Shown here: positions 1 to 64,000 of the stretch, in pieces
How positions within the stretch are numbered: position 1 is the stretch's first letter
How the letters are laid out: each line of letters begins with the position of its first letter
NCBI GenBank assembly: GCA_964020155.1
Contig: OZ026556.1
Span: 4,370,001-4,434,000 of the forward strand
From: Chondrilla cf. caribensis
Taxonomy: Eukaryota; Porifera; Demospongiae; Chondrillida; Chondrillidae
Length of the DNA: 64,000 nucleotides
Direction of reading: 5' to 3'
The notes under the pieces: generated by a model
Database searches by the model: none
What the model saw: only the letters and a program-made list of their open reading frames with translations
What the model was told of the DNA's origin: nothing
Made by a program: the position numbers and the translations under genes

Positions 1-951
1 GTCAACCAGGTCCAGTAGCAGGGGAACTGGAACTGGGGTGGAGTTTCGCTGGAGCTGACTGCGGAAGTCCCGAGCAAGAGCCTTCAACCCAGTGTCATAG
101 AGAGACCTCTGAACGATCCAACAAGAGCACAGGTGAGCACACCGTACGTACATGTGAGTGTAAACATCACTGAGTACACCATATGTACATGTGGGTGTGA
201 GCATCATTGAGTACACCATATGTACGTACATGTGGGAGTGAGCGTCTTTGAGTACACCATATGTACGTACATGTGAGTGTGAGTGTCTTTAAGTACACCA
301 TATGTACGTACATGTGGGAGTGAGCGCCTTTGAGTACACCATATGTACGTACATGTGGGAGTGAGTGTCACTGAGTACACCATATGTACGTACATGTGAG
401 TGTGAGTGTCTTTAAGTACACCATATGTACGTACATGTGGGAGTGAGTGTCATTGAGTATGTGGTACGTATGTTGATGTGGGTGTGTGAATACCGTAATG
501 TACACATTAGATTGCTCTATATGTATGTATGTAGTCAAATGCAATAAGCATGTACACACTCATACACAGTGTACATAAGTGGATATAAACAATGTTATGT
601 GCATGCTATGTTGAGTATACATATGTGCTGTACACAATACTATGTTACGTATGATCTATGCGTGTCCATGTGTTGTGGGATAATTGCCACAGTGACACCA
701 CTAATGGTGAAAATGTTTGGGGTAATGACTCGGACGCCCACAGATAAACCCACAGATGCTGAGTTAGTACATACACACCTCACGTACAGTTCATAAGGCA
801 TGTGAGATGTGTGTACATATGGGAACAGATATCTTCACAAGTACCAAATTATGCTCCTCCATGACAATACAATACATCACATGAAATACATACGTACATA
901 CATTCCAAATGCACAATACATAATATGTACTGTGGGTCATGTAATAATGTA

Positions 952-994
<43 letters not shown>

Positions 995-2105
995 GTACTG
1001 TGGTCCATGTTGATACATATACAAGTACATACTTATATTATTGAGTTATTATAGCACTGTCATATCATACACAGACAGCTACAGTCAACAACACACAGTC
1101 ATGTATACCTGTCCATATTAGTGCTGGGATCAGCTGTGATTATCAAATTGATTATCAGTGCATAGCAACTGATACAGTGAATACTCATTAATCCACTGGG
1201 ATTCGTTTTCAAAGAATATGGTGGATTAACGAGTTTGGCAGATTAACTGGATACTCATTGGTACTTGTACATTATATTGGTACTGGGAAATTGTGGTGGA
1301 TTAAAAGGTTTGGTGGATAAAGCAGTGGTGGATTAACGAGAATTCACTGTGGATCAATCAATCAATAACCCGAAGTAATTAGGCTGAGTAGTCATCCAAC
1401 AGTTGTGATGTGGAGTCTTTAGATTCCTTTTCACATTTCAGGTACTCTTGAAGTACAAAATTGAACCCATGGAGTGAAGGTTTTGGGTAAGGAGGTGCAG
1501 TTGCATCCTGTTCTACTCAATTAATTACTTGCTGTGATTGATCGATTTGATTGCATAACCAACCATAATCAGGTTTAAATTGAAAATCAATTGATTAATC
1601 ATCCCAGTACTACACACGTACGTACGTACATACACATACTTCACATGTACACTACCCAAGTGTCTACCCAAGACTACACCACACTCACGGCTGTGCTTGC
1701 CTCCATGCTGTGAATACTGTTCTTCTGAAAAAAGTCAATGGCAGTCTTGAGCTGGTCCATAACCTTCAGGTACCTCTCCACGCTTCCAGGGACTCCACAG
1801 ATATCAGCCCTTTCTCTACGAGAACAAAATTCAACTTGTGGTATGAATGCACACAAATACCGTCGTCCTAGTACATCCAGCGTCATTTATGCAGGTTTGA
1901 ATGGGAATTGGGAGCACACATGCTCCATGCACTGTATGTTATGTCACTACGTACCCATTGAGAATCTCTTCTTCAACCTCTGCTGGGAGTTTGTGAAGGG
2001 CAAGAACTTTGTCAATGCCGTTCAGTGTCCTGTCCACATCTGGTGTCAGTAGTTAAGGTGCGCGGACGTGAACAAGTGCTAATTACCACACACATGCACA
2101 CACAC

Positions 2106-2147
<42 letters not shown>

Positions 2148-3307
2148 TACTTAATGTATGGTGTATACATACATGCATACACATGTACAAACCCTTATTG
2201 TTCAGGGCCTATATGCACATATACAGTTCACATATAAAACACAAGTACTGAATATATGTACACTTGCATGTATATTTGTATGTACAAACACACATAATAA
2301 TGTGTATAAATAGTATGTGCATATAGTTAATGATGTTATTAGGCCCACTACACGTCCATACTGGGTACAGAGTATACTTGTGTGTATATGGAACCTATCT
2401 TAAGACAGCCTCTTCACAAGATCCACCTGTCCTAAATGACCATTACGGTGGAACCTCTCTATTACAAACCTCTGAAATGTGGAAACCTCTGTAATAAAGA
2501 CACCATTCTGTGTCCCAGGGAAGTACTGTAGTGTATTAAGTGACCTCTGAATTGAGGAAACCTCTGTAATAAGTACTAAAATTAAGGTCCCAAAGTGTCC
2601 TTAATAGAGAGGTTTCACTGTATTTCACTACCAACCACGTCAATTCAACTACAGTGAAGCACCTCTACTCAAAGACCACCTGTCACTCAGACCTCTCCCG
2701 CTCCCTTGGGTGGTCTTTATATGCAGATTCCCCTGTATGTGGTTTGGATACTTCCCTGGAGTCGCTTTAGTCTGGTTGTCTCATCATGGATGGGCTTGAT
2801 GGTCTCCTCCAGGTTACATAGACGCTCGTTGAAGGACTCCAAAATGCCACACTAAACAACAGAGTACACAGGTCCGATCAGTGCTATCGGATACACAATA
2901 ACACTACACACCAATGGTTAATTTAAGTCCATTGGTACTGAAGAACTCAAGGCACTGAACAGATTCCAGATTTGTGCTTTCACAGACACTAGGCCAATGG
3001 CTGACCAACAGTGTTAGATACCCTCCGCTAATGGTTTACGTGAAACGTGGGTCAACATACCATTGACTTGGTCAGTTCATTACTCCTATTGAGACTTTGC
3101 TCCAATTCTACAATCTTTGCATCGGTCTAAAGAAGAAATAGCAAAACAGTTCCTCGAAAAATGCAGTCTGCCCAGTGTCCTTGACGGCTCGCTGGTTACT
3201 CAACGAACACTTTAGTTCCGTCCACAAAACTATGTAAGTTCACCACAGCATTTTACCTGTTCTAGCTTTCGCTCTATTACAGCTTTTTTCATCGAAATAC
3301 CTTCCAT
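1..3307 (-). CDS. EXOC7: Exocyst complex component 7 (Exo70), N-terminal part; 3' end beyond window
   Basis: Exo70 is a subunit of the exocyst, which tethers secretory vesicles to the plasma membrane. I assembled six exons by hand: 3307-3257, 3126-3061, 2851-2752, 2039-1955, 1815-1689 and 108-1. All have GT/AG ends and compatible phases, giving 179 residues so far. Exons 2-4 encode the N-terminal coiled coil (ELEQSLNRSNELTK, then IKPIHDETTRLKRLQ, then VDRTLNGIDKVL), which aligns with the conserved EXOC7 N terminus (IVPVHKQTENLQRLQ type). Exon 5 carries VERYLKVMDQLKTAIDFF, matching LEEYLGSMAKIQKAVEYF of the family. Exon 6 ends in PVPLLLDLVD, like SPVLILDL. The start at 3307 has a second in-frame ATG five codons later. 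The intron between exons 5 and 6 (1.6 kb) is filled with repeats. The C-terminal Exo70 domain must lie left of the window. Identification rests on remembered family similarity and is strong. Confidence 0.9.
138..460. repeat. 41-bp minisatellite in EXOC7 intron
   Basis: About eight head-to-tail copies of a 41-bp unit containing ACACCATATGTACGTACATG. The ACACCATATG core recurs every 41 bases. Copies differ by a few bases. Short minus-strand ORFs here are repeat translations. Confidence 0.9.
961..993. repeat. (TA)n microsatellite
   Basis: Uninterrupted alternating TA tract inside the EXOC7 intron. It produces artefactual YIYI-type ORFs on both strands. Confidence 0.97.
1119..1612. mobile_element. 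Non-autonomous inverted-repeat element with a nested MITE
   Basis: The outer ends read TAGTGCTGGGAT and ATCCCAGTACTA, inverted copies with one mismatch, followed by AT-rich GATTAATC-type subterminal sequence on both sides. No clear target duplication is visible. The ends resemble those of hAT-type MITEs (tentative). Inside it, 1175-1349 is a second element whose ends CAGTGAATACTCATTAATCC and its inverted counterpart near 1327-1349 form imperfect inverted repeats of pogo/Tigger style. The nesting shows two insertion events in the EXOC7 intron. Confidence 0.6.
2101..2145. repeat. (CA)n microsatellite
   Basis: CA dinucleotide run with one interruption, in the EXOC7 intron between exons 3 and 4. 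Confidence 0.97.
2446..2620. mobile_element. Pogo/Tigger-like MITE in EXOC7 intron
   Basis: Terminal inverted repeats CGGTGGAACCTCTCTATTA and TTAATAGAGAGGTTTCACTG are flanked on both sides by TA, the target duplication of Tc1/mariner/pogo elements. It is 175 bp long with no coding capacity. Similar CAGTNNNACCTC ends occur at 1175 and 37245. Confidence 0.7.
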
Positions 3308-3406
3308 CTCTAGCAAAATATTTTCCTAAGGCCACGCCCCTTCAGTCATATCAGGGAAAATCCTCTTCTAGCTGAGATCGGCCGGGTGTGCTATAGAAGA
3401 AACGAA
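3308..3406. promoter_or_regulatory. Compact bidirectional promoter of EXOC7 and WBP11
   Basis: The start codons of the two divergent genes are separated by only 99 bp, so both 5' UTRs and the core promoter must fit here or overlap coding sequence. It contains a GC-box-like CCACGCCCC and no TATA box that I can see. Confidence 0.75.
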
Positions 3407-6285
3407 ATGGGGAAAAGATCTACAAAAACGACTAAGAGCGGAAAATTTATGAATCCAACAGACCAGTGGAGTAAGTTAACAGCCTTTTGCGCTCGTTTGC
3501 AGCACTTGGACATTCACTAGGTATGCCAGAGCGTGTAATGTCCCTCACGTTCTGTCCTCTCCTCTTTGCCAGGAAAAGAATCGAGAAGGAAAGAATTGAG
3601 AAAAGTATGTTCTTTCACTCAAGTACTTGCTAAGTAAATAACCGCTTAGTGAATTAGTTCCTTAAGAGTTGCCTCTTTTTATATGGATGAACTATATCAC
3701 CTTCATCCCGTTCACTCCACGAATTGTATCACGTCATGCGTGTAAGCCTGGATCCTGTAGCCCAGAAGGTGTAGAATCTCTTCCGATTGCAGTATTTATT
3801 GACTTTGTTGACCGATTCAGAACAAGAAACAGAGACAGGCTGTGAGGGAGGCCGTCATACGGGCAAAGGACCCACGGAGGATGCTGAGAGAGATTGAAGA
3901 AATAGAAAAAGTCGGTGAGTGCATGTCGGAGTGACCCCGCATGAACCACACATAGCACATATGCTTGTATAGTCAAACGTGTACTACATATGTACATGTG
4001 TACAAGGAGACATGTGCATGCATTTGTACGTATGTACATGTGTACAAGAAACATGTTCAAATTTACCACTGACCATCATACATCTGTGACAATACTGTCA
4101 TCTACGTACGTACCTAATACCTACATATGTACATGTGTATGTACATGTGCTTTTTGAGTGATTTATAAGTTTATTTGTTCTCTGCAGAGGCTGATGCCGG
4201 TCCTGTTCCTCTCCCAAATGAAAAATCATTAAAGGAGAAGAAGAAGAAATTAGAAGACACTTTAAAAAGAGTTGTATCGCATTTTGTGAGTGCAGTACTG
4301 TACAGTCTATGTGTTGGAGTACAGCTTGCTTAGTAAGCATCCTGGTTAGTACATACTCCCAGTTAGTACTTACTCCTGGTTAGTACATACTCCTGGTTAG
4401 TACATACTCCTGGTTAATACATACTCCTGGTTAGTACATACTCCTGGTTAGTACACACTCCTGGTTAGTACATACTCCTGGTTAGTACATACTCCTGGTT
4501 AGTACACACTCCTGGTTAGTACACACTCCTGGTTAGTACACACTCCTGGTTAGTACACACCCTTGGTTAGTACACACTCCTGGTTAGTACTTATTCCTAG
4601 TTAGTACGGTGTACATGTACAATTCACTAGAAGTATACATATTACGTATGTGATAAGTATAGTACTCTAATACTGTATGCACTATGCACCATATAATATT
4701 ATACACATATGTATGTGTACTGTATGTATGTACTAAAAATGGTGTACTGATGCAATACATATGACCACTCTTTGATATTGGTGGGCTTGTAGGAAAGGGA
4801 CGACCCAAAGAAAGCAGTAAACATTAAAGGTTTGATTTTGGAGTCCGAATCCAAGAGAAGAGACATGGCCAAAGTATTCAGTGAGTAACCAACATCGTCT
4901 GTACAGTACTTAGGTGTTTGTATGTGTGCTACGAATCTTTGCTGGTTGGTGGTACGTACGTACTTACTACACTGACAAAGACCTCTGTCATGTATGCGCA
5001 CATATGCATGTGTACACGTTGTTAGAAAACATGTTTGTGTAGTGCATGTACGTATGTCTGTGTAACGCATGTAGGTCTGTGTAGTGCATATGCATATGTA
5101 TGTCTGTGTAGTGCATGTATGTCTGTATATTGCACGTTTCTCTGTGTAGTACCTGTATGTCTGCATATTGCACGTTTGTTTGCATACATGTGATTGTGGT
5201 TCACTGTACTTACTCTCCCCACTCACTCCCCAGGGGACTACCAAACCGCCAGGTCACAAATCAATGTATCAGATATCCCACTCCCGGGAGAGGGGCTACC
5301 AGGTTTGTGCTCGCAAGTGTGCCCGTGTATGTACATGTATGTGCATGGGAACTTGATCCTCTCTGCTCTCTGCACGCTGCAGGTTCCCTAGATAATATCC
5401 CTCTACCAGGTATGGAGAGGTAGGTGGAATTGTGTCGTTTTTGCCAAAGAACTTGAATGATTTATTGTTGCTGTTTGCAGTGGTAGCGGTCCTCCCCCAC
5501 CTCCTCCTGGTCCACCTCCAAAGGACTTGTACGCTCCTTTCAAGTTGGCTGAGGATGACGAGGATGATGACATGAGGAGTGACTATGGTTCAGACAGTGA
5601 GAGTGGTGAAGGGAGTGACAATGAGAGTGACAGAGATGAACCTGAAGACAGTCGGCAACGAACAGTGAGGTTTGCGGATGATGAACAGCAGGAAAGAAAG
5701 TCCGAGCCATCTATGGTGACCCCTCCTGGTCCACCACCTGGGTTACCAGGGATGCCACCAGGCCCTCCCCCTGGTATTCCACCACCCCTGATACGGCCAC
5801 CTCCACCACCTTCAGGTTTACCACCTAGACCGCCGTTTGGGGGTCCTCCGGGTCCACCACCTGGTCCTCTACCTCCTCACTTGATGCCCCCAGCAATGCC
5901 ACCACACCCCCCTCAACCTAGTGCTCCACCCACTAGCACCCCGCATCACATTAAGTCACCAGCTGTAATTTCAGCTGCTCCGACTATTGCTGCTCCACCT
6001 GTGAAGAATCCCGACGTAGAGCCACCTCCTCAAGAATCTGCAACCATTTCCGCTGAACCCAAGCTACGGAACACGAAAGCTGAAATTACCAAATTCATGC
6101 CGACCTCCCTACGTGTGCGAAGAGAAAACCCCAAAAACATGAAACCGAAACTAAAACCTCAGAATCCTTTGCTGGTCAGTACATCTACAAACTCCCAACC
6201 AAAGGGCACCACAAAGCAAGGACAACTGATGGCACAGGGTGATGCGTACGATGCCTTCATGAGGGAGATGTCTGGACTACTATGA
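3407..6285 (+). CDS. WBP11: WW domain-binding protein 11 (splicing factor)
   Basis: WBP11 (SIPP1/NPWBP) is a nuclear proline-rich protein associated with the spliceosome and PP1. Eight exons join in frame: 3407-3470, 3573-3604, 3821-3914, 4188-4285, 4793-4880, 5234-5302, 5383-5419 and 5481-6285, giving 428 aa. The start GKRSTKTTKSGKFMNPTDQ matches the family's invariant N terminus. Exons 3-5 are a charged helical region. Two DIPLPG-type motifs lie near residues 140-160. An acidic DE/SDS block and long PPGPP/PPPG runs (WW-ligand type) follow. AEITKFMPTSLRVRREN (361-377) and the final AYDAFMREMSGLL are the family's C-terminal signatures. It is shorter than the human protein (about 640 aa), mainly in the proline-rich part. 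The donor at 5419/5420 was chosen over GT at 5410 because only it restores the PPPPPPG frame. Confidence 0.93.
4340..4605. repeat. 17-bp minisatellite in WBP11 intron 4
   Basis: About 15 copies of a 17-bp unit containing TCCTGGTTAGTACATAC, varying at one or two positions (ACATAC/ACACAC). It is wholly intronic. Confidence 0.92.
4985..5190. repeat. Degenerate short tandem repeat in WBP11 intron 5
   Basis: Imperfect repeats built on GTCTGTGTAGTGCATGTA, roughly 20-25 bp each. They give long but spurious minus-strand ORFs rich in HYTDI. Confidence 0.8.
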
Positions 6286-7141
6286 CCATATTGTGTGTGT
6301 ACTTACTGTATTTGTGTATGTGGACTTGTTCACTTGTTTGTGTAAGCTAGAAACTTCTTGTTTACTGGCAAGTTCTAATTCAAACCCTCTGTGTACTGCA
6401 CTATTGCTTACCTAGTTGTTTTGACTCTGATGAGGATGTTTTTAAATTGACATCATTACAATGATCTACCAGGAGACCTCTCCTCCTCATATAGTGACTC
6501 GAGTAGTCTCATGTAGCCAGACACTTGATCAGCCATTTATTCTGTTGTGGCTAAGTAATTGTACAAAAATGAAGTGAAGCAAAAGATGGGCCACACCAGA
6601 CTATGACTCCTTGTGGTACTAGACCAATAATATGGTTACCTACGTATGTGCTGTACAAGCTGTGGCAAATGCAGTGTAGTGCTCATGTTGATATTTGTAT
6701 GGTTAAATTGACCTCTATTATCCTCACATGCAAATCGACCCCCTTGTGCAAGCTACAATACATGTGTATTGCTTCTGGCTAAATTTCTCTCATACGTTTT
6801 ATATAATAGATCCCTTCTCGATCAACAATATTGCACAGGAAATGATCGATCCAATTTTGAAGAGACAGTGGAGCGCTATACGTGCCTTTTAGTGTACGTA
6901 CCTGAGGAGAACCCTGATTGATAATTACCATCATGTAATCACATAATATGATAAAAAGTGGTGATTGGGGATATATAGAGGTGTACCATGATAATAATAA
7001 CAGCTTCATGCCAAGCAAATGAACTGATGTTAACATAATATGTACAATATAATAATGACTTGCAAGTACTGTGCCTCACAAATAATTGTGTATAAAATAC
7101 AGCAAGAGAAAATGAACACACACACGTACACCAGCCGTTGA
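6286..7141. other. Convergent intergenic region, WBP11/forkhead 3' ends
   Basis: Short 3' UTRs of two converging genes are expected here. It is AT-rich. I see no coding region, RNA gene or clear repeat. Confidence 0.6.
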
Positions 7142-8669
7142 TTAATTGTAGGTTTCGACTGTCTGTTGGAAATCATTCAAATATTGCATAGTTTCCTCTT
7201 TGGACTCTGCCCAGGGGTGGGGAGCCTCTAGGATTGATTTGGGATCGCTCTGGCTGTGAACAGTCATCTCCCCGAAAAGATGAACTGGAGATTCATCACA
7301 TCGTGAAGATTTCAGGAACTTAAATTCTCGGGCAGGGGTGGAGTCATTATTACATTGTGATATTGAAGCGAGGGGTGACATGTAGGTTGACGCATGTGAT
7401 TCCATGTCATTGTTGGAAAATACTGGGGAGACTAGAGGGGAATACCCAACAGCATGTGTAGGTTGACTGCTACATGCAGGACAGCTCCCCGGAGGCCTCG
7501 AGTGGCCCAACAGGTTGACCCAGTCAAGATCTTCCACTCTCAATGGATCAGCAACAAAACAAGAGGGATTACCACAGCGTGACACTCTCTTCTTTGGTAC
7601 GCTCTTTCTTCTGTTGGAAGAAGATCCATGACGTTTCTTTGTCCTTGAGGTTTTTTGCTTCGATCTGGTGACCCTTATGTCCCCCAGTTGAGAGAGCTTC
7701 TCCATGTGGTCTTTTATAATACCCGTGTACTCTTGGTTGATTTCCCAACAGTGCCCCTTCCTGCTGTCATCTGGAGACCTTATGACCTTGATGAATAGTG
7801 GGTTCAGTGACAAGTTATGACGAATGGAGTTCTGCAACACAGAAACAAGAAATGGTGAATACCGTATATTATACAGTGCTTGAATACAACATGTAAGTAT
7901 GTATTGTGTGAGACTTAAGGACATACAAAAGAGAGAAAAGAACTACATCATTTAAAATAGGAAGAAATTCCATGTAAAGACATGTGTACTAGGAGCTGGA
8001 GAAGTGGACTAGAATTCGTTGGAACACCATCTGCCCCCCTTGGACTGGTGCTGCCCTTACACACAACACATCTACAATGCACTCATAAGGAGTCCACAGG
8101 GGTGGAACAGAGCATACCTGCCAGCTCTGGTCAGCTCCAACGAAGTACCTGAAATTGGCCCTGATCCAGGAGTAGATATCAGAGAGCGGAACACAGTTCT
8201 GAGGATGATTGACCAGGGCTAGCAAGATCATGGTGGCATAGGAGAACGGCGGCTTGACCGGGTCCACTAGATAGTTTGGGCTACTGTTCTTATAGTACAT
8301 GGTCAGCTCTACAAGATTTCTCCTCAGTGAAGGATTCAGCTTCATTCTCTGTTCGTTGGACAACGTGATGTCGACGATACTGTAATCTTCTCCCTCCTCG
8401 TCACTGCTGGGCTCTTCGGAAGGAGATTTGGCAAAAGGAGTGAGGTCTTTGGCTCTTAAATCCGAAAGCCAGGTCAAGTTGGTTAGCCCGGTATCCTGGA
8501 CCAGCTGGTCGGTTGGATCGATGTTCTCCTGTGAGCCGTTACCGCCCTCTGAGGTGTACTGAGGAAAAACGTGTCCCAGTAGGAAATTGGTGGATACGTC
8601 GCTCTGTTTGCTTATAGCAGCCTGTAACAGTTTCTGCTGTAGCTGATTCATGATGAACAGCTGCTCCAA
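7142..8669 (-). CDS. Forkhead-box transcription factor, FoxJ1-like
   Basis: Sequence-specific DNA-binding transcription factor. Two exons, 8669-8118 and 7831-7142, join between WQ and NSIRHNLSLN, giving 413 aa. The forkhead domain spans about residues 139-225: KPPFSYATMILLALVNHPQN, then the DIYSWIRANFRYF helix, then the recognition helix NSIRHNLSLNPLFIKV and the wing KGHCWEINQEY. The WQNSIRHNLSLN..FIKV stretch fits FoxJ1 (also FoxK) better than FoxN or FoxJ2/3, but helix 1-2 (LLALVNHPQNCVPLSD) is divergent, so the subfamily is tentative. A basic KR-rich segment after the domain is a likely nuclear signal. The acidic Ser/Glu segment before it (SPSEEPSSDEEGED) may be an activation or phosphorylation region. 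The C-terminal third is not recognisable. If truly FoxJ1, its known role is the motile-cilium programme. Confidence 0.88.
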
Positions 8670-9130
8670 AAAACGCTCCTCGGTTTGAGGTAAACAGACA
8701 CTTCGCTTCTTGCGTTACGTTTTGGTACACCCGCTGGGTGACGCCCTCTTATCTCTTCACTCCACAAACACTTTGCGGTTCAGCATAAACGATAACCTCA
8801 AACTTCCAGCGGTTTTATCTTCTTCTACTGTTCGTTGGCTGATTTTCGCAAATTCGTCCACTCCAGCAGTTTGCAAGGATTGGTCAACGAGTAAAGCCGC
8901 GCGATACGTTTTCGTTTATCCCTCCGTTTGCCATGGCAACAGGGAATCGAACGTTTATTTATCAAACAATGTTTACACAACACACTCTCGACAATGCAAA
9001 GTAGGTCAGGTTATCTGTGGGTGAACTTCTGCGCACAGTGGACTCAGAAGCGAGTCCAGACGAGAAATGTCTATCGGTGAATGGTGGAAATAGTGAGAAA
9101 ACCTATGGAACAGAGAAAGTAAAGTAGAAA
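8670..9130. promoter_or_regulatory. Forkhead gene 5' region / ATAD5 3' flank
   Basis: 461 bp between the forkhead start codon and the ATAD5 stop. It must contain the forkhead promoter and the ATAD5 3' UTR. I see no TATA box, RNA gene or repeat. Confidence 0.5.
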
Positions 9131-10571
9131 TCAGGAGAGATTCACTGCTAGGTGAAATGTATGTCCTAACCGTCGCTTTGCTTTTGCTTCTCGTCGATTC
9201 TGTTCAGAGAAGCAAATAGTGCCAAGTGTTGGTAGGACATCAAGGACAAGTTGCCGACGAGAAAGATTATGGACGGGCAAAAATAGAGGGGAGGCAGCGT
9301 CCCATAATTCTGATTGACGGTTTAGTTTCCTATCAGGATATGAACATGCATGATGGGATAGCATCATTACAACTTTGCATGGTTGTACTCACTTTGTAGT
9401 CCTATGTACAGAATCAATTGTATCAGAAATAATATCAACAGGACTGGGTGAGGATGCGTGAGGGACTAAATCCAACAACATGTGTTGGAAGTGGCTTTGT
9501 GCTAAAGCCTCACAATCAGACGCAATCTGAGATAACAGCTATAAAAAAAAAAAAAAAACGAACCAAGTTAGCAAATTTGACAACAAGAGTGGGGTAAATG
9601 GTCAAAAATCACCTCTACTGGTATCAGAAAACTAGTGTCTTGTTCACGCTCCTCGTCCAAGAGTGAGGTGCATGCTGCTCTCCTCCACCAGGGAGTGACA
9701 CAGGCAGGTTCAAGTTTAATACCAGTGGGCTGTAGGACGTCCAACTCGGACATCTGATCAGCAAGGCGGTGCAATGTTTTCAACTGTTCCGCCATGCTAC
9801 CAGGCTGGTTGAATTTGGAAGGACCAGACAGCATTTGGTGGTGCTGACTGGAATAAGCCATGGTCTGTAGCTGTCTGTTGTATACGGTATCAATGATGTT
9901 GACATTACACGTTTTCAAATTCAAATGTCCTTCAAGAGAAGGGAATGGAGTAACTGTATTTGTCTGAAGGTTTGCATTCAGCAGACAACTTAGTAGCCAG
10001 TGCGAGAAGGAGGGCCTTTCACTGCTGGCGGGAGCATCATGTCTACCAGAACCTGTTCTGTGTAGCGGGCTAGCAAGCCAGAGCTGCAGTGTCAGAAGGC
10101 ACCTCCTCATGTCGTGATCAAAGAGCTTCACCAATAAATCAGCTTCTTTCAACGACAGCAAAACACCCTGGCTGAGTGACAGGACTTGAAGGTGTACTGA
10201 AATATCTTCCTAAAGATATTAAACAGACAATCTGTCGACACACAGTGTACGGGAACTCCTTATACAAATGTACTGAGCACAAACAAAAACACAGTAATAA
10301 TATGTACATACATAAGATAGTGCTAGTACTGAAAGCAAGAGAAAGCATCAGTTGAGAAAAGCCACTATAATTATAATAACAATACTGCTATGTTCATTAC
10401 CATACCACGGGTGGATGCTGACATACCATTGAAGGAGCATAGAACGAGACATCCAAATATCCACAAGTTAACTCCAAAGTAGGATCTGCCGTGTACAAAG
10501 ACAGGTACATAGCATGGTAATAGCATAAATGTATGGTGTATAGGCATTTGGTACCAAACCACACACACATG

Positions 10572-10626
<55 letters not shown>

Positions 10627-13506
10627 ACCACTGCTGGTAAGAATTATCGGTTTCCTGGATGCACGCACAACTTCATACACCGAAGACCAGAACCCTTTAT
10701 CGTGTTCTTCAAACAGCACATCCACCTGTTATATACAAATATACACAAAGTTAAGGATACGTGGCATGCAGTACAAGTGACACTGTAACTGAACAGCTAC
10801 ATCCACATGTACAACACATGTCCGTGTGTACATACAATGCATACATTAATATACGTACACATGTAGAGTCATGCATATGCACATCAACATACAGTATGTA
10901 CATACATGGATATGTACATCACAATGCATATTTGCATATGAAACTCACATCTTCCAAGAGAAGAACACTTGCTTTATTCAAACTGGTATCTGATGTCGAA
11001 GCAACTTTTACCTCAGACGTACTCTTTGGTTTGAAGAAAGACGTTAGGGAACCTCCTTTCGTATTAGCTCTCTTTTCTGTCTCCTCTGAGGCAGTCACCG
11101 GTGGTTTCTTCCTTGCAGAGAAGTAGCTCGACAGTGGCCCTGAAGACTTGACCACCTGGTGGGATTGACTGGCCTCCATTAGCTGCGAAATCACTTGTTG
11201 TCTGGATCTCTGAGACGATGCATTCATCTCTATAACCTAAACCAAGTGTAAATATTTCTATGCACTACAGAACATGCACTGAAAGTACATATACTTACAC
11301 GTAATCTTGAACATACAGGTGTACCCGAAACAGTCATATGCACACGTACGCATATACATATGTTGACACTCACATTGAAGCCTAGCTCCTTGGCACAAGC
11401 ATACACGGCAGCAGTCTTGCCGCTTCCAATGGGACCAGTAACAAGCATTACTTTAGCCTGACTGTCGTCCTCCTCAACGTCTGAATCATCACAGAACCAG
11501 TCATCATCAGAATCAGCCAGCCTACGTCTATCCCTCTGAGGAGGAATCTGTCTAACCCTGATGGGAGACTCAAAATCAGAGTCACTGGTATCAAGCACAC
11601 CAATTTTATGTTGTTTGGGGCATGTTTTCCTGCTTAATGATGATGATGGCTGACTGGACAGTTGCTCCGTTTTCTCTGACTGTGTTTGACTCCTCATCTT
11701 CTCCTTCCACTCCTTGAGCCAGGTAACCATGGCTGCTGTTGCATGCAAGTTACCTAGCACATCCGAAGCCTTTCTAGGTGACAGACAATCTGTCCATTGG
11801 TCCATGAGGGGTAGGTTTGCCGCCTGTAGGGTTGTGCCACTGTTAACAGGGTTACTGGGAGAGACGGTTGGTTTGCTAGGTCCCTCAGGGCTACACAGGT
11901 TAATGAATCCTTGTAGTTTCCCCTTGGGAGCCATCTGGAGGTCTGATGGAGTTTTGGGTTGGTCACCAACACTACCATTGATGCTCTTAACAACGACCTT
12001 CACATATCCAGAACTATCTACTTGCTTCTCAATAGCAATGGAGCATTTGAGTTGAAGTGATTCTGAAGCAGAAGATGTCTGCTTAGTCCTACCTCTTTTG
12101 CAGCTACGTTTGGGCTTTTTTCTGACATTGAGCTCAGTTCCAGCTGAACGATGAGGGCCAGCTTTGCCTGTTTCAGGGGTTGATACATACATGCTTCTGG
12201 TGGCAGAGCAATATCTCTGGAACAGCTCGGGAATATTGCTATTAGGATACTGTTCCTTGAGAGATGCAAGGCAACCCATAACAACTGGTTCACTGGAGAC
12301 CTGGGTGGGATATTCAGCACCAAACATAACAGTATTTACAACGCTAATACACAGTACAGCACCTTCACAGGTATGTAAATAGCAATGCGACTACATGATG
12401 AAACCTGGCAATACTGGCAGACTACACACAGTTGACACGGTATCAGGTTTGAGAACATAATGTAAACCTCCTGCTTACAGCTCTGTACATGTACTTGTGG
12501 TCACATCAATTCAACAACACCATTCACAACACAAACACACAATACAGCATTTCATAGATAAATGGTGAAGCAACTACAAGCAGAATACCGACTACATACA
12601 GTTGACAGAGAGTCTGGTTGGAGGGACATGAAGTGAACCCCCTGCAATCCATCCTGTACTCACATCAACTCCAGACAGGGTGAGGTTATTGCCTCTGGAC
12701 AACAAGCTGCTGTATACGCCTCTGAAGGAGGGTACAGACACTGACTCAGCTGAGCTGACGGGTGTTACCTCATGTCTTCTGACCGAGTTGTACCATTCGT
12801 CATCAGCTAAGCGGTCGATATGTACAAGTCGAGTGAAGGGAGCAAAATCGTGTTGAATCGCAGGAGCTGTTCTTGTTCTTGTGAATTTGACCGGCGACGA
12901 CTGACAGATGAGGAGTCCCGAAGGAATGCTCACAGATTTCTTCGGACTGGAATGAGGAGAATTCGGAGAGGGGGAACGTGATCGCTTTTGAGACAGACGA
13001 AGAGGAGATCGGTCACGCTTTCTGGATCCTGGACTGTATGTTACCACATCTTTGGCATCTGTGAGCAGACTAACTACCTCTTTTCGATCAGTAGCACCAG
13101 TCAACTTCCAGGCGGTTAAATCGAGGTGTGCCTTCTTGGATTGGGTACCTCTGGTTCTCTTCTTCATTGACTTCTTACCCTTCACAGTGCTAGCATCTTC
13201 CTTGGTCTTCGGAGGCCTAAAAAAGATCGATGCCAATGTACGAGCAGGTGCATCATTTTGGTCACTGTCATCCAAACAAACGACGGAATCACCGGTACTA
13301 CTACTGGGTTCGGTGGCACCTTTGATACGTGAGATTTCCAGAGATCCGACTGCTTGTGACGTAGTACGCTCCGTAGGCGACTGTACCGAGTTCCTGATCT
13401 GCTCTTGGGCTACGTGTCTTTGAATACTCAAAGTCGGAAGCGGGGGGAAGCATTCACTTGAATCTCTAGAAGTTATTCCACTGTCGTCCGGCGGAATGTC
13501 TTCCAT
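9131..13506 (-). CDS. ATAD5: ATAD5 / Elg1 PCNA-unloading AAA+ ATPase
   Basis: ATAD5 is the large subunit of the alternative RFC complex that unloads PCNA from DNA after replication. Eight exons: 13506-12664, 12300-11374, 11236-10949, 10725-10629, 10485-10427, 10209-9613, 9526-9393 and 9329-9131. All join in frame to give 1047 aa (human about 1840). The N-terminal half is low complexity, with ASIFFRPPK (PIP-box-like) near residue 90. Walker A GPIGSGKT is at about 570-577, followed by AAVYACAKELGFN. The next exon gives VIEMNASSQRSRQQV, a close match to the family's VNASSQRSG. Walker B LLLED|VDVLFEE spans an intron. Sensor-1 region PIILTSSDPTL follows. DHDMRRCLLTLQLWL is the lid/helical domain. 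The C terminus VLDVLPTLGTICFSEQNRR matches the ATAD5 end. PIP-like SSYFSARKK and TSFFKPKS lie in the insert after Walker A. Confidence 0.92.
10561..10624. repeat. (CA)n microsatellite in ATAD5 intron
   Basis: Long CA run in the intron between ATAD5 exons 4 and 5. The exon 4 donor lies immediately beside it (10628-10627), so length changes could influence splicing. Confidence 0.97.
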
Positions 13507-13727
13507 GACGGTGGCGATAAAATGCAGACCGAATACGTGCCTGGTACCGTACCTACCCGGGTAATCTGGTTGTCTGAACTTTTTTCCAGTACCTCTTCTT
13601 GCTACTGAAAAGTTGTGTAAATTCGATTAGCATTTCATTCCGATGGAGCCATTTCCAAGCTAGATCCAAAGCACACGGACAATTTATATCGAAGCACTAA
13701 CACATCAGTCAGTGACCGAGACACCCA

Positions 13728-13769
13728 GCGGCCATTTTCACAACCAAGCCCGCCGCGTTATCACGTGAT
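13728..13769. promoter_or_regulatory. Promoter-like motif cluster upstream of ATAD5
   Basis: GCGGCCATTTT, GCCCGCC and TCACGTGAT occur in this order within 42 bp, about 220 bp upstream of the ATAD5 start codon. GGCCATTTT resembles a YY1-type site and CACGTG is an E-box/CLEAR-type site (known motif classes). Binding is inferred. A second copy of the cluster lies at 17265-17304. Confidence 0.5.
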
Positions 13770-14029
13770 GTAAATAGCACGAAGTCGTTAAATTTTGATT
13801 TTCCCTGTAAATGGGTCCGGTTTCAGGTATTAGTTTCTGTGCATAGTATGAAAATAACATACTAGGTGCCTATCTCTAACGATACTTTGTTTTATTTATG
13901 ATGTTAGTAGGTACTCAAAGAGGTGCTTAATATTTCTAAAAGTGGAGAATGCCACCTATGTTATTGATAACATGGGATATCCATACCTATGCATGGTACT
14001 TTCATGTGACATTCAATTGCCCTAGACCG

Positions 14030-16470
14030 AATATTTTATTAATATTATAAAATCACTCTCCAGTGTCAATATGATACATATATACATAACACACGCTGTT
14101 GTATGTGCATTCAAAAATGGAGGTGCTATTGACCAGTTGATGACTGGACAGGTAACTCTACATTTGTCCCTGGTTGCCACAGGCTGCCCAGTGTCCACAT
14201 CCAACTCATCAAGACAAATTCTGATGCATGCGCACCCTCCTGTGTGTACTATAGACCTCATGGTGGCCATATTTTAGTGCTGGTCACCACGGCCAATCTG
14301 GTGTCTATGTGATGCATCATAGTACTAATATCACTGTGTGTACAACCTCCTGGAGGCAGTATGGACCTAGTGGTGACCAATAAAATGCATTTTGTTGCTG
14401 ATCACAGAAGCTCCCCAGTGTCCATATGATACATATATTAACACATAATATTATGTTTATTTCAATGTGGAAGTGCTATATATACCACTTAATGACTGGT
14501 CGGGTAACTCCACATTTTGTTACTGGTCACCAGAGGTTGTCTATAGTGCCCATATACAACTTATCAACGCAAACTCCTGACCCCTGTACACGTTCTTTGG
14601 TGTGCTATAGTCCTCGTGGTGACCAGTCAAATTTTATTGCTGTTCACCACAACCACTCTGGTGTGCATGTGATGCATCATTGCGGAAATATTGATACATG
14701 TACACCCTCTTCGAAGTAATACAGACCTGGTGGTGACCAAAAAGATGTGCTTTCTTGCCGGTCACAAAATCACCCTAGTGACCACAATATGATACATATG
14801 TATGTTATAAATACATATACTTTGGTATGTATTTCCAATGGAGGTGCTGTACACCTCTCGCATGGTGACTGGCCAGGGAATTTCACATTTTGTTGCAGGT
14901 CACCAGGGGTTACACAGTGATCATCAAACTTGTTAACATAAATTCCAAAGCATGTACACCCTCCTGGGTGTGCTATAGGCCTCATGGTGGCCAGTTAAAT
15001 AATGACAAATTTTATCGCTGGTCACCACGGCCACTCTGGTGTCCATTGATGCATTATTACACAAATACTGAAGCATGTACACCCTCTAGGAGGTGGTACA
15101 GACCTAGTGATGACCAAAAAGGTGTGTTTTCTTGCCAGTCACAAAATTACCCTAGTGTCCATATGATACATATACTAATGCATATTATACTTTTGTACAT
15201 TCCAATGGAGGTGCTATAGACCTCTTGGTGACTGGTGAGGGAATTTCACATTTTGTTGCTGGTTTGTCCAAAATATCAAGTTGACACGTTCCCTCCCCCA
15301 TGAGCTATGCAAAAAGGTGCTTAACATTTTCTTTCCTATACTCTCCCATACAATGAAAAATATTAAGCACCTCCGAATGTAGCTGGGGTTGCGGGTTAGC
15401 TACGGAAATGGAAATTGTTTCAACTGTTAGTTTACATCCCCAGCTATCTTTGTCTGAAATATCAAGTTGACACGCCCCCTCCCTCATGAGCTATGCAAAA
15501 GGTGCTTAGCATTTTCTCTCCTATACTCTCCCATACACTGAAACAATATTAAGCACCTCCAAATGTAGCCGGGGTTACTATCCACCTATTGAAAGGGGAA
15601 TTGCTTCGGTAGTAGTAGTACGTACTAGTACCACCCTTCTGATTACAAAATTGATACATTCTGTCTCAGATCAAATATTCTCCCAGGTGTCCATATGGCA
15701 CATATGATATTGCATATACGTTTGTATGTACATTCCAATATAAGTGTAATACGCCTTGTGGTGGTCACTCAGGTGATTTCACATCACGTTGCTGGTCACC
15801 AAAGGCTGCCCAGTGTCCATGCCAAACTCATCAACACATTTTCGGATGCATACACACCGTCCTAAGTGTGCTATAGGCCTCGTGGTGACAAGCAAAAACA
15901 TGTCACATTTTTTACTTATCACCACGGCCTCTCCTGTGTGCACGTGATGCATCATAGCTCAAAGATGGATGCACAGACACACTCCTGGAACTAGTACGGT
16001 CCTTCTGATAACAAACTTGATTCGTTTTGTCTTCGACCAAAATTCACTCGTCTGACACATAATAATGCATAATACTTTTGTATGTACATTCCAATATAAG
16101 TGTAAATTGTGATCACTCAGGTGTTTTCACATTTTGTTAGTGGTGCCCAAGGGCTGTCCAGTGTTCATGCCAAACTCATCAACACAATTTTGAATGCATA
16201 CACACTGTCCTGAGTGTGCTAAAGACCTCATGGTGACAAGTAAAAATGTCAAAATTTTTACTTGTCACCACGGCCTCTCCTGTGTGCATGTGATGCATCA
16301 TAGCTCAAATATGGATGCATGGACACACTCCTGGAACTAGTACGGTCCTTCTGATAACAAAATTGGTATGTTTTATTGTGGATCAAAAATTCTCCCATGT
16401 GTCCATATGGCACATATAATATTGCATATAGTTTTGTATGTACATTCCAATATAAGTGGAATACGCCTTC
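14030..16470. repeat. Degenerate tandem repeat, about 360-bp period
   Basis: The block GTGTCCATATGATACATAT recurs near 14058, 14417, 14780, 15157, 15687 and 16396, with a weak copy near 16040. Each is followed by shared stretches: GGAGGTGCTAT, CTGGTCACCA..GGCTGCCCAGTGTCCA, ACCTCATGGTGACCAG, CACCACGGCC, GTGATGCATCATAG and GTACACCCTCCT. The first four intervals are 358-379 bp. There is no conserved reading frame. Short ORFs in it are repeat translations. It resembles an ageing satellite or repeatedly duplicated spacer. Confidence 0.82.
15264..15640. repeat. Foldback-type repeat, two direct copies of about 190 bp
   Basis: Two adjacent copies begin AAATATCAAGTTGACACG and contain AAGGTGCTTA..ATT, then CTATACTCTCCCATACA, then ATATTAAGCACCTCC. 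The GGTGCTTAA and TTAAGCACC blocks are inverted, so each copy can fold into a hairpin. Degraded copies lie at about 16480-16745 and a fragment near 13920. It interrupts the 360-bp array, suggesting insertion of a small non-autonomous element. Confidence 0.65.
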
Positions 16471-16990
16471 TGGTACCTCTGAATGTAGCTGGGGTTACGA
16501 GTTATCTATGGAGATGGGAATTACTTCACAAGTTAGATCATGTCCCCAGCTAGGGTTGGCTAAAATATTAAGTTGATACACCAGTCTCTTCCCCATGAGC
16601 TATGCAAGAAAGGTGCTTAGTGTTTTCTCTCCTATAAGCACCTCCACATGTAGTTAGAGTTAGGGACCACCTACGGAGATGAAAATTATTTCATAAATTA
16701 GTTTACATCTATAGCTAGATACCCTTAAAATATCATGTTGACGATGTATTAGCTCTATGTGGTATGCCTGTTTTAAGTTGTAATGTACATAACCTATTAC
16801 TTATTAATATACTTGTTGTTTCTTATGTAGGATAATCCAGTTATCATTGTATCTTGTGGAGTGTTACATTGGACCTCTCTGTGTCCTAGCACCTTATGGT
16901 GTGCTTCACTTTAATAATATTGATTAATTGATCGATTGATATACGTAATAGTAATACGTAGCTTTAATAGCTAAGTTTTGTAAGCATTGC

Positions 16991-17020
16991 CTGAAGAAGC
17001 CCAAGAGGGCGAAACGTTGC
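16991..17020 (+). other. Hammerhead-like motif (degenerate)
   Basis: CTGAAGA is followed by the stem-loop GCCC-AAGA-GGGC and then GAAAC, the order of a hammerhead ribozyme core (CUGANGA, stem II, GAAA). One extra A separates the core from stem II and I find no convincing stem III/cleavage site, so it is probably a retroelement-derived relic rather than an active ribozyme. Confidence 0.3.
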
Positions 17021-17118
17021 AATTATTTGCCAACAAGTGACGTGCGTAATTGTCCAAATAAATAGACATCAATCTATTAAGGCTCAGCATGTCAACTAAC
17101 TTCTATCATAATAATACG

Positions 17119-17245
17119 TAGCTTATTAGTAGCTTTTGTTTACCATGCAATTTTTCGATTCAACTTTGTATTAATAATTATTTTTTATCTCATCATTTAC
17201 TACATACGTATTTGATGTAAGCCCCTCTATGCCTTGCCAGTTACG
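17119..17245. repeat. Direct repeat, copy 1
   Basis: Contains TAGTAGCTTTTGTTTACCAT and ends near TATGCCTTGCCAGTTAC. A second copy lies at about 17566-17690. The roughly 450 bp between copies includes the promoter-like cluster at 17265. Confidence 0.75.
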
Positions 17246-17264
17246 TCCGTTAACACCCTCTGTC

Positions 17265-17304
17265 GCGGCCATTTTGTAGCTGCGCCCGCCATTGATCACG
17301 TGAT
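17265..17304. promoter_or_regulatory. Second copy of GCGGCCATTTT / GCCCGCC / TCACGTGAT cluster
   Basis: Same three motifs in the same order and near-identical spacing as upstream of ATAD5. No convincing gene starts nearby. It may be an orphan promoter, an enhancer or a duplicated fragment. Confidence 0.4.
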
Positions 17305-17565
17305 AGACGTCCCCGACTGTCCATCTATTGTGCAATTCATGGTGAAATGGTGGAACTGCGCGTACTTCTTACAAAATCGACCGGTACAGCTAGGGTCTAT
17401 GGGTACAGCATCCGGACATGCGTAACTTTGGAAATACTAACTTTCGACTTTCATGTAAGGTGATTGAATGATATTTAAATTATTGCTAGTCAAATTCGGT
17501 CGTATTCCAGCCCACAGATCTATAGATGTGAGAACAGAAGCTATATACGTAATAGTTTATAGCTA

Positions 17566-17690
17566 CTTAGCTTAGTAGCTTTTGTTTACCATGCAATTTT
17601 CCAATACACCTTTGTATTAACAATTATTCATCTTATCATTTATTATGTACATATTTCATGTAACCCCTATATGCCTTGCCAGTTACTTCC
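17566..17690. repeat. Direct repeat, copy 2
   Basis: About 125 bp, clearly similar to 17119-17245 (TTAGTAGCTTTTGTTTACCA ... TATGCCTTGCCAGTTAC). Confidence 0.75.
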
Positions 17691-18351
17691 ATGATTTTTT
17701 TGCAGATTGTAAATCTACCCCTGTGCCTGAGCCTCATAGTTTTAAATCCATTATTGCACACATACATTGAGAGTAATTGTGTGTTTCCCGCTATTTTCAT
17801 TGTTACCAACATCTCCCAATAAGGTATGGTCTCTTGGAGTCAGACTGATTTCCACCACTTTGGAGGTAGGGTCTGACTCCGCAAGACTGAAAGGATTCCG
17901 TATGCACCATACAAGATGTGAAATATGTTGTTCTCAGCTGGCCTATCCTGAACACCACACTGTTGCTTGCCAACTCTGTCCTCCTGAACCAAGTATTGAA
18001 CGTAGCATTGATAGCATTCCTCTAACTAGTCCCTGACAGGTGTCTGTGACTAAATGAATGATTAACTAGGTTGGACATGCAATATATGTCTTTTTTAATG
18101 CGACTACAGTAGAACCTACCTGACATGAAATCCAATACATATTTATTTCATGTTCACTGGATTGTATCCTATCAAAATACATCACCATAGTAATATGTAC
18201 CGTACATGTGGTTGGTGTTAGGAGCTTCCAGACTTCTGCATGAATCAAACATTCCCGTGAGGTGGGTCCAACTGTGTTCTTACTTAGTCCACAGATATCC
18301 ATCACCCATGCAGTTGTGGTTAGCATTCAGGAACCTCCCCCACCCTCAAGT

Positions 18352-18361
18352 GGTACACATG
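18352..18361 (+). promoter_or_regulatory. Shared array motif GGTACACATG, gene A copy
   Basis: The decamer and its flanks are conserved upstream of all five array genes. Here it is 1.28 kb before the signal-peptide ATG, against 41-68 bp in genes C-E. Confidence 0.45.
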
Positions 18362-18788
18362 CGCTTCACCGATGTGGCTTGTGTTATGCATTCTTCTTGT
18401 TACAACTGTTATCATGCAAATGCTGTGTGAATACCCATACCTTCTCCACCCCCAATTCCGCATAGAATTGGTTCGCAGCAATGTTGACGCTATGTTGGTA
18501 TCCTAACCATGCATGTTGGCCTACATGCTGTATGCAGCAAGTCATACAAGATGTACACCCCCCTCTCAACGTGATGCCGCTGCTGCACTAGTACATATGG
18601 GAATGTCCTCTTATCCCCGTCTATCACCAATTGCAAAGGATTCCTGTATTGGAATGTGGTGTGGTGAAATGTCAATCACTATGCAGCATTAACCTACAGA
18701 GGCAATAAAACACGAGGTATTTATGTATGTGCCTCCATTTAGATTAATTGTAATCACTCCTTTATACAGTACGTACCGCTGTATGATC

Positions 18789-18791
<3 letters not shown>

Positions 18792-18841
<50 letters not shown>
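18792..18841. repeat. (GT)n microsatellite
   Basis: Uninterrupted GT run in the gene A 5' spacer. Confidence 0.97.
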
Positions 18842-18848
<7 letters not shown>

Positions 18849-19638
18849 TGCGTGTGTTATTAAGTATTCTTTTGATATTGTAATCCCTATTAGAATGGAG
18901 AATGTAAGAAGGAATAAAAACTGTGTTTGAATCAATAGCAGCTGCTTCATTTCTGAATTCAGACCAGTTAGGACTCAGCACAATACTTATCAAATGATGC
19001 CCATAACCAGGTCTGGGATGAACTGCAGGAAGACCACAGGAATGTATGGCCCTCATGTGACATCTTGACCTACATCTGGATACAGTGCCTCCACATACAT
19101 GAACACTTCCCAACCTAAAACACTACAAGTATACCCTCTCACAGTGCATATGTTGAATTTGTACAACTCTGATAGGTTTGTTTTTATTTTGCAAAAGGTA
19201 AAAATGTGTATGATACACAATTTTGTGTAATACTAAAAAATCATAGTCCAACATTTGGGTTGTGATTGCATTCTTCCAGAGGTGTTGCAGCATCTCCTAA
19301 CCACAACAGACAGTCTTTACAGTCAGAGCAGTTGATTTGTAACTACCCAACAACCCACTTTCAGTGATTTCACCCCTCAGGCTGATAAAATGAACACAGT
19401 GAATGTAAGCATAATACAGAAGGCCAATGTTGTAAAAAGTAGGTTTTAAGCTTCATTTGGAGGTGTTCATTCATAATAGAGTACACATGCTAACCCAAGG
19501 ATGTGGGATGGGCATATGCATAATGTATTACACACACTATGTAAACTCAGATTCCTGGCCATTCCTCCCTACACACAGGAATTGCAGTAATTTTTGCAGG
19601 AGTTGTGTTTGTGGCAGGATCTGCACCTTGGCAGTGGC

Positions 19639-22600
19639 ATGTACAGTGTCTTTGTTCTCTGGTTACTGCTCACTAATGCTTCTACAGGTTTGTTTCTCCC
19701 TGTGATGTATTTAGGTTTATTTGTTGTAAAGCTTAGGGGAGATTAGGGACTAGGGATTTCTCGTTAAGGTGTACAAACAAACATATAGTGCATATATCTG
19801 TGGCTACATCCGTGACTACTGCTGCTAGTGTTGTCCGGGGTGTACGGTACAGCGTGACTTGTCTCTAGCTGTTATGGTGTTATGCACAGCGGTGATGAAA
19901 GGGGTACCTTTGAGTAACTCGCCTAGTACATTTCAGACTGAAAATAGATTCATTTTGCTGCATAAAGATTTAAAGGTATCTTGTCCCTACATACCTATCT
20001 CCCTTAGCCCACATGTACATACGTACTTTCACAACACATCATTTATGTACATGTGTACTAATGTGATATTCTTGTGTTGCATATGAATGAATGTAAGTCC
20101 TTCTACTGCCTCAACAACAAATACGACAACTATTTCCCAGGGACATGAGTATCATTTGTCGACTAATAGGTTGTTATACTGTCTCTACTACCTCTTTTCC
20201 TAGGAAGAAGTGCTGTTCCATCAGCTATGACCCTGTTATCATCTGTTGAACTGTCATATTCGAGTGGAACATCACCATCTGGACAATCCTTGTCTGTTGG
20301 ACCAACATTGTCTACTAACTCGTCATCATCGTATATCGAACCAACATTGTTTGCTAACTTGTCATCATCGTACATGGAACCAACATTGTCTGCTAACTTG
20401 TCATCATCGTACATCGAACCAACATTGTCTGCTAACACGTCATCATCGTACATCGAACCAACATTGTCTGCTAACTCGTCATCATCGTACATCGAACCAA
20501 CATTGTCTGCTAACTCGTCATCATCGTACATCGAACCAACATTGTCCGCTAACTCGTCATCATCGTACATCGAACCAACATTGTCTGCTAACTCGTCATC
20601 ATCGTACATCGAACCAACATTGTCTGCTAACTCGTCATCATCGTACATCGAACCAACATTGTCTGCTAACTCGTCATCATCGTACATCGAACCAACATTG
20701 TCTACTAACTCGTCATCATCGTACATCGAACCAACATTGTCTACTAACTCGTCATCATCGTACATCGAACCAACATTGTCTGCTAACTCGTCATCATCGT
20801 ACGTCGAACCAACATTGTTTGCTAACTCGTCATCATCGTACGTCGAACCAACATTGTTTGCTAACTCGTCATCATTGTACATCGAACCAACATTGTCCAC
20901 TAACTCGTCATCATCGTACGTCGAACCAACATTGTTTGCTAACTCGTCATCATCGTACATCGAACCAACATTGTTTGCTAACTCGTCATCATCGTACATC
21001 GAACCAACATTGTCCACTAACTCGTCATCATCGTACATCGAACCAACATTGTCTGCTAACTCGTCATTATCTGTTGAGATGTCATCGTCTGTTGAACGAA
21101 CATTGTCTGTTAAGCCATCATCATTGTCTTTATCTAGTGGAACATTAGCATCTGTTCAACCATCATTATCACTTGTCGGGCAGTCATCTGCTCTTGAGTC
21201 ACAATTTCTTAAGCCATCATTTTCTATTGAGCCATCATTTTCTATTGAGCCATCATTGTCTGTTGAGCCATCATTGTCTGTTGAGCCATCATTTTCTATT
21301 GAGCCATCATTGTCTGTTGAGCCATCATTTTCTATTGAGCCATCATTGTCTGTTGAGCCATCATTTTCTATTGAGCCATCGTCGACTGTTGAGCCATCAT
21401 TGTCTGTTGAGCCATCATTTTCTATTGAGCCATCGTCGTCTGTTGAGCCATCATTTTCTATTGAGCCATCGTCGTCTGTTGAGCCATCATTGTCTGTTGA
21501 GCCATCATCATCTGTGAAACTGACATTATCTGTTAATCAGTTATCATCCTTTCTGCTACCATCATCTGTTGAGATGGCATTATTGACATTATCGTCATCA
21601 TTGTCTGCCAGACCTCCATCATCTGTTGAACCATCATCATCTGTTGAACCATCATCATCTGTTGAGCCATTATCATCTGCCGAGTCTTTTTCACCTGTTG
21701 CTGTTTCACTGTCCAGCGGACTTTTTTCATCTTTTGTGCTGTCCTCCCCTGCTAAACCATCATTACCAGTTGGACCACCCTCATCTGTTGGACCATTATC
21801 TTCTGTCGGACCATCATCTGTTGGTTCAACATTGTCTGCCACGCTATCCTCAACTATTGGAGCATCATCATCTGTTGGGCCATCACCAGTCCCATCTTCA
21901 CTTCCCCAAACATCAGCGATACAGTCAGTCTCCATCACAACCAGCTCTTTGTCCACAACCTCAATGTATCCGGAAACATCTTCTGTACCATTGCTCACTA
22001 CCACTTCTTCAGCACTCACATCCTCTGTGCTGCCCATGACTCCATCATGTGGTCCAATCCCTGATTCCACACCACTATCTCAGCCAGTATGCCCTGGGAC
22101 CACTGCCACTAGCGGACTGAATGTGATTGTCCTCCAGTCTGAGGAATACCAGTTAAAGCACTTCACTGAAGTTACCGAGGAGCAATGCTTTACAGTTTGT
22201 TGCAGCGATGACGATTGCTATTCCTTCACCCGGTCTCTGACCTCCAACGAATGTTGGTTCCACAGAAAGCATCCACTAACAGCTGTCCAATCCAGCGAGC
22301 ACCACACCACATTCTACATGGTCAGGGACAGTCCCGGTCCTTATCTGGACACCTGGGTATACAGCGGAGAAGGATGTACATCTCTACCTAGCTACTCCAG
22401 CTATTCTTTGGATACGTGCATTCCATACAGAGGACTGGACTATCAGGAGCACTCCTATCAGGTGTTCCAATTGGACTGCTATACAGATTCCAGTTTCACA
22501 TTACGTCATTTGGTGTGGTACGAGGCACCTGGGTGTACTGTCCCCAGAAATCAGTGGTCGTTGCCAAATGTGAACGTCAGTGTGAATTCGAGTAGTTGCT

Positions 22601-23307
22601 ATGGAAACGTAAGGTTCTGGTCAGTAAAGGACCAACCTCGAGACATTCCAGTAGAAGCTGTCACCGAAGTGGACAGTTTCATCCCCACCTATGTCAACTA
22701 TGTGAAGTACAGCTCCTGTTCTTCAAGCAACGTCATCAGTCGAGTATCCTACAAGACAGGTGTCTGTTATAGTGAGGACGGAGACAGTTTCATGTACGAG
22801 CAGACTACCAGTAACCCATCATTTGGGTACCAGATGAAGGTTAGGTGGTGGAGTGGGACAAGAAGCTGTTCCGGAAGTCCCTCTCAAATGTTTGATGTTG
22901 TGTGGGGATGTCAAATGACGTCAGTACTCACTGGTGTCTTCTCGTTCACAGACAGTGCTCTGTTTGCAATTCCCGGGCAGTCTATATCAGTCACACCCAC
23001 TACTACATCAACCCCGCCCACATATCCGCCTCCATCTGCAGAAGACCAATCCTCCACTATCATTGCAGTCGGTGTGTCTGTGCCTATTGTAATCATTGTG
23101 GTTGTCGTGCTGGCAGTGGTAGCGATTGTTGCTATGGTGATGTTCAGAGGGAAGAAAGTGAAATCCATCAGATCACCTGACAACCTCACCAACTTTCCGG
23201 AGTGTAAATTGGACATGTTTGGCTATGGAGGGGAGCCCAATACGGTGACTATACGTAACCCCCTTAACACCCATGATGCTGGGAATATTGAGAGTGGTTG
23301 GAATTAG
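19639..23307 (+). CDS. Array gene A: short mucin-like type I membrane protein
   Basis: Exon 1 (19639-19687) encodes the signal peptide MYSVFVLWLLLTNAST. Exon 2 (20204-23307) follows after a phase-1 intron with a CTTTTCCTAG acceptor. The product is 1050 aa. It has no N-terminal module array. After the signal come about 19.5 copies of a 13-residue Ser-rich unit (SSSSYIEPTLSAN), then about 17 six-residue units (PSFSIE/PSLSVE), then more Ser/Pro/Val-rich stalk likely to be O-glycosylated. One membrane-proximal Cys module follows (22090-22911: EEQCFTVCCSDDDCYSF, EAPGC, VVWGC). A transmembrane helix lies at about 23052-23144 (IIAVGVSVPIVIIVVVVLAV). The tail carries CKLDMF and TIRNPL. I do not recognise the family. 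The Cys pattern CxxxCC....C.SF......C resembles PAN/apple domains. It could be a shortened receptor, secreted-like mucin scaffold or array relic, but the frame is intact. Confidence 0.8.
20302..21069 (+). repeat. 39-bp coding minisatellite (gene A stalk)
   Basis: About 19.5 copies of 39 bp encoding SSSSYIEPTLSAN, with variants YVE/YME, LFAN and LSTN. Because 39 is a multiple of three, other frames on both strands also stay open. Confidence 0.95.
21214..21519 (+). repeat. 18-bp coding minisatellite (gene A stalk)
   Basis: About 17 copies of 18 bp encoding PSFSIE, PSLSVE or PSSSVE in irregular alternation. Confidence 0.92.
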
Positions 23308-25373
23308 TTGTGCATGGTTTGTAGTTACTTTAGTTTCCACTGAAAAGTGTGTAACTGACTGGAGGACATTGTCATTGTGTGTGAAATGGATTTTGTTTAG
23401 TACTGTTTATATGATTATCATTTTCATAGGTGTATGTACATGTGAACATTTTCCTTTAATATTATGTTAATTGTTGTTTGATATTAACATTAATTATTTA
23501 TAATTATTGTGTATGTACCATATTATGATATTATGTTGAATACAATGAATCTCATTTGATCACGAACTATCTAGCGACAACCACATGCCTAGCTGTCCAG
23601 GGTGGACTCCTACAAAGTAAAAGATTCTATATAATGCGTGGGTCGGGTCGCGAAACCAGACCCACTCCGCCATCATTTGAATGGTGGAGAAGCGCTAATT
23701 TTCACCACTAATGCAGAACGAGGACTCCCTTTCTCGGTTACCCAGCGAAATGTGATTAACGCGAGAATAGCGGTCTTACGTGTCTATTGCAAGCTAAATT
23801 CGAACCATAGATAATACAAGCGCACCGTTGTGTTTTATACGTAGTACTTATCTTTTTGTCCAACGACCATACCTATTTGCGCAATACTCCGGAAACAGTC
23901 CGGTTACTCCCGTATTTTCCTTCACGCCATGGTATCGGGCGCTTTCCTGTCAAAATTAGTCAATATCAATAGAAGCTGTTCGTGAGGCAGACAAGCTCCT
24001 AATCTTCTCCTTCCGACGTTGGTATGGTAACCAGTGAAGCTAGTCAAGCAGTACGGTTTTATTCTGAGTCCCAGTTGTGTGAGGAACAACATCTAGGCAT
24101 TTATCATTCACTCCCACTCAGGTTTGCATGCACTGCACAATGTGTGAAATATTTGATACGCTGTTCTCGGCTTGTCTATTGTGAATACCATACTGTTACA
24201 TGCCAGCACCGTGCTACTCAACATGGTATTGAATGTGATCTGTTGATATCATTCCCGTAACTATTCACTGACAGGTGTTGATGCATCAATGCTGTATCTA
24301 CATTGTGGTATCTGTTGTAGAATACTCAATTATACATGCAATATTCTTTTTTTTAATGACTGCAGTAGAACCTACTCCATGTGAAATTCAAGTGACTTCG
24401 TGTTTATTCACATGATATTAGAATTTAATCTGGTCAGAATATTGAATTGCCGTAGCTGCAATATGTATGGTTGATGACAGGAGCTGATGTTTGCACAAAC
24501 CAAACTACCATCTTAAGTGGGTCAGATGTACTCAAAAGAACAGACAGTGCTCAGGGGGGAATTCCTAAATAATAAATCTTAACCCAACCAAAACCCTGAA
24601 ACCAATTGGTACAATGTTAACAAACATCCTTTAGCTGGAAGTCCGTTCTTTTTAATAGACCAAATCGGTCCAACTGTAAGTCTTATTTGGCAGCTATTCC
24701 ACCAGTCAGTTTGAAATAGCGGGAACCACCCTGCAGTGGTACACATGCGCTACACCGGATGTGGAATGTGTCATGCATTCTTCTTGTTACAACTGTTACA
24801 ATCCAAGTGCTTCCACCTCCAAAGTTTCACGTGGTTTGTGGCAATGTGGCCACTATGTTGGTATCCTACAATAAGGATGTCTGCTGTCCTATATCCTGCA
24901 TGCAATGGTACAGGATGCATTTGTGTTCTTTGCTTCAGGTGATGTTCCCACACTAGTACAAATGGTGGATATGCACTAGTAACTGTGCATCACAGATGAA
25001 AGCTATTTCGAAGGATGCAGGACTTGCGAAATTTTCCTACAACAATAATCAGTGCTATGGAGTATTGTTCTACAAATTCTGAAGTAATGGAACACGAAAT
25101 GCATTAATGTATGTGTTTACACTGTATCATAATGACAACATTGCAAGAAGATTTACAAGAGGTTTTCAAATAAACTTACATTTAGAGGTGTTGATGCTTA
25201 ATAGGGTACACATGGTGAGCCCAGGATGTTAAAATGTGGGATTGTCATATTATGCCTTTACTATATATACACTATGTAAACTCAGATTCCTGGCCATTCC
25301 TCCCTACACACAGGAATTGTAGTTATTTTTTGCAGTAGTCGTGTTGTGGCAGGATCTGCACCTTGGCAGTGGC
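23308..25373. other. Spacer between genes A and B
   Basis: Contains the gene A 3' UTR, then about 500 bp of unique sequence, then from about 24000 the duplicated copy of the gene A 5' spacer. I see no convincing gene. Confidence 0.6.
24738..24747 (+). promoter_or_regulatory. Shared array motif GGTACACATG, gene B copy
   Basis: Flanked by GTGGTACACATGCGCTACAC and a following GGATGTGG, close to the gene A copy. It lies 627 bp before the gene B start. Confidence 0.45.
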
Positions 25374-28300
25374 ATGTACAGTGTCTTTGTTCTCTGGTTA
25401 CTGCTCGCTAATGCTTCTACAGGTTTGTTTCTCCCTGTGATGTATTTAGGTTTATTTGTTGTAAAGCTTAGGGAAGATTAGGGACTAGGCATTTCTTGTT
25501 AAGGTGTACGAACAAACAGATAGTGCATAAATCTGTGGCTACATCCGTGACTACTGCTGCTTGTGTTGTCCGGGGTGTACGGTACGGCGTGACTTGTCTC
25601 TAGCTGTTATGGTGTTATAGGCCTATACTCTGCGGGCCGGGGAAGAAAGGTGTTGTAGCTACCTTGGAGTATCTTGGAAAGGTGAAACCTTTGAGTATCT
25701 TGCTTAGAACATTTCAGACTGAATATAGATTCACTACCGCATTAAGATCTCTTTCCAGCACACGTTGTTATAGTGCGTGAATCTACACTAACTTTCGCGC
25801 TCCATACGTACGTGGATTTTGCCATTATGGCCGTCCAAGAGAAAATCTTTGAAAAAATCTTAAGGATTTCTTTCTTTTCTATGAACGACGGTGGCAATTT
25901 CTTCGGCCACTACCTTTAGATGATATTCCCACTCCTTCCTACAATACGTGTGTGTGTTAAAGGTAAACGGGGACTTTTGCGTTCGTTCGTTTTGATTCGA
26001 TTTGATTTTGATTCACGAACTTTGACAATGTGTAACTCGATTATTAAATTAAATGTATACATGCATGTAAATATGCGTACAGTATAAGTATTATTGAAGT
26101 TGCATATCTTCTATGGTACCAACGAAGGATACTCTGTTATATGTGTGTATATCTATACAAAAACGTAGGTGAAGCTGCTTGTACAAGTACAGATGCCAAA
26201 ACGAGTTATGTCTCAAGCACATACAGTATTCAGACATTATCTGGCATGACCAAGGATGACTGTGTTGAAGCATGCTGCAGTAATACCAACTGCTATGCCG
26301 TGTTGATCTACAGGAGCAGTGGGACCTGCTACTTGAGAAGTACCTTCCCGTCTAGTGCAGTATCATCGTCTTCATCTTACTACCTTTACTACCTGGTCCG
26401 AGATTCCGTTTCTAATTATTTGGATGTTCGAAAGTATGGAAACAGCGACTGTTCTGGTAGTGTGACCACATATCGTAGCTATGCCATTGATTCCTGTGTG
26501 CCCTATCTAGAGCTGGCCTACACCGAGCATGCCTACCACTTGTATGAGTTGGAATCCTCCACCAGTTCATCTGACTTCACCGTCCGTCACTTAGTGTGGT
26601 TTGAAGCTCCAGGCTGTACTGCTGCGGAGAATGAATGGACCACACCAGACATCAACGAAACCCAGGGAAGTTCCGATTGCTACGACTATTATCGTAATTA
26701 CGAAGTTGGCAGTACTCCAAGAGATATTCCAGTGACTGGTGTGACCACTGAAGACAACTACCAACCACAGTATGTGATATGGAGGAAGTATGCGAATACC
26801 TGCGATGAAGGTCCACCATCGAGAGTATCCTACAGTGTTGGACAATGCCACGAGGAGGAGACTCTGAGAGACAGTTTCAAGTTTGAGAGTACAGGAACCC
26901 ATCCGACAGAAGGATATCAGATGGAGGTGAGCTGGTGGGACTCATCCACTACTTGTGGCGGCTCTCCAAGTTCCCAATTCAACATTACTTGGGGATGTCG
27001 TTCTACTTATCCCGGAAGTGGATACTTCACATTCAGCTCCACTTCACTGTCATCCTCCTGTTCAGCTACTACCACAACAGGTGTATCACAGTCTGTGAGT
27101 ACATCGTACAGTATAACATCATATTCGTACACAAGTTGGGATTCCTGTTTTAGCTCATGTTGCAGCAGATCAGACTGTTATGCCTTCATGCTGAGTTCCT
27201 CAAGATGCTACATTCTTCGGCAGTTTTCATCCAGTGTAACATCTTCCAGTACTACCTACACCCTCTACTACATGGTTCGCGATGCAAAGAGCAAACCTGG
27301 TGCATTCCTGGATACTCGCGTGTACAACAGTGAAGGTTGTGGAGGATCAGTGACAGACTACATCAGTTACCCCATTGAATCGTGCGTCCCCTACAAGTAC
27401 CTCGCCTACCACAACAATGCATATCAAATGTTCCAAGTAGATTCGTACACCAGCACTAGAAGCTTTGTTCTTCGTCACTTGGTGTGGTTCGAAGCTCCCG
27501 GATGTACTGCACCAGAGAGTGATTGGGACACTCCAGACATCAACACGACTCGTAACAGCGACTCATGCTACAAGAACTACACATTCTACGAACTGAAGCA
27601 TGCTCCGAGAGACATTCCAATAACGGCTGTATCAACCCAAGACAACTACGAACCTCAGTATGTGATATGGAGGAAGTATGCCGATACATGCAGTGGAGGT
27701 CCACCTAGAAGGGTATCCTACAGTGTTGGACAATGCCACGAGGAGGAGACTCTGAGAGACAGTTTCAAGTTTGAGAGTACAGGAACCCATCCGGCAGAAG
27801 GATATCAGATGGAGGTGAGCTGGTGGGACTCATCCACTACTTGTGGCGGCTCTCCAAGTTCCCAATTCAACATTACTTGGGGATGTCATTCTACTTATCC
27901 CGGAAGTGGATACTTCACATTCAGCTCCACTTCACTGTCATCCACCTGTTCAGCTACTACCACAACGGGTGTATCACAGTCTGTGAGTACATCGTACAGT
28001 ATAACATCATATTCGTACACAAGTTGGGATTCCTGTTTCAGCTCATGTTGCAGCAGATCAGACTGTTATGCCTTCATGCTGAGTTCCTCCAGATGCTACA
28101 TTCTTCGGCAGTTTTCATCCAGTGTAACATCTTCCAGTACTACCTACACCCTCTACTACATGGTTCGTGACGGTAAGAGCAAACCTGGTGCATTCCTGGA
28201 TACTCGTGTGTACAACAGTGAAGGTTGTGGAGGATCAGTGATAGACTACATCAGTTACCCCATTGAATCGTGCGTCCCCTACAAGTACCTCGCCTACCAC

Positions 28301-31300
28301 AACAATGCATATCAAATGTTCCAAGTAGATTTGTACACCAGCACTAGAAGCTTTGTTCTTCGTCACTTGGTGTGGTTCGAAGCTCCCGGATGTACTGCAC
28401 CAGAGAGTGATTGGGACACTCCAGACATCAACACGACTCGTAACAGCGACTCATGCTACAAGAACTACACATTCTACGAACTGAAGCATGCTCCGAGAGA
28501 CATTCCAATAACGGCTGTATCAACCCAAGACAACTACGAACCTCAGTATGTGATATGGAGGAAGTATGCCGATACATGCAGTGGAGGTCCACCTAGAAGG
28601 GTATCCTACAGTGTTGGACAATGCCACGAGGAGGAGACTCTGAGAGACAGTTTCAAGTTTGAGAGTACAGGAACCCATCCGGCAGAAGGATATCAGATGG
28701 AGGTGAGCTGGTGGGACTCATCCACTACTTGTGGCGGCTCTCCGAGTTCCCAATTCAACATTACTTGGGGATGTCGTTCTACTTATCCCGGAAGTGGATA
28801 CTTCACATTCAGCTCCACTTCACTGTCATCCACCTGTTCAGCTACTACCACAACGGGTGTATCACAGTCTGTGAGTACATCGTACAGTATAACATCATAT
28901 TCGTACACAAGTTGGGATTCCTGTTTTAGCTCATGTTGCAGCAGATCAGACTGTTATGCCTTCATGCTGAGTTCCTCCAGATGCTACATTCTTCGGCAGT
29001 TTTCATCCAGTGCAACATCTTCCAGTACTACCTACACCCTCTACTACATGGTTCGCGATGCAAAGAGCAAACCTGGTGCATTCCTGGATACTCGCGTGTA
29101 CAACAGTGAAGGTTGTGGAGGATCAGTGATAGACTACATCAGTTACCCCATTGAATCGTGCGTCCCCTACAAGTACCTCGCCTACCACAACAATGCATAT
29201 CAAATGTTCCAAGTAGATTCGTACACCAGCACTAGAAACTTTGTTCTTCGTCACTTGGTGTGGTTCGAAGCTCCCGGATGTACTGCACCAGAGAGTGATT
29301 GGGACACTCCAGACATCAACATGACTCGTAACAGCGACTCATGCTACAAGAACTACACATTCTACGAACTGAAGCATGCTCCGAGAGACATTCCAATAAC
29401 GGCTGTATCAACCCAAGACAACTACGAACCTCAGTATGTGATATGGAGGAAGTATGCCGATACATGCAGTGGAGGTCCACCTAAACGAGTATCCTACAGT
29501 GTTGGACAATGCCACGAGGAGGAGACTCTGAGAGACAGTTTCAAGTTTGAGAGTACAGGAACCCATCCGGCAGAAGGATATCAGATGGAGGTGAGCTGGT
29601 GGGACTCATCCACTACTTGTGGCGGCTCTCCAAGTTCCCAATTCAACATTACTTGGGGATGTCGTTCTACTAATCCAGGAAGTGGATACTTCACATTCAG
29701 CTCCACTTCACTGTCATCCTCCTGTTCAGCTACTACCACAACGGGTGTATCACAGTCTGTGAGTACATCGTACAGTATAACATCATATTCGTACACAAGT
29801 TGGGATTCCTGTTTTAGCTCATGTTGCAGCAGATCAGACTGTTATGCCTTCATGCTGAGTTCCTCAAGATGCTACATTCTTCGGCAGTTTTCATCCAGTG
29901 CAACATCTTCCAGTACTACCTACACCCTCTACTACATGGTTCGTGACGGTAAGAGCAAACCTGGTGCATTCCTGGATACTCGTGTGTACAACAGTGAAGG
30001 GTGTGGAGGATCAGTGACAGACTACATCAGTTACCCCATTGAATCATGCGTCCCCTACAAGTACCTCGCCTACCACAACAATGCCTATCAAATGTTCCGT
30101 ATAGATTCGTACACCAGCACTAGAAGCTTTGTTCTTCGTCACTTGGTGTGGTTCGAAGCTCCCGGATGTACTGCACCAGAGAGTGATTGGGACACTCCAG
30201 ACATCAACACAACTCGTAACAGCGACTCATGCTACAAGAACTACACATTCTACGAACTGAAGCATGCTCCGAGAGACATTCCAATAACGGCTGTATCAAC
30301 CCAAGACAACTACGAACCTCAGTATGTGATATGGAGGAAGTATGGTGAAACATGCAGTGGAGGTCCACCTAAAAGGGTATCCTACAATGTTTCACAGTGC
30401 CACAAGGAGGAGACTCTGAGAGACAGTTTCAAGTTTGAGAGTACAGGAACCCATCCGGCAGAAGGATATCAGATGGAGGTGAGCTGGTGGGACTCATCCA
30501 CTACTTGTGATGGCTCTCCAAGTTCCCAATTCAACATCACTTGGGGATGTCGTTCTACTTATCCCGGAAGTGGATACTTCACATTCAGCTCCACTTCACT
30601 GTCATCCTCCTGTTCAGCTACTACCACAACGGGTGTATCACAGTCTGTTAGTACATCATACAGTATAACATCATATTCGTACACAAGTTGGGATTCCTGT
30701 TTCAGCTCATGTTGCAGCAGATCAGACTGTTATGCCTTCATGCTGAGTTCCTCAAGATGCTACATTCTTCGGCAGTTTTCATCCAGTGCAACATCTTCCA
30801 GTACTACCTACACCCTCTACTACATGGTTCGTGATGGTAAGAGCAAACCTGGTGCATTCCTGGATACTCGTGTGTACAACAGTGAAGGGTGTGGAGGATC
30901 AGTGACAGACTACATCAGTTACCCCATTGAATCGTGCGTCCCCTACAAGTACCTCGCCTACCACAACAATGCATATCAAATGTTCCAAGTAGATTTGTAC
31001 ACCAGCACTAGAAGCTTTGTTCTTCGTCACTTGGTGTGGTTCGAAGCTCCCGGATGTACTGCACCAGAGAGTGATTGGGACACTCCAGACATCAACACAA
31101 CTCGTAACAGCGACTCATGCTACAAGAACTACACATTCTACGAACTGAAGCATGCTCCGAGAGACATTCCAATAACGGCTGTATCAACCCAGGACAACTA
31201 CGAACCTCAGTATGTGATATGGAGGAAGTATGGTGAAACATGCAGTGGAGGTCCACCTAAAAGGGTATCCTACAATGTTTCACAGTGCCACAAGGAGGAG

Positions 31301-34300
31301 ACTCTGAGAGACAGTTTCAAGTTTGAGAGTACAGGAACCCATCCGGCAGAAGGATATCAGATGGAGGTGAGCTGGTGGGACTCATCCACTACTTGTGGCG
31401 GCTCTCCAAGTTCCCAATTCAACATTACTTGGGGATGTCGTTCCACTAATCCAGGAAGTGGATACTTCACATTCAGCTCCACTGGACTGTCATCCACCTG
31501 TTCAGCTACGTCCACAACGGGTGTATTTCAGTATGTTAGTATATCAACATACAGCTTTCGAACATATTCTTACACAACTTGGGATTCCTGTTACAGTACA
31601 TGTTGCAGCTGGTCAAACTGCCATGCTTTCATGCTGAGTTCCTCAAGATGCTACGTTCTATACTACTTTTCACCCAGTGTTCCAACCTCCAGTACTACCT
31701 ACACCCTCTACTACATGGTTCGTGATGGTAAGAGCAAACCTGGTGTATTTCTGGATACTCGCGTGTACAACAGTGAAGGTTGTGGAGGATCAGTGACAGA
31801 CTACATCAGTTACCCCATTGAATCATGCATCCCCTACAAGTACCTCGCCTACCACGAACATGCCTATCAAATGTTCCGTGTAGATTCGTACACCAGCACT
31901 AGAAGCTTTGTTCTTCGTCACTTGGTGTGGTTCGAAGCTCCCGGATGTACTGCACCAGAGAGTTATTGGGACACTCCAGACATCAACACAACTCGTAACA
32001 GCGACTCATGTTACAAGAACTACACATTCTATGAACTGAGGCATGCTCCGAGAGACATTCCAATAACGGCTATATCAACCCAAGACAACTACGAACCTCA
32101 GTATGTGATATGGAGGAAGTATGGTGAAACATGCAGTGGAGGTCCACCATCGAGAGTAGCCTACAATGTTTCACAGTGCCACGAGGAGGAGACTCTGAGA
32201 GACAGTTTCAAGTTTGAGAGTACAGGAACCCATCCGACAGAAGGATATCAGATGGAAGTGAGCTGGTGGGACTCATCCACTACTTGTGGCGGCTCTCCAA
32301 GTTCCCAATTCAACATCACTTGGGGATGTCGTTCTACTAATCCAGGAAGTGGATACTTCACATTCAGCTCCACTTCACTGTCATCCACTTGTTCAGCTAC
32401 TACCACAACGGGTGTATTTCAGTATGTTAGTATATCAACATACAGCTTTCGAACATATTCTTACACAACTTGGGATTCCTGTTACAGTACATGTTGCAGC
32501 TGGTCAAACTGCCATGCTTTCATGCTGAGTTCCTCAAGATGTTATGTTCTACTATACTTTTCACCCAGTGTTCCAACCTCCAGTACTACCTACACCCTCT
32601 ACTACATGGTTCGTGACGGTAAGAGCAAACCTGGTGTATTTCTGGATACTCGTGTGTACAACAGTGAAGGGTGTGGAGGATCAGTGACAGACTACATCAG
32701 TTACCCCATTGAATCCTGCGTCCCCTACAAGTACCTCGCCTACCATGAACATGCCTATCAAATGTTCCAAGTAGATTCGTACACCAGCACTAGAAGCTTT
32801 GTTCTTCGTCACTTGGTGTGGTTCGAAGCTCCCGGATGTACTGCACCAGAGAGTGATTGGGACACTCCAGACATCAACATGACTCGTAACAGCGACTCAT
32901 GCTACAAGAACTACACATTCTACGAACTGAGGCATGCTCCGAGAGACATTCCAATAACGGCTGTATCAACCCAAGACAACTACGAGCCTCAGTATGTGAT
33001 ATGGAGGAAGTATGGTGAAACATGCAGTGGAGGTCCACCTAAAAGAGTATCCTACAGTGTTGGACAATGCCATGAGGAGGAGACTCTGAGAGACAGTTTC
33101 AAGTTTGAGAGTACAGGAACCCATCCGACAGAAGGATATCAGATGGAGGTGAGCTGGTGGGACTCATCCACTACTTGTGGCGGCTCTCCAAGTTCCCAAT
33201 TCAACATTACTTGGGGATGTCGTTCCACTAATCCAGGAAGAGGAGACTTCACATTCAGCTCTGCTGGACTGTCATCCACCTGTTCAGCTACTACCACAAC
33301 GGGTGTATTTCAGTATGTTAGTATATCAACATACAGCTTTCGAACATATTCTTACACAACTTGGGATTCCTGTTACAGTACATGTTGCAGCTGGTCAAAC
33401 TGCCATGCTTTCATGCTGAGTTCCTCAAGATGCTATGTTCTAAACTACTTTTCACCCAGTGTTCCAATCACCAGTACTACCTACACCCTCTACTACATGG
33501 TTCGCGATGGTAGTGCTACTCCCAGGGGATTTGTGGATACTCGTATCTACAGCAGCAGTTCTTGCAGTGGATCGATCAGCTCATACACCAGTCTTCCTCT
33601 GGGTCATTGCACCCGGTACACCTACCTGGAGTATACTGATCACACCTATCAGATGCTGTATTTGGATTCTTATACTGACCGAAGTAATTATGTTCTACGT
33701 CATCTTGTATGGTATGACGCTCCAGGATGTACTGTTAATGAGAGTCAATGGGACACTGCAGATATCAACACAACACGTCGAAGTGGAGACTGCTTTCAAG
33801 ATTACAACTTTTGGACAGTGAAATACGCTCCATACAGTAGGAGTGTGGGGTCAGTGGTGACAGGAGCTGATAACTTTGTCCCCTCGTATGTGAACCACAG
33901 GAAGTACAGCACTCCTTGCTCCTCAACAGTGACAGAACAGGTCTCTTATCAGCTTGGATACTGCTACGAAGGTAATGGTGGGAGCTTTACCATCCAGCGA
34001 ACAGTCAATCATCCTACCTCCGGTTACCAGATGAAGGTTAGAATATGGAGCGGGTCGACAGTTTGTTCAGGAGATCCTTCAGAAATCTTCAATCTGGTGT
34101 GGGGATGTCGTGTGGCAACATCATTCAGTGGTAGTTTCACTTTCACAAGTAGTGCATCCTACACTGTTCCTCAAGGGTTTGAGTTTTCAACTTCCACTTC
34201 CTCGATGACCTCGACGATGTCTATGTCATCTTCCATCCCTCCAACTACATCTGTGATGTTCAGTTCATCATCCATCTCTTCATTTTCTCCGTTGCTATCA

Positions 34301-36730
34301 AGCAGTACTGTCTTGTCATCTATGACATCTGCTGTGTCATCATCATCTATTAGATCCTTATCCTCTCTAGGACCATCATCATCTGTTAAGCCGACATTGT
34401 CTGTGAAGCTGTCATCACTCGTTGAGATGTCTATGCCTATTCAACTGTCATCATCCTATAGATCATCATCATCTTATGTACCGTCTTCATCCATTGAGTT
34501 TTCCATGTTTGTTGAGCCATCACTGTCCATAGAACTGCCATCGTCCATCAGATTGTCATCATATGCTGGTCCAGCATCATCCGCTGAAGTGTCATCTACC
34601 GACCTGTCATCTCCTGTTGAGCCATCACTGTCTATAGAACTGTCATCGTCCATTGGAATGCCATCATATGCTGGTCCATCATCATCTGCCGAGGTGTCAT
34701 CTACTATTGAACTGACATCTCCTGTTGAGCCATCATTGTCTGTTGAGCTTTCATCACCCATCGAAATGTCATATGCTGATCCATCATCATCTGCTAAAGT
34801 ATCACCTACTACTGAGCCATTGTCACCTGTTGAGTCACCTTCGTCTGTTGTGCCATCATCGTTAGTTGATCCATCTTCGTCTGCCATGCCATCATCATCT
34901 TCTGTCAAGCAATCTTCGTTTCTTGGACTATCATCGTTAGTAGGTCCATCTTCGTCTGCCATGCCATCATCATCTTCTGTCAAGCAATCTTCGTTTCTTG
35001 GACTATCATCGTTAGTAGGTCCATCTTCGTCTGCCATGCCATCATCATCTTCTGTCAAGCAATCTTCGTTTCTTGCAACATCATCGTTAGTTGGTCCATC
35101 TTCATCTGCCATGCCATCATCATCTTCTGTCAAGCAATCTTCGTTTCTTGCAACATCATCGTTAGTTGATCCATCTTCGTCTGCCATACCATCATCATTT
35201 AATGAGCCATCTCTGTCTGTTGAACCATCATTTTTTGTCAAACAATCATCTTCGTCTGTTGTTAGATCATCTTCGTCTGTTGAGCCATTTTCGACAGTTA
35301 AGCCATCACCTTCCCAATCTTCACTTCCCCAAACATCAGCGATACAGTCAGTCTCCACCACAACCAGCTCTTTGTCCACAACATCAATGTATCCGGAAGC
35401 ATCTTCTGTACCATTGCTCACTACCACTTCTTCAGTGCCCACATCCTCTGCGCTGCCCATGACTCCATCATGTGATCCCATCCCTGATTCCACACCACTA
35501 TCTCAGCCAGTATGCCCTGGGACCACTGCCACCAGTGGACTGAATGTGGTTGTCCTCCAGTCTGAGGAATACCAGTTGAAGCACCTCACTGGAGTTACCG
35601 AGGAGCAATGCTTTACAGTTTGTTGCAGCGATGATGATTGCTATTCCTTCACCCGGTCTCTGACCTCCAACGAATGTTGGTTCCACAGAAAGCATCCACC
35701 AACAGCTGTCCAATCCAGCGAGCACCACACCACATTCTACATGGTCAGGGACAGTCCCGGTCCTTATCTGGACACCTGGGTATACAGCGGAGAAGGATGT
35801 ACATCTCTACCTAGCTACACCAGCTATTCTTTGGATACGTGCATTCCATACAGAGGACTGGACTATCAGGAGCACTCCTATCAGGTGTTCCAATTGGACT
35901 GCTATACAGATTCCGGTTTCACATTACGTCATTTGGTGTGGTACGAGGCACCTGGGTGTACTGTCCCCAGAAATCAGTGGTCGTTGCCAAATGTGAACGT
36001 CAGTGTGAATTCGAGTAGTTGCTATGGAAACGTAAGGTTCTGGTCAGTAAAGGACCAACCTCGAGACATTCCAGTAGAAGCTGTCACCGAAGTGGACAGT
36101 TTCACCCCTACCTATGTCAACTATGTGAAGTACAGCTCCTGTTCTTCAAGCAGCGTCATCAGTCGAGTATCCTACAAGACAGGTGTCTGTTATAGTGAGG
36201 ACGGAGACAGTTTCGTTTATGAAAAGACTACCAGTAACCCATCTTTTGGGTACCAGATGAAGGTTAGGTGGTGGAGTGGGACAAGAAGCTGTTCCGGAAG
36301 TCCCTCTCAAATGTTTGATGTTGTGTGGGGATGCCAAATGACATCAGTGCTCACTGGTATCTTCTCGTTCACAGACAGTGCTCTGTTTGCAATTCCTGGG
36401 CAGTCTATATCAGTCACACCCACTACTACATCAACCCCGCCCACATACCCGCCTCCATCTGCAGAAGACCAATCCTCTACTATCATTGCAGTCGGTGTGT
36501 CTGTGCCTATTGTAATCATTGTGGTTGTCGTGCTGGCAGTGGTAGTGATTGTTGCTATGGTGATATTCAAAGTTAAGAAAGCAAAGTCTGTCGATTTGGT
36601 TGACAACCTCACCAACTTTCCGGAATGTAAATTGGACATGTTCGGCAATGGAGGGGAGCCCAATACGGTGACTATACGTAACCCCCTCAACACCCATGAT
36701 GACGACAACATGGACATAGTATATATATAA
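25374..36730 (+). CDS. Array gene B: giant multi-module type I membrane receptor, 3536 aa
   Basis: Exon 1 (25374-25422) encodes the signal peptide MYSVFVLWLLLANAST. Exon 2 (26169-36730) is one 10.6-kb open exon joined by a phase-1 intron. The ectodomain has nine modules of about 296 aa ending at 26998, 27886, 28774, 29662, 30550, 31438, 32329, 33220 and 34108. Each has a Cys-rich PAN/apple-like part (WDSCFSSCCSRSDCYAF then RCYIL), the linker YYMVRD, and a roughly 200-aa domain with FLDTRVYNSEGC, LRHLVWFEAPGC, APRDIPIT, YQMEVSWWD and FNITWGC. That makes 14 Cys in a typical module and conserved N-glycosylation sequons (NTT, NYT, NIT). A Ser/Thr-rich stalk (34109-35512), a divergent membrane-proximal module (35513-36334), a transmembrane helix (about 36475-36567) and a tail with CKLDMF, TIRNPL and C-terminal DIVYI follow. 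Role unknown. Adhesion or recognition is inferred. Confidence 0.85.
26169..34108 (+). repeat. Nine-module coding tandem array in gene B
   Basis: Period is 888 bp for the GVSQSV subtype and 891 bp for the GVFQYV subtype, which has one extra codon. Module 1 is distinct (TLSGMTKDDCVEACC). Modules 2-6 are GVSQSV type. Modules 7-9 are GVFQYV type, the last with a divergent second half (GSATPRGFVDTRIY). Adjacent copies share long identical DNA stretches, including silent sites. Confidence 0.95.
34862..35190 (+). repeat. 75-bp coding minisatellite (gene B stalk)
   Basis: Four full copies and a partial copy of a 25-residue unit containing PSSSAMPSSSSVKQSSFL. It is absent from genes A, C and D, so the stalks diversify independently. 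Confidence 0.9.
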
Positions 36731-37244
36731 TGTATTTAGGTTTACTAACTCAATAGTGTGTAACTGACTGAGAGTGATATTGGAATTAAGTTTGTTTAGT
36801 ATTGCTTATATCATCTGATTAAAATGTTCAACATGGATTATTACAACATAGACACATTACATGTAACAAATTCATATTAAAATTATAATAAAATTTACTT
36901 GTTATTGCCTATTTAATGTAAATGGGATAGTTGATACAGCTTTTACATACAATAATAATAATAATAACATTATAATGAACCTAATACATAAATTTAATCT
37001 TACTTTAGGAATTATTCACTTCCTGCAATAGGGGTAAATTACTGTCTCTGCTCTTTACAGACGTATATTCGGCACACACCAAAAATATTAGCAATTTTTA
37101 GTCGGCTACTTCATGTTGTCATCCCGTGATGCGAGCGGTCATTTTGGACGACGTGTACAGTTGCCATGGTGAACGTACCCCTGAAGACCCGAATTATTAT
37201 TTAATGAGGCCGGGACCCAATTATTAATGCTCCTTATATGAATA

Positions 37245-37589
37245 CAGTAGACCCTCGATTATCCGGACCCCTTCGGTCACAACAAATTTCTAGGTGTCCG
37301 GATAAGTGAAATCGTCCAGATAACTGAAATTACAGTTTGTGCACACATGCATTATTGAAAATCATTACCTAACCAACTGACTATGTCACCAGGCTCGATC
37401 TCAACACCAAGTTCTCCGAACAAAACCTGGAAGTCTTCAACTTGCACATCATCAGAGATAGCAGGTACATCTTCAGGGTTAGCAGGTACATTATTTGAGA
37501 TGGTAGTGGATTCTTGATCATCAGAGTGACTAATTCTAACTCTTAATCCCCTCCAAATACCATACCCACAAGACGCTAAGGGTTCTGGT

Positions 37590-37638
<49 letters not shown>

Positions 37639-37717
37639 TTATAGCACTAACCTGATTATTGAAACCGGATAATCGAGGGTCCGGATAACCGAGGCCCGGA
37701 TAATCGAGGGTCTACTG
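37245..37717. mobile_element. Tigger/pogo-like deletion derivative
   Basis: Terminal inverted repeats CAGTAGACCCTCGATTATCC and GGATAATCGAGGGTCTACTG are flanked by TA on both sides, typical of the pogo/Tigger group. It is 473 bp long. It contains a 45-T run (37593-37637) and a minus-strand coding remnant. Internal near-copies of the terminal repeat (CCGGATAANNGAGG) occur close to the right end. Confidence 0.85.
37352..37591 (-). pseudogene. C-terminal remnant of a Tigger-like transposase
   Basis: Minus-strand frame open from the poly-T tract to a stop at 37354-37352. It encodes about 79 residues, including SHSDDQESTT, VEDFQVLFGELGVEI and a final SWLGNDFQ. An acidic tail ending a short element with pogo-type ends suggests the last part of the transposase. 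The catalytic domain is absent. Confidence 0.5.
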
Positions 37718-37769
37718 TACGTTTGACCTCCACACAAGGATCACCAACGGATAATAATAATATGTGAGC

Positions 37770-38279
37770 GTGCAAGCGAAAAGGGCCCTTAGCCATTGTT
37801 ATCATAATGTTCAGAATGTATCAAAACAGCCAAATAACACAAAATTTTCGGTTTTCGTTTTATTCGATCAAATTGCTTATATAGTGATAAAGAATAAGTT
37901 CTGAAAGCGTCCCGCCGATACGATTTGTACTTTTCGAGAACGAAGCCTTTTCGTCAAGCGTTCAAAGTCGCCATTTTAAATTATACGGAGTTATGCGGTT
38001 CCATCTTGAATGTGGATTCGCCTTGAATGACGTCATGAATTTCCATTGGTCAGTATACTTTACATCTTCAGTATACGGATCCAGGGCCAAAAACGGAAAT
38101 GAGCCTGTTATCCGTTATAACGTTGCGCGGAGGGACTCAAACAAAGACCCGTAGCGCATAAATAGTCGCTCCTATGCTCTATATGATAGCGCCATCGTCT
38201 GCAGTGTGGAATAGGCTATCGAACAATACCAAAAACGCGCATTCGACAAAAAATCGCTAAGGGCCCTTTTCGCTTGCAC
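37770..38279. mobile_element. 510-bp foldback/MITE next to gene C promoter
   Basis: Ends GTGCAAGCGAAAAGGGCCCT and AGGGCCCTTTTCGCTTGCAC are exact inverted copies, and the match continues inward for several bases. Outside, ATATGTG appears in inverted form on both sides. No coding capacity. Its right end lies 102 bp before the gene C start codon. Confidence 0.75.
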
Positions 38280-38304
38280 ATACACATATATCGCTGACAC
38301 CTGT

Positions 38305-38381
38305 GGTACACATGACGAGTATCGGAATGGGCGGCTATAAATTCTCCGTGGAGCCAAGAAGGCCGAAGGAAAGTGCTCGCC
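38305..38381 (+). promoter_or_regulatory. Gene C core promoter
   Basis: GGTACACATG (38305-38314) of the array-wide block, followed by a TATA-like GGCTATAAATT near 38332-38342 and then the start codon at 38382. Confidence 0.5.
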
Positions 38382-41300
38382 ATGTACTTTTTCGTCGTTG
38401 TGTCTTTGCTGCTTTCCTTGGCTACGACAGGTTTGTTTTGTGTATATAGGTGAAGTCAATGTGTTTTGATACATGTGCTCCAAGCGTGTACTGTCGAAAT
38501 CGTAGTCGGGTTATCCAGCTAAAAAGCAGATACAAAAAGCATACCGGCTTATGTGTAATATTGCTTGATTTAACGTGATGCAGTCTCAATCATTTCAGCG
38601 ATGTGGTTACGGTATAACGATATTGCTTACGGTATAACATAGTGATGTACCATGATATAGTTTTCTACGTACATGTATCATAGCCGTGATTTTTCGCGGA
38701 CATTGACCTTCAATGCTTTAGTCTCGCCATAATGTGGTGAGTTTTCCTCATTCGCTAAATTTGTGCTCAACGAATTTTATGTCTATTTACGATAATTGAG
38801 CTTGCACTGGTGATTTCGGTTCCTCTTCTCTCCACCTTCGACACTAGCTGCGTACGGAGTGCAGAACCTAGCGTAAATCGTACGAAATTTCTAAGAATGT
38901 GATATCACAATTTTTCATGAAAATCCTAAATTTACATTCTACTAGAGTTACTACACACGCAGTAATATTATGAGGACTGCAATTTTAAGAGAACATACTT
39001 GTGCAAGTTTTCAAAGATTTCAAACCACACCTTATCATCTGTCGAATTTGTAAGATGTTGACAAGAATTTGTGATTTTTCACCAGTTTAAGTGTATCTGC
39101 AGGAAAACTGAAATTTTGCTCTACACTTTTACACCATTGCACTATACATTATATGAGTGTTAATGCTATGTGATTTGCTAAGTCTGCTTATAGATGAACT
39201 GGACATGTGGTAGGAAAAATATTCACTATACCCATTTAAAGTATCCTGTTCGTCACTGATCCTAGGTGAAGCTGCCTGTACAAGTACAGATGCAAAAGCG
39301 AGTTATGTCTCAAGCACGTACAGTATTCAGACATTATCTGGCATGACCAAGGATGCCTGTGTTGAAGCATGCTGCAGTAATACCAACTGCTATGCCGTGT
39401 TGATCTACAGGAGCAGTGGGACCTGCTACTTGAGGAGTACCTTCCCGTCTAGTGCAGTATCATCGTCTTCATCTTACTACCTTTACTACCTAGTCCGAGA
39501 TTCCGTTTCTAATTATTTGGATGTTCGAAAGTATGGAAACAGCGACTGTTCCGGTAGTGTGACCACATATCGTAGCTATGCCATTGATTCCTGTGTGCCC
39601 TATCTAGAGCTGGCCTACACCGAGCATGCCTACCACTTGTATGAGTTGGAATCTTCCACCAGTTCATCTGACTTCACTGTCCGTCACTTAGTGTGGTTTG
39701 AAGCTCCAGGCTGTACTGCTGCGGAGAATGAATGGACCACGCCAGACATCAACGAAACCCAGGGAAGTTCGAATTGCTACGACTATTATCGTAATTATGA
39801 AGTTGGCAGTACTCCAAGAGATATTCCAGTGACTGGTGTGACCACTGAAGACAACTACCAACCTCAGTATGTGATATGGAGGAAGTATGCTAGCACCTGT
39901 GATGAAGGTCCACCATGGAGAGTATCCTACAGTGTTGGACAATGCCACGAGGAGGAGACTCTGAGAGACAGTTTCAAGTTTGAGAGTACAGGAACCCATC
40001 CGGCAGAAGGATATCAGATGGAGGTGAGCTGGTGGGACTCATCCACTACTTGTGGTGGCTCACCAAGTTCCCAATTCAACATTACTTGGGGATGTCGTAC
40101 TACCTATCCAGGTAGTGGATACTTCACATTCAGCTCCACTTCACTGTCATCCACCTGTTCAGCTACTACCACAACGGGTGTATCACAGTCTGTGAGTACA
40201 TCGTACAGTATAACATCATATTCGTACACAAGTTGGGATTCCTGTTTCAGCTCATGTTGCAGCAGATCAGACTGTTATGCCTTCATGCTGAGTTCCTCGA
40301 GATGCTACATTCTTCGGCAGTTTTCATCCAGTGTAACATCTTCCAGTACTACCTACACCCTCTACTACATGGTTCGTGACGGTAAGAGCAAACCTGGTGC
40401 ATTCCTGGATACTCGCGTGTACAACAGTGAAGGGTGTGGAGGATCAGTGACAGACTACATCAGTTACCCCATTGAATCGTGCGTCCCCTACAAGTACCTC
40501 GCCTACCACAGCAATGCCTATCAAATGTTCCAAGTAGATTCGTACACCAGCACTAGAAGCTTTGTTCTTCGTCACTTGGTGTGGTTCGAAGCTCCCGGAT
40601 GTACTGCACCAGAGAGTGATTGGGACACTCCAGACATCAACACAACTCGTAACAGCAACTCATGTTATAAGAACTACACATTCTACGAACTGAAGCATGC
40701 TCCGAGAGACATTCCAATAACGGCTATATCAACCCAAGACAACTACGAACCTCAGTATGTGATATGGAGGAAGTATGGTGAAACATGCAGTGGAGGTCCA
40801 CCTAAAAGGGTATCCTACAGTGTTGGACAGTGCCACGAGGAGGAGACTCTGAGAGACAGTTTCAAGTTTGAGAGTACAGGAACCCATCCGGCAGAAGGAT
40901 ATCAGATGGAAGTGAGCTGGTGGGACTCATCCACCTCTTGCGGTGGCTCTCCGAGTTCCCAATTCAATATTACTTGGGGATGTCGTTCTACCTATCCAGG
41001 AAGTGGATACTTCACATTCAGCTCCACTTCACTGTCATCCACCTGTTCAGCTACTACCACAACGGGTGTATCACAGTCTGTGAGTACATCATACAGTATA
41101 ACATTATATTCGTACACAAGTTGGGACTCCTGTTTTAGCTCATGTTGCAGCAGATCAAACTGTTATGCCTTCATGCTGAGTTCCTCCAGATGCTACATTC
41201 TTCGGCAGTTTTCATCCAGTGTACCGTCCTCCAGTTCAACCTACACCCTCTACTACATGGTTCGTGATGGTAAGAGCAAACCTGGTGCATTCCTGGATAC

Positions 41301-44300
41301 TCGCGTGTACAACAGTGAAGGTTGTGGAGGATCAGTGACAGACTACATCAGTTACCCCATTGAATCATGCGTCCCCTACAAGTACCTCGCCTACCACAAC
41401 AATGCCTATCAAATGTTCCGTATAGATTCGTACACCAGCACTAGAAACTTTGTTCTTCGTCACTTGGTGTGGTTCGAAGCTCCCGGATGTACTGCACCAG
41501 AGAGTGATTGGGACACTCCAGACATCAACATGACTCGTAACAGCAACTCATGTTACAAGAACTACACATTCTACGAACTGAAGCATGCTCCGAGAGACAT
41601 TCCAATAACGGCTGTATCAACCCAAGACAACTACGAGCCTCAGTATGTGATATGGAGGAAGTATGCTGATACATGCAGTGGAGGTCCACCTAAAAGGGTA
41701 TCCTACAGTGTTGGACAATGCCACGAGGAGGAGACTCTGAGAGACAGTTTCAAGTTTGAGAGTACAGGAACCCATCCGGCAGAAGGATATCAGATGGAGG
41801 TGAGCTGGTGGGACTCATCCACTACTTGTGTCGGCTCTCCAAGTTCCCAATTCAACATTACTTGGGGATGTCATTCCACTAATCCAGGAAGTGGATACTT
41901 CACATTCAGCTCCACTGGACTGTCATCCACCTGTTTAGCTACTACCACAACGGGTGTATCACAGTCTGTGAGTACATCGTACAGTATAACATCATATTCG
42001 TACACAAGTTGGGACTCCTGTTTCAGCTCATGTTGCAGCAGATCAAACTGTTATGCCTTCATGCTGAGTTCCTCGAGATGCTACATTCTTCGGCAGTTTT
42101 CATCCAGTGCAACATCTTCCAGTACTACGTACACCCTCTACTACATGGTTCGTGATGGTAAGAGCAAACCTGGTGCATTCCTGGATACTCGCGTGTACAA
42201 CAGTGAAGGGTGTGGAGGATCAGTGACAGACTACATCAGTTACCCCATTGAATCGTGCGTCCCCTACAAGTACCTCGCCTACCACAATAATGCCTATCAA
42301 ATGTTCCGTATAGATTCGTACACCAGCACTAGAAACTTTGTTCTTCGTCACTTGGTGTGGTTCGAAGCTCCCGGATGTACTGCACCAGAGAGTGATTGGG
42401 ACACTCCAGACATCAACACGACTCGTAACAGCAACTCATGCTACAAGAACTACACATTCTACGAACTGAAGCATGCTCCGAGAGACATTCCAATAACGGC
42501 TGTATCAACCCAAGACAACTACGAACCTCAGTATGTGATATGGAGGAAGTATGCCGATACATGCAGTGGAGGTCCACCTAAAAGGGTATCCTACAGTGTT
42601 GGACAATGCCACGAGGAGGAGACTCTGAGAGACAGTTTCAAGTTTGAGAGTACAGGAACCCATCCGGCAGAAGGATATCAGATGGAGGTGAGCTGGTGGG
42701 ACTCATCCACTACTTGTGGTGGCTCTCCGAGTTCCCAATTCAACATTACTTGGGGATGTCGTTCTACTAATCCAGGAAGTGGATACTTCACATTCAGCTT
42801 CACTTCACTGTCATCCACCTGTTCAGCTACTACCACAACGGGTGTATCACAGTCTGTGAGTACATCGTACAGTATAACATCATATTCGTACACAAGTTGG
42901 GATTCCTGTTTCAGCTCATGTTGCAGCAGATCAAACTGTTATGCCTTCATGCTGAGTTCCTCGAGATGCTACATTCTTCGGCAGTTTTCATCCAGTGCAA
43001 CATCTTCCAGTACTACCTACACCCTCTACTACATGGTTCGCGATGCAAAGAGCAAACCTGGTGCATTCCTGGATACTCGCGTGTACAACAGTGAAGGTTG
43101 TGGAGGATCAGTGACAGACTACATCAGTTACCCCATTGAATCGTGCGTCCCCTACAAGTACCTCGCCTACCACAACAATGCCTATCAAATGTTCCAAGTA
43201 GATTCGTACACCAGCACTAGAAGCTTTGTTCTTCGTCACTTGGTGTGGTTCGAAGCTCCCGGATGTACTGCACCAGAGAGTGATTGGGACACTCCAGACA
43301 TCAACACAACTCGTAACAGTGACTCATGTTACAAGAACTACACATTCTACGAACTGAAGCATGCTCCGAGAGACATTCCAATAACGGCTGTATCAACCCA
43401 AGACAACTACGAGCCTCAGTATGTGATATGGAGGAAGTATGGTGAAACATGCAGTGGAGGTCCACCTAAAAGAGTATCCTACAATGTTTCACAGTGCCAT
43501 AAGGAGGAGACTCTGAGAGACAGTTTCAAGTTTGAGAGTACAGGAACCCATCCGGCAGAAGGATATCAGATGGAGGTGAGCTGGTGGGACTCATCCACTA
43601 CTTGTGTCGGCTCTCCAAGTTCCCAATTCAACATTACTTGGGGATGTCGTTCTACTAATCCAGGAAGTGGATACTTCACATTCAGCTCCACTGGGCTATC
43701 ATCCACTTGTTCAGCTACGTCCACAACGGGTGTATTTCAGTATGTTAGTATATCAACATACAGCTTTCGAACATATTCTTACACAACTTGGGATTCCTGT
43801 TACAGTATATGTTGCAGCTGGTCAAACTGCCATGCTTTCATGCTGAGTTCCTCAAGATGCTACGTTCTATACTACTTTTCACCCAGTGTTCCAACCTCCA
43901 GTACTACCTACACCCTCTACTACATGGTTCGTGACGGTAAGAGCAAACCTGGTGTATTTCTGGATACTCGCGTGTACAACAGTGAAGGTTGTGGAGGATC
44001 AGTGACAGACTACATCAGTTACCCCATTGAATCATGCATCCCCTACAAGTACCTCGCCTACCACGAACATGCCTATCAAATGTTCCGTGTAGATTCGTAC
44101 ACCAGCACTAGAAGCTTTGTTCTTCGTCACTTGGTGTGGTTCGAAGCTCCCGGATGTACTGCACCAGAGAGTGATTGGGACACTCCAGACATCAACACAA
44201 CTCGTAACAGTGACTCATGTTACAAGAACTACACATTCTACGAACTGAAGCATGCTCCGAGAGACATTCCAATAACGGCTGTATCAACCCAAGACAACTA

Positions 44301-47300
44301 CGAGCCTCAGTATGTGATATGGAGGAAGTATGGTGAAACATGCAGTGGAGGTCCACCTAAAAGAGTATCCTACAATGTTTCACAGTGCCATAAGGAGGAG
44401 ACTCTGAGAGACAGTTTCAAGTTTGAGAGTACAGGAACCCATCCGGCAGAAGGATATCAGATGGAGGTGAGCTGGTGGGACTCATCCACTACTTGTGTCG
44501 GCTCTCCAAGTTCCCAATTCAATATTACTTGGGGATGTCGTTCTACTAATCCAGGAAGTGGATACTTCACATTCAGCTCCACTGGGCTATCATCCACTTG
44601 TTCAGCTACGTCCACAACGGGTGTATTTCAGTATGTTAGTATATCAACATACAGCTTTCGAACATATTCTTACACAACTTGGGATTCCTGTTACAGTATA
44701 TGTTGCAGCTGGTCAAACTGCCATGCTTTCATGCTGAGTTCCTCAAGATGCTACGTTCTATACTACTTTTCACCCAGTGTTCCAACCTCCAGTACTACCT
44801 ACACCCTCTACTACATGGTTCGTGACGGTAAGAGCAAACCTGGTGTATTTCTGGATACTCGCGTGTACAACAGTGAAGGTTGTGGAGGATCAGTGACAGA
44901 CTACATCAGTTACCCCATTGAATCATGCATCCCCTACAAGTACCTCGCCTACCACGAACATGCCTATCAAATGTTCCGTGTAGATTCGTACACCAGCACT
45001 AGAAGCTTTGTTCTTCGTCACTTGGTGTGGTTCGAAGCTCCCGGATGTACTGCACCAGAGAGTTATTGGGACACTCCAGACATCAACACAACTCGTAACA
45101 GCGACTCATGCTACAAGAACTACACATTCTATGAACTGAGGCATGCTCCGAGAGACATTCCAATAACGGCTATATCAACCCAAGACAACTACGAACCTCA
45201 GTATGTGATATGGAGGAAGTATGGTGAAACATGCAGTGGAGGTCCACCTAAAAGGGTATCCTACAGTGTTGGACAATGCCACGAGGAGGAGACTCTGAGA
45301 GACAGTTTCAAGTTTGAGAGTACAGGAACCCATCCGACAGAAGGATATCAGATGGAGGTGAGCTGGTGGGACTCATCCACTACTTGTGGCGGCTCTCCAA
45401 GTTCCCGATTCAATATTACTTGGGGATGTCATTCCACTAATCCAGGAAGAGGAGACTTCACATTTAGCTCTGCTGGGCTATCATCCACCTGTTCAGCTAC
45501 GTCCACAACGGGTGTATTTCAGTATGTTAGTATATCAACATACAGCTTTCGAACATATTCTTACACAACTTGGGATTCCTGTTACAGTATATGTTGCAGC
45601 TGGTCAAACTGCCATGCTTTCATGCTGAGTTCCTCAAGATGCTATGTTCTATACTACTTTTCACCCAGTGTTCCAATCACCAGTACTACCTACACCCTCT
45701 ACTACATGGTTCGCGATGGTAGTGCTACTCCCAGGGGATATTTGGATACTCGTATCTACAGCAGCAGTTCCTGCAGTGGATCGATCAGCTCATACACCAG
45801 TCTTCCTCTCGGTCATTGCACCCGGTACACCTACCTGGAGTATACTGATCACACCTATCAGATGCTGTATTTGGATTCTTATACTGACCAAAATAATTAC
45901 GTTCTTCGTCATCTTGTATGGTATGAGGCTCCAGGATGTACTGTTAATGAGAGTCAGTGGAATACTGCAGACATCAACACAACACGCCAAAGTGGAGATT
46001 GCTTTCAAGATTACAACTTTTGGACAGTGAAATACGCTCCATACAGTAGGAATGTGGGGTCAGTGGTGACAGGAGCTGATAACTTTGTCCCCTCGTATGT
46101 GAACCACAGGAAGTACAGCACTCCTTGCTCCTCAACAGTGACAGAACAGGTCTCTTATCAGCTTGGATACTGCTACGAAGGTAATGGTGGGAGCTTTACC
46201 ATCCAGCGAACAGTCAATCATCCTACCTCCGGTTACCAGATGAAGGTTAGAATATGGAGTGGGTCGACAGTTTGTTCAGGAGATCCTTCAGAAATCTTCA
46301 ATCTGGTGTGGGGATGTCGAGTGGCAACATCATTCAGTGGTAGTTTCACTTTCACAAGTAGTGCATCCTACACTGTTCCTCAAGGATTTGAGTATTCATC
46401 TTCCACTTCCTCGATGACCTCAACAATGTCTTCATCGTCCACCTCTTCGTCCTCTACTTCATTGTCCACCTCTATGCCTACTAGTTTTTCATCTACCTCT
46501 TTGTCTTCTACTTTATTGTCAACCTCTATGCCTACTAGTTCATCATCCACCTCTATGCCTACTAGTTCGTCATCCACCTTTCCATCCTCTACTTCATCGT
46601 CCACCTCTATGCCTACTAGTTCGTCATCCACCTTTCCATCCTCTACTTCATCGTCAACCTCTATGCCTACTAGTTCATCATCCTTCTCTTTGTCTTCTAC
46701 ATTATCACCATCCTCTATGTCCACTACTTCCTCATCCACTCCTTTGTCTTCTAGTTCGTCAACTACCTCTTTTTCATTGTCCATTTCTTCGTCTCCTCTG
46801 TTGTCTACCTCATTATTATCATCTGCTGAAGTAACATCTACTATTGAGGTATCATCACCTGTTCAACCGTCTTCATCTGTCCCACCATCATCATCATCTG
46901 TTGGGCAATCCCCATCTGTCACATCATCGTCTGTTTGGCCATCTGCATCCCTTAGGCTATCATCATCTGTTGGGCCATCACCAGTCCCATCTTCACTTCC
47001 CCAAACATCAGCGATACAGTCAGTCTCCATCACAACCAGCTCTTTGTCCACAACCTCAATGTATCCGGAAACATCTTCTGTACCATTGCTCACTACCACT
47101 TCTTCAGTACTCACATCCTCTGTGCTGCCCATGACTCCATCATGTGGTCCAATCCCTGATTCCACACCACCATCTCAGTCAGTATGCCCTGGGACCACTG
47201 CCACCAGCGGATTGAATGTGATTGTCCTCCAGTCTGACGAATACCAGTTAAAGCACCTCACTGGAGTTACCGAGGAGCAATGCTTTACAGTTTGTTGCAG

Positions 47301-48402
47301 CGATGACGATTGCTATTCCTTCACCCGCTCTCTGACCTCCAACGAATGTTGGTTCCACAGAAAGCATCCACTAACAGCTGTCCAATCCAGCGAGCACCAC
47401 ACCACATTCTACATGGTCAGGGACAGTCCCGGTCCTTATCTGGACACCTGGGTGTACAGCGGAGAAGGATGTACATCTCTACCTAGCTACACCAGCTATT
47501 CTTTGGATACGTGCATTCCATACAGAGGACTGGACTATCAGGAGCACTCCCATCAGGTGTTCCAACTGGACTGCTATACAGATTCCGGTTTCACATTACG
47601 TCATTTGGTGTGGTACGAGGCACCTGGGTGTACTGTCCCCAGAAATCAGTGGTCGTTGCCAAATGTGAACGTCAGTGTGAATTCGAGTAGTTGCTATGGA
47701 AACATAAGGTTCTGGTCAGTAAAGGACCAACCTCGAGACATTCCAGTAGAAGCTGTCACCGAAGTGGACAGTTTCATCCCCACCTATGTCAACTATGTGA
47801 AGTACAGCTCCTGTTCTTCAAGCAACGTCATCAGTCGAGTATCCTACAAGACAGGTGTCTGTTATAGTGAGGACAGAGACAGTTTCGTTTACAAGCAGAC
47901 TACCAGTAACCCATCTTTTGGGTACCAGATGAAGGTTAGGTGGTGGAGTGGGACAAGAAGCTGTTCCGGAAGTCCCTCTCAAATGTTTGATGTTGTGTGG
48001 GGATGTCAAATGACGTCAGTACTCACTGGTGTCTTCTCGTTCACAGACAGTGCTCTGTTTGCAATTCCCGGGCAGTCTATATCTGTCAAACCCACTACTA
48101 CATCAACCCCGCCCACATACCCGCCTCCATCTGCAGAAGACCAATCCTCCACTATCATTGCAGTCGGTGTGTCTGTGCCTATTGTAATCATTGTGGTTGT
48201 CGTACTGGCAGTGGTAGTGATTGTTGCTATGGCGATGTTCAGGGTGAAAAAGGATGAGTTTACTAACTCAGATGACAACCATGTCAACTTTCCGGAGTGT
48301 AAACTTGACATGTTTGGTGATGAGGAAGAGTCCAATACAATGACTATACGTAACCCTCTTAGTACCCTTGATGCCGAGAAGATAGAGCATGGTAGGGATT
48401 AG
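38382..48402 (+). CDS. Array gene C: giant multi-module type I membrane receptor, 3061 aa
   Basis: Exon 1 (38382-38430) encodes MYFFVVVSLLLSLATT, a signal peptide. Exon 2 (39266-48402) opens after TGATCCTAG and restores GEAACTSTDA, matching genes B and D. Eight N-terminal modules end at 40095, 40983, 41871, 42759, 43647, 44538, 45429 and 46317. Module 1 is the distinct first type, 2-5 are GVSQSV type, and 6-8 are GVFQYV type with GSATPRGYLDTRIY in the last. A stalk rich in STSMPTSSSST repeats (46318-47184), the membrane-proximal module (47185-48006), a transmembrane helix (about 48147-48239) and a tail with CKLDMF and MTIRNPL follow. All modules keep the Cys framework. It is one module shorter than B and D. 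Function unknown. An intact frame over more than 9 kb argues for selection. Confidence 0.85.
39266..46317 (+). repeat. Eight-module coding tandem array in gene C
   Basis: 888/891-bp periods as in gene B. The block around 43240-44130 recurs almost unchanged at 44131-45020, indicating a very recent one-module duplication or conversion. Confidence 0.95.
46430..46690 (+). repeat. Ser/Thr-rich stalk repeats (gene C)
   Basis: Irregular repeats encoding STSMPTSSSST and PSSTSS. Gene D has a related but differently arranged version at about 58020-58260. Confidence 0.8.
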
Positions 48403-48911
48403 ACTAGGTTCCTAGATTATTAGTTATTGCTGAGCCGTTATACAGTAATATTTGTGACTGACTGAAGGACATTGTTTTTGCATAGGATAGAATTGGGCTT
48501 GTTTAATAATACTGCTTATCTCATGATATTCATTGTTTAAATTCAATGTACATGCCTGCACTAGGCCATTGCTAGTCTTACATTGCCCAGACTACTTCAC
48601 ACTCCATTTTTGTCCCTGTTCAAACAACCCTCCTAGCAAAGTACAATGGGTGTGGCAAGGGTCTGGCTTTGTTAGACTAATAAATTGCTTGTATATAGCC
48701 ATTTCATACTAACACACTAGAATAACATAACACCATGACATTCACGATAATATAAACCAGTTCAACATTCATTTGAAGCTGGAAACGTGGCAGTCTTTAT
48801 TGACGGAATCACATGATTGAGCAGATATTCTGGAATATAGACATTTACAGGGAGTTTCGTGTTCCTTGCGAAAGCACCTGAAATCAGAAGTCACGTATAT
48901 ACTGTGCATCA

Positions 48912-48954
<43 letters not shown>

Positions 48955-49238
48955 ATGTCTGACTTCACGTGCTGTTGCAAGGAACACAAACAGTTGCCAG
49001 GGAAACACTCCCCCCCCCCTTAGAATTTTTAATTGGCGGCATCACGTGATTTGAACGGATATTCTGGAAGACAATGTAATAAGAACTGTTGCCAGGGAAA
49101 CGCTCCCCCCTTGGAATGTTATGACAGAGGCAGGTTCTGTTTGGACAACTGATGGAATTAGCACTTTTTATTTCGTGAATATACTTAACCTCCCTAAACA
49201 TGGACCATCTCTGTCTACTGCTGGCACTATGACACCTT
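48403..49238. other. Spacer between genes C and D
   Basis: Contains the gene C 3' UTR, a block (48545-48785) that recurs downstream of gene D at 60845-61090, a (CA)n tract, and the duplicated promoter segment starting near 49066. I see no gene. Confidence 0.65.
48913..48951. repeat. (CA)n microsatellite
   Basis: CA run in the C-D spacer. Confidence 0.97.
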
Positions 49239-49288
49239 GGTACACATGACCAGTACCGGATGTGCACGACAGATCCGACCGAAGCCAA
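49239..49288 (+). promoter_or_regulatory. Gene D core promoter block
   Basis: GACACCTTGGTACACATGAC precedes the start codon by about 40 bp. Nearly the whole segment from about 49066 to the end of exon 1 and into the intron is repeated at 63556-64000 before gene E. Confidence 0.5.
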
Positions 49289-52200
49289 ATGGTCGTCATG
49301 TACTTCCTCGCAGCTGTTTTGCTGCTTTCCTCGGCTACGTCAGGTTAGTTTCTGTAGTTGTTAATGGGAAAATGTATTGCAAGCGTGCGTATTGTCTAGT
49401 CTTCTGGTACGTAGTCATTGTCGAAACACTACCATAGTCGAGAAATGCCATATCAAACGAACCACGTACAAGGACCTCCATAGGCTTTTGTGAGTGCAAT
49501 ATTGCGCGATTCAACTATCTTTCTTAATATTCCTACTTATTTGTCTGTTTTAAGCTTTCTTTCTGTCATATACCGGGCACCTTAATAGCAGCTTCACCCC
49601 TCGCAGCTGAAGGTGTGTCCCTATGATAAGGATATGAGGCAAAGAGAAATTGCATAAGCGCAGTTGTATGCAATCATATAATAGATATTGTATACTCAGG
49701 TTACGTGAGTATACAATATCTATGATACAATTAAGATGATGTACTGTACTTTTGATCCTGCATTCCCACCGACCAATACACGGGAGAGATATGCAACCAG
49801 GTAGACAAGTTAATCTACAGCTTGTCTCATCTGATTATCTGTATTGAAGTAACTTCAAGTTTCACAAGTTTCTTTAATTTGCTCACAGTAATACGAACAT
49901 ACCATTAATATGATTATGTGATACTAGATTCCCTTCTTGTGTTACGGTTATGTTTATTACTGATCCTAGGTGAAGCTGCCTGTACAAGTACAGATGCAGA
50001 AGCGAGTTATGTCTCAACCTCGTACAATATTCAGACATTATCTGGCATGACCAGGGATGCCTGTGTTGAAGCATGCTGCAGTAATACCAACTGCTATGCC
50101 GTGTTGATCTTAAGGAGCAGTGGGACCTGCTACCTGAAAAGAACCTTTTCTTCTAGTGCAGTATCATCGTCTTCATCCTATGACCTTCACTACCTGGTCC
50201 GAGATTCCGTTTCTAATTATTTGGATGTTCGAAAGTATGGAAACAGCGACTGTTCTGGTAGTGTGACCACATATCGTAGCTATGCCATTGATTCCTGTGT
50301 GCCCTATCTAGAGCTGGCGTACACCGAACATGCCTACCACTTGTATGAGTTGGAATCCTCCACCAGTTCATCTGACTTCACTGTCCGTCACTTAGTGTGG
50401 TTTGAAGCTCCAGGCTGTACTGCTGCGGAGAATGAATGGACCACACCAGACATCAACGAAACCCAGGGAAGTTCGAATTGCTACGACTATTATCGTAATG
50501 ACGAAGTTAGCAGTACTCCAAGAGATATTCCAGTGACTGGTGTGACCACTGAAGACAACTACCAACCTCAGTATGTGATATGGAGGAAGTATGCTAGCAC
50601 CTGTGATGAAGGTCCACCATGGAGAGTATCCTACAGTGTTGGACAATGCCACGAGGAGGAGACTCTGAGAGACAGTTTCAAGTTTGAGAGTACAGGAACC
50701 CATCCGACAGAAGGATATCAGATGGAGGTGAGCTGGTGGGACTCATCCACTACTTGTGTCGGCTCTCCAAGTTCCCGATTCAATATTACTTGGGGGTGTC
50801 GTTCTACAAATCCAGGAAGTGGATACTTCACATTCAGCTCCACTTCACTGTCATCCACCTGTTCAGCTACTACCACAACGGGTGTATCACAGTCTGTGAG
50901 TACATCGTACAGTATAACATCATATTCGTACACAAGTTGGGATTCCTGTTTCAGCTCATGTTGCAGCAGATCAGACTGTTATGCCTTCATGCTGAGTTCC
51001 TCCAGATGCTACATTCTTCGGCAGTTTTCATCCAGTGCAACATCTTCCAGTACTACCTACACCCTCTACTACATGGTTCGTGATGGTAAGAGCAAACCTG
51101 GTGCATTCCTGGATACTCGCGTGTACAACAGTGAAGGGTGTGGAGGATCAGTGACAGACTACATCAGTTACCCCATTGAATCATGCGTCCCCTACAAGTA
51201 CCTCGCCTACCACAACAATGCCTATCAAATGTTCCGTATAGATTCGTACACCAGCACTAGAAGCTTTGTTCTTCGTCACTTGGTGTGGTTCGAAGCTCCC
51301 GGATGTACTGCACCAGAGAGTGATTGGGACACTCCAGACATCAACATGACTCGTAACAGCAACTCATGTTACAAGAACTACACATTCTACGAACTGAAGC
51401 ATGCTCCGAGAGACATTCCAATAACGGCTGTATCAACCCAAGACAACTACGAACCTCAGTATGTGATATGGAGGAAGTATGCCGATACATGTAGTAGAGG
51501 TCCACCTAAAAGGGTATCCTACAGTGTTGGACAATGCCACGAGGAGGAGACTCTGAGAGACAGTTTCAAGTTTGAGAGTACAGGAACCCATCCGGCAGAA
51601 GGATATCAGATGGAGGTGAGCTGGTGGGACTCATCCACTACTTGTGGTGGCTCACCAAGTTCCCAATTCAACATTACTTGGGGATGTCGTACTACCTATC
51701 CAGGTAGTGGATACTTCACGTTCAGCTCCACTTCACTGTCATCCACCTGTTCAGCTACTACCACAACGGGTGTATCACAGTCTGTGAGTACATCGTACAG
51801 TATAACATCATATTCGTACACAAGTTGGGATTCCTGTTTCAGCTCATGTTGCAGCAGATCAGACTGTTATGCCTTCATGCTGAGTTCCTCCAGATGCTAC
51901 ATTCTTCGGCAGTTTTCATCCAGTGCAACATCTTCCAGTACTACCTACACCCTTTACTACATGGTTCGCGATGCAAAGAGCAAACCTGGTGCATTCCTGG
52001 ATACTCGTGTGTACAACAGTGAAGGTTGTGGAGGATCAGTGACAGACTACATCAGTTACCCCATTGAATCGTGCGTCCCCTACAAGTACCTCGCCTACCA
52101 CAACAATGCCTATCAAATGTTCCAAGTAGATTCGTACACCAGCACTAGAAACTTTGTTCTTCGTCACTTGGTGTGGTTCGAAGCTCCCGGATGTACTGCA

Positions 52201-55200
52201 CCAGAGAGTGATTGGGACACTCCAGACATCAACACAACTCGTAACAGCGACTCATGCTACAAGAACTACACATTCTACGAACTGAAGCATGCTCCGAGAG
52301 ACATTCCAATAACGGCTGTATCAACCCAAGACAACTACGAACCTCAGTATGTGATATGGAGGAAGTATGCCGATACATGCAGTGCAGGACCACCTAAAAG
52401 GGTATCCTACAGTGTTGGACAATGCCACGAGGAGGAGACTCTGAGAGACAGTTTCAAGTTTGAGAGTACAGGAACCCATCCAGCAGAAGGATATCAGATG
52501 GAGGTGAGCTGGTGGGACTCATCCACTACTTGTATCGGCTCTCCAAGTTCCCAATTCAACATTACTTGGGGATGTCGTTCTACTAATCCAGGAAGTGGAT
52601 ACTTCACATTCAGCTCCACTTCACTGTCATCCACCTGTTCAGCTACTACCACAACGGGTGTATCACAGTCTGTGAGTACATCGTACAGTATAACATCATA
52701 TTCGTACACAAGTTGGGACTCCTGTTTCAGCTCATGTTGCAGCAGATCAAACTGTTATGCCTTCATGCTGAGTTCCTCCAGATGCTACATTCTTCGGCAG
52801 TTTTCATCCAGTGCAACATCTTCCAGTACTACCTACACCCTCTACTACATGGTTCGCGATGCAAAGAGCAAACCTGGTGCATTCCTGGATACTCGCGTGT
52901 ACAACAGTGAAGGTTGTGGAGGATCAGTGACAGACTACATCAGTTACCCCATTGAATCGTGCGTCCCCTACAAGTACCTCGCCTACCACAACAATGCCTA
53001 TCAAATGTTCCAAGTAGATTCGTACACCAGCACTAGAAGCTTTGTTCTTCGTCACTTGGTGTGGTTCGAAGCTCCCGGATGTACTGCACCAGAGAGTGAT
53101 TGGGACACTCCAGACATCAACACGACTCGTAACAGCAACTCGTGCTACAAGAACTACACATTCTACGAACTGAAGCATGCTCCGAGAGACATTCCAATAA
53201 CGGCTGTATCAACCCAAGACAACTACGAACCTCAGTATGTGATATGGAGGAAGTATGCCAATACATGCAGTGGAGGTCCACCTAAAAGGGTATCCTACAG
53301 TGTTGGACAGTGCCACGAGGAGGAGACTCTGAGAGACAGTTTCAAGTTTGAGAGTACAGGAACCCATCCAGCAGAAGGATATCAGATGGAGGTGAGCTGG
53401 TGGGACTCATCCACTACTTGTGGTGGCTCTCCAAGTTCCCAATTCAACATTACTTGGGGTTGTCGTTCTACCTATCCAGGAAGTGGATACTTCACATTCA
53501 GCTCCACTTCACTGTCATCCACCTGTTCAGCTACTACCACAACAGGTGTATCACAGTCTGTGAGTACATCGTACAGTATAACATCATATTCGTACACAAG
53601 TTGGGACTCCTGTTTCAGCTCATGTTGCAGCAGATCAAACTGTTATGCCTTCATGCTGAGTTCCTCGAGATGCTACATTCTTCGGCAGTTTTCATCCAGT
53701 GCAACATCTTCCAGTACTACCTACACCCTCTACTACATGGTTCGCGATGCAAAGAGCAAACCTGGTGCATTCCTGGATACTCGCGTGTACAACAGTGAAG
53801 GTTGTGGAGGATCAGTGACAGACTACATCAGTTACCCCATTGAATCGTGCGTCCCCTACAAGTACCTCGCCTACCACAACAATGCCTATCAAATGTTCCA
53901 AGTAGATTCGTACACCAGCACTAGAAGCTTTGTTCTTCGTCACTTGGTGTGGTTCGAAGCTCCCGGATGTACTGCACCAGAGAGTGATTGGGACACTCCA
54001 GACATCAACACGACTCGTAACAGCAACTCGTGCTACAAGAACTACACATTCTACGAACTGAAGCATGCTCCGAGAGACATTCCAATAACGGCTGTATCAA
54101 CCCAAGACAACTACGAACCTCAGTATGTGATATGGAGGAAGTATGCCAATACATGCAGTGGAGGTCCACCTAAAAGGGTATCCTACAGTGTTGGACAGTG
54201 CCACGAGGAGGAGACTCTGAGAGACAGTTTCAAGTTTGAGAGTACAGGAACCCATCCAGCAGAAGGATATCAGATGGAGGTGAGCTGGTGGGACTCATCC
54301 ACTACTTGTGGTGGCTCTCCAAGTTCCCAATTCAACATTACTTGGGGATGTCGTTCTACTAATCCAGGAAGTGGATACTTCACATTCAGCTCCACTTCAC
54401 TGTCATCCACCTGTTCAGCTACTACCACAACAGGTGTATCACAGTCTGTGAGTACATCGTACAGTATAACATCATATTCGTACACAAGTTGGGACTCCTG
54501 TTTCAGCTCATGTTGCAGCAGATCAAACTGTTATGCCTTCATGCTGAGTTCCTCGAGATGCTACATTCTTCGGCAGTTTTCATCCAGTGCAACATCTTCC
54601 AGTACTACCTACACCCTCTACTACATGGTTCGCGATGCAAAGAGCAAACCTGGTGCATTCCTGGATACTCGCGTGTACAACAGTGAAGGTTGTGGAGGAT
54701 CAGTGACAGACTACATCAGTTACCCCATTGAATCGTGCGTCCCCTACAAGTACCTCGCCTACCACAACAATGCCTATCAAATGTTCCAAGTAGATTCGTA
54801 CACCAGCACTAGAAGCTTTGTTCTTCGTCACTTGGTGTGGTCCGAAGCTCCCGGATGTACTGCACCAGAGAGTGATTGGGACACTCCAGACATCAACACG
54901 ACTCGTAACAGCAACTCATGCTACAAGAACTACACATTCTACGAACTGAAGCATGCTCCGAGAGACATTCCAATAACGGCTGTATCAACCCAAGACAACT
55001 ACGAACCTCAGTATGTGATATGGAGGAAGTATGGTGAAACATGCAGTGGAGGTCCACCTAAAAGGGTATCCTACAATGTTTCACAGTGCCATAAGGAGGA
55101 GACTCTGAGAGACAGTTTCAAGTTTGAGAGTACAGGAACCCATCCGGCAGAAGGATATCAGATGGAGGTGAGCTGGTGGGACTCATCCACTACTTGTGTC

Positions 55201-58200
55201 GGCTCTCCAAGTTCCCAATTCAACATTACTTGGGGATGTCGTTCTACTAATCCAGGAAGTGGATACTTCACATTCAGCTCCACTGGGCTATCATCCACTT
55301 GTTCAGCTACGTCCACAACGGGTGTATTTCAGTATGTTAGTATATCAACATACAGCTTTCGAACATATTCTTACACAACTTGGGATTCCTGTTACAGTAT
55401 ATGTTGCAGCTGGTCAAACTGCCATGCTTTCATGCTGAGTTCCTCAAGATGCTACGTTCTATACTACTTTTCACCCAGTGTTCCAACCTCCAGTACTACC
55501 TACACCCTCTACTACATGGTTCGTGATGGTAAGAGCAAACCTGGTGCATTCCTGGATACTCGCGTGTACAACAGTGAAGGGTGTGGAGGATCAGTGACAG
55601 ACTACATCAGTTACCCCATTGAATCATGCGTCCCCTACAAGTACCTCGCCTACCACAACAATGCCTATCAAATGTTCCGTGTAGATTCGTACACCAGCAC
55701 TAGAAGCTTTGTTCTTCGTCACTTGGTGTGGTTCGAAGCTCCCGGATGTACTGCACCAGAGAGTGATTGGGACACTCCAGACATCAACACGACTCGTAAC
55801 AGCAACTCATGCTACAAGAACTACACATTCTATGAACTGAAGCATGCTCCGAGAGACATTCCAATAACGGCTGTATCAACCCAAGACAACTACGAACCTC
55901 AGTATGTGATATGGAGAAAGTATGGTGAAACATGCAGTGGAGGTCCACCTAAAAGAGTATCCTACAATGTTTCACAGTGCCATAAGGAGGAGACTCTGAG
56001 AGACAGTTTCAAGTTTGAGAGTACAGGAACCCATCCGGCAGAAGGATATCAGATGGAGGTGAGCTGGTGGAACTCATCCACTACTTGTGGGGGCTCTCCA
56101 AGTTCCCAATTCAACATTACTTGGGGATGTCGTTCTACTAATCCAGGAAGTGGATACTTCACATTCAGCTCCACTGGGCTATCATCCACTTGTTCAGCTA
56201 CTACCACAACGGGTGTATTTCAGTATGTTAGTATATCAACATACAGCATTCGAACCTATTCTTACACAACTTGGGATTCCTGTTACAGTATATGTTGCAG
56301 CTGGTCAAACTGCCATGCTTTCATGCTGAGTTCCTCAAGATGCTACATTCTATACTACTTTTCACCCAGTGTTCCAACCTCCAGTACTACCTACACTCTC
56401 TACTACATGGTTCGCGATGGTAAGAGCAAACCTGGTGTATTTCTGGATACTCGCGTGTACAACAGTGAAGGGTGTGGAGGATCAGTGACAGACTACATCA
56501 GTTACCCCATTGAATCATGCATCCCCTACAAGTACCTCGCCTACCACAACAATGCCTATCAAATGTTCCGTGTAGATTCGTACACCAGCACTAGAAGCTT
56601 TGTTCTTCGTCACTTGGTGTGGTTCGAAGCTCCCGGATGTACTGCACCAGAGAGTGATTGGGACACTCCAGACATCAACACGACTCGTAACAGCGACTCA
56701 TGCTACAAGAACTACACATTCTACGAACTGAGGCATGCTCCGAGAGACATTCCAATAACGGCTGTATCAACCCAAGACAACTACGAACCTCAGTATGTGA
56801 TATGGAGGAAGTATGCCGATACATGCAGTGGAGGTCCACCTAGAAGAGTATCCTACAGTGTTGGACAATGCCACGAGGAGGAGACTCTGAGAGACAGTTT
56901 CAAGTTTGAGAGTACAGGAACCCATCCGGCAGAAGGATATCAGATGGAGGTGAGCTGGTGGGACTCATCCACTACTTGTGTCGGCTCTCCAAGTTCCCAA
57001 TTCAACATCACTTGGGGATGTCGTTCCACTAATCCAGGAAGAGGATACTTCACATTTAGCTCTGCTGGGCTATCATCCACCTGTTCAGCTACGTCCACAA
57101 CGGGTGTATTTCAGTATGTTAGTATATCAACATACAGCTTTCGAACATATTCTTACACAACTTGGGATTCCTGTTACAGTATATGTTGCAGCTGGTCAAA
57201 CTGCCATGCTTTCATGCTGAGTTCCTCAAGATGCTATGTTCTACTATACTTTTCACCCAGTGTTCCAATCACCAGTACTACCTACACCCTCTACTACATG
57301 GTTCGCGATGGTAGTGCTACTCCCAGGGGATTTGTGGATACTCGTATCTACAGCAGCAGTTCCTGCAGTGGATCGATCAGCTCATACACCAGTCTTCCTC
57401 TGGGTCATTGCACCCGGTACACCTACCTGGAGTATACTGATCACACCTATCAGATGCTGTATTTGGATTCTTATACAGACCAAAATAATTATGTTCTTCG
57501 TCATCTTGTATGGTATGAGGCTCCAGGATGTACTGTTAACGAGAGTCAGTGGAATACTGCAGATATCAACACAACACGCCAAAGTGGAGATTGCTTTCAA
57601 GATTACAACTTTTGGACAGTGAACTACGCTCCATACAGTAGGAATGTGGGGTCAGTGGTGACAGGAGCTGATAACTTTGTCCCCTCGTATGTGAACCACA
57701 GGAAGTACAGCACTCCTTGCTCCTCAACAGTGACAGAACAGGTCTCTTATCAGCTTGGATACTGCTACGAAGGTAATGGTGGGAGCTTTACCATCCAGCG
57801 AACAGTCAATCATCCTACCTCCGGTTACCAGATGAAGGTTAGAATATGGAGTGGGTCGACAGTTTGTTCAGGAGATCCTTCAGAAATCTTCAATCTGGTG
57901 TGGGGATGTCGTGTGGCAACATCATTCAGTGGTAGTTTCACTTTCACAAGTAGTGCATCCTACACTGTTCCTCAAGGGTTTGAGTTTTCAACTTCCACTT
58001 CCTCGATGACCTCAACAATGTCTTCATCGTCCACCTCTTCGTCCTCTACTTCATCGTCCACCTCTATGCCTACTAGTTCTTCATCTACCTCTTCGTCTTC
58101 TACTTTATTGTCAACCTCTATGCCTACTAGTTCGTCATCTACCTCTTCGTCCTCTACTTCATCGTCCACCTCTATGCCTACTAGTTCATCATCCACCTCT

Positions 58201-59967
58201 CCATCCTCTACTTCATCGTCAACCTCTGTGCCTACTAGTTCATCATCCTTCTCTTTGTCTTCTACATTATCACCATCCTCTATGTCCACTACTTCCTCAT
58301 CCACTCCTTTGTCTTCTAGTTCGTCAACTACCTCTTTTTCATTGTCCATTTCTTCGTCTCCTCTGTTGTCTACCTCATTATTATCATCTGCTGAAGTAAC
58401 ATCTACTATTGAGGCATCATCACCTGTTCAGCCGTCTTCATCTGTCCCACCATCATCATCTGTTGGGCAATCCCCATCTGTCACATCATCGTCTGTTCGG
58501 CCGTCTTCATCCTTTAGGCCATCATCATCTGTTGGGCCATCACCAGTCCCATCTTCACTTCCCCAAACATCAGTGATACAGTCGGTCTCCACCACAACCA
58601 GCTCTTTGTCCACAACCTCAATGTATCCGGAAGCATCTTCTGTACCATTGCTCACTACCACTTCTTCAGCGCCCACATCCTCTGCGCTGCCCATGACTCC
58701 ATCATGTGGTCCAATCCCTGATTCCACACCACTATCTCAGCCAGTATGCCCTGGGACCACTGCCACCAGTGGATCGAATGTGATTGTCCTCCAGTCTGAC
58801 GAATACCAGTTGAAGCACCTCACTGGAGTTACCGAGGAGCAATGCTTTACAGTTTGTTGCAGCGATGACGATTGCTATTCCTTCACCCGCTCTCTGACCT
58901 CCAACGAATGTTGGTTCCACAGAAAGCATCCACCAACAGCTGTCCAATCCAGTGAGCACCACACCACATTCTACATGGTCAGGGACAGTCCCGGTCCTTA
59001 TCTGGACACCTGGGTATACAGCGGAGAAGGATGTACATCTCTACCTAGCTACACCAGCTATTCTTTGGATACGTGCATTCCATACAGAGGACTGGACTAT
59101 CAGGAGCACTCCTATCAGGTGTTCCAATTGGACTGCTATACAGATTCTGGTTTCACATTACGTCATTTGGTGTGGTACGAGGCACCTGGGTGTACTGTCC
59201 CAAAAAATCAGTGGTCATTGCCAAATGTGAACGTCAGTGTGAATTCGAGTAGTTGCTATGGAAACATAAGGTTCTGGTCAGTAAAGGACCAACCTCGAGA
59301 CATTCCAATAGAAGCTGTCACCGAAGTGGACAGTTTCATCCCCACCTATGTCAACTATGTGAAGTACAGCTCCTGTTCTTCAAGCAACGTCATCAGTCGA
59401 GTATCCTACAAGACAGGTGTCTGTTATAGTGAGGACGGAGACAGTTTCATGTACGAGCAGACTACCAGTAACCCATCTTTTGGGTACCAGATGAAGGTTA
59501 GGTGGTGGAGTGGGACAAGAAGCTGTACCGGAAGCCCCTCTCAAATGTTTGATGTTGTGTGGGGATGTCAAATGATGTCAGTGCTCACTGGTGTCTTCTC
59601 GTTCACAGACAGTGCTCTGTTTGCAATTCCCGGGCAGTCTATATCAGTCAAACCCACTACTACATCAACCCCGCCCACATACCCACCTCCATCTGCAGAA
59701 GACCAATCCTCCACTATCATTGCAGTCGGCGTGTCTGTGCCTATTGTAATCATTGTGGTTGTCGTACTGGCAGTGGTAGCGATTGTTGCTATGGTGATGT
59801 TCAAAGGGAAAAGAAGTCAAACTTTGAATTTAACCAATGACCTACCAGCCCATCCAAAGGAGAAATGGGATATGTTTGATGATTTTGAGGAGCACAATGT
59901 AATGACCATACGCAACCCTTTGAGCAATATTGATTTCTCGAAGATGGATGGGGAAGATGATGACTGA
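49289..59967 (+). CDS. Array gene D: giant multi-module type I membrane receptor, 3350 aa
   Basis: Exon 1 (49289-49343) encodes MVVMYFLAAVLLLSSATS, a signal peptide. Exon 2 (49970-59967) is a single 10-kb coding exon joined in phase 1 (GEAACTSTDA). Nine modules end at 50799, 51687, 52575, 53463, 54351, 55239, 56130, 57021 and 57909: one first-type module, five GVSQSV type, and three GVFQYV type with GSATPRGFVDTRIY in the last. The stalk (57910-58746) is made of STSMPTSSSST-like repeats. The membrane-proximal module is 58747-59568 and the transmembrane helix about 59709-59801. The tail is the most divergent of the four (KEKWDMF, MTIRNPL, acidic end GEDDD). Modules 4 and 5 are nearly identical, sharing the rare YANTC variant. 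An adhesion or recognition receptor is the leading guess. No enzyme motif is visible. Confidence 0.85.
49681..49723. other. Perfect 18-bp hairpin in gene D intron
   Basis: ATAGATATTGTATACTCA and its exact inverse complement are separated by the 7-nt loop GGTTACG. It lies in the only intron of gene D, between the signal-peptide exon and the giant exon. Confidence 0.85.
49970..57909 (+). repeat. Nine-module coding tandem array in gene D
   Basis: Same 888/891-bp periodicity and subtype order as in genes B and C. Modules 52576-53463 and 53464-54351 are close to identical. Confidence 0.95.
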
Positions 59968-61148
59968 AGTTGGTCGTTGCTAGTGTCTAAAATTAAATTA
60001 TAGATGGTGTGTTCACTTGTGTATTATATTACATATATACGCGTGTAGATAATTGTAATGAGCACCACTATACACATTTTTTGACTTATAACTATCATTA
60101 TGATTCCACATGTACGTAGGACATTTTGTATTATTGCACCTTAGTATGGTTTTGAGTGATGTGGCCTTCAGTGCTACTGTTATAATGTCAATATTAACTA
60201 TGAAATTTTTATAGTTGACATTATGTAATTATCCTGTACTTTATGCATTATAATGATTATTATTGTGTATAATATATATTACAATGTCTCTATGTTCAAA
60301 ATACGTATTTACATAACACTCGGTATGGTCAACCCTCCAACACACTTGATGATGAGAACACGTGGTGAAGTAATCACCCCTCAGTACGAGTCAGTAGGCT
60401 TTGGGCACCTCAGACTATAGCTATTGTAAGCTGCATCTAATTGATGCCTATGTATGGACAGACTGGACATGGATAGGCTATGCACCCAACAGTCCCTCTG
60501 CCACAGTTCAAGGACTGTCACCAAGGCACATGCGCTCACCAACTGGTGTGTCACCTTGTGCTGCTTGGATAATGGCAGTCTGTCCATGGTTGCCATGAAA
60601 AACACGCCCACTCAAGAAAACCTACTGTGAGCCAAATTAACCAGCTAGACAAGGTACATTCCACCCAGAACTGATTGACCTAATGCTCTCTATCTTATAA
60701 ATAGTATTTGACCACAAGTGGCGGCTCAGTGGTGGATTATTGCTATGGTGATGTACATAATAACATCATAACTCACATAACTGGTCAGCTCTAGGGCACT
60801 GTAATGTCATATGCTTATCTCATGTCATATTCATTGTTAAAATCAAATGTATATACATGCTGGCACTATATAGGACATTGCTAGTCTTACATGGCCCAGA
60901 CTACTTCACATTCTATTTTTGTCCCTGTTCAAACAACCAGCCTAATGAAGTACAATGGGTGTGGCAAGGGTCTGGCTTTGTTAGACTACTACATTACTTG
61001 TATATAACAATTTCATACCAACACACTAGTATAACATAATACCATGACATTTACGATAATATAAACCAGTCAACATGCATTTGAAGCTGGAAATACGTGG
61101 AAGCCAGTTTTAATTGGCGGCATCACGTGATTTGAGCTGGAAGACAAT
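59968..61148. other. Gene D 3' flank
   Basis: AT-rich 3' region, then 60845-61140 shared with the C-D spacer, including ATTGGCGGCATCACGTGATTT. Short ORFs at 60381-60611 and 60401-60598 overlap on opposite strands and show no recognisable protein. Confidence 0.55.
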
Positions 61149-63556
61149 TAGTCTGGCCTGCTCACGGCTGTTCGATTCGGGAAACTTAGTTTTTTCCGCC
61201 CCATGGCGCCTGTTAGAGGCGTTTAGCTAGTTGAACAACTTCGTATTGTCATCCATACTTGTACGGTTAGTTACGATGACCTGTGCTACAGCTCAGGGAG
61301 TTTTCAACCAGTCGCCGCTGTTGCTATCAGAAAGAAGACTATGCCTACTATCTATTCCTACTTTTACCTTAGCATAGTCATTTTTTTCCCGATATTTCAG
61401 AAGCGTCGGTTAGGGACGTATATTTTCAGTGCGCGCACACTCGCCGTCGACGCAATCACGTCCACATAGCTCCGTATACGTAATTACATCTTCTAAGTTG
61501 TCACTAAGAGATGCACAGGTGCGCAGGAATAGGAAGTACCCTGCAGCTATATGGGCCACCTTTAGTGGGCTTTTCATTGGCTCCAGGCGATCTGACTCTG
61601 AAACGAATCTTAACCTTATTATAGCGTAGTCTGGCATAGCCAACCCTTCAAGGGTCGGCTATCCCAGACTAATTATAACGCATGTATAGATACTTGTATC
61701 TGCAACTCAAGGTAAGTATATTATTACTGTATTAATATCATAATTAGGGTAGCGGAGCCATATCCCGGACACCTAATGGTTCAAAGTAGATAGCCTCGGA
61801 TAGAGAGCGTATTTAAACTGAGTAAAGGCGCGTTTGGATAGATCTTCTATTCCTTCATTCCAACATATTCTGTTCTTCGCAGAAATATCCTCTCTTTTTC
61901 TGCCGCCGAGTCATTCTATAACGCGACGTCATTTTCCCTATTTCCGGACATGTTTTCCTGAAGTCGGACAGCAGTCTCGAAAGTATTTTAGAAGCTGCAA
62001 ATCGCAACTTAAAGGAGGGGAAATGTGCCGAACAAATTAAACAGTCGTGGCATACCTAGACAACGCCTTGAAGACCCTCTTGCTCAGCGTTACGAAGGTT
62101 AAAATACGGAAGATGGTGCTGACACGTTGAATGATTCCAAAGGCTGCTGCTACCTGCCCAAGGAACATTTTCCATCTACCACCATCGTTAGGGCCTTGTT
62201 TGGATAGATCTTTCATGTTCGCAGGTGCCATAATTTGCACATTCAAAAAACTGCACCATTTGTTATTACTGTCCGACAATTGGTATGAAAAAGTAGTTTG
62301 AATATTCCCCTGTAGCTAGCCTCTTTTTGCTGGTGTAGGCTTTTAAGTACTATATAACTGATGCTGGTGATTTGATGTTAAAATTAGCGTTTACCGCAAA
62401 TTAATTGGTCACTCTATGCCTATTTGGCAGGTCAAAGAAATATGCATATTTCTTACGTCGCCTCCTGCTGCAGTTTGTATTGCGCAATAAAATATGACCA
62501 TTGCGTCATCTTCTCGATTAGTGTACAGAATACCAGCGCTCTTCGCAGGACGACTGTATTCATTTGAATTAAGATAGTTCAAGTTTCCACCAAGTATGTT
62601 ATAGCTTTGAAAACTTGGACTGTTCGTTTATTACCGAACGTATTCTAGAAAGTGTCCGACTAATGGCATTGTCCAGGATATGGCATACCTACCCTATTCA
62701 TTCATATTTCGAACAACATCATGATTAAACTTTAATGTAGCTGCTACACCAGATTCAGCCACTTCAAACTCCGAAGTTGATATCTTGAGAGCAAGTACAG
62801 CAACACTGAGGAAAGATATTAGTAGTAAATTATGTGAGGGAAATGATTTTGAAAGGCTTGTTAATATTCAAAGAACACCAATTACAGATAGGTCCTAAAC
62901 GCTATTCACAATCATGATTTGATGTGCACCAGGCTGTGATGGTATTATTACGTATGAATTTATACTAAAATTCAATATCGAAACTGCATGCGTGGATTAT
63001 AGTATAGGGCATGCACAGTAATGAAGATACATAGTACATCGAGAGGAGCGTATTTATGATTTTACCAAAAAAATGACAATGGGAAATCAAACACATAGGA
63101 GACATCACAAGCATCTATACTTCAAACAACCACCAGTGGTTTTGGTCAGAAAACTCTGCCGAGTCGAAACAACAGCAAAAACGCTTACCTTCAAAATCGC
63201 TCGATATTTTCAACCATGAAGGCTCTTCGAAGGCAAAATTCAGATATTGCACTAGATTATCACTGGGTCCACGTCTTAATACAAAAAATAGGCCAGTTAA
63301 GCATCTTTCAAGAGAAGCAAAAGCTATTAAAGACAAAGCGTTGAAATGGCCCCATTCAATGTTCCGTATATTACCGTAAATTATGCACAACAACTAAGTT
63401 TCCGTATGCCTATAGTACTTGAACCATAGAGTGTCTATGCTTGAACCATAGATACTCAAACACAGCCGTGCTGCTACGACCGTCCCACCAAGCGCTCTGG
63501 GCGAGGAAAGGGAGGGACGGAGGCGTTTAGAAAGACGGTCGTAGCAGGCCAGACTA
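61149..63556. mobile_element. 2.4-kb inverted-repeat transposon insertion in D-E spacer
   Basis: Perfect 14-bp terminal inverted repeats TAGTCTGGCCTGCT and AGCAGGCCAGACTA are flanked by the 9-bp direct repeat GAAGACAAT (61140-61148 and 63557-63565). The C-D spacer has the uninterrupted version (CTGGAAGACAATGTAAT near 49066), so it acts as the empty site. A 9-bp duplication fits Mutator-like elements, but no transposase is recognisable. Minus-strand ORFs at 62037-62279 and 63115-63393, the latter with a possible donor after SSDFEG, are unidentified. It is most likely non-autonomous or carries captured sequence. Confidence 0.85.
61627..61671. mobile_element. 45-bp hairpin micro-MITE nested in the insertion
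   Basis: Near-perfect palindrome starting TAGTCTGGCATAGCC and ending GGCTATCCCAGACTA, flanked by 9-bp direct repeats ATTATAGCG (61618-61626) and ATTATAACG (61672-61680). It shares the TAGTCTGG end and the duplication length with the surrounding element, so both were probably moved by the same transposase. Confidence 0.75.
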
Positions 63557-63728
63557 GAAGACAATGTAATATGAACTGTTGCCAGGGAAACGCTCCCCTC
63601 TTGGAATGCTATGACAGAGGCAGGTTCTGTTTGGACAACTGATGGAATTAGCACTCTTTATTTCGTGAATATACTTGACCTCCCGAAACATGGACCATCT
63701 CGGTCTATTGCTGGCACTATGACACCTT

Positions 63729-63778
63729 GGTACACATGACCAGTACCGGATGTGCACGAAAGAACCGACCGAAGCCAA
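63729..63778 (+). promoter_or_regulatory. Gene E core promoter block
   Basis: Near-identical copy of the gene D promoter block with GGTACACATG at 63729-63738, 41 bp before the start codon. Confidence 0.5.
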
Positions 63779-64000
63779 ATGGTCGTCATGCACTTCCTCG
63801 CAGCTGTTTTGCTGCTTTCTTCGGCTACGTCAGGTTAGTTTGTGTAGTTGTTAATGGGAAAGTGTATTGCAAGCGTGCGTATTGTCAAGTTTTCTGGTAC
63901 GTAGTCATTGTCGAAACACTACCATAGTCGAGAAATGCCATATCAAACGAACCACGTACAAGGACCTTGGATAGGCTTTCGTGAGCGCATTGTTGCGCGA
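63779..64000 (+). CDS. Array gene E, first exon only (continues beyond window)
   Basis: Exon 1 (63779-63833) encodes MVVMHFLAAVLLLSSATS and ends in phase 1 before GTTAGT, one residue different from gene D exon 1. The following intron sequence also matches gene D intron 1. The giant second exon must lie to the right of the window, so the array has at least five members. Confidence 0.8.

Follow-up and report, generated by a model that had tools for sequence, protein, structure and literature searches.

A tandem array of giant, predicted membrane-anchored proteins in the sponge Chondrilla cf. caribensis that combine PAN-like and putative DUF3430-like domains

Introduction

Sponges filter bacteria and keep symbionts, and how their cells distinguish microbes is an open question. 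Sponge aggregation factors are large repetitive surface-associated proteins with Calx-beta repeats as their hallmark, and transmembrane mucins of the MUC1, MUC3 and MUC4 type combine a long Ser/Thr/Pro-rich stalk, a single helix and a short tail with a varying repeat number. PAN domains commonly bind proteins, and the PKD domain is typical of KIAA0319.

The Dictyostelium protein BadA has been identified as needed for bactericidal activity and is proposed to act in phagosomes; its apparent size is about 25 kDa, its purification started from fractions with abundant lysosomal proteins, and the purified protein did not lyse bacteria (PMC7886984). The same paper describes the DUF3430 domain as about 205-210 aa long, with at least eight conserved Cys, several Y/FxxxxC motifs and a signal peptide, and speculates on a beta-rich, beta-gamma-crystallin/MiAMP1-like fold (PMC7886984). 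The distribution given there comprises dictyostelids, one dinoflagellate and one kinetoplastid match, and no animal (PMC7886984). Here we describe a sponge locus whose products combine features of these systems, within a window of 64,000 nucleotides (contig OZ026556.1, positions 4,370,001 to 4,434,000 of the forward strand).

Results

Five genes, g1 to g5, lie head-to-tail on the plus strand and share a common plan of a signal exon, a phase-1 intron and one giant exon. The stop-to-stop giant frames within the window span 20170-23307, 26048-36730, 39214-48402 and 49909-59967. Exon 1 was called by a scan for signal-peptide exons ending G|GT (phase 1), which returned one exon upstream of each gene (5/5); g1 had a second candidate as well, while in g4 and g5 the scan also picked up shorter starts in the same frame. 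The predicted acceptors restore ...GEAAC in g2-g5 and G-R-S-A-V in g1, and in all five genes the signal exon is probably spliced to the giant exon across the phase-1 intron. The original prediction of tandem plus-strand genes of one plan was thus borne out by the frames, the signal exons and the restored acceptors. Only exon 1 of g5 falls inside the window; its giant exon lies beyond, at C11:4434492-4441958. The features are as follows, the membrane helices having been identified by eye from the hydrophobic run.

19639..19687, plus strand: g1 exon 1, predicted signal peptide MYSVFVLWLLLTNAST; phase-1 donor CAG|GTTTGT
20204..23307, plus strand: g1 predicted giant exon; stalk, one C-terminal-type module (22090-22977), membrane helix, tail
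25374..25422, plus strand: g2 exon 1, predicted signal peptide MYSVFVLWLLLANAST; phase-1 donor
26169..36730, plus strand: g2 predicted giant exon; stop-to-stop frame of 3560 aa
26180..34159, plus strand: g2 tandem array of 9 modules; first 26180-27058, middle type 27059-33280, last tandem type 33281-34159
26402..27058, plus strand: example of domain 2, first module of g2; 8 Cys, four [YF]xxxxC motifs, PF11912 E 0.0037 (under the curated cut-off)
34160..35512, plus strand: g2 Ser/Thr/Pro-rich stalk; about 460 aa, 55% S/T/P
35513..36400, plus strand: g2 C-terminal-type module
36482..36727, plus strand: g2 membrane helix and cytosolic tail; tail with conserved ...MF...EPNTVTIRNPL...
38382..38430, plus strand: g3 exon 1, predicted signal peptide MYFFVVVSLLLSLATT; phase-1 donor
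39266..48402, plus strand: g3 predicted giant exon; 8 tandem modules (39277-46368), stalk, C-terminal module (47185-48072), helix, tail
49289..49343, plus strand: g4 exon 1, predicted signal peptide MVVMYFLAAVLLLSSATS; phase-1 donor; second in-frame start at 49298
49970..59967, plus strand: g4 predicted giant exon; 9 tandem modules (49981-57960), stalk, C-terminal module (58747-59634), helix, tail
63779..63833, plus strand: g5 exon 1, predicted signal peptide MVVMHFLAAVLLLSSATS; giant exon with 6+1 modules beyond the window

In the products of g2-g5, tandem modules of about 296 aa each precede a Ser/Thr/Pro-rich stalk, which is followed by a last module, a single membrane helix and a short tail; the numbers of tandem plus C-terminal modules are 0+1 in g1, 9+1 in g2, 8+1 in g3, 9+1 in g4 and 6+1 in g5. 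The stalk of g1, also Ser/Thr/Pro-rich, contains 39-bp and 18-bp tandem repeats. Genome searches revealed at least 41 modules, 37 in this array and 4 at a single locus elsewhere; all 41 matches were modules, and no free-standing copy of the second domain was found in these searches. The middle modules of g2-g4 are 86-100% identical among themselves, and their identity to the first, last tandem and C-terminal modules is 64-67%, 52-59% and 41-44%, respectively. The near-identity first proposed for the modules of three genes consequently holds for the middle ones and not for the other three types. Across ten multi-module giant proteins the stalks measure 256-512 aa with 53-76% S/T/P, and each protein carries 17-31 N-glycosylation sequons. 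An S/T/P-rich region and one membrane helix, both features of transmembrane mucins, are thus present. The tail motif [VM]TIRNPL is common to g1-g5 and to the relatives P0005-P0010, and the tail of the C3 gene differs from that of g1-g5. The anatomy of the family, from signal peptide through module rod, stalk and helix to tail, is firmly established at the level of the predicted proteins.

Each module is formed by a PAN/MANEC-like domain (the first ~80 aa) followed by a domain of about 210 aa with eight Cys, here called domain 2. In g2 the Pfam scores, summed over the repeats, exceed the cut-offs for PAN_3 (39 against 21.1 bits), KIAA0319_N (72.3 against 27) and MANEC (42.8 against 25.5). P0005 and P0008 also pass all three; P0010 passes PAN_3 and KIAA0319_N and misses MANEC at 24.3. 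The one module of g1 stays under the PAN cut-off (PAN_1, 12 bits against 21.4), as does one single module scored alone under the PAN-type cut-offs. PAN_1 matches on C25, of which one of five was inspected, belong to another family. The initial reading of stalked, membrane-anchored proteins with PAN-type modules is sustained, its PAN part by the summed scores of g2; it had overlooked the larger second half. The comparison of modules with Pfam profiles proposed at that stage gave PAN families above cut-off in g2, and a sub-threshold family, PF11912 (DUF3430), for domain 2.

PF11912 was the commonest Pfam family when domain 2 was scanned alone (9/14 rows at E<=10, best 0.0037). A second set gave matches for 5/8 sequences, three of the eight being common to the 14-row set, and a further set for 2/5 at E<=10; the sets overlap. 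Within the second set, the first module of P0010 aligned colinearly across nearly all of the domain (residues 1-198 on profile positions 23-198, E 0.0039), and some of the other matches cover one half only or are not colinear. Every printed score is below the gathering cut-off, the best being 17.7 bits against 28.6. With whole modules, PF11912 matched 3/21 (best E 0.017), and weak Arylesterase matches were commoner (4/21). The signal disappeared from shuffled sequences, both when all Cys, Tyr, Phe and Trp were held in place (0/10) and in full shuffles of domain 2 (0/6). A PF11912 search of the sponge's own genome returned nothing at E<=1, and the controls were equally silent.

Domain 2 contains 8 Cys in 6/7 modules examined and 9 in one, with 3-4 [YF]xxxxC motifs; an alignment of 14 domains shows seven invariant Cys columns, with the eighth Cys shifted in the C-terminal type. 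The two halves of domain 2 seem to be related, since hhalign gave them a score of 25.7 and the highest of 200 column shuffles reached 19.5, at a probability of only 30%; an earlier comparison with fewer sequences had given 23.4 and 15%. The profile matches and the Cys pattern point to domain 2 as a putative, divergent animal homologue of DUF3430/PF11912.

Other profile collections added little: PDB sequence profiles gave no significant match (best E 0.12 when a whole module was the query, 0.83 when domain 2 was), NCBIfam two weak single-member matches (0.065 and 0.62) and PHROGs none. Among the viral contigs searched, 14 pattern matches contained no relative, and phage records searched with one domain-2 sequence gave no match. 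Arylesterase (2/14 domain-2 rows in addition to the modules above, best E 0.055), ECSCR at the stalk-to-membrane end, RIFIN and FeoB_associated were judged chance matches. Ig_GP210_15th, a precomputed annotation for P0005 and P0009, was provisionally set aside in P0005 as a repeat sum (E 1e-05, 25.9 bits with a cut-off of 27, which no stretch reached by itself).

A protein search with region 630-1045 of g1 matched nothing; the other searches gave P0001-P0010, among which six giant relatives in other assemblies (P0005-P0010) support the family. Three relatives are 99.4-99.7% identical to g2-g4 outside indels. In two of these pairs the relative is short of exactly one 297-aa module, and the stalks differ by 9 and 18 aa. 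The dN/dS values, averaged over domains, are 0.13-0.49; with these values and with pairs so alike in two assemblies, neither diversifying selection nor high allelic diversity was found in the modules. For the middle modules dN/dS is 0.24-0.30 by domain. When this species is compared with P0008/P0010, middle modules share 92.4% identity over the first half of domain 2 (240 pairs); over that stretch the first, last tandem and C-terminal modules reach 77.0-77.5%. At least three states occur in 11 alignment columns of 24 middle modules. Judged from these alignments, the middle modules are strongly homogenised. On the mitochondrial contig, cox1, trnS, trnC and a frame recognisable as nad1 lie in succession, an order that agrees with a demosponge.

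Discussion

We propose, with a probability of about 0.4, that these proteins are multivalent, mucin-stalked surface receptors for a constant, probably microbial, ligand. On this view the stalk of a giant single-pass surface glycoprotein would lift the module rod clear of the glycocalyx. Binding one constant surface ligand, probably of microbes, at high avidity, the repeated modules would serve filter-feeding or phagocytic cells as flypaper. After capture the tail may drive uptake or signalling, and the modules might in addition harm bacteria, a role to which BadA is believed to contribute. The constancy of the ligand is suggested by the 92.4% against 77.0-77.5% identity, the dN/dS of the middle modules and their few multi-state columns; microbes are favoured over self/non-self as the target because domain 2 resembles PF11912/DUF3430, the family of BadA.

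A structural role as membrane mucins, with the proteins forming an extended glycosylated barrier or a polymer of the glycocalyx and the modules acting as rigid spacers whose number sets the length, would also account for the long S/T/P-rich stalks with their sequons, for the indels in module number and stalk length between near-identical copies and for the homogenised repeats. However, the middle-module version of the first half of domain 2 is under far stronger constraint than the rest, something not required of a spacer; the tail, too, is conserved, and SEA or other mucin domains gave no Pfam match at E<=1 in g1, g2, P0005, P0008 and P0010; we hold this explanation to be rather doubtful. Still less likely is a homophilic adhesion or aggregation receptor whose tandem modules zip between neighbouring sponge cells. 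The multivalent single-pass architecture and the protein-binding habit of PAN domains agree with it, as does the Pfam name of PF11912 (CfaA_B_C), which refers to counting-factor-associated proteins; in Dictyostelium these concern aggregate size. Yet no cadherin, Ig or Calx-beta domain exceeds the Pfam cut-off in the five proteins scanned, the GP210 Ig-like match in P0005 being weak and just below it.

Self/non-self recognition, offered by the original prediction, would make module number or sequence the label of an individual. Two of three near-identical pairs do differ by exactly one module, with the stalk differences noted, and the genes form a tandem array; however, repeat collapse in one assembly could mimic module indels, the pairs are almost identical elsewhere, and dN/dS is well below 1. 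Since the modules are homogenised and constrained by purifying selection, variable self-recognition by module sequence is disfavoured, and we consider such a labelling system improbable overall. That the locus is an assembly artefact, a pseudogene array or a contaminant is hardly credible: near-identical repeats are prone to mis-assembly, but open frames 1045-3560 codons long, module matches whose E-values fall to 2e-199 for a non-self copy, the dN/dS range and full-length giant relatives in other assemblies argue that the array is real, and it lies within a 5.3-Mb contig.

As a receptor family joining a PAN-like to a bacteria-killing-like domain, these proteins would be a concrete, testable candidate for the discrimination of microbes by sponge cells. 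They would also widen to animals the range of DUF3430, a domain described mainly from dictyostelids in PMC7886984. The homogenised array with its whole-module differences would also provide a clear case for concerted evolution of surface proteins. Homogenised repeats fit a structural polymer too. A bolder possibility, which we think unlikely, is that a Dictyostelium-type bacteriolytic domain has been turned in an animal into a giant tethered multivalent weapon or capture array, with module number varying between individuals.

Among known systems, the likeness to DUF3430/BadA lies in size, about eight Cys, aromatic-xxxx-Cys motifs, a signal peptide and repeated sub-threshold profile matches. 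Unlike BadA, the sponge domain is fused to PAN-like domains, occurs in 7-10 copies in g2-g5, is mucin-stalked and membrane-anchored, and scores below the Pfam cut-off. Phytophthora proteins, likened here by description only, have a similar aromatic/Cys domain, often with a membrane helix, and according to the same paper carry a cytosolic kinase domain (PMC7886984), whereas the sponge proteins have none. The resemblance to PAN_3, MANEC and KIAA0319_N proteins concerns the first ~80 aa of each module; in contrast to KIAA0319_N-type proteins, there is no PKD among the Pfam matches, and the PAN domain is paired with the 8-Cys domain in tandem. Sponge aggregation factors are likewise large, repetitive and surface-associated, and differ by their Calx-beta repeats, for which g1, g2, P0005, P0008 and P0010 gave no Pfam match at E<=1. 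With MUC1/MUC3/MUC4-type transmembrane mucins the proteins share the long S/T/P-rich stalk, one helix, the short tail and differences in repeat number, whereas by mass they consist mostly of Cys-rich modules, and SEA was not among the Pfam matches of the five proteins scanned.

Structure of the gene array

The predicted array of five head-to-tail genes (g1-g5), each made of a signal exon, a phase-1 intron and one giant exon, was confirmed by the open frames, an exon scan and the acceptor sites. The source genome comprises 137.0 Mb in 37 contigs, and the window corresponds to C11:4370001-4434000.

Giant open frames and g5 signal exon (window coordinates unless the contig is named)
20170-23307, + strand, g1 giant open frame, 1045 aa
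26048-36730, + strand, g2 giant open frame, 3560 aa
39214-48402, + strand, g3 giant open frame, 3062 aa
49909-59967, + strand, g4 giant open frame, 3352 aa
63779-63833, g5 signal exon, within the window
C11:4434492-4441958, g5 giant open frame, just past the window end, 2489 aa

The scan placed a signal-peptide exon with a phase-1 donor 5′ of every gene, and gave one additional candidate for g1 and alternative starts for g4 and g5. At the acceptor junctions, ...GEAAC is re-formed in g2-g5, and G-R-S-A-V in g1, and we infer that the signal exons are spliced to the giant exons in all five genes.

The g1 stalk carries about 20 near-identical 39-bp repeats (20301-21071, 95% match). Such repeats are expected to leave further frames open, and here a second forward frame (20231-21148) and the minus strand (20163-21155) are likewise free of stops. 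Outside the array there are two more tandem repeats, with units of 41 bp (144-459) and 17 bp (4340-4607). Upstream, a minus-strand exon (7142-7942) encodes a partial Forkhead domain (E 3.5e-11) and is probably part of a transcription factor gene; the minus-strand open frame 11230-12390 gave weak P-loop ATPase matches near its C-terminal end, all under the cut-off.

Modules and relatives

The genes g2, g3, g4 and g5 encode nine, eight, nine and six tandem modules; beyond these come a stalk, a single diverged module, and the helix with its tail. In g1, only stalk, last module, helix and tail are present. The modules had been described as near-identical, which holds for the middle ones of g2-g4 (86-100% mutual identity) but not for the first, last tandem and C-terminal modules, with 64-67%, 52-59% and 41-44% identity to the middle ones. 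Genome-wide, at least 41 module matches were found, 37 at the array and four on contig C3, and three different queries gave the same total. On C3, the interval between two open frames holds a phase-1 donor (ACAG|GTATGT) as well as an acceptor and leaves scant space for a separate signal exon; there are several signal-exon candidates, one of them upstream. This locus is probably a single gene of two exons with two modules each.

A g5-module query matched six giant relatives in other assemblies (P0005-P0010, 2475-3578 aa), and a separate search gave four smaller ones (P0001-P0004). P0006, P0007 and P0009, for all of which the longest contig measures 493,397 bp, are 99.7%, 99.4% and 99.5% identical to g2, g3 and g4, respectively, and we read them as alleles or as a conspecific assembly. 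Exactly one 297-aa module is missing from each of P0007 and P0009, whose stalks are also shorter, by 9 and 18 aa; repeat collapse in one assembly could account for the module differences. Identity was 92.0% between P0005 and g2, and 76.7% between P0010 and g5. The 19,283-bp contig C37 is mitochondrial and carries cox1 (TGA read as Trp), tRNA-Ser(UGA), tRNA-Cys and then a frame that we take to be nad1; this gene order fits demosponges.

Two domains per module

The first 80 aa or so of the module are PAN-like. The PAN-type match of the original prediction was borne out by Pfam profiles in g2, P0005 and P0008 scanned as whole proteins, which all passed the PAN_3, KIAA0319_N and MANEC cut-offs. 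P0010 passed the first two and missed MANEC (24.3 vs 25.5 bits); g1 and one single module scored in bits stayed under the PAN-type cut-offs. On contig C25, PAN_1 matches at five places, including L001:853-3144, in open frames of about 900 aa. These frames are from another family, judging by the one of the five that was read; by eye, it resembles a secreted protein carrying a PAN-like insertion and looks unrelated to the array.

The remaining 210 aa or so (domain 2) contain eight cysteines in six of seven modules examined and nine in the other, with three to four [YF]xxxxC motifs per module; across an alignment of 14 domains, seven Cys columns show no variation. The two halves of domain 2 look related at the profile level: their score of 25.7 exceeds the highest value from 200 column shuffles (19.5), although the probability assigned is just 30%.

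Scanned alone, domain 2 recovered PF11912 (CfaA_B_C, previously DUF3430) as its most recurrent Pfam family. At E≤10 it matched 9/14 sequences, the best at 0.0037, and 2/5 and 5/8 in two more sets; the sets overlap. In the eight-sequence set, a consensus matched at E 0.0049, and residues 1-198 of the first P0010 module aligned with profile positions 23-198 (E 0.0039). The match was absent in 10 shuffles with every Cys, Tyr, Phe and Trp fixed, and in the six full shuffles scanned of 10 made. No printed score reached the cut-off (best 17.7 vs 28.6 bits), and part of the matches were partial or out of colinear order. With whole modules, PF11912 matched 3/21 vs 4/21 for a weak Arylesterase match, the latter also found in 2/14 domain-2 sequences. 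A PF11912 search of the whole source genome gave zero matches, its controls being equally silent. We regard kinship of domain 2 to PF11912 as likely, though not proven.

Evolution and possible function

Among same-class modules, mean dN over mean dS was 0.13-0.49 when taken domain by domain, and 0.26-0.32 over the entire module; these averages over domains or modules, not per-site values, indicate that the reading frames are on average under purifying selection. The middle modules show concerted evolution, their identity being 92.5% within the source genome vs 82.9% against P0008/P0010. One stretch is conspicuous: between these species, middle modules keep 92.4% identity over the first half of domain 2 (240 pairs), whereas the corresponding figure is 77.0% for first modules (8 pairs), 77.5% for last tandem modules (8 pairs) and 77.0% for C-terminal modules (10 pairs). 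When the 24 middle modules of g2-g5 are aligned, 11 columns have at least three states, gaps included as a state. A constant ligand is more in keeping with this pattern than a variable one.

The sequences read as a giant ectodomain with repeated Cys-rich modules that would be secreted and then anchored. In each of ten multi-module giant proteins, the stalk is 53-76% Ser/Thr/Pro and there are 17-31 N-glycosylation sequons. The tail motif [VM]TIRNPL is common to g1-g5 and P0005-P0010 and is MTIWNPL in P0004; the C3 gene ends in a different tail. By eye, the tails of g1-g3 and g4-g5 form two classes; since the g4/g5 tails resemble those of P0008/P0010, the split seems older than the P0008/P0010 species.

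We propose that one conserved ligand, most likely carried by microbes, may be bound multivalently by the repeated modules, and that the tail may mediate uptake or signalling. The earlier idea of a recognition system stays plausible, with the emphasis moved from self/non-self to microbes. Polymorphic self-recognition is improbable, the modules being homogenised and constrained. The Ser/Thr/Pro-rich stalks would also suit a structural mucin, the less favored but most credible of the alternatives; homophilic adhesion is rather unlikely.

Comparison with known systems

PMC7886984 reports that in Dictyostelium three DUF3430 proteins, BadA, BadB and BadC, are co-enriched with bacteriolytic activity, which rises upon BadA overexpression and falls upon its depletion; purified BadA by itself did not lyse bacteria. 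It lists DUF3430 in dictyostelids and in single proteins of a dinoflagellate and a kinetoplastid, and a beta-gamma-crystallin/MiAMP1-like fold is its speculation. DUF3430 is also mentioned in a paper on Dictyostelium DNMA, and a literature search on BadA in Dictyostelium gave, besides PMC7886984, one paper on Pseudomonas. Titles and abstracts on sponge PAN/apple domains, allorecognition and surface mucins do not describe the giant modular family; the term PAN domain is absent from nine of these papers, and PAN does not occur in a sponge grafting study (PMC5450542). No description of the giant family turned up in the libraries and literature searched; of its two parts, the PAN-type domain is known and the other is probably a distant relative of DUF3430.
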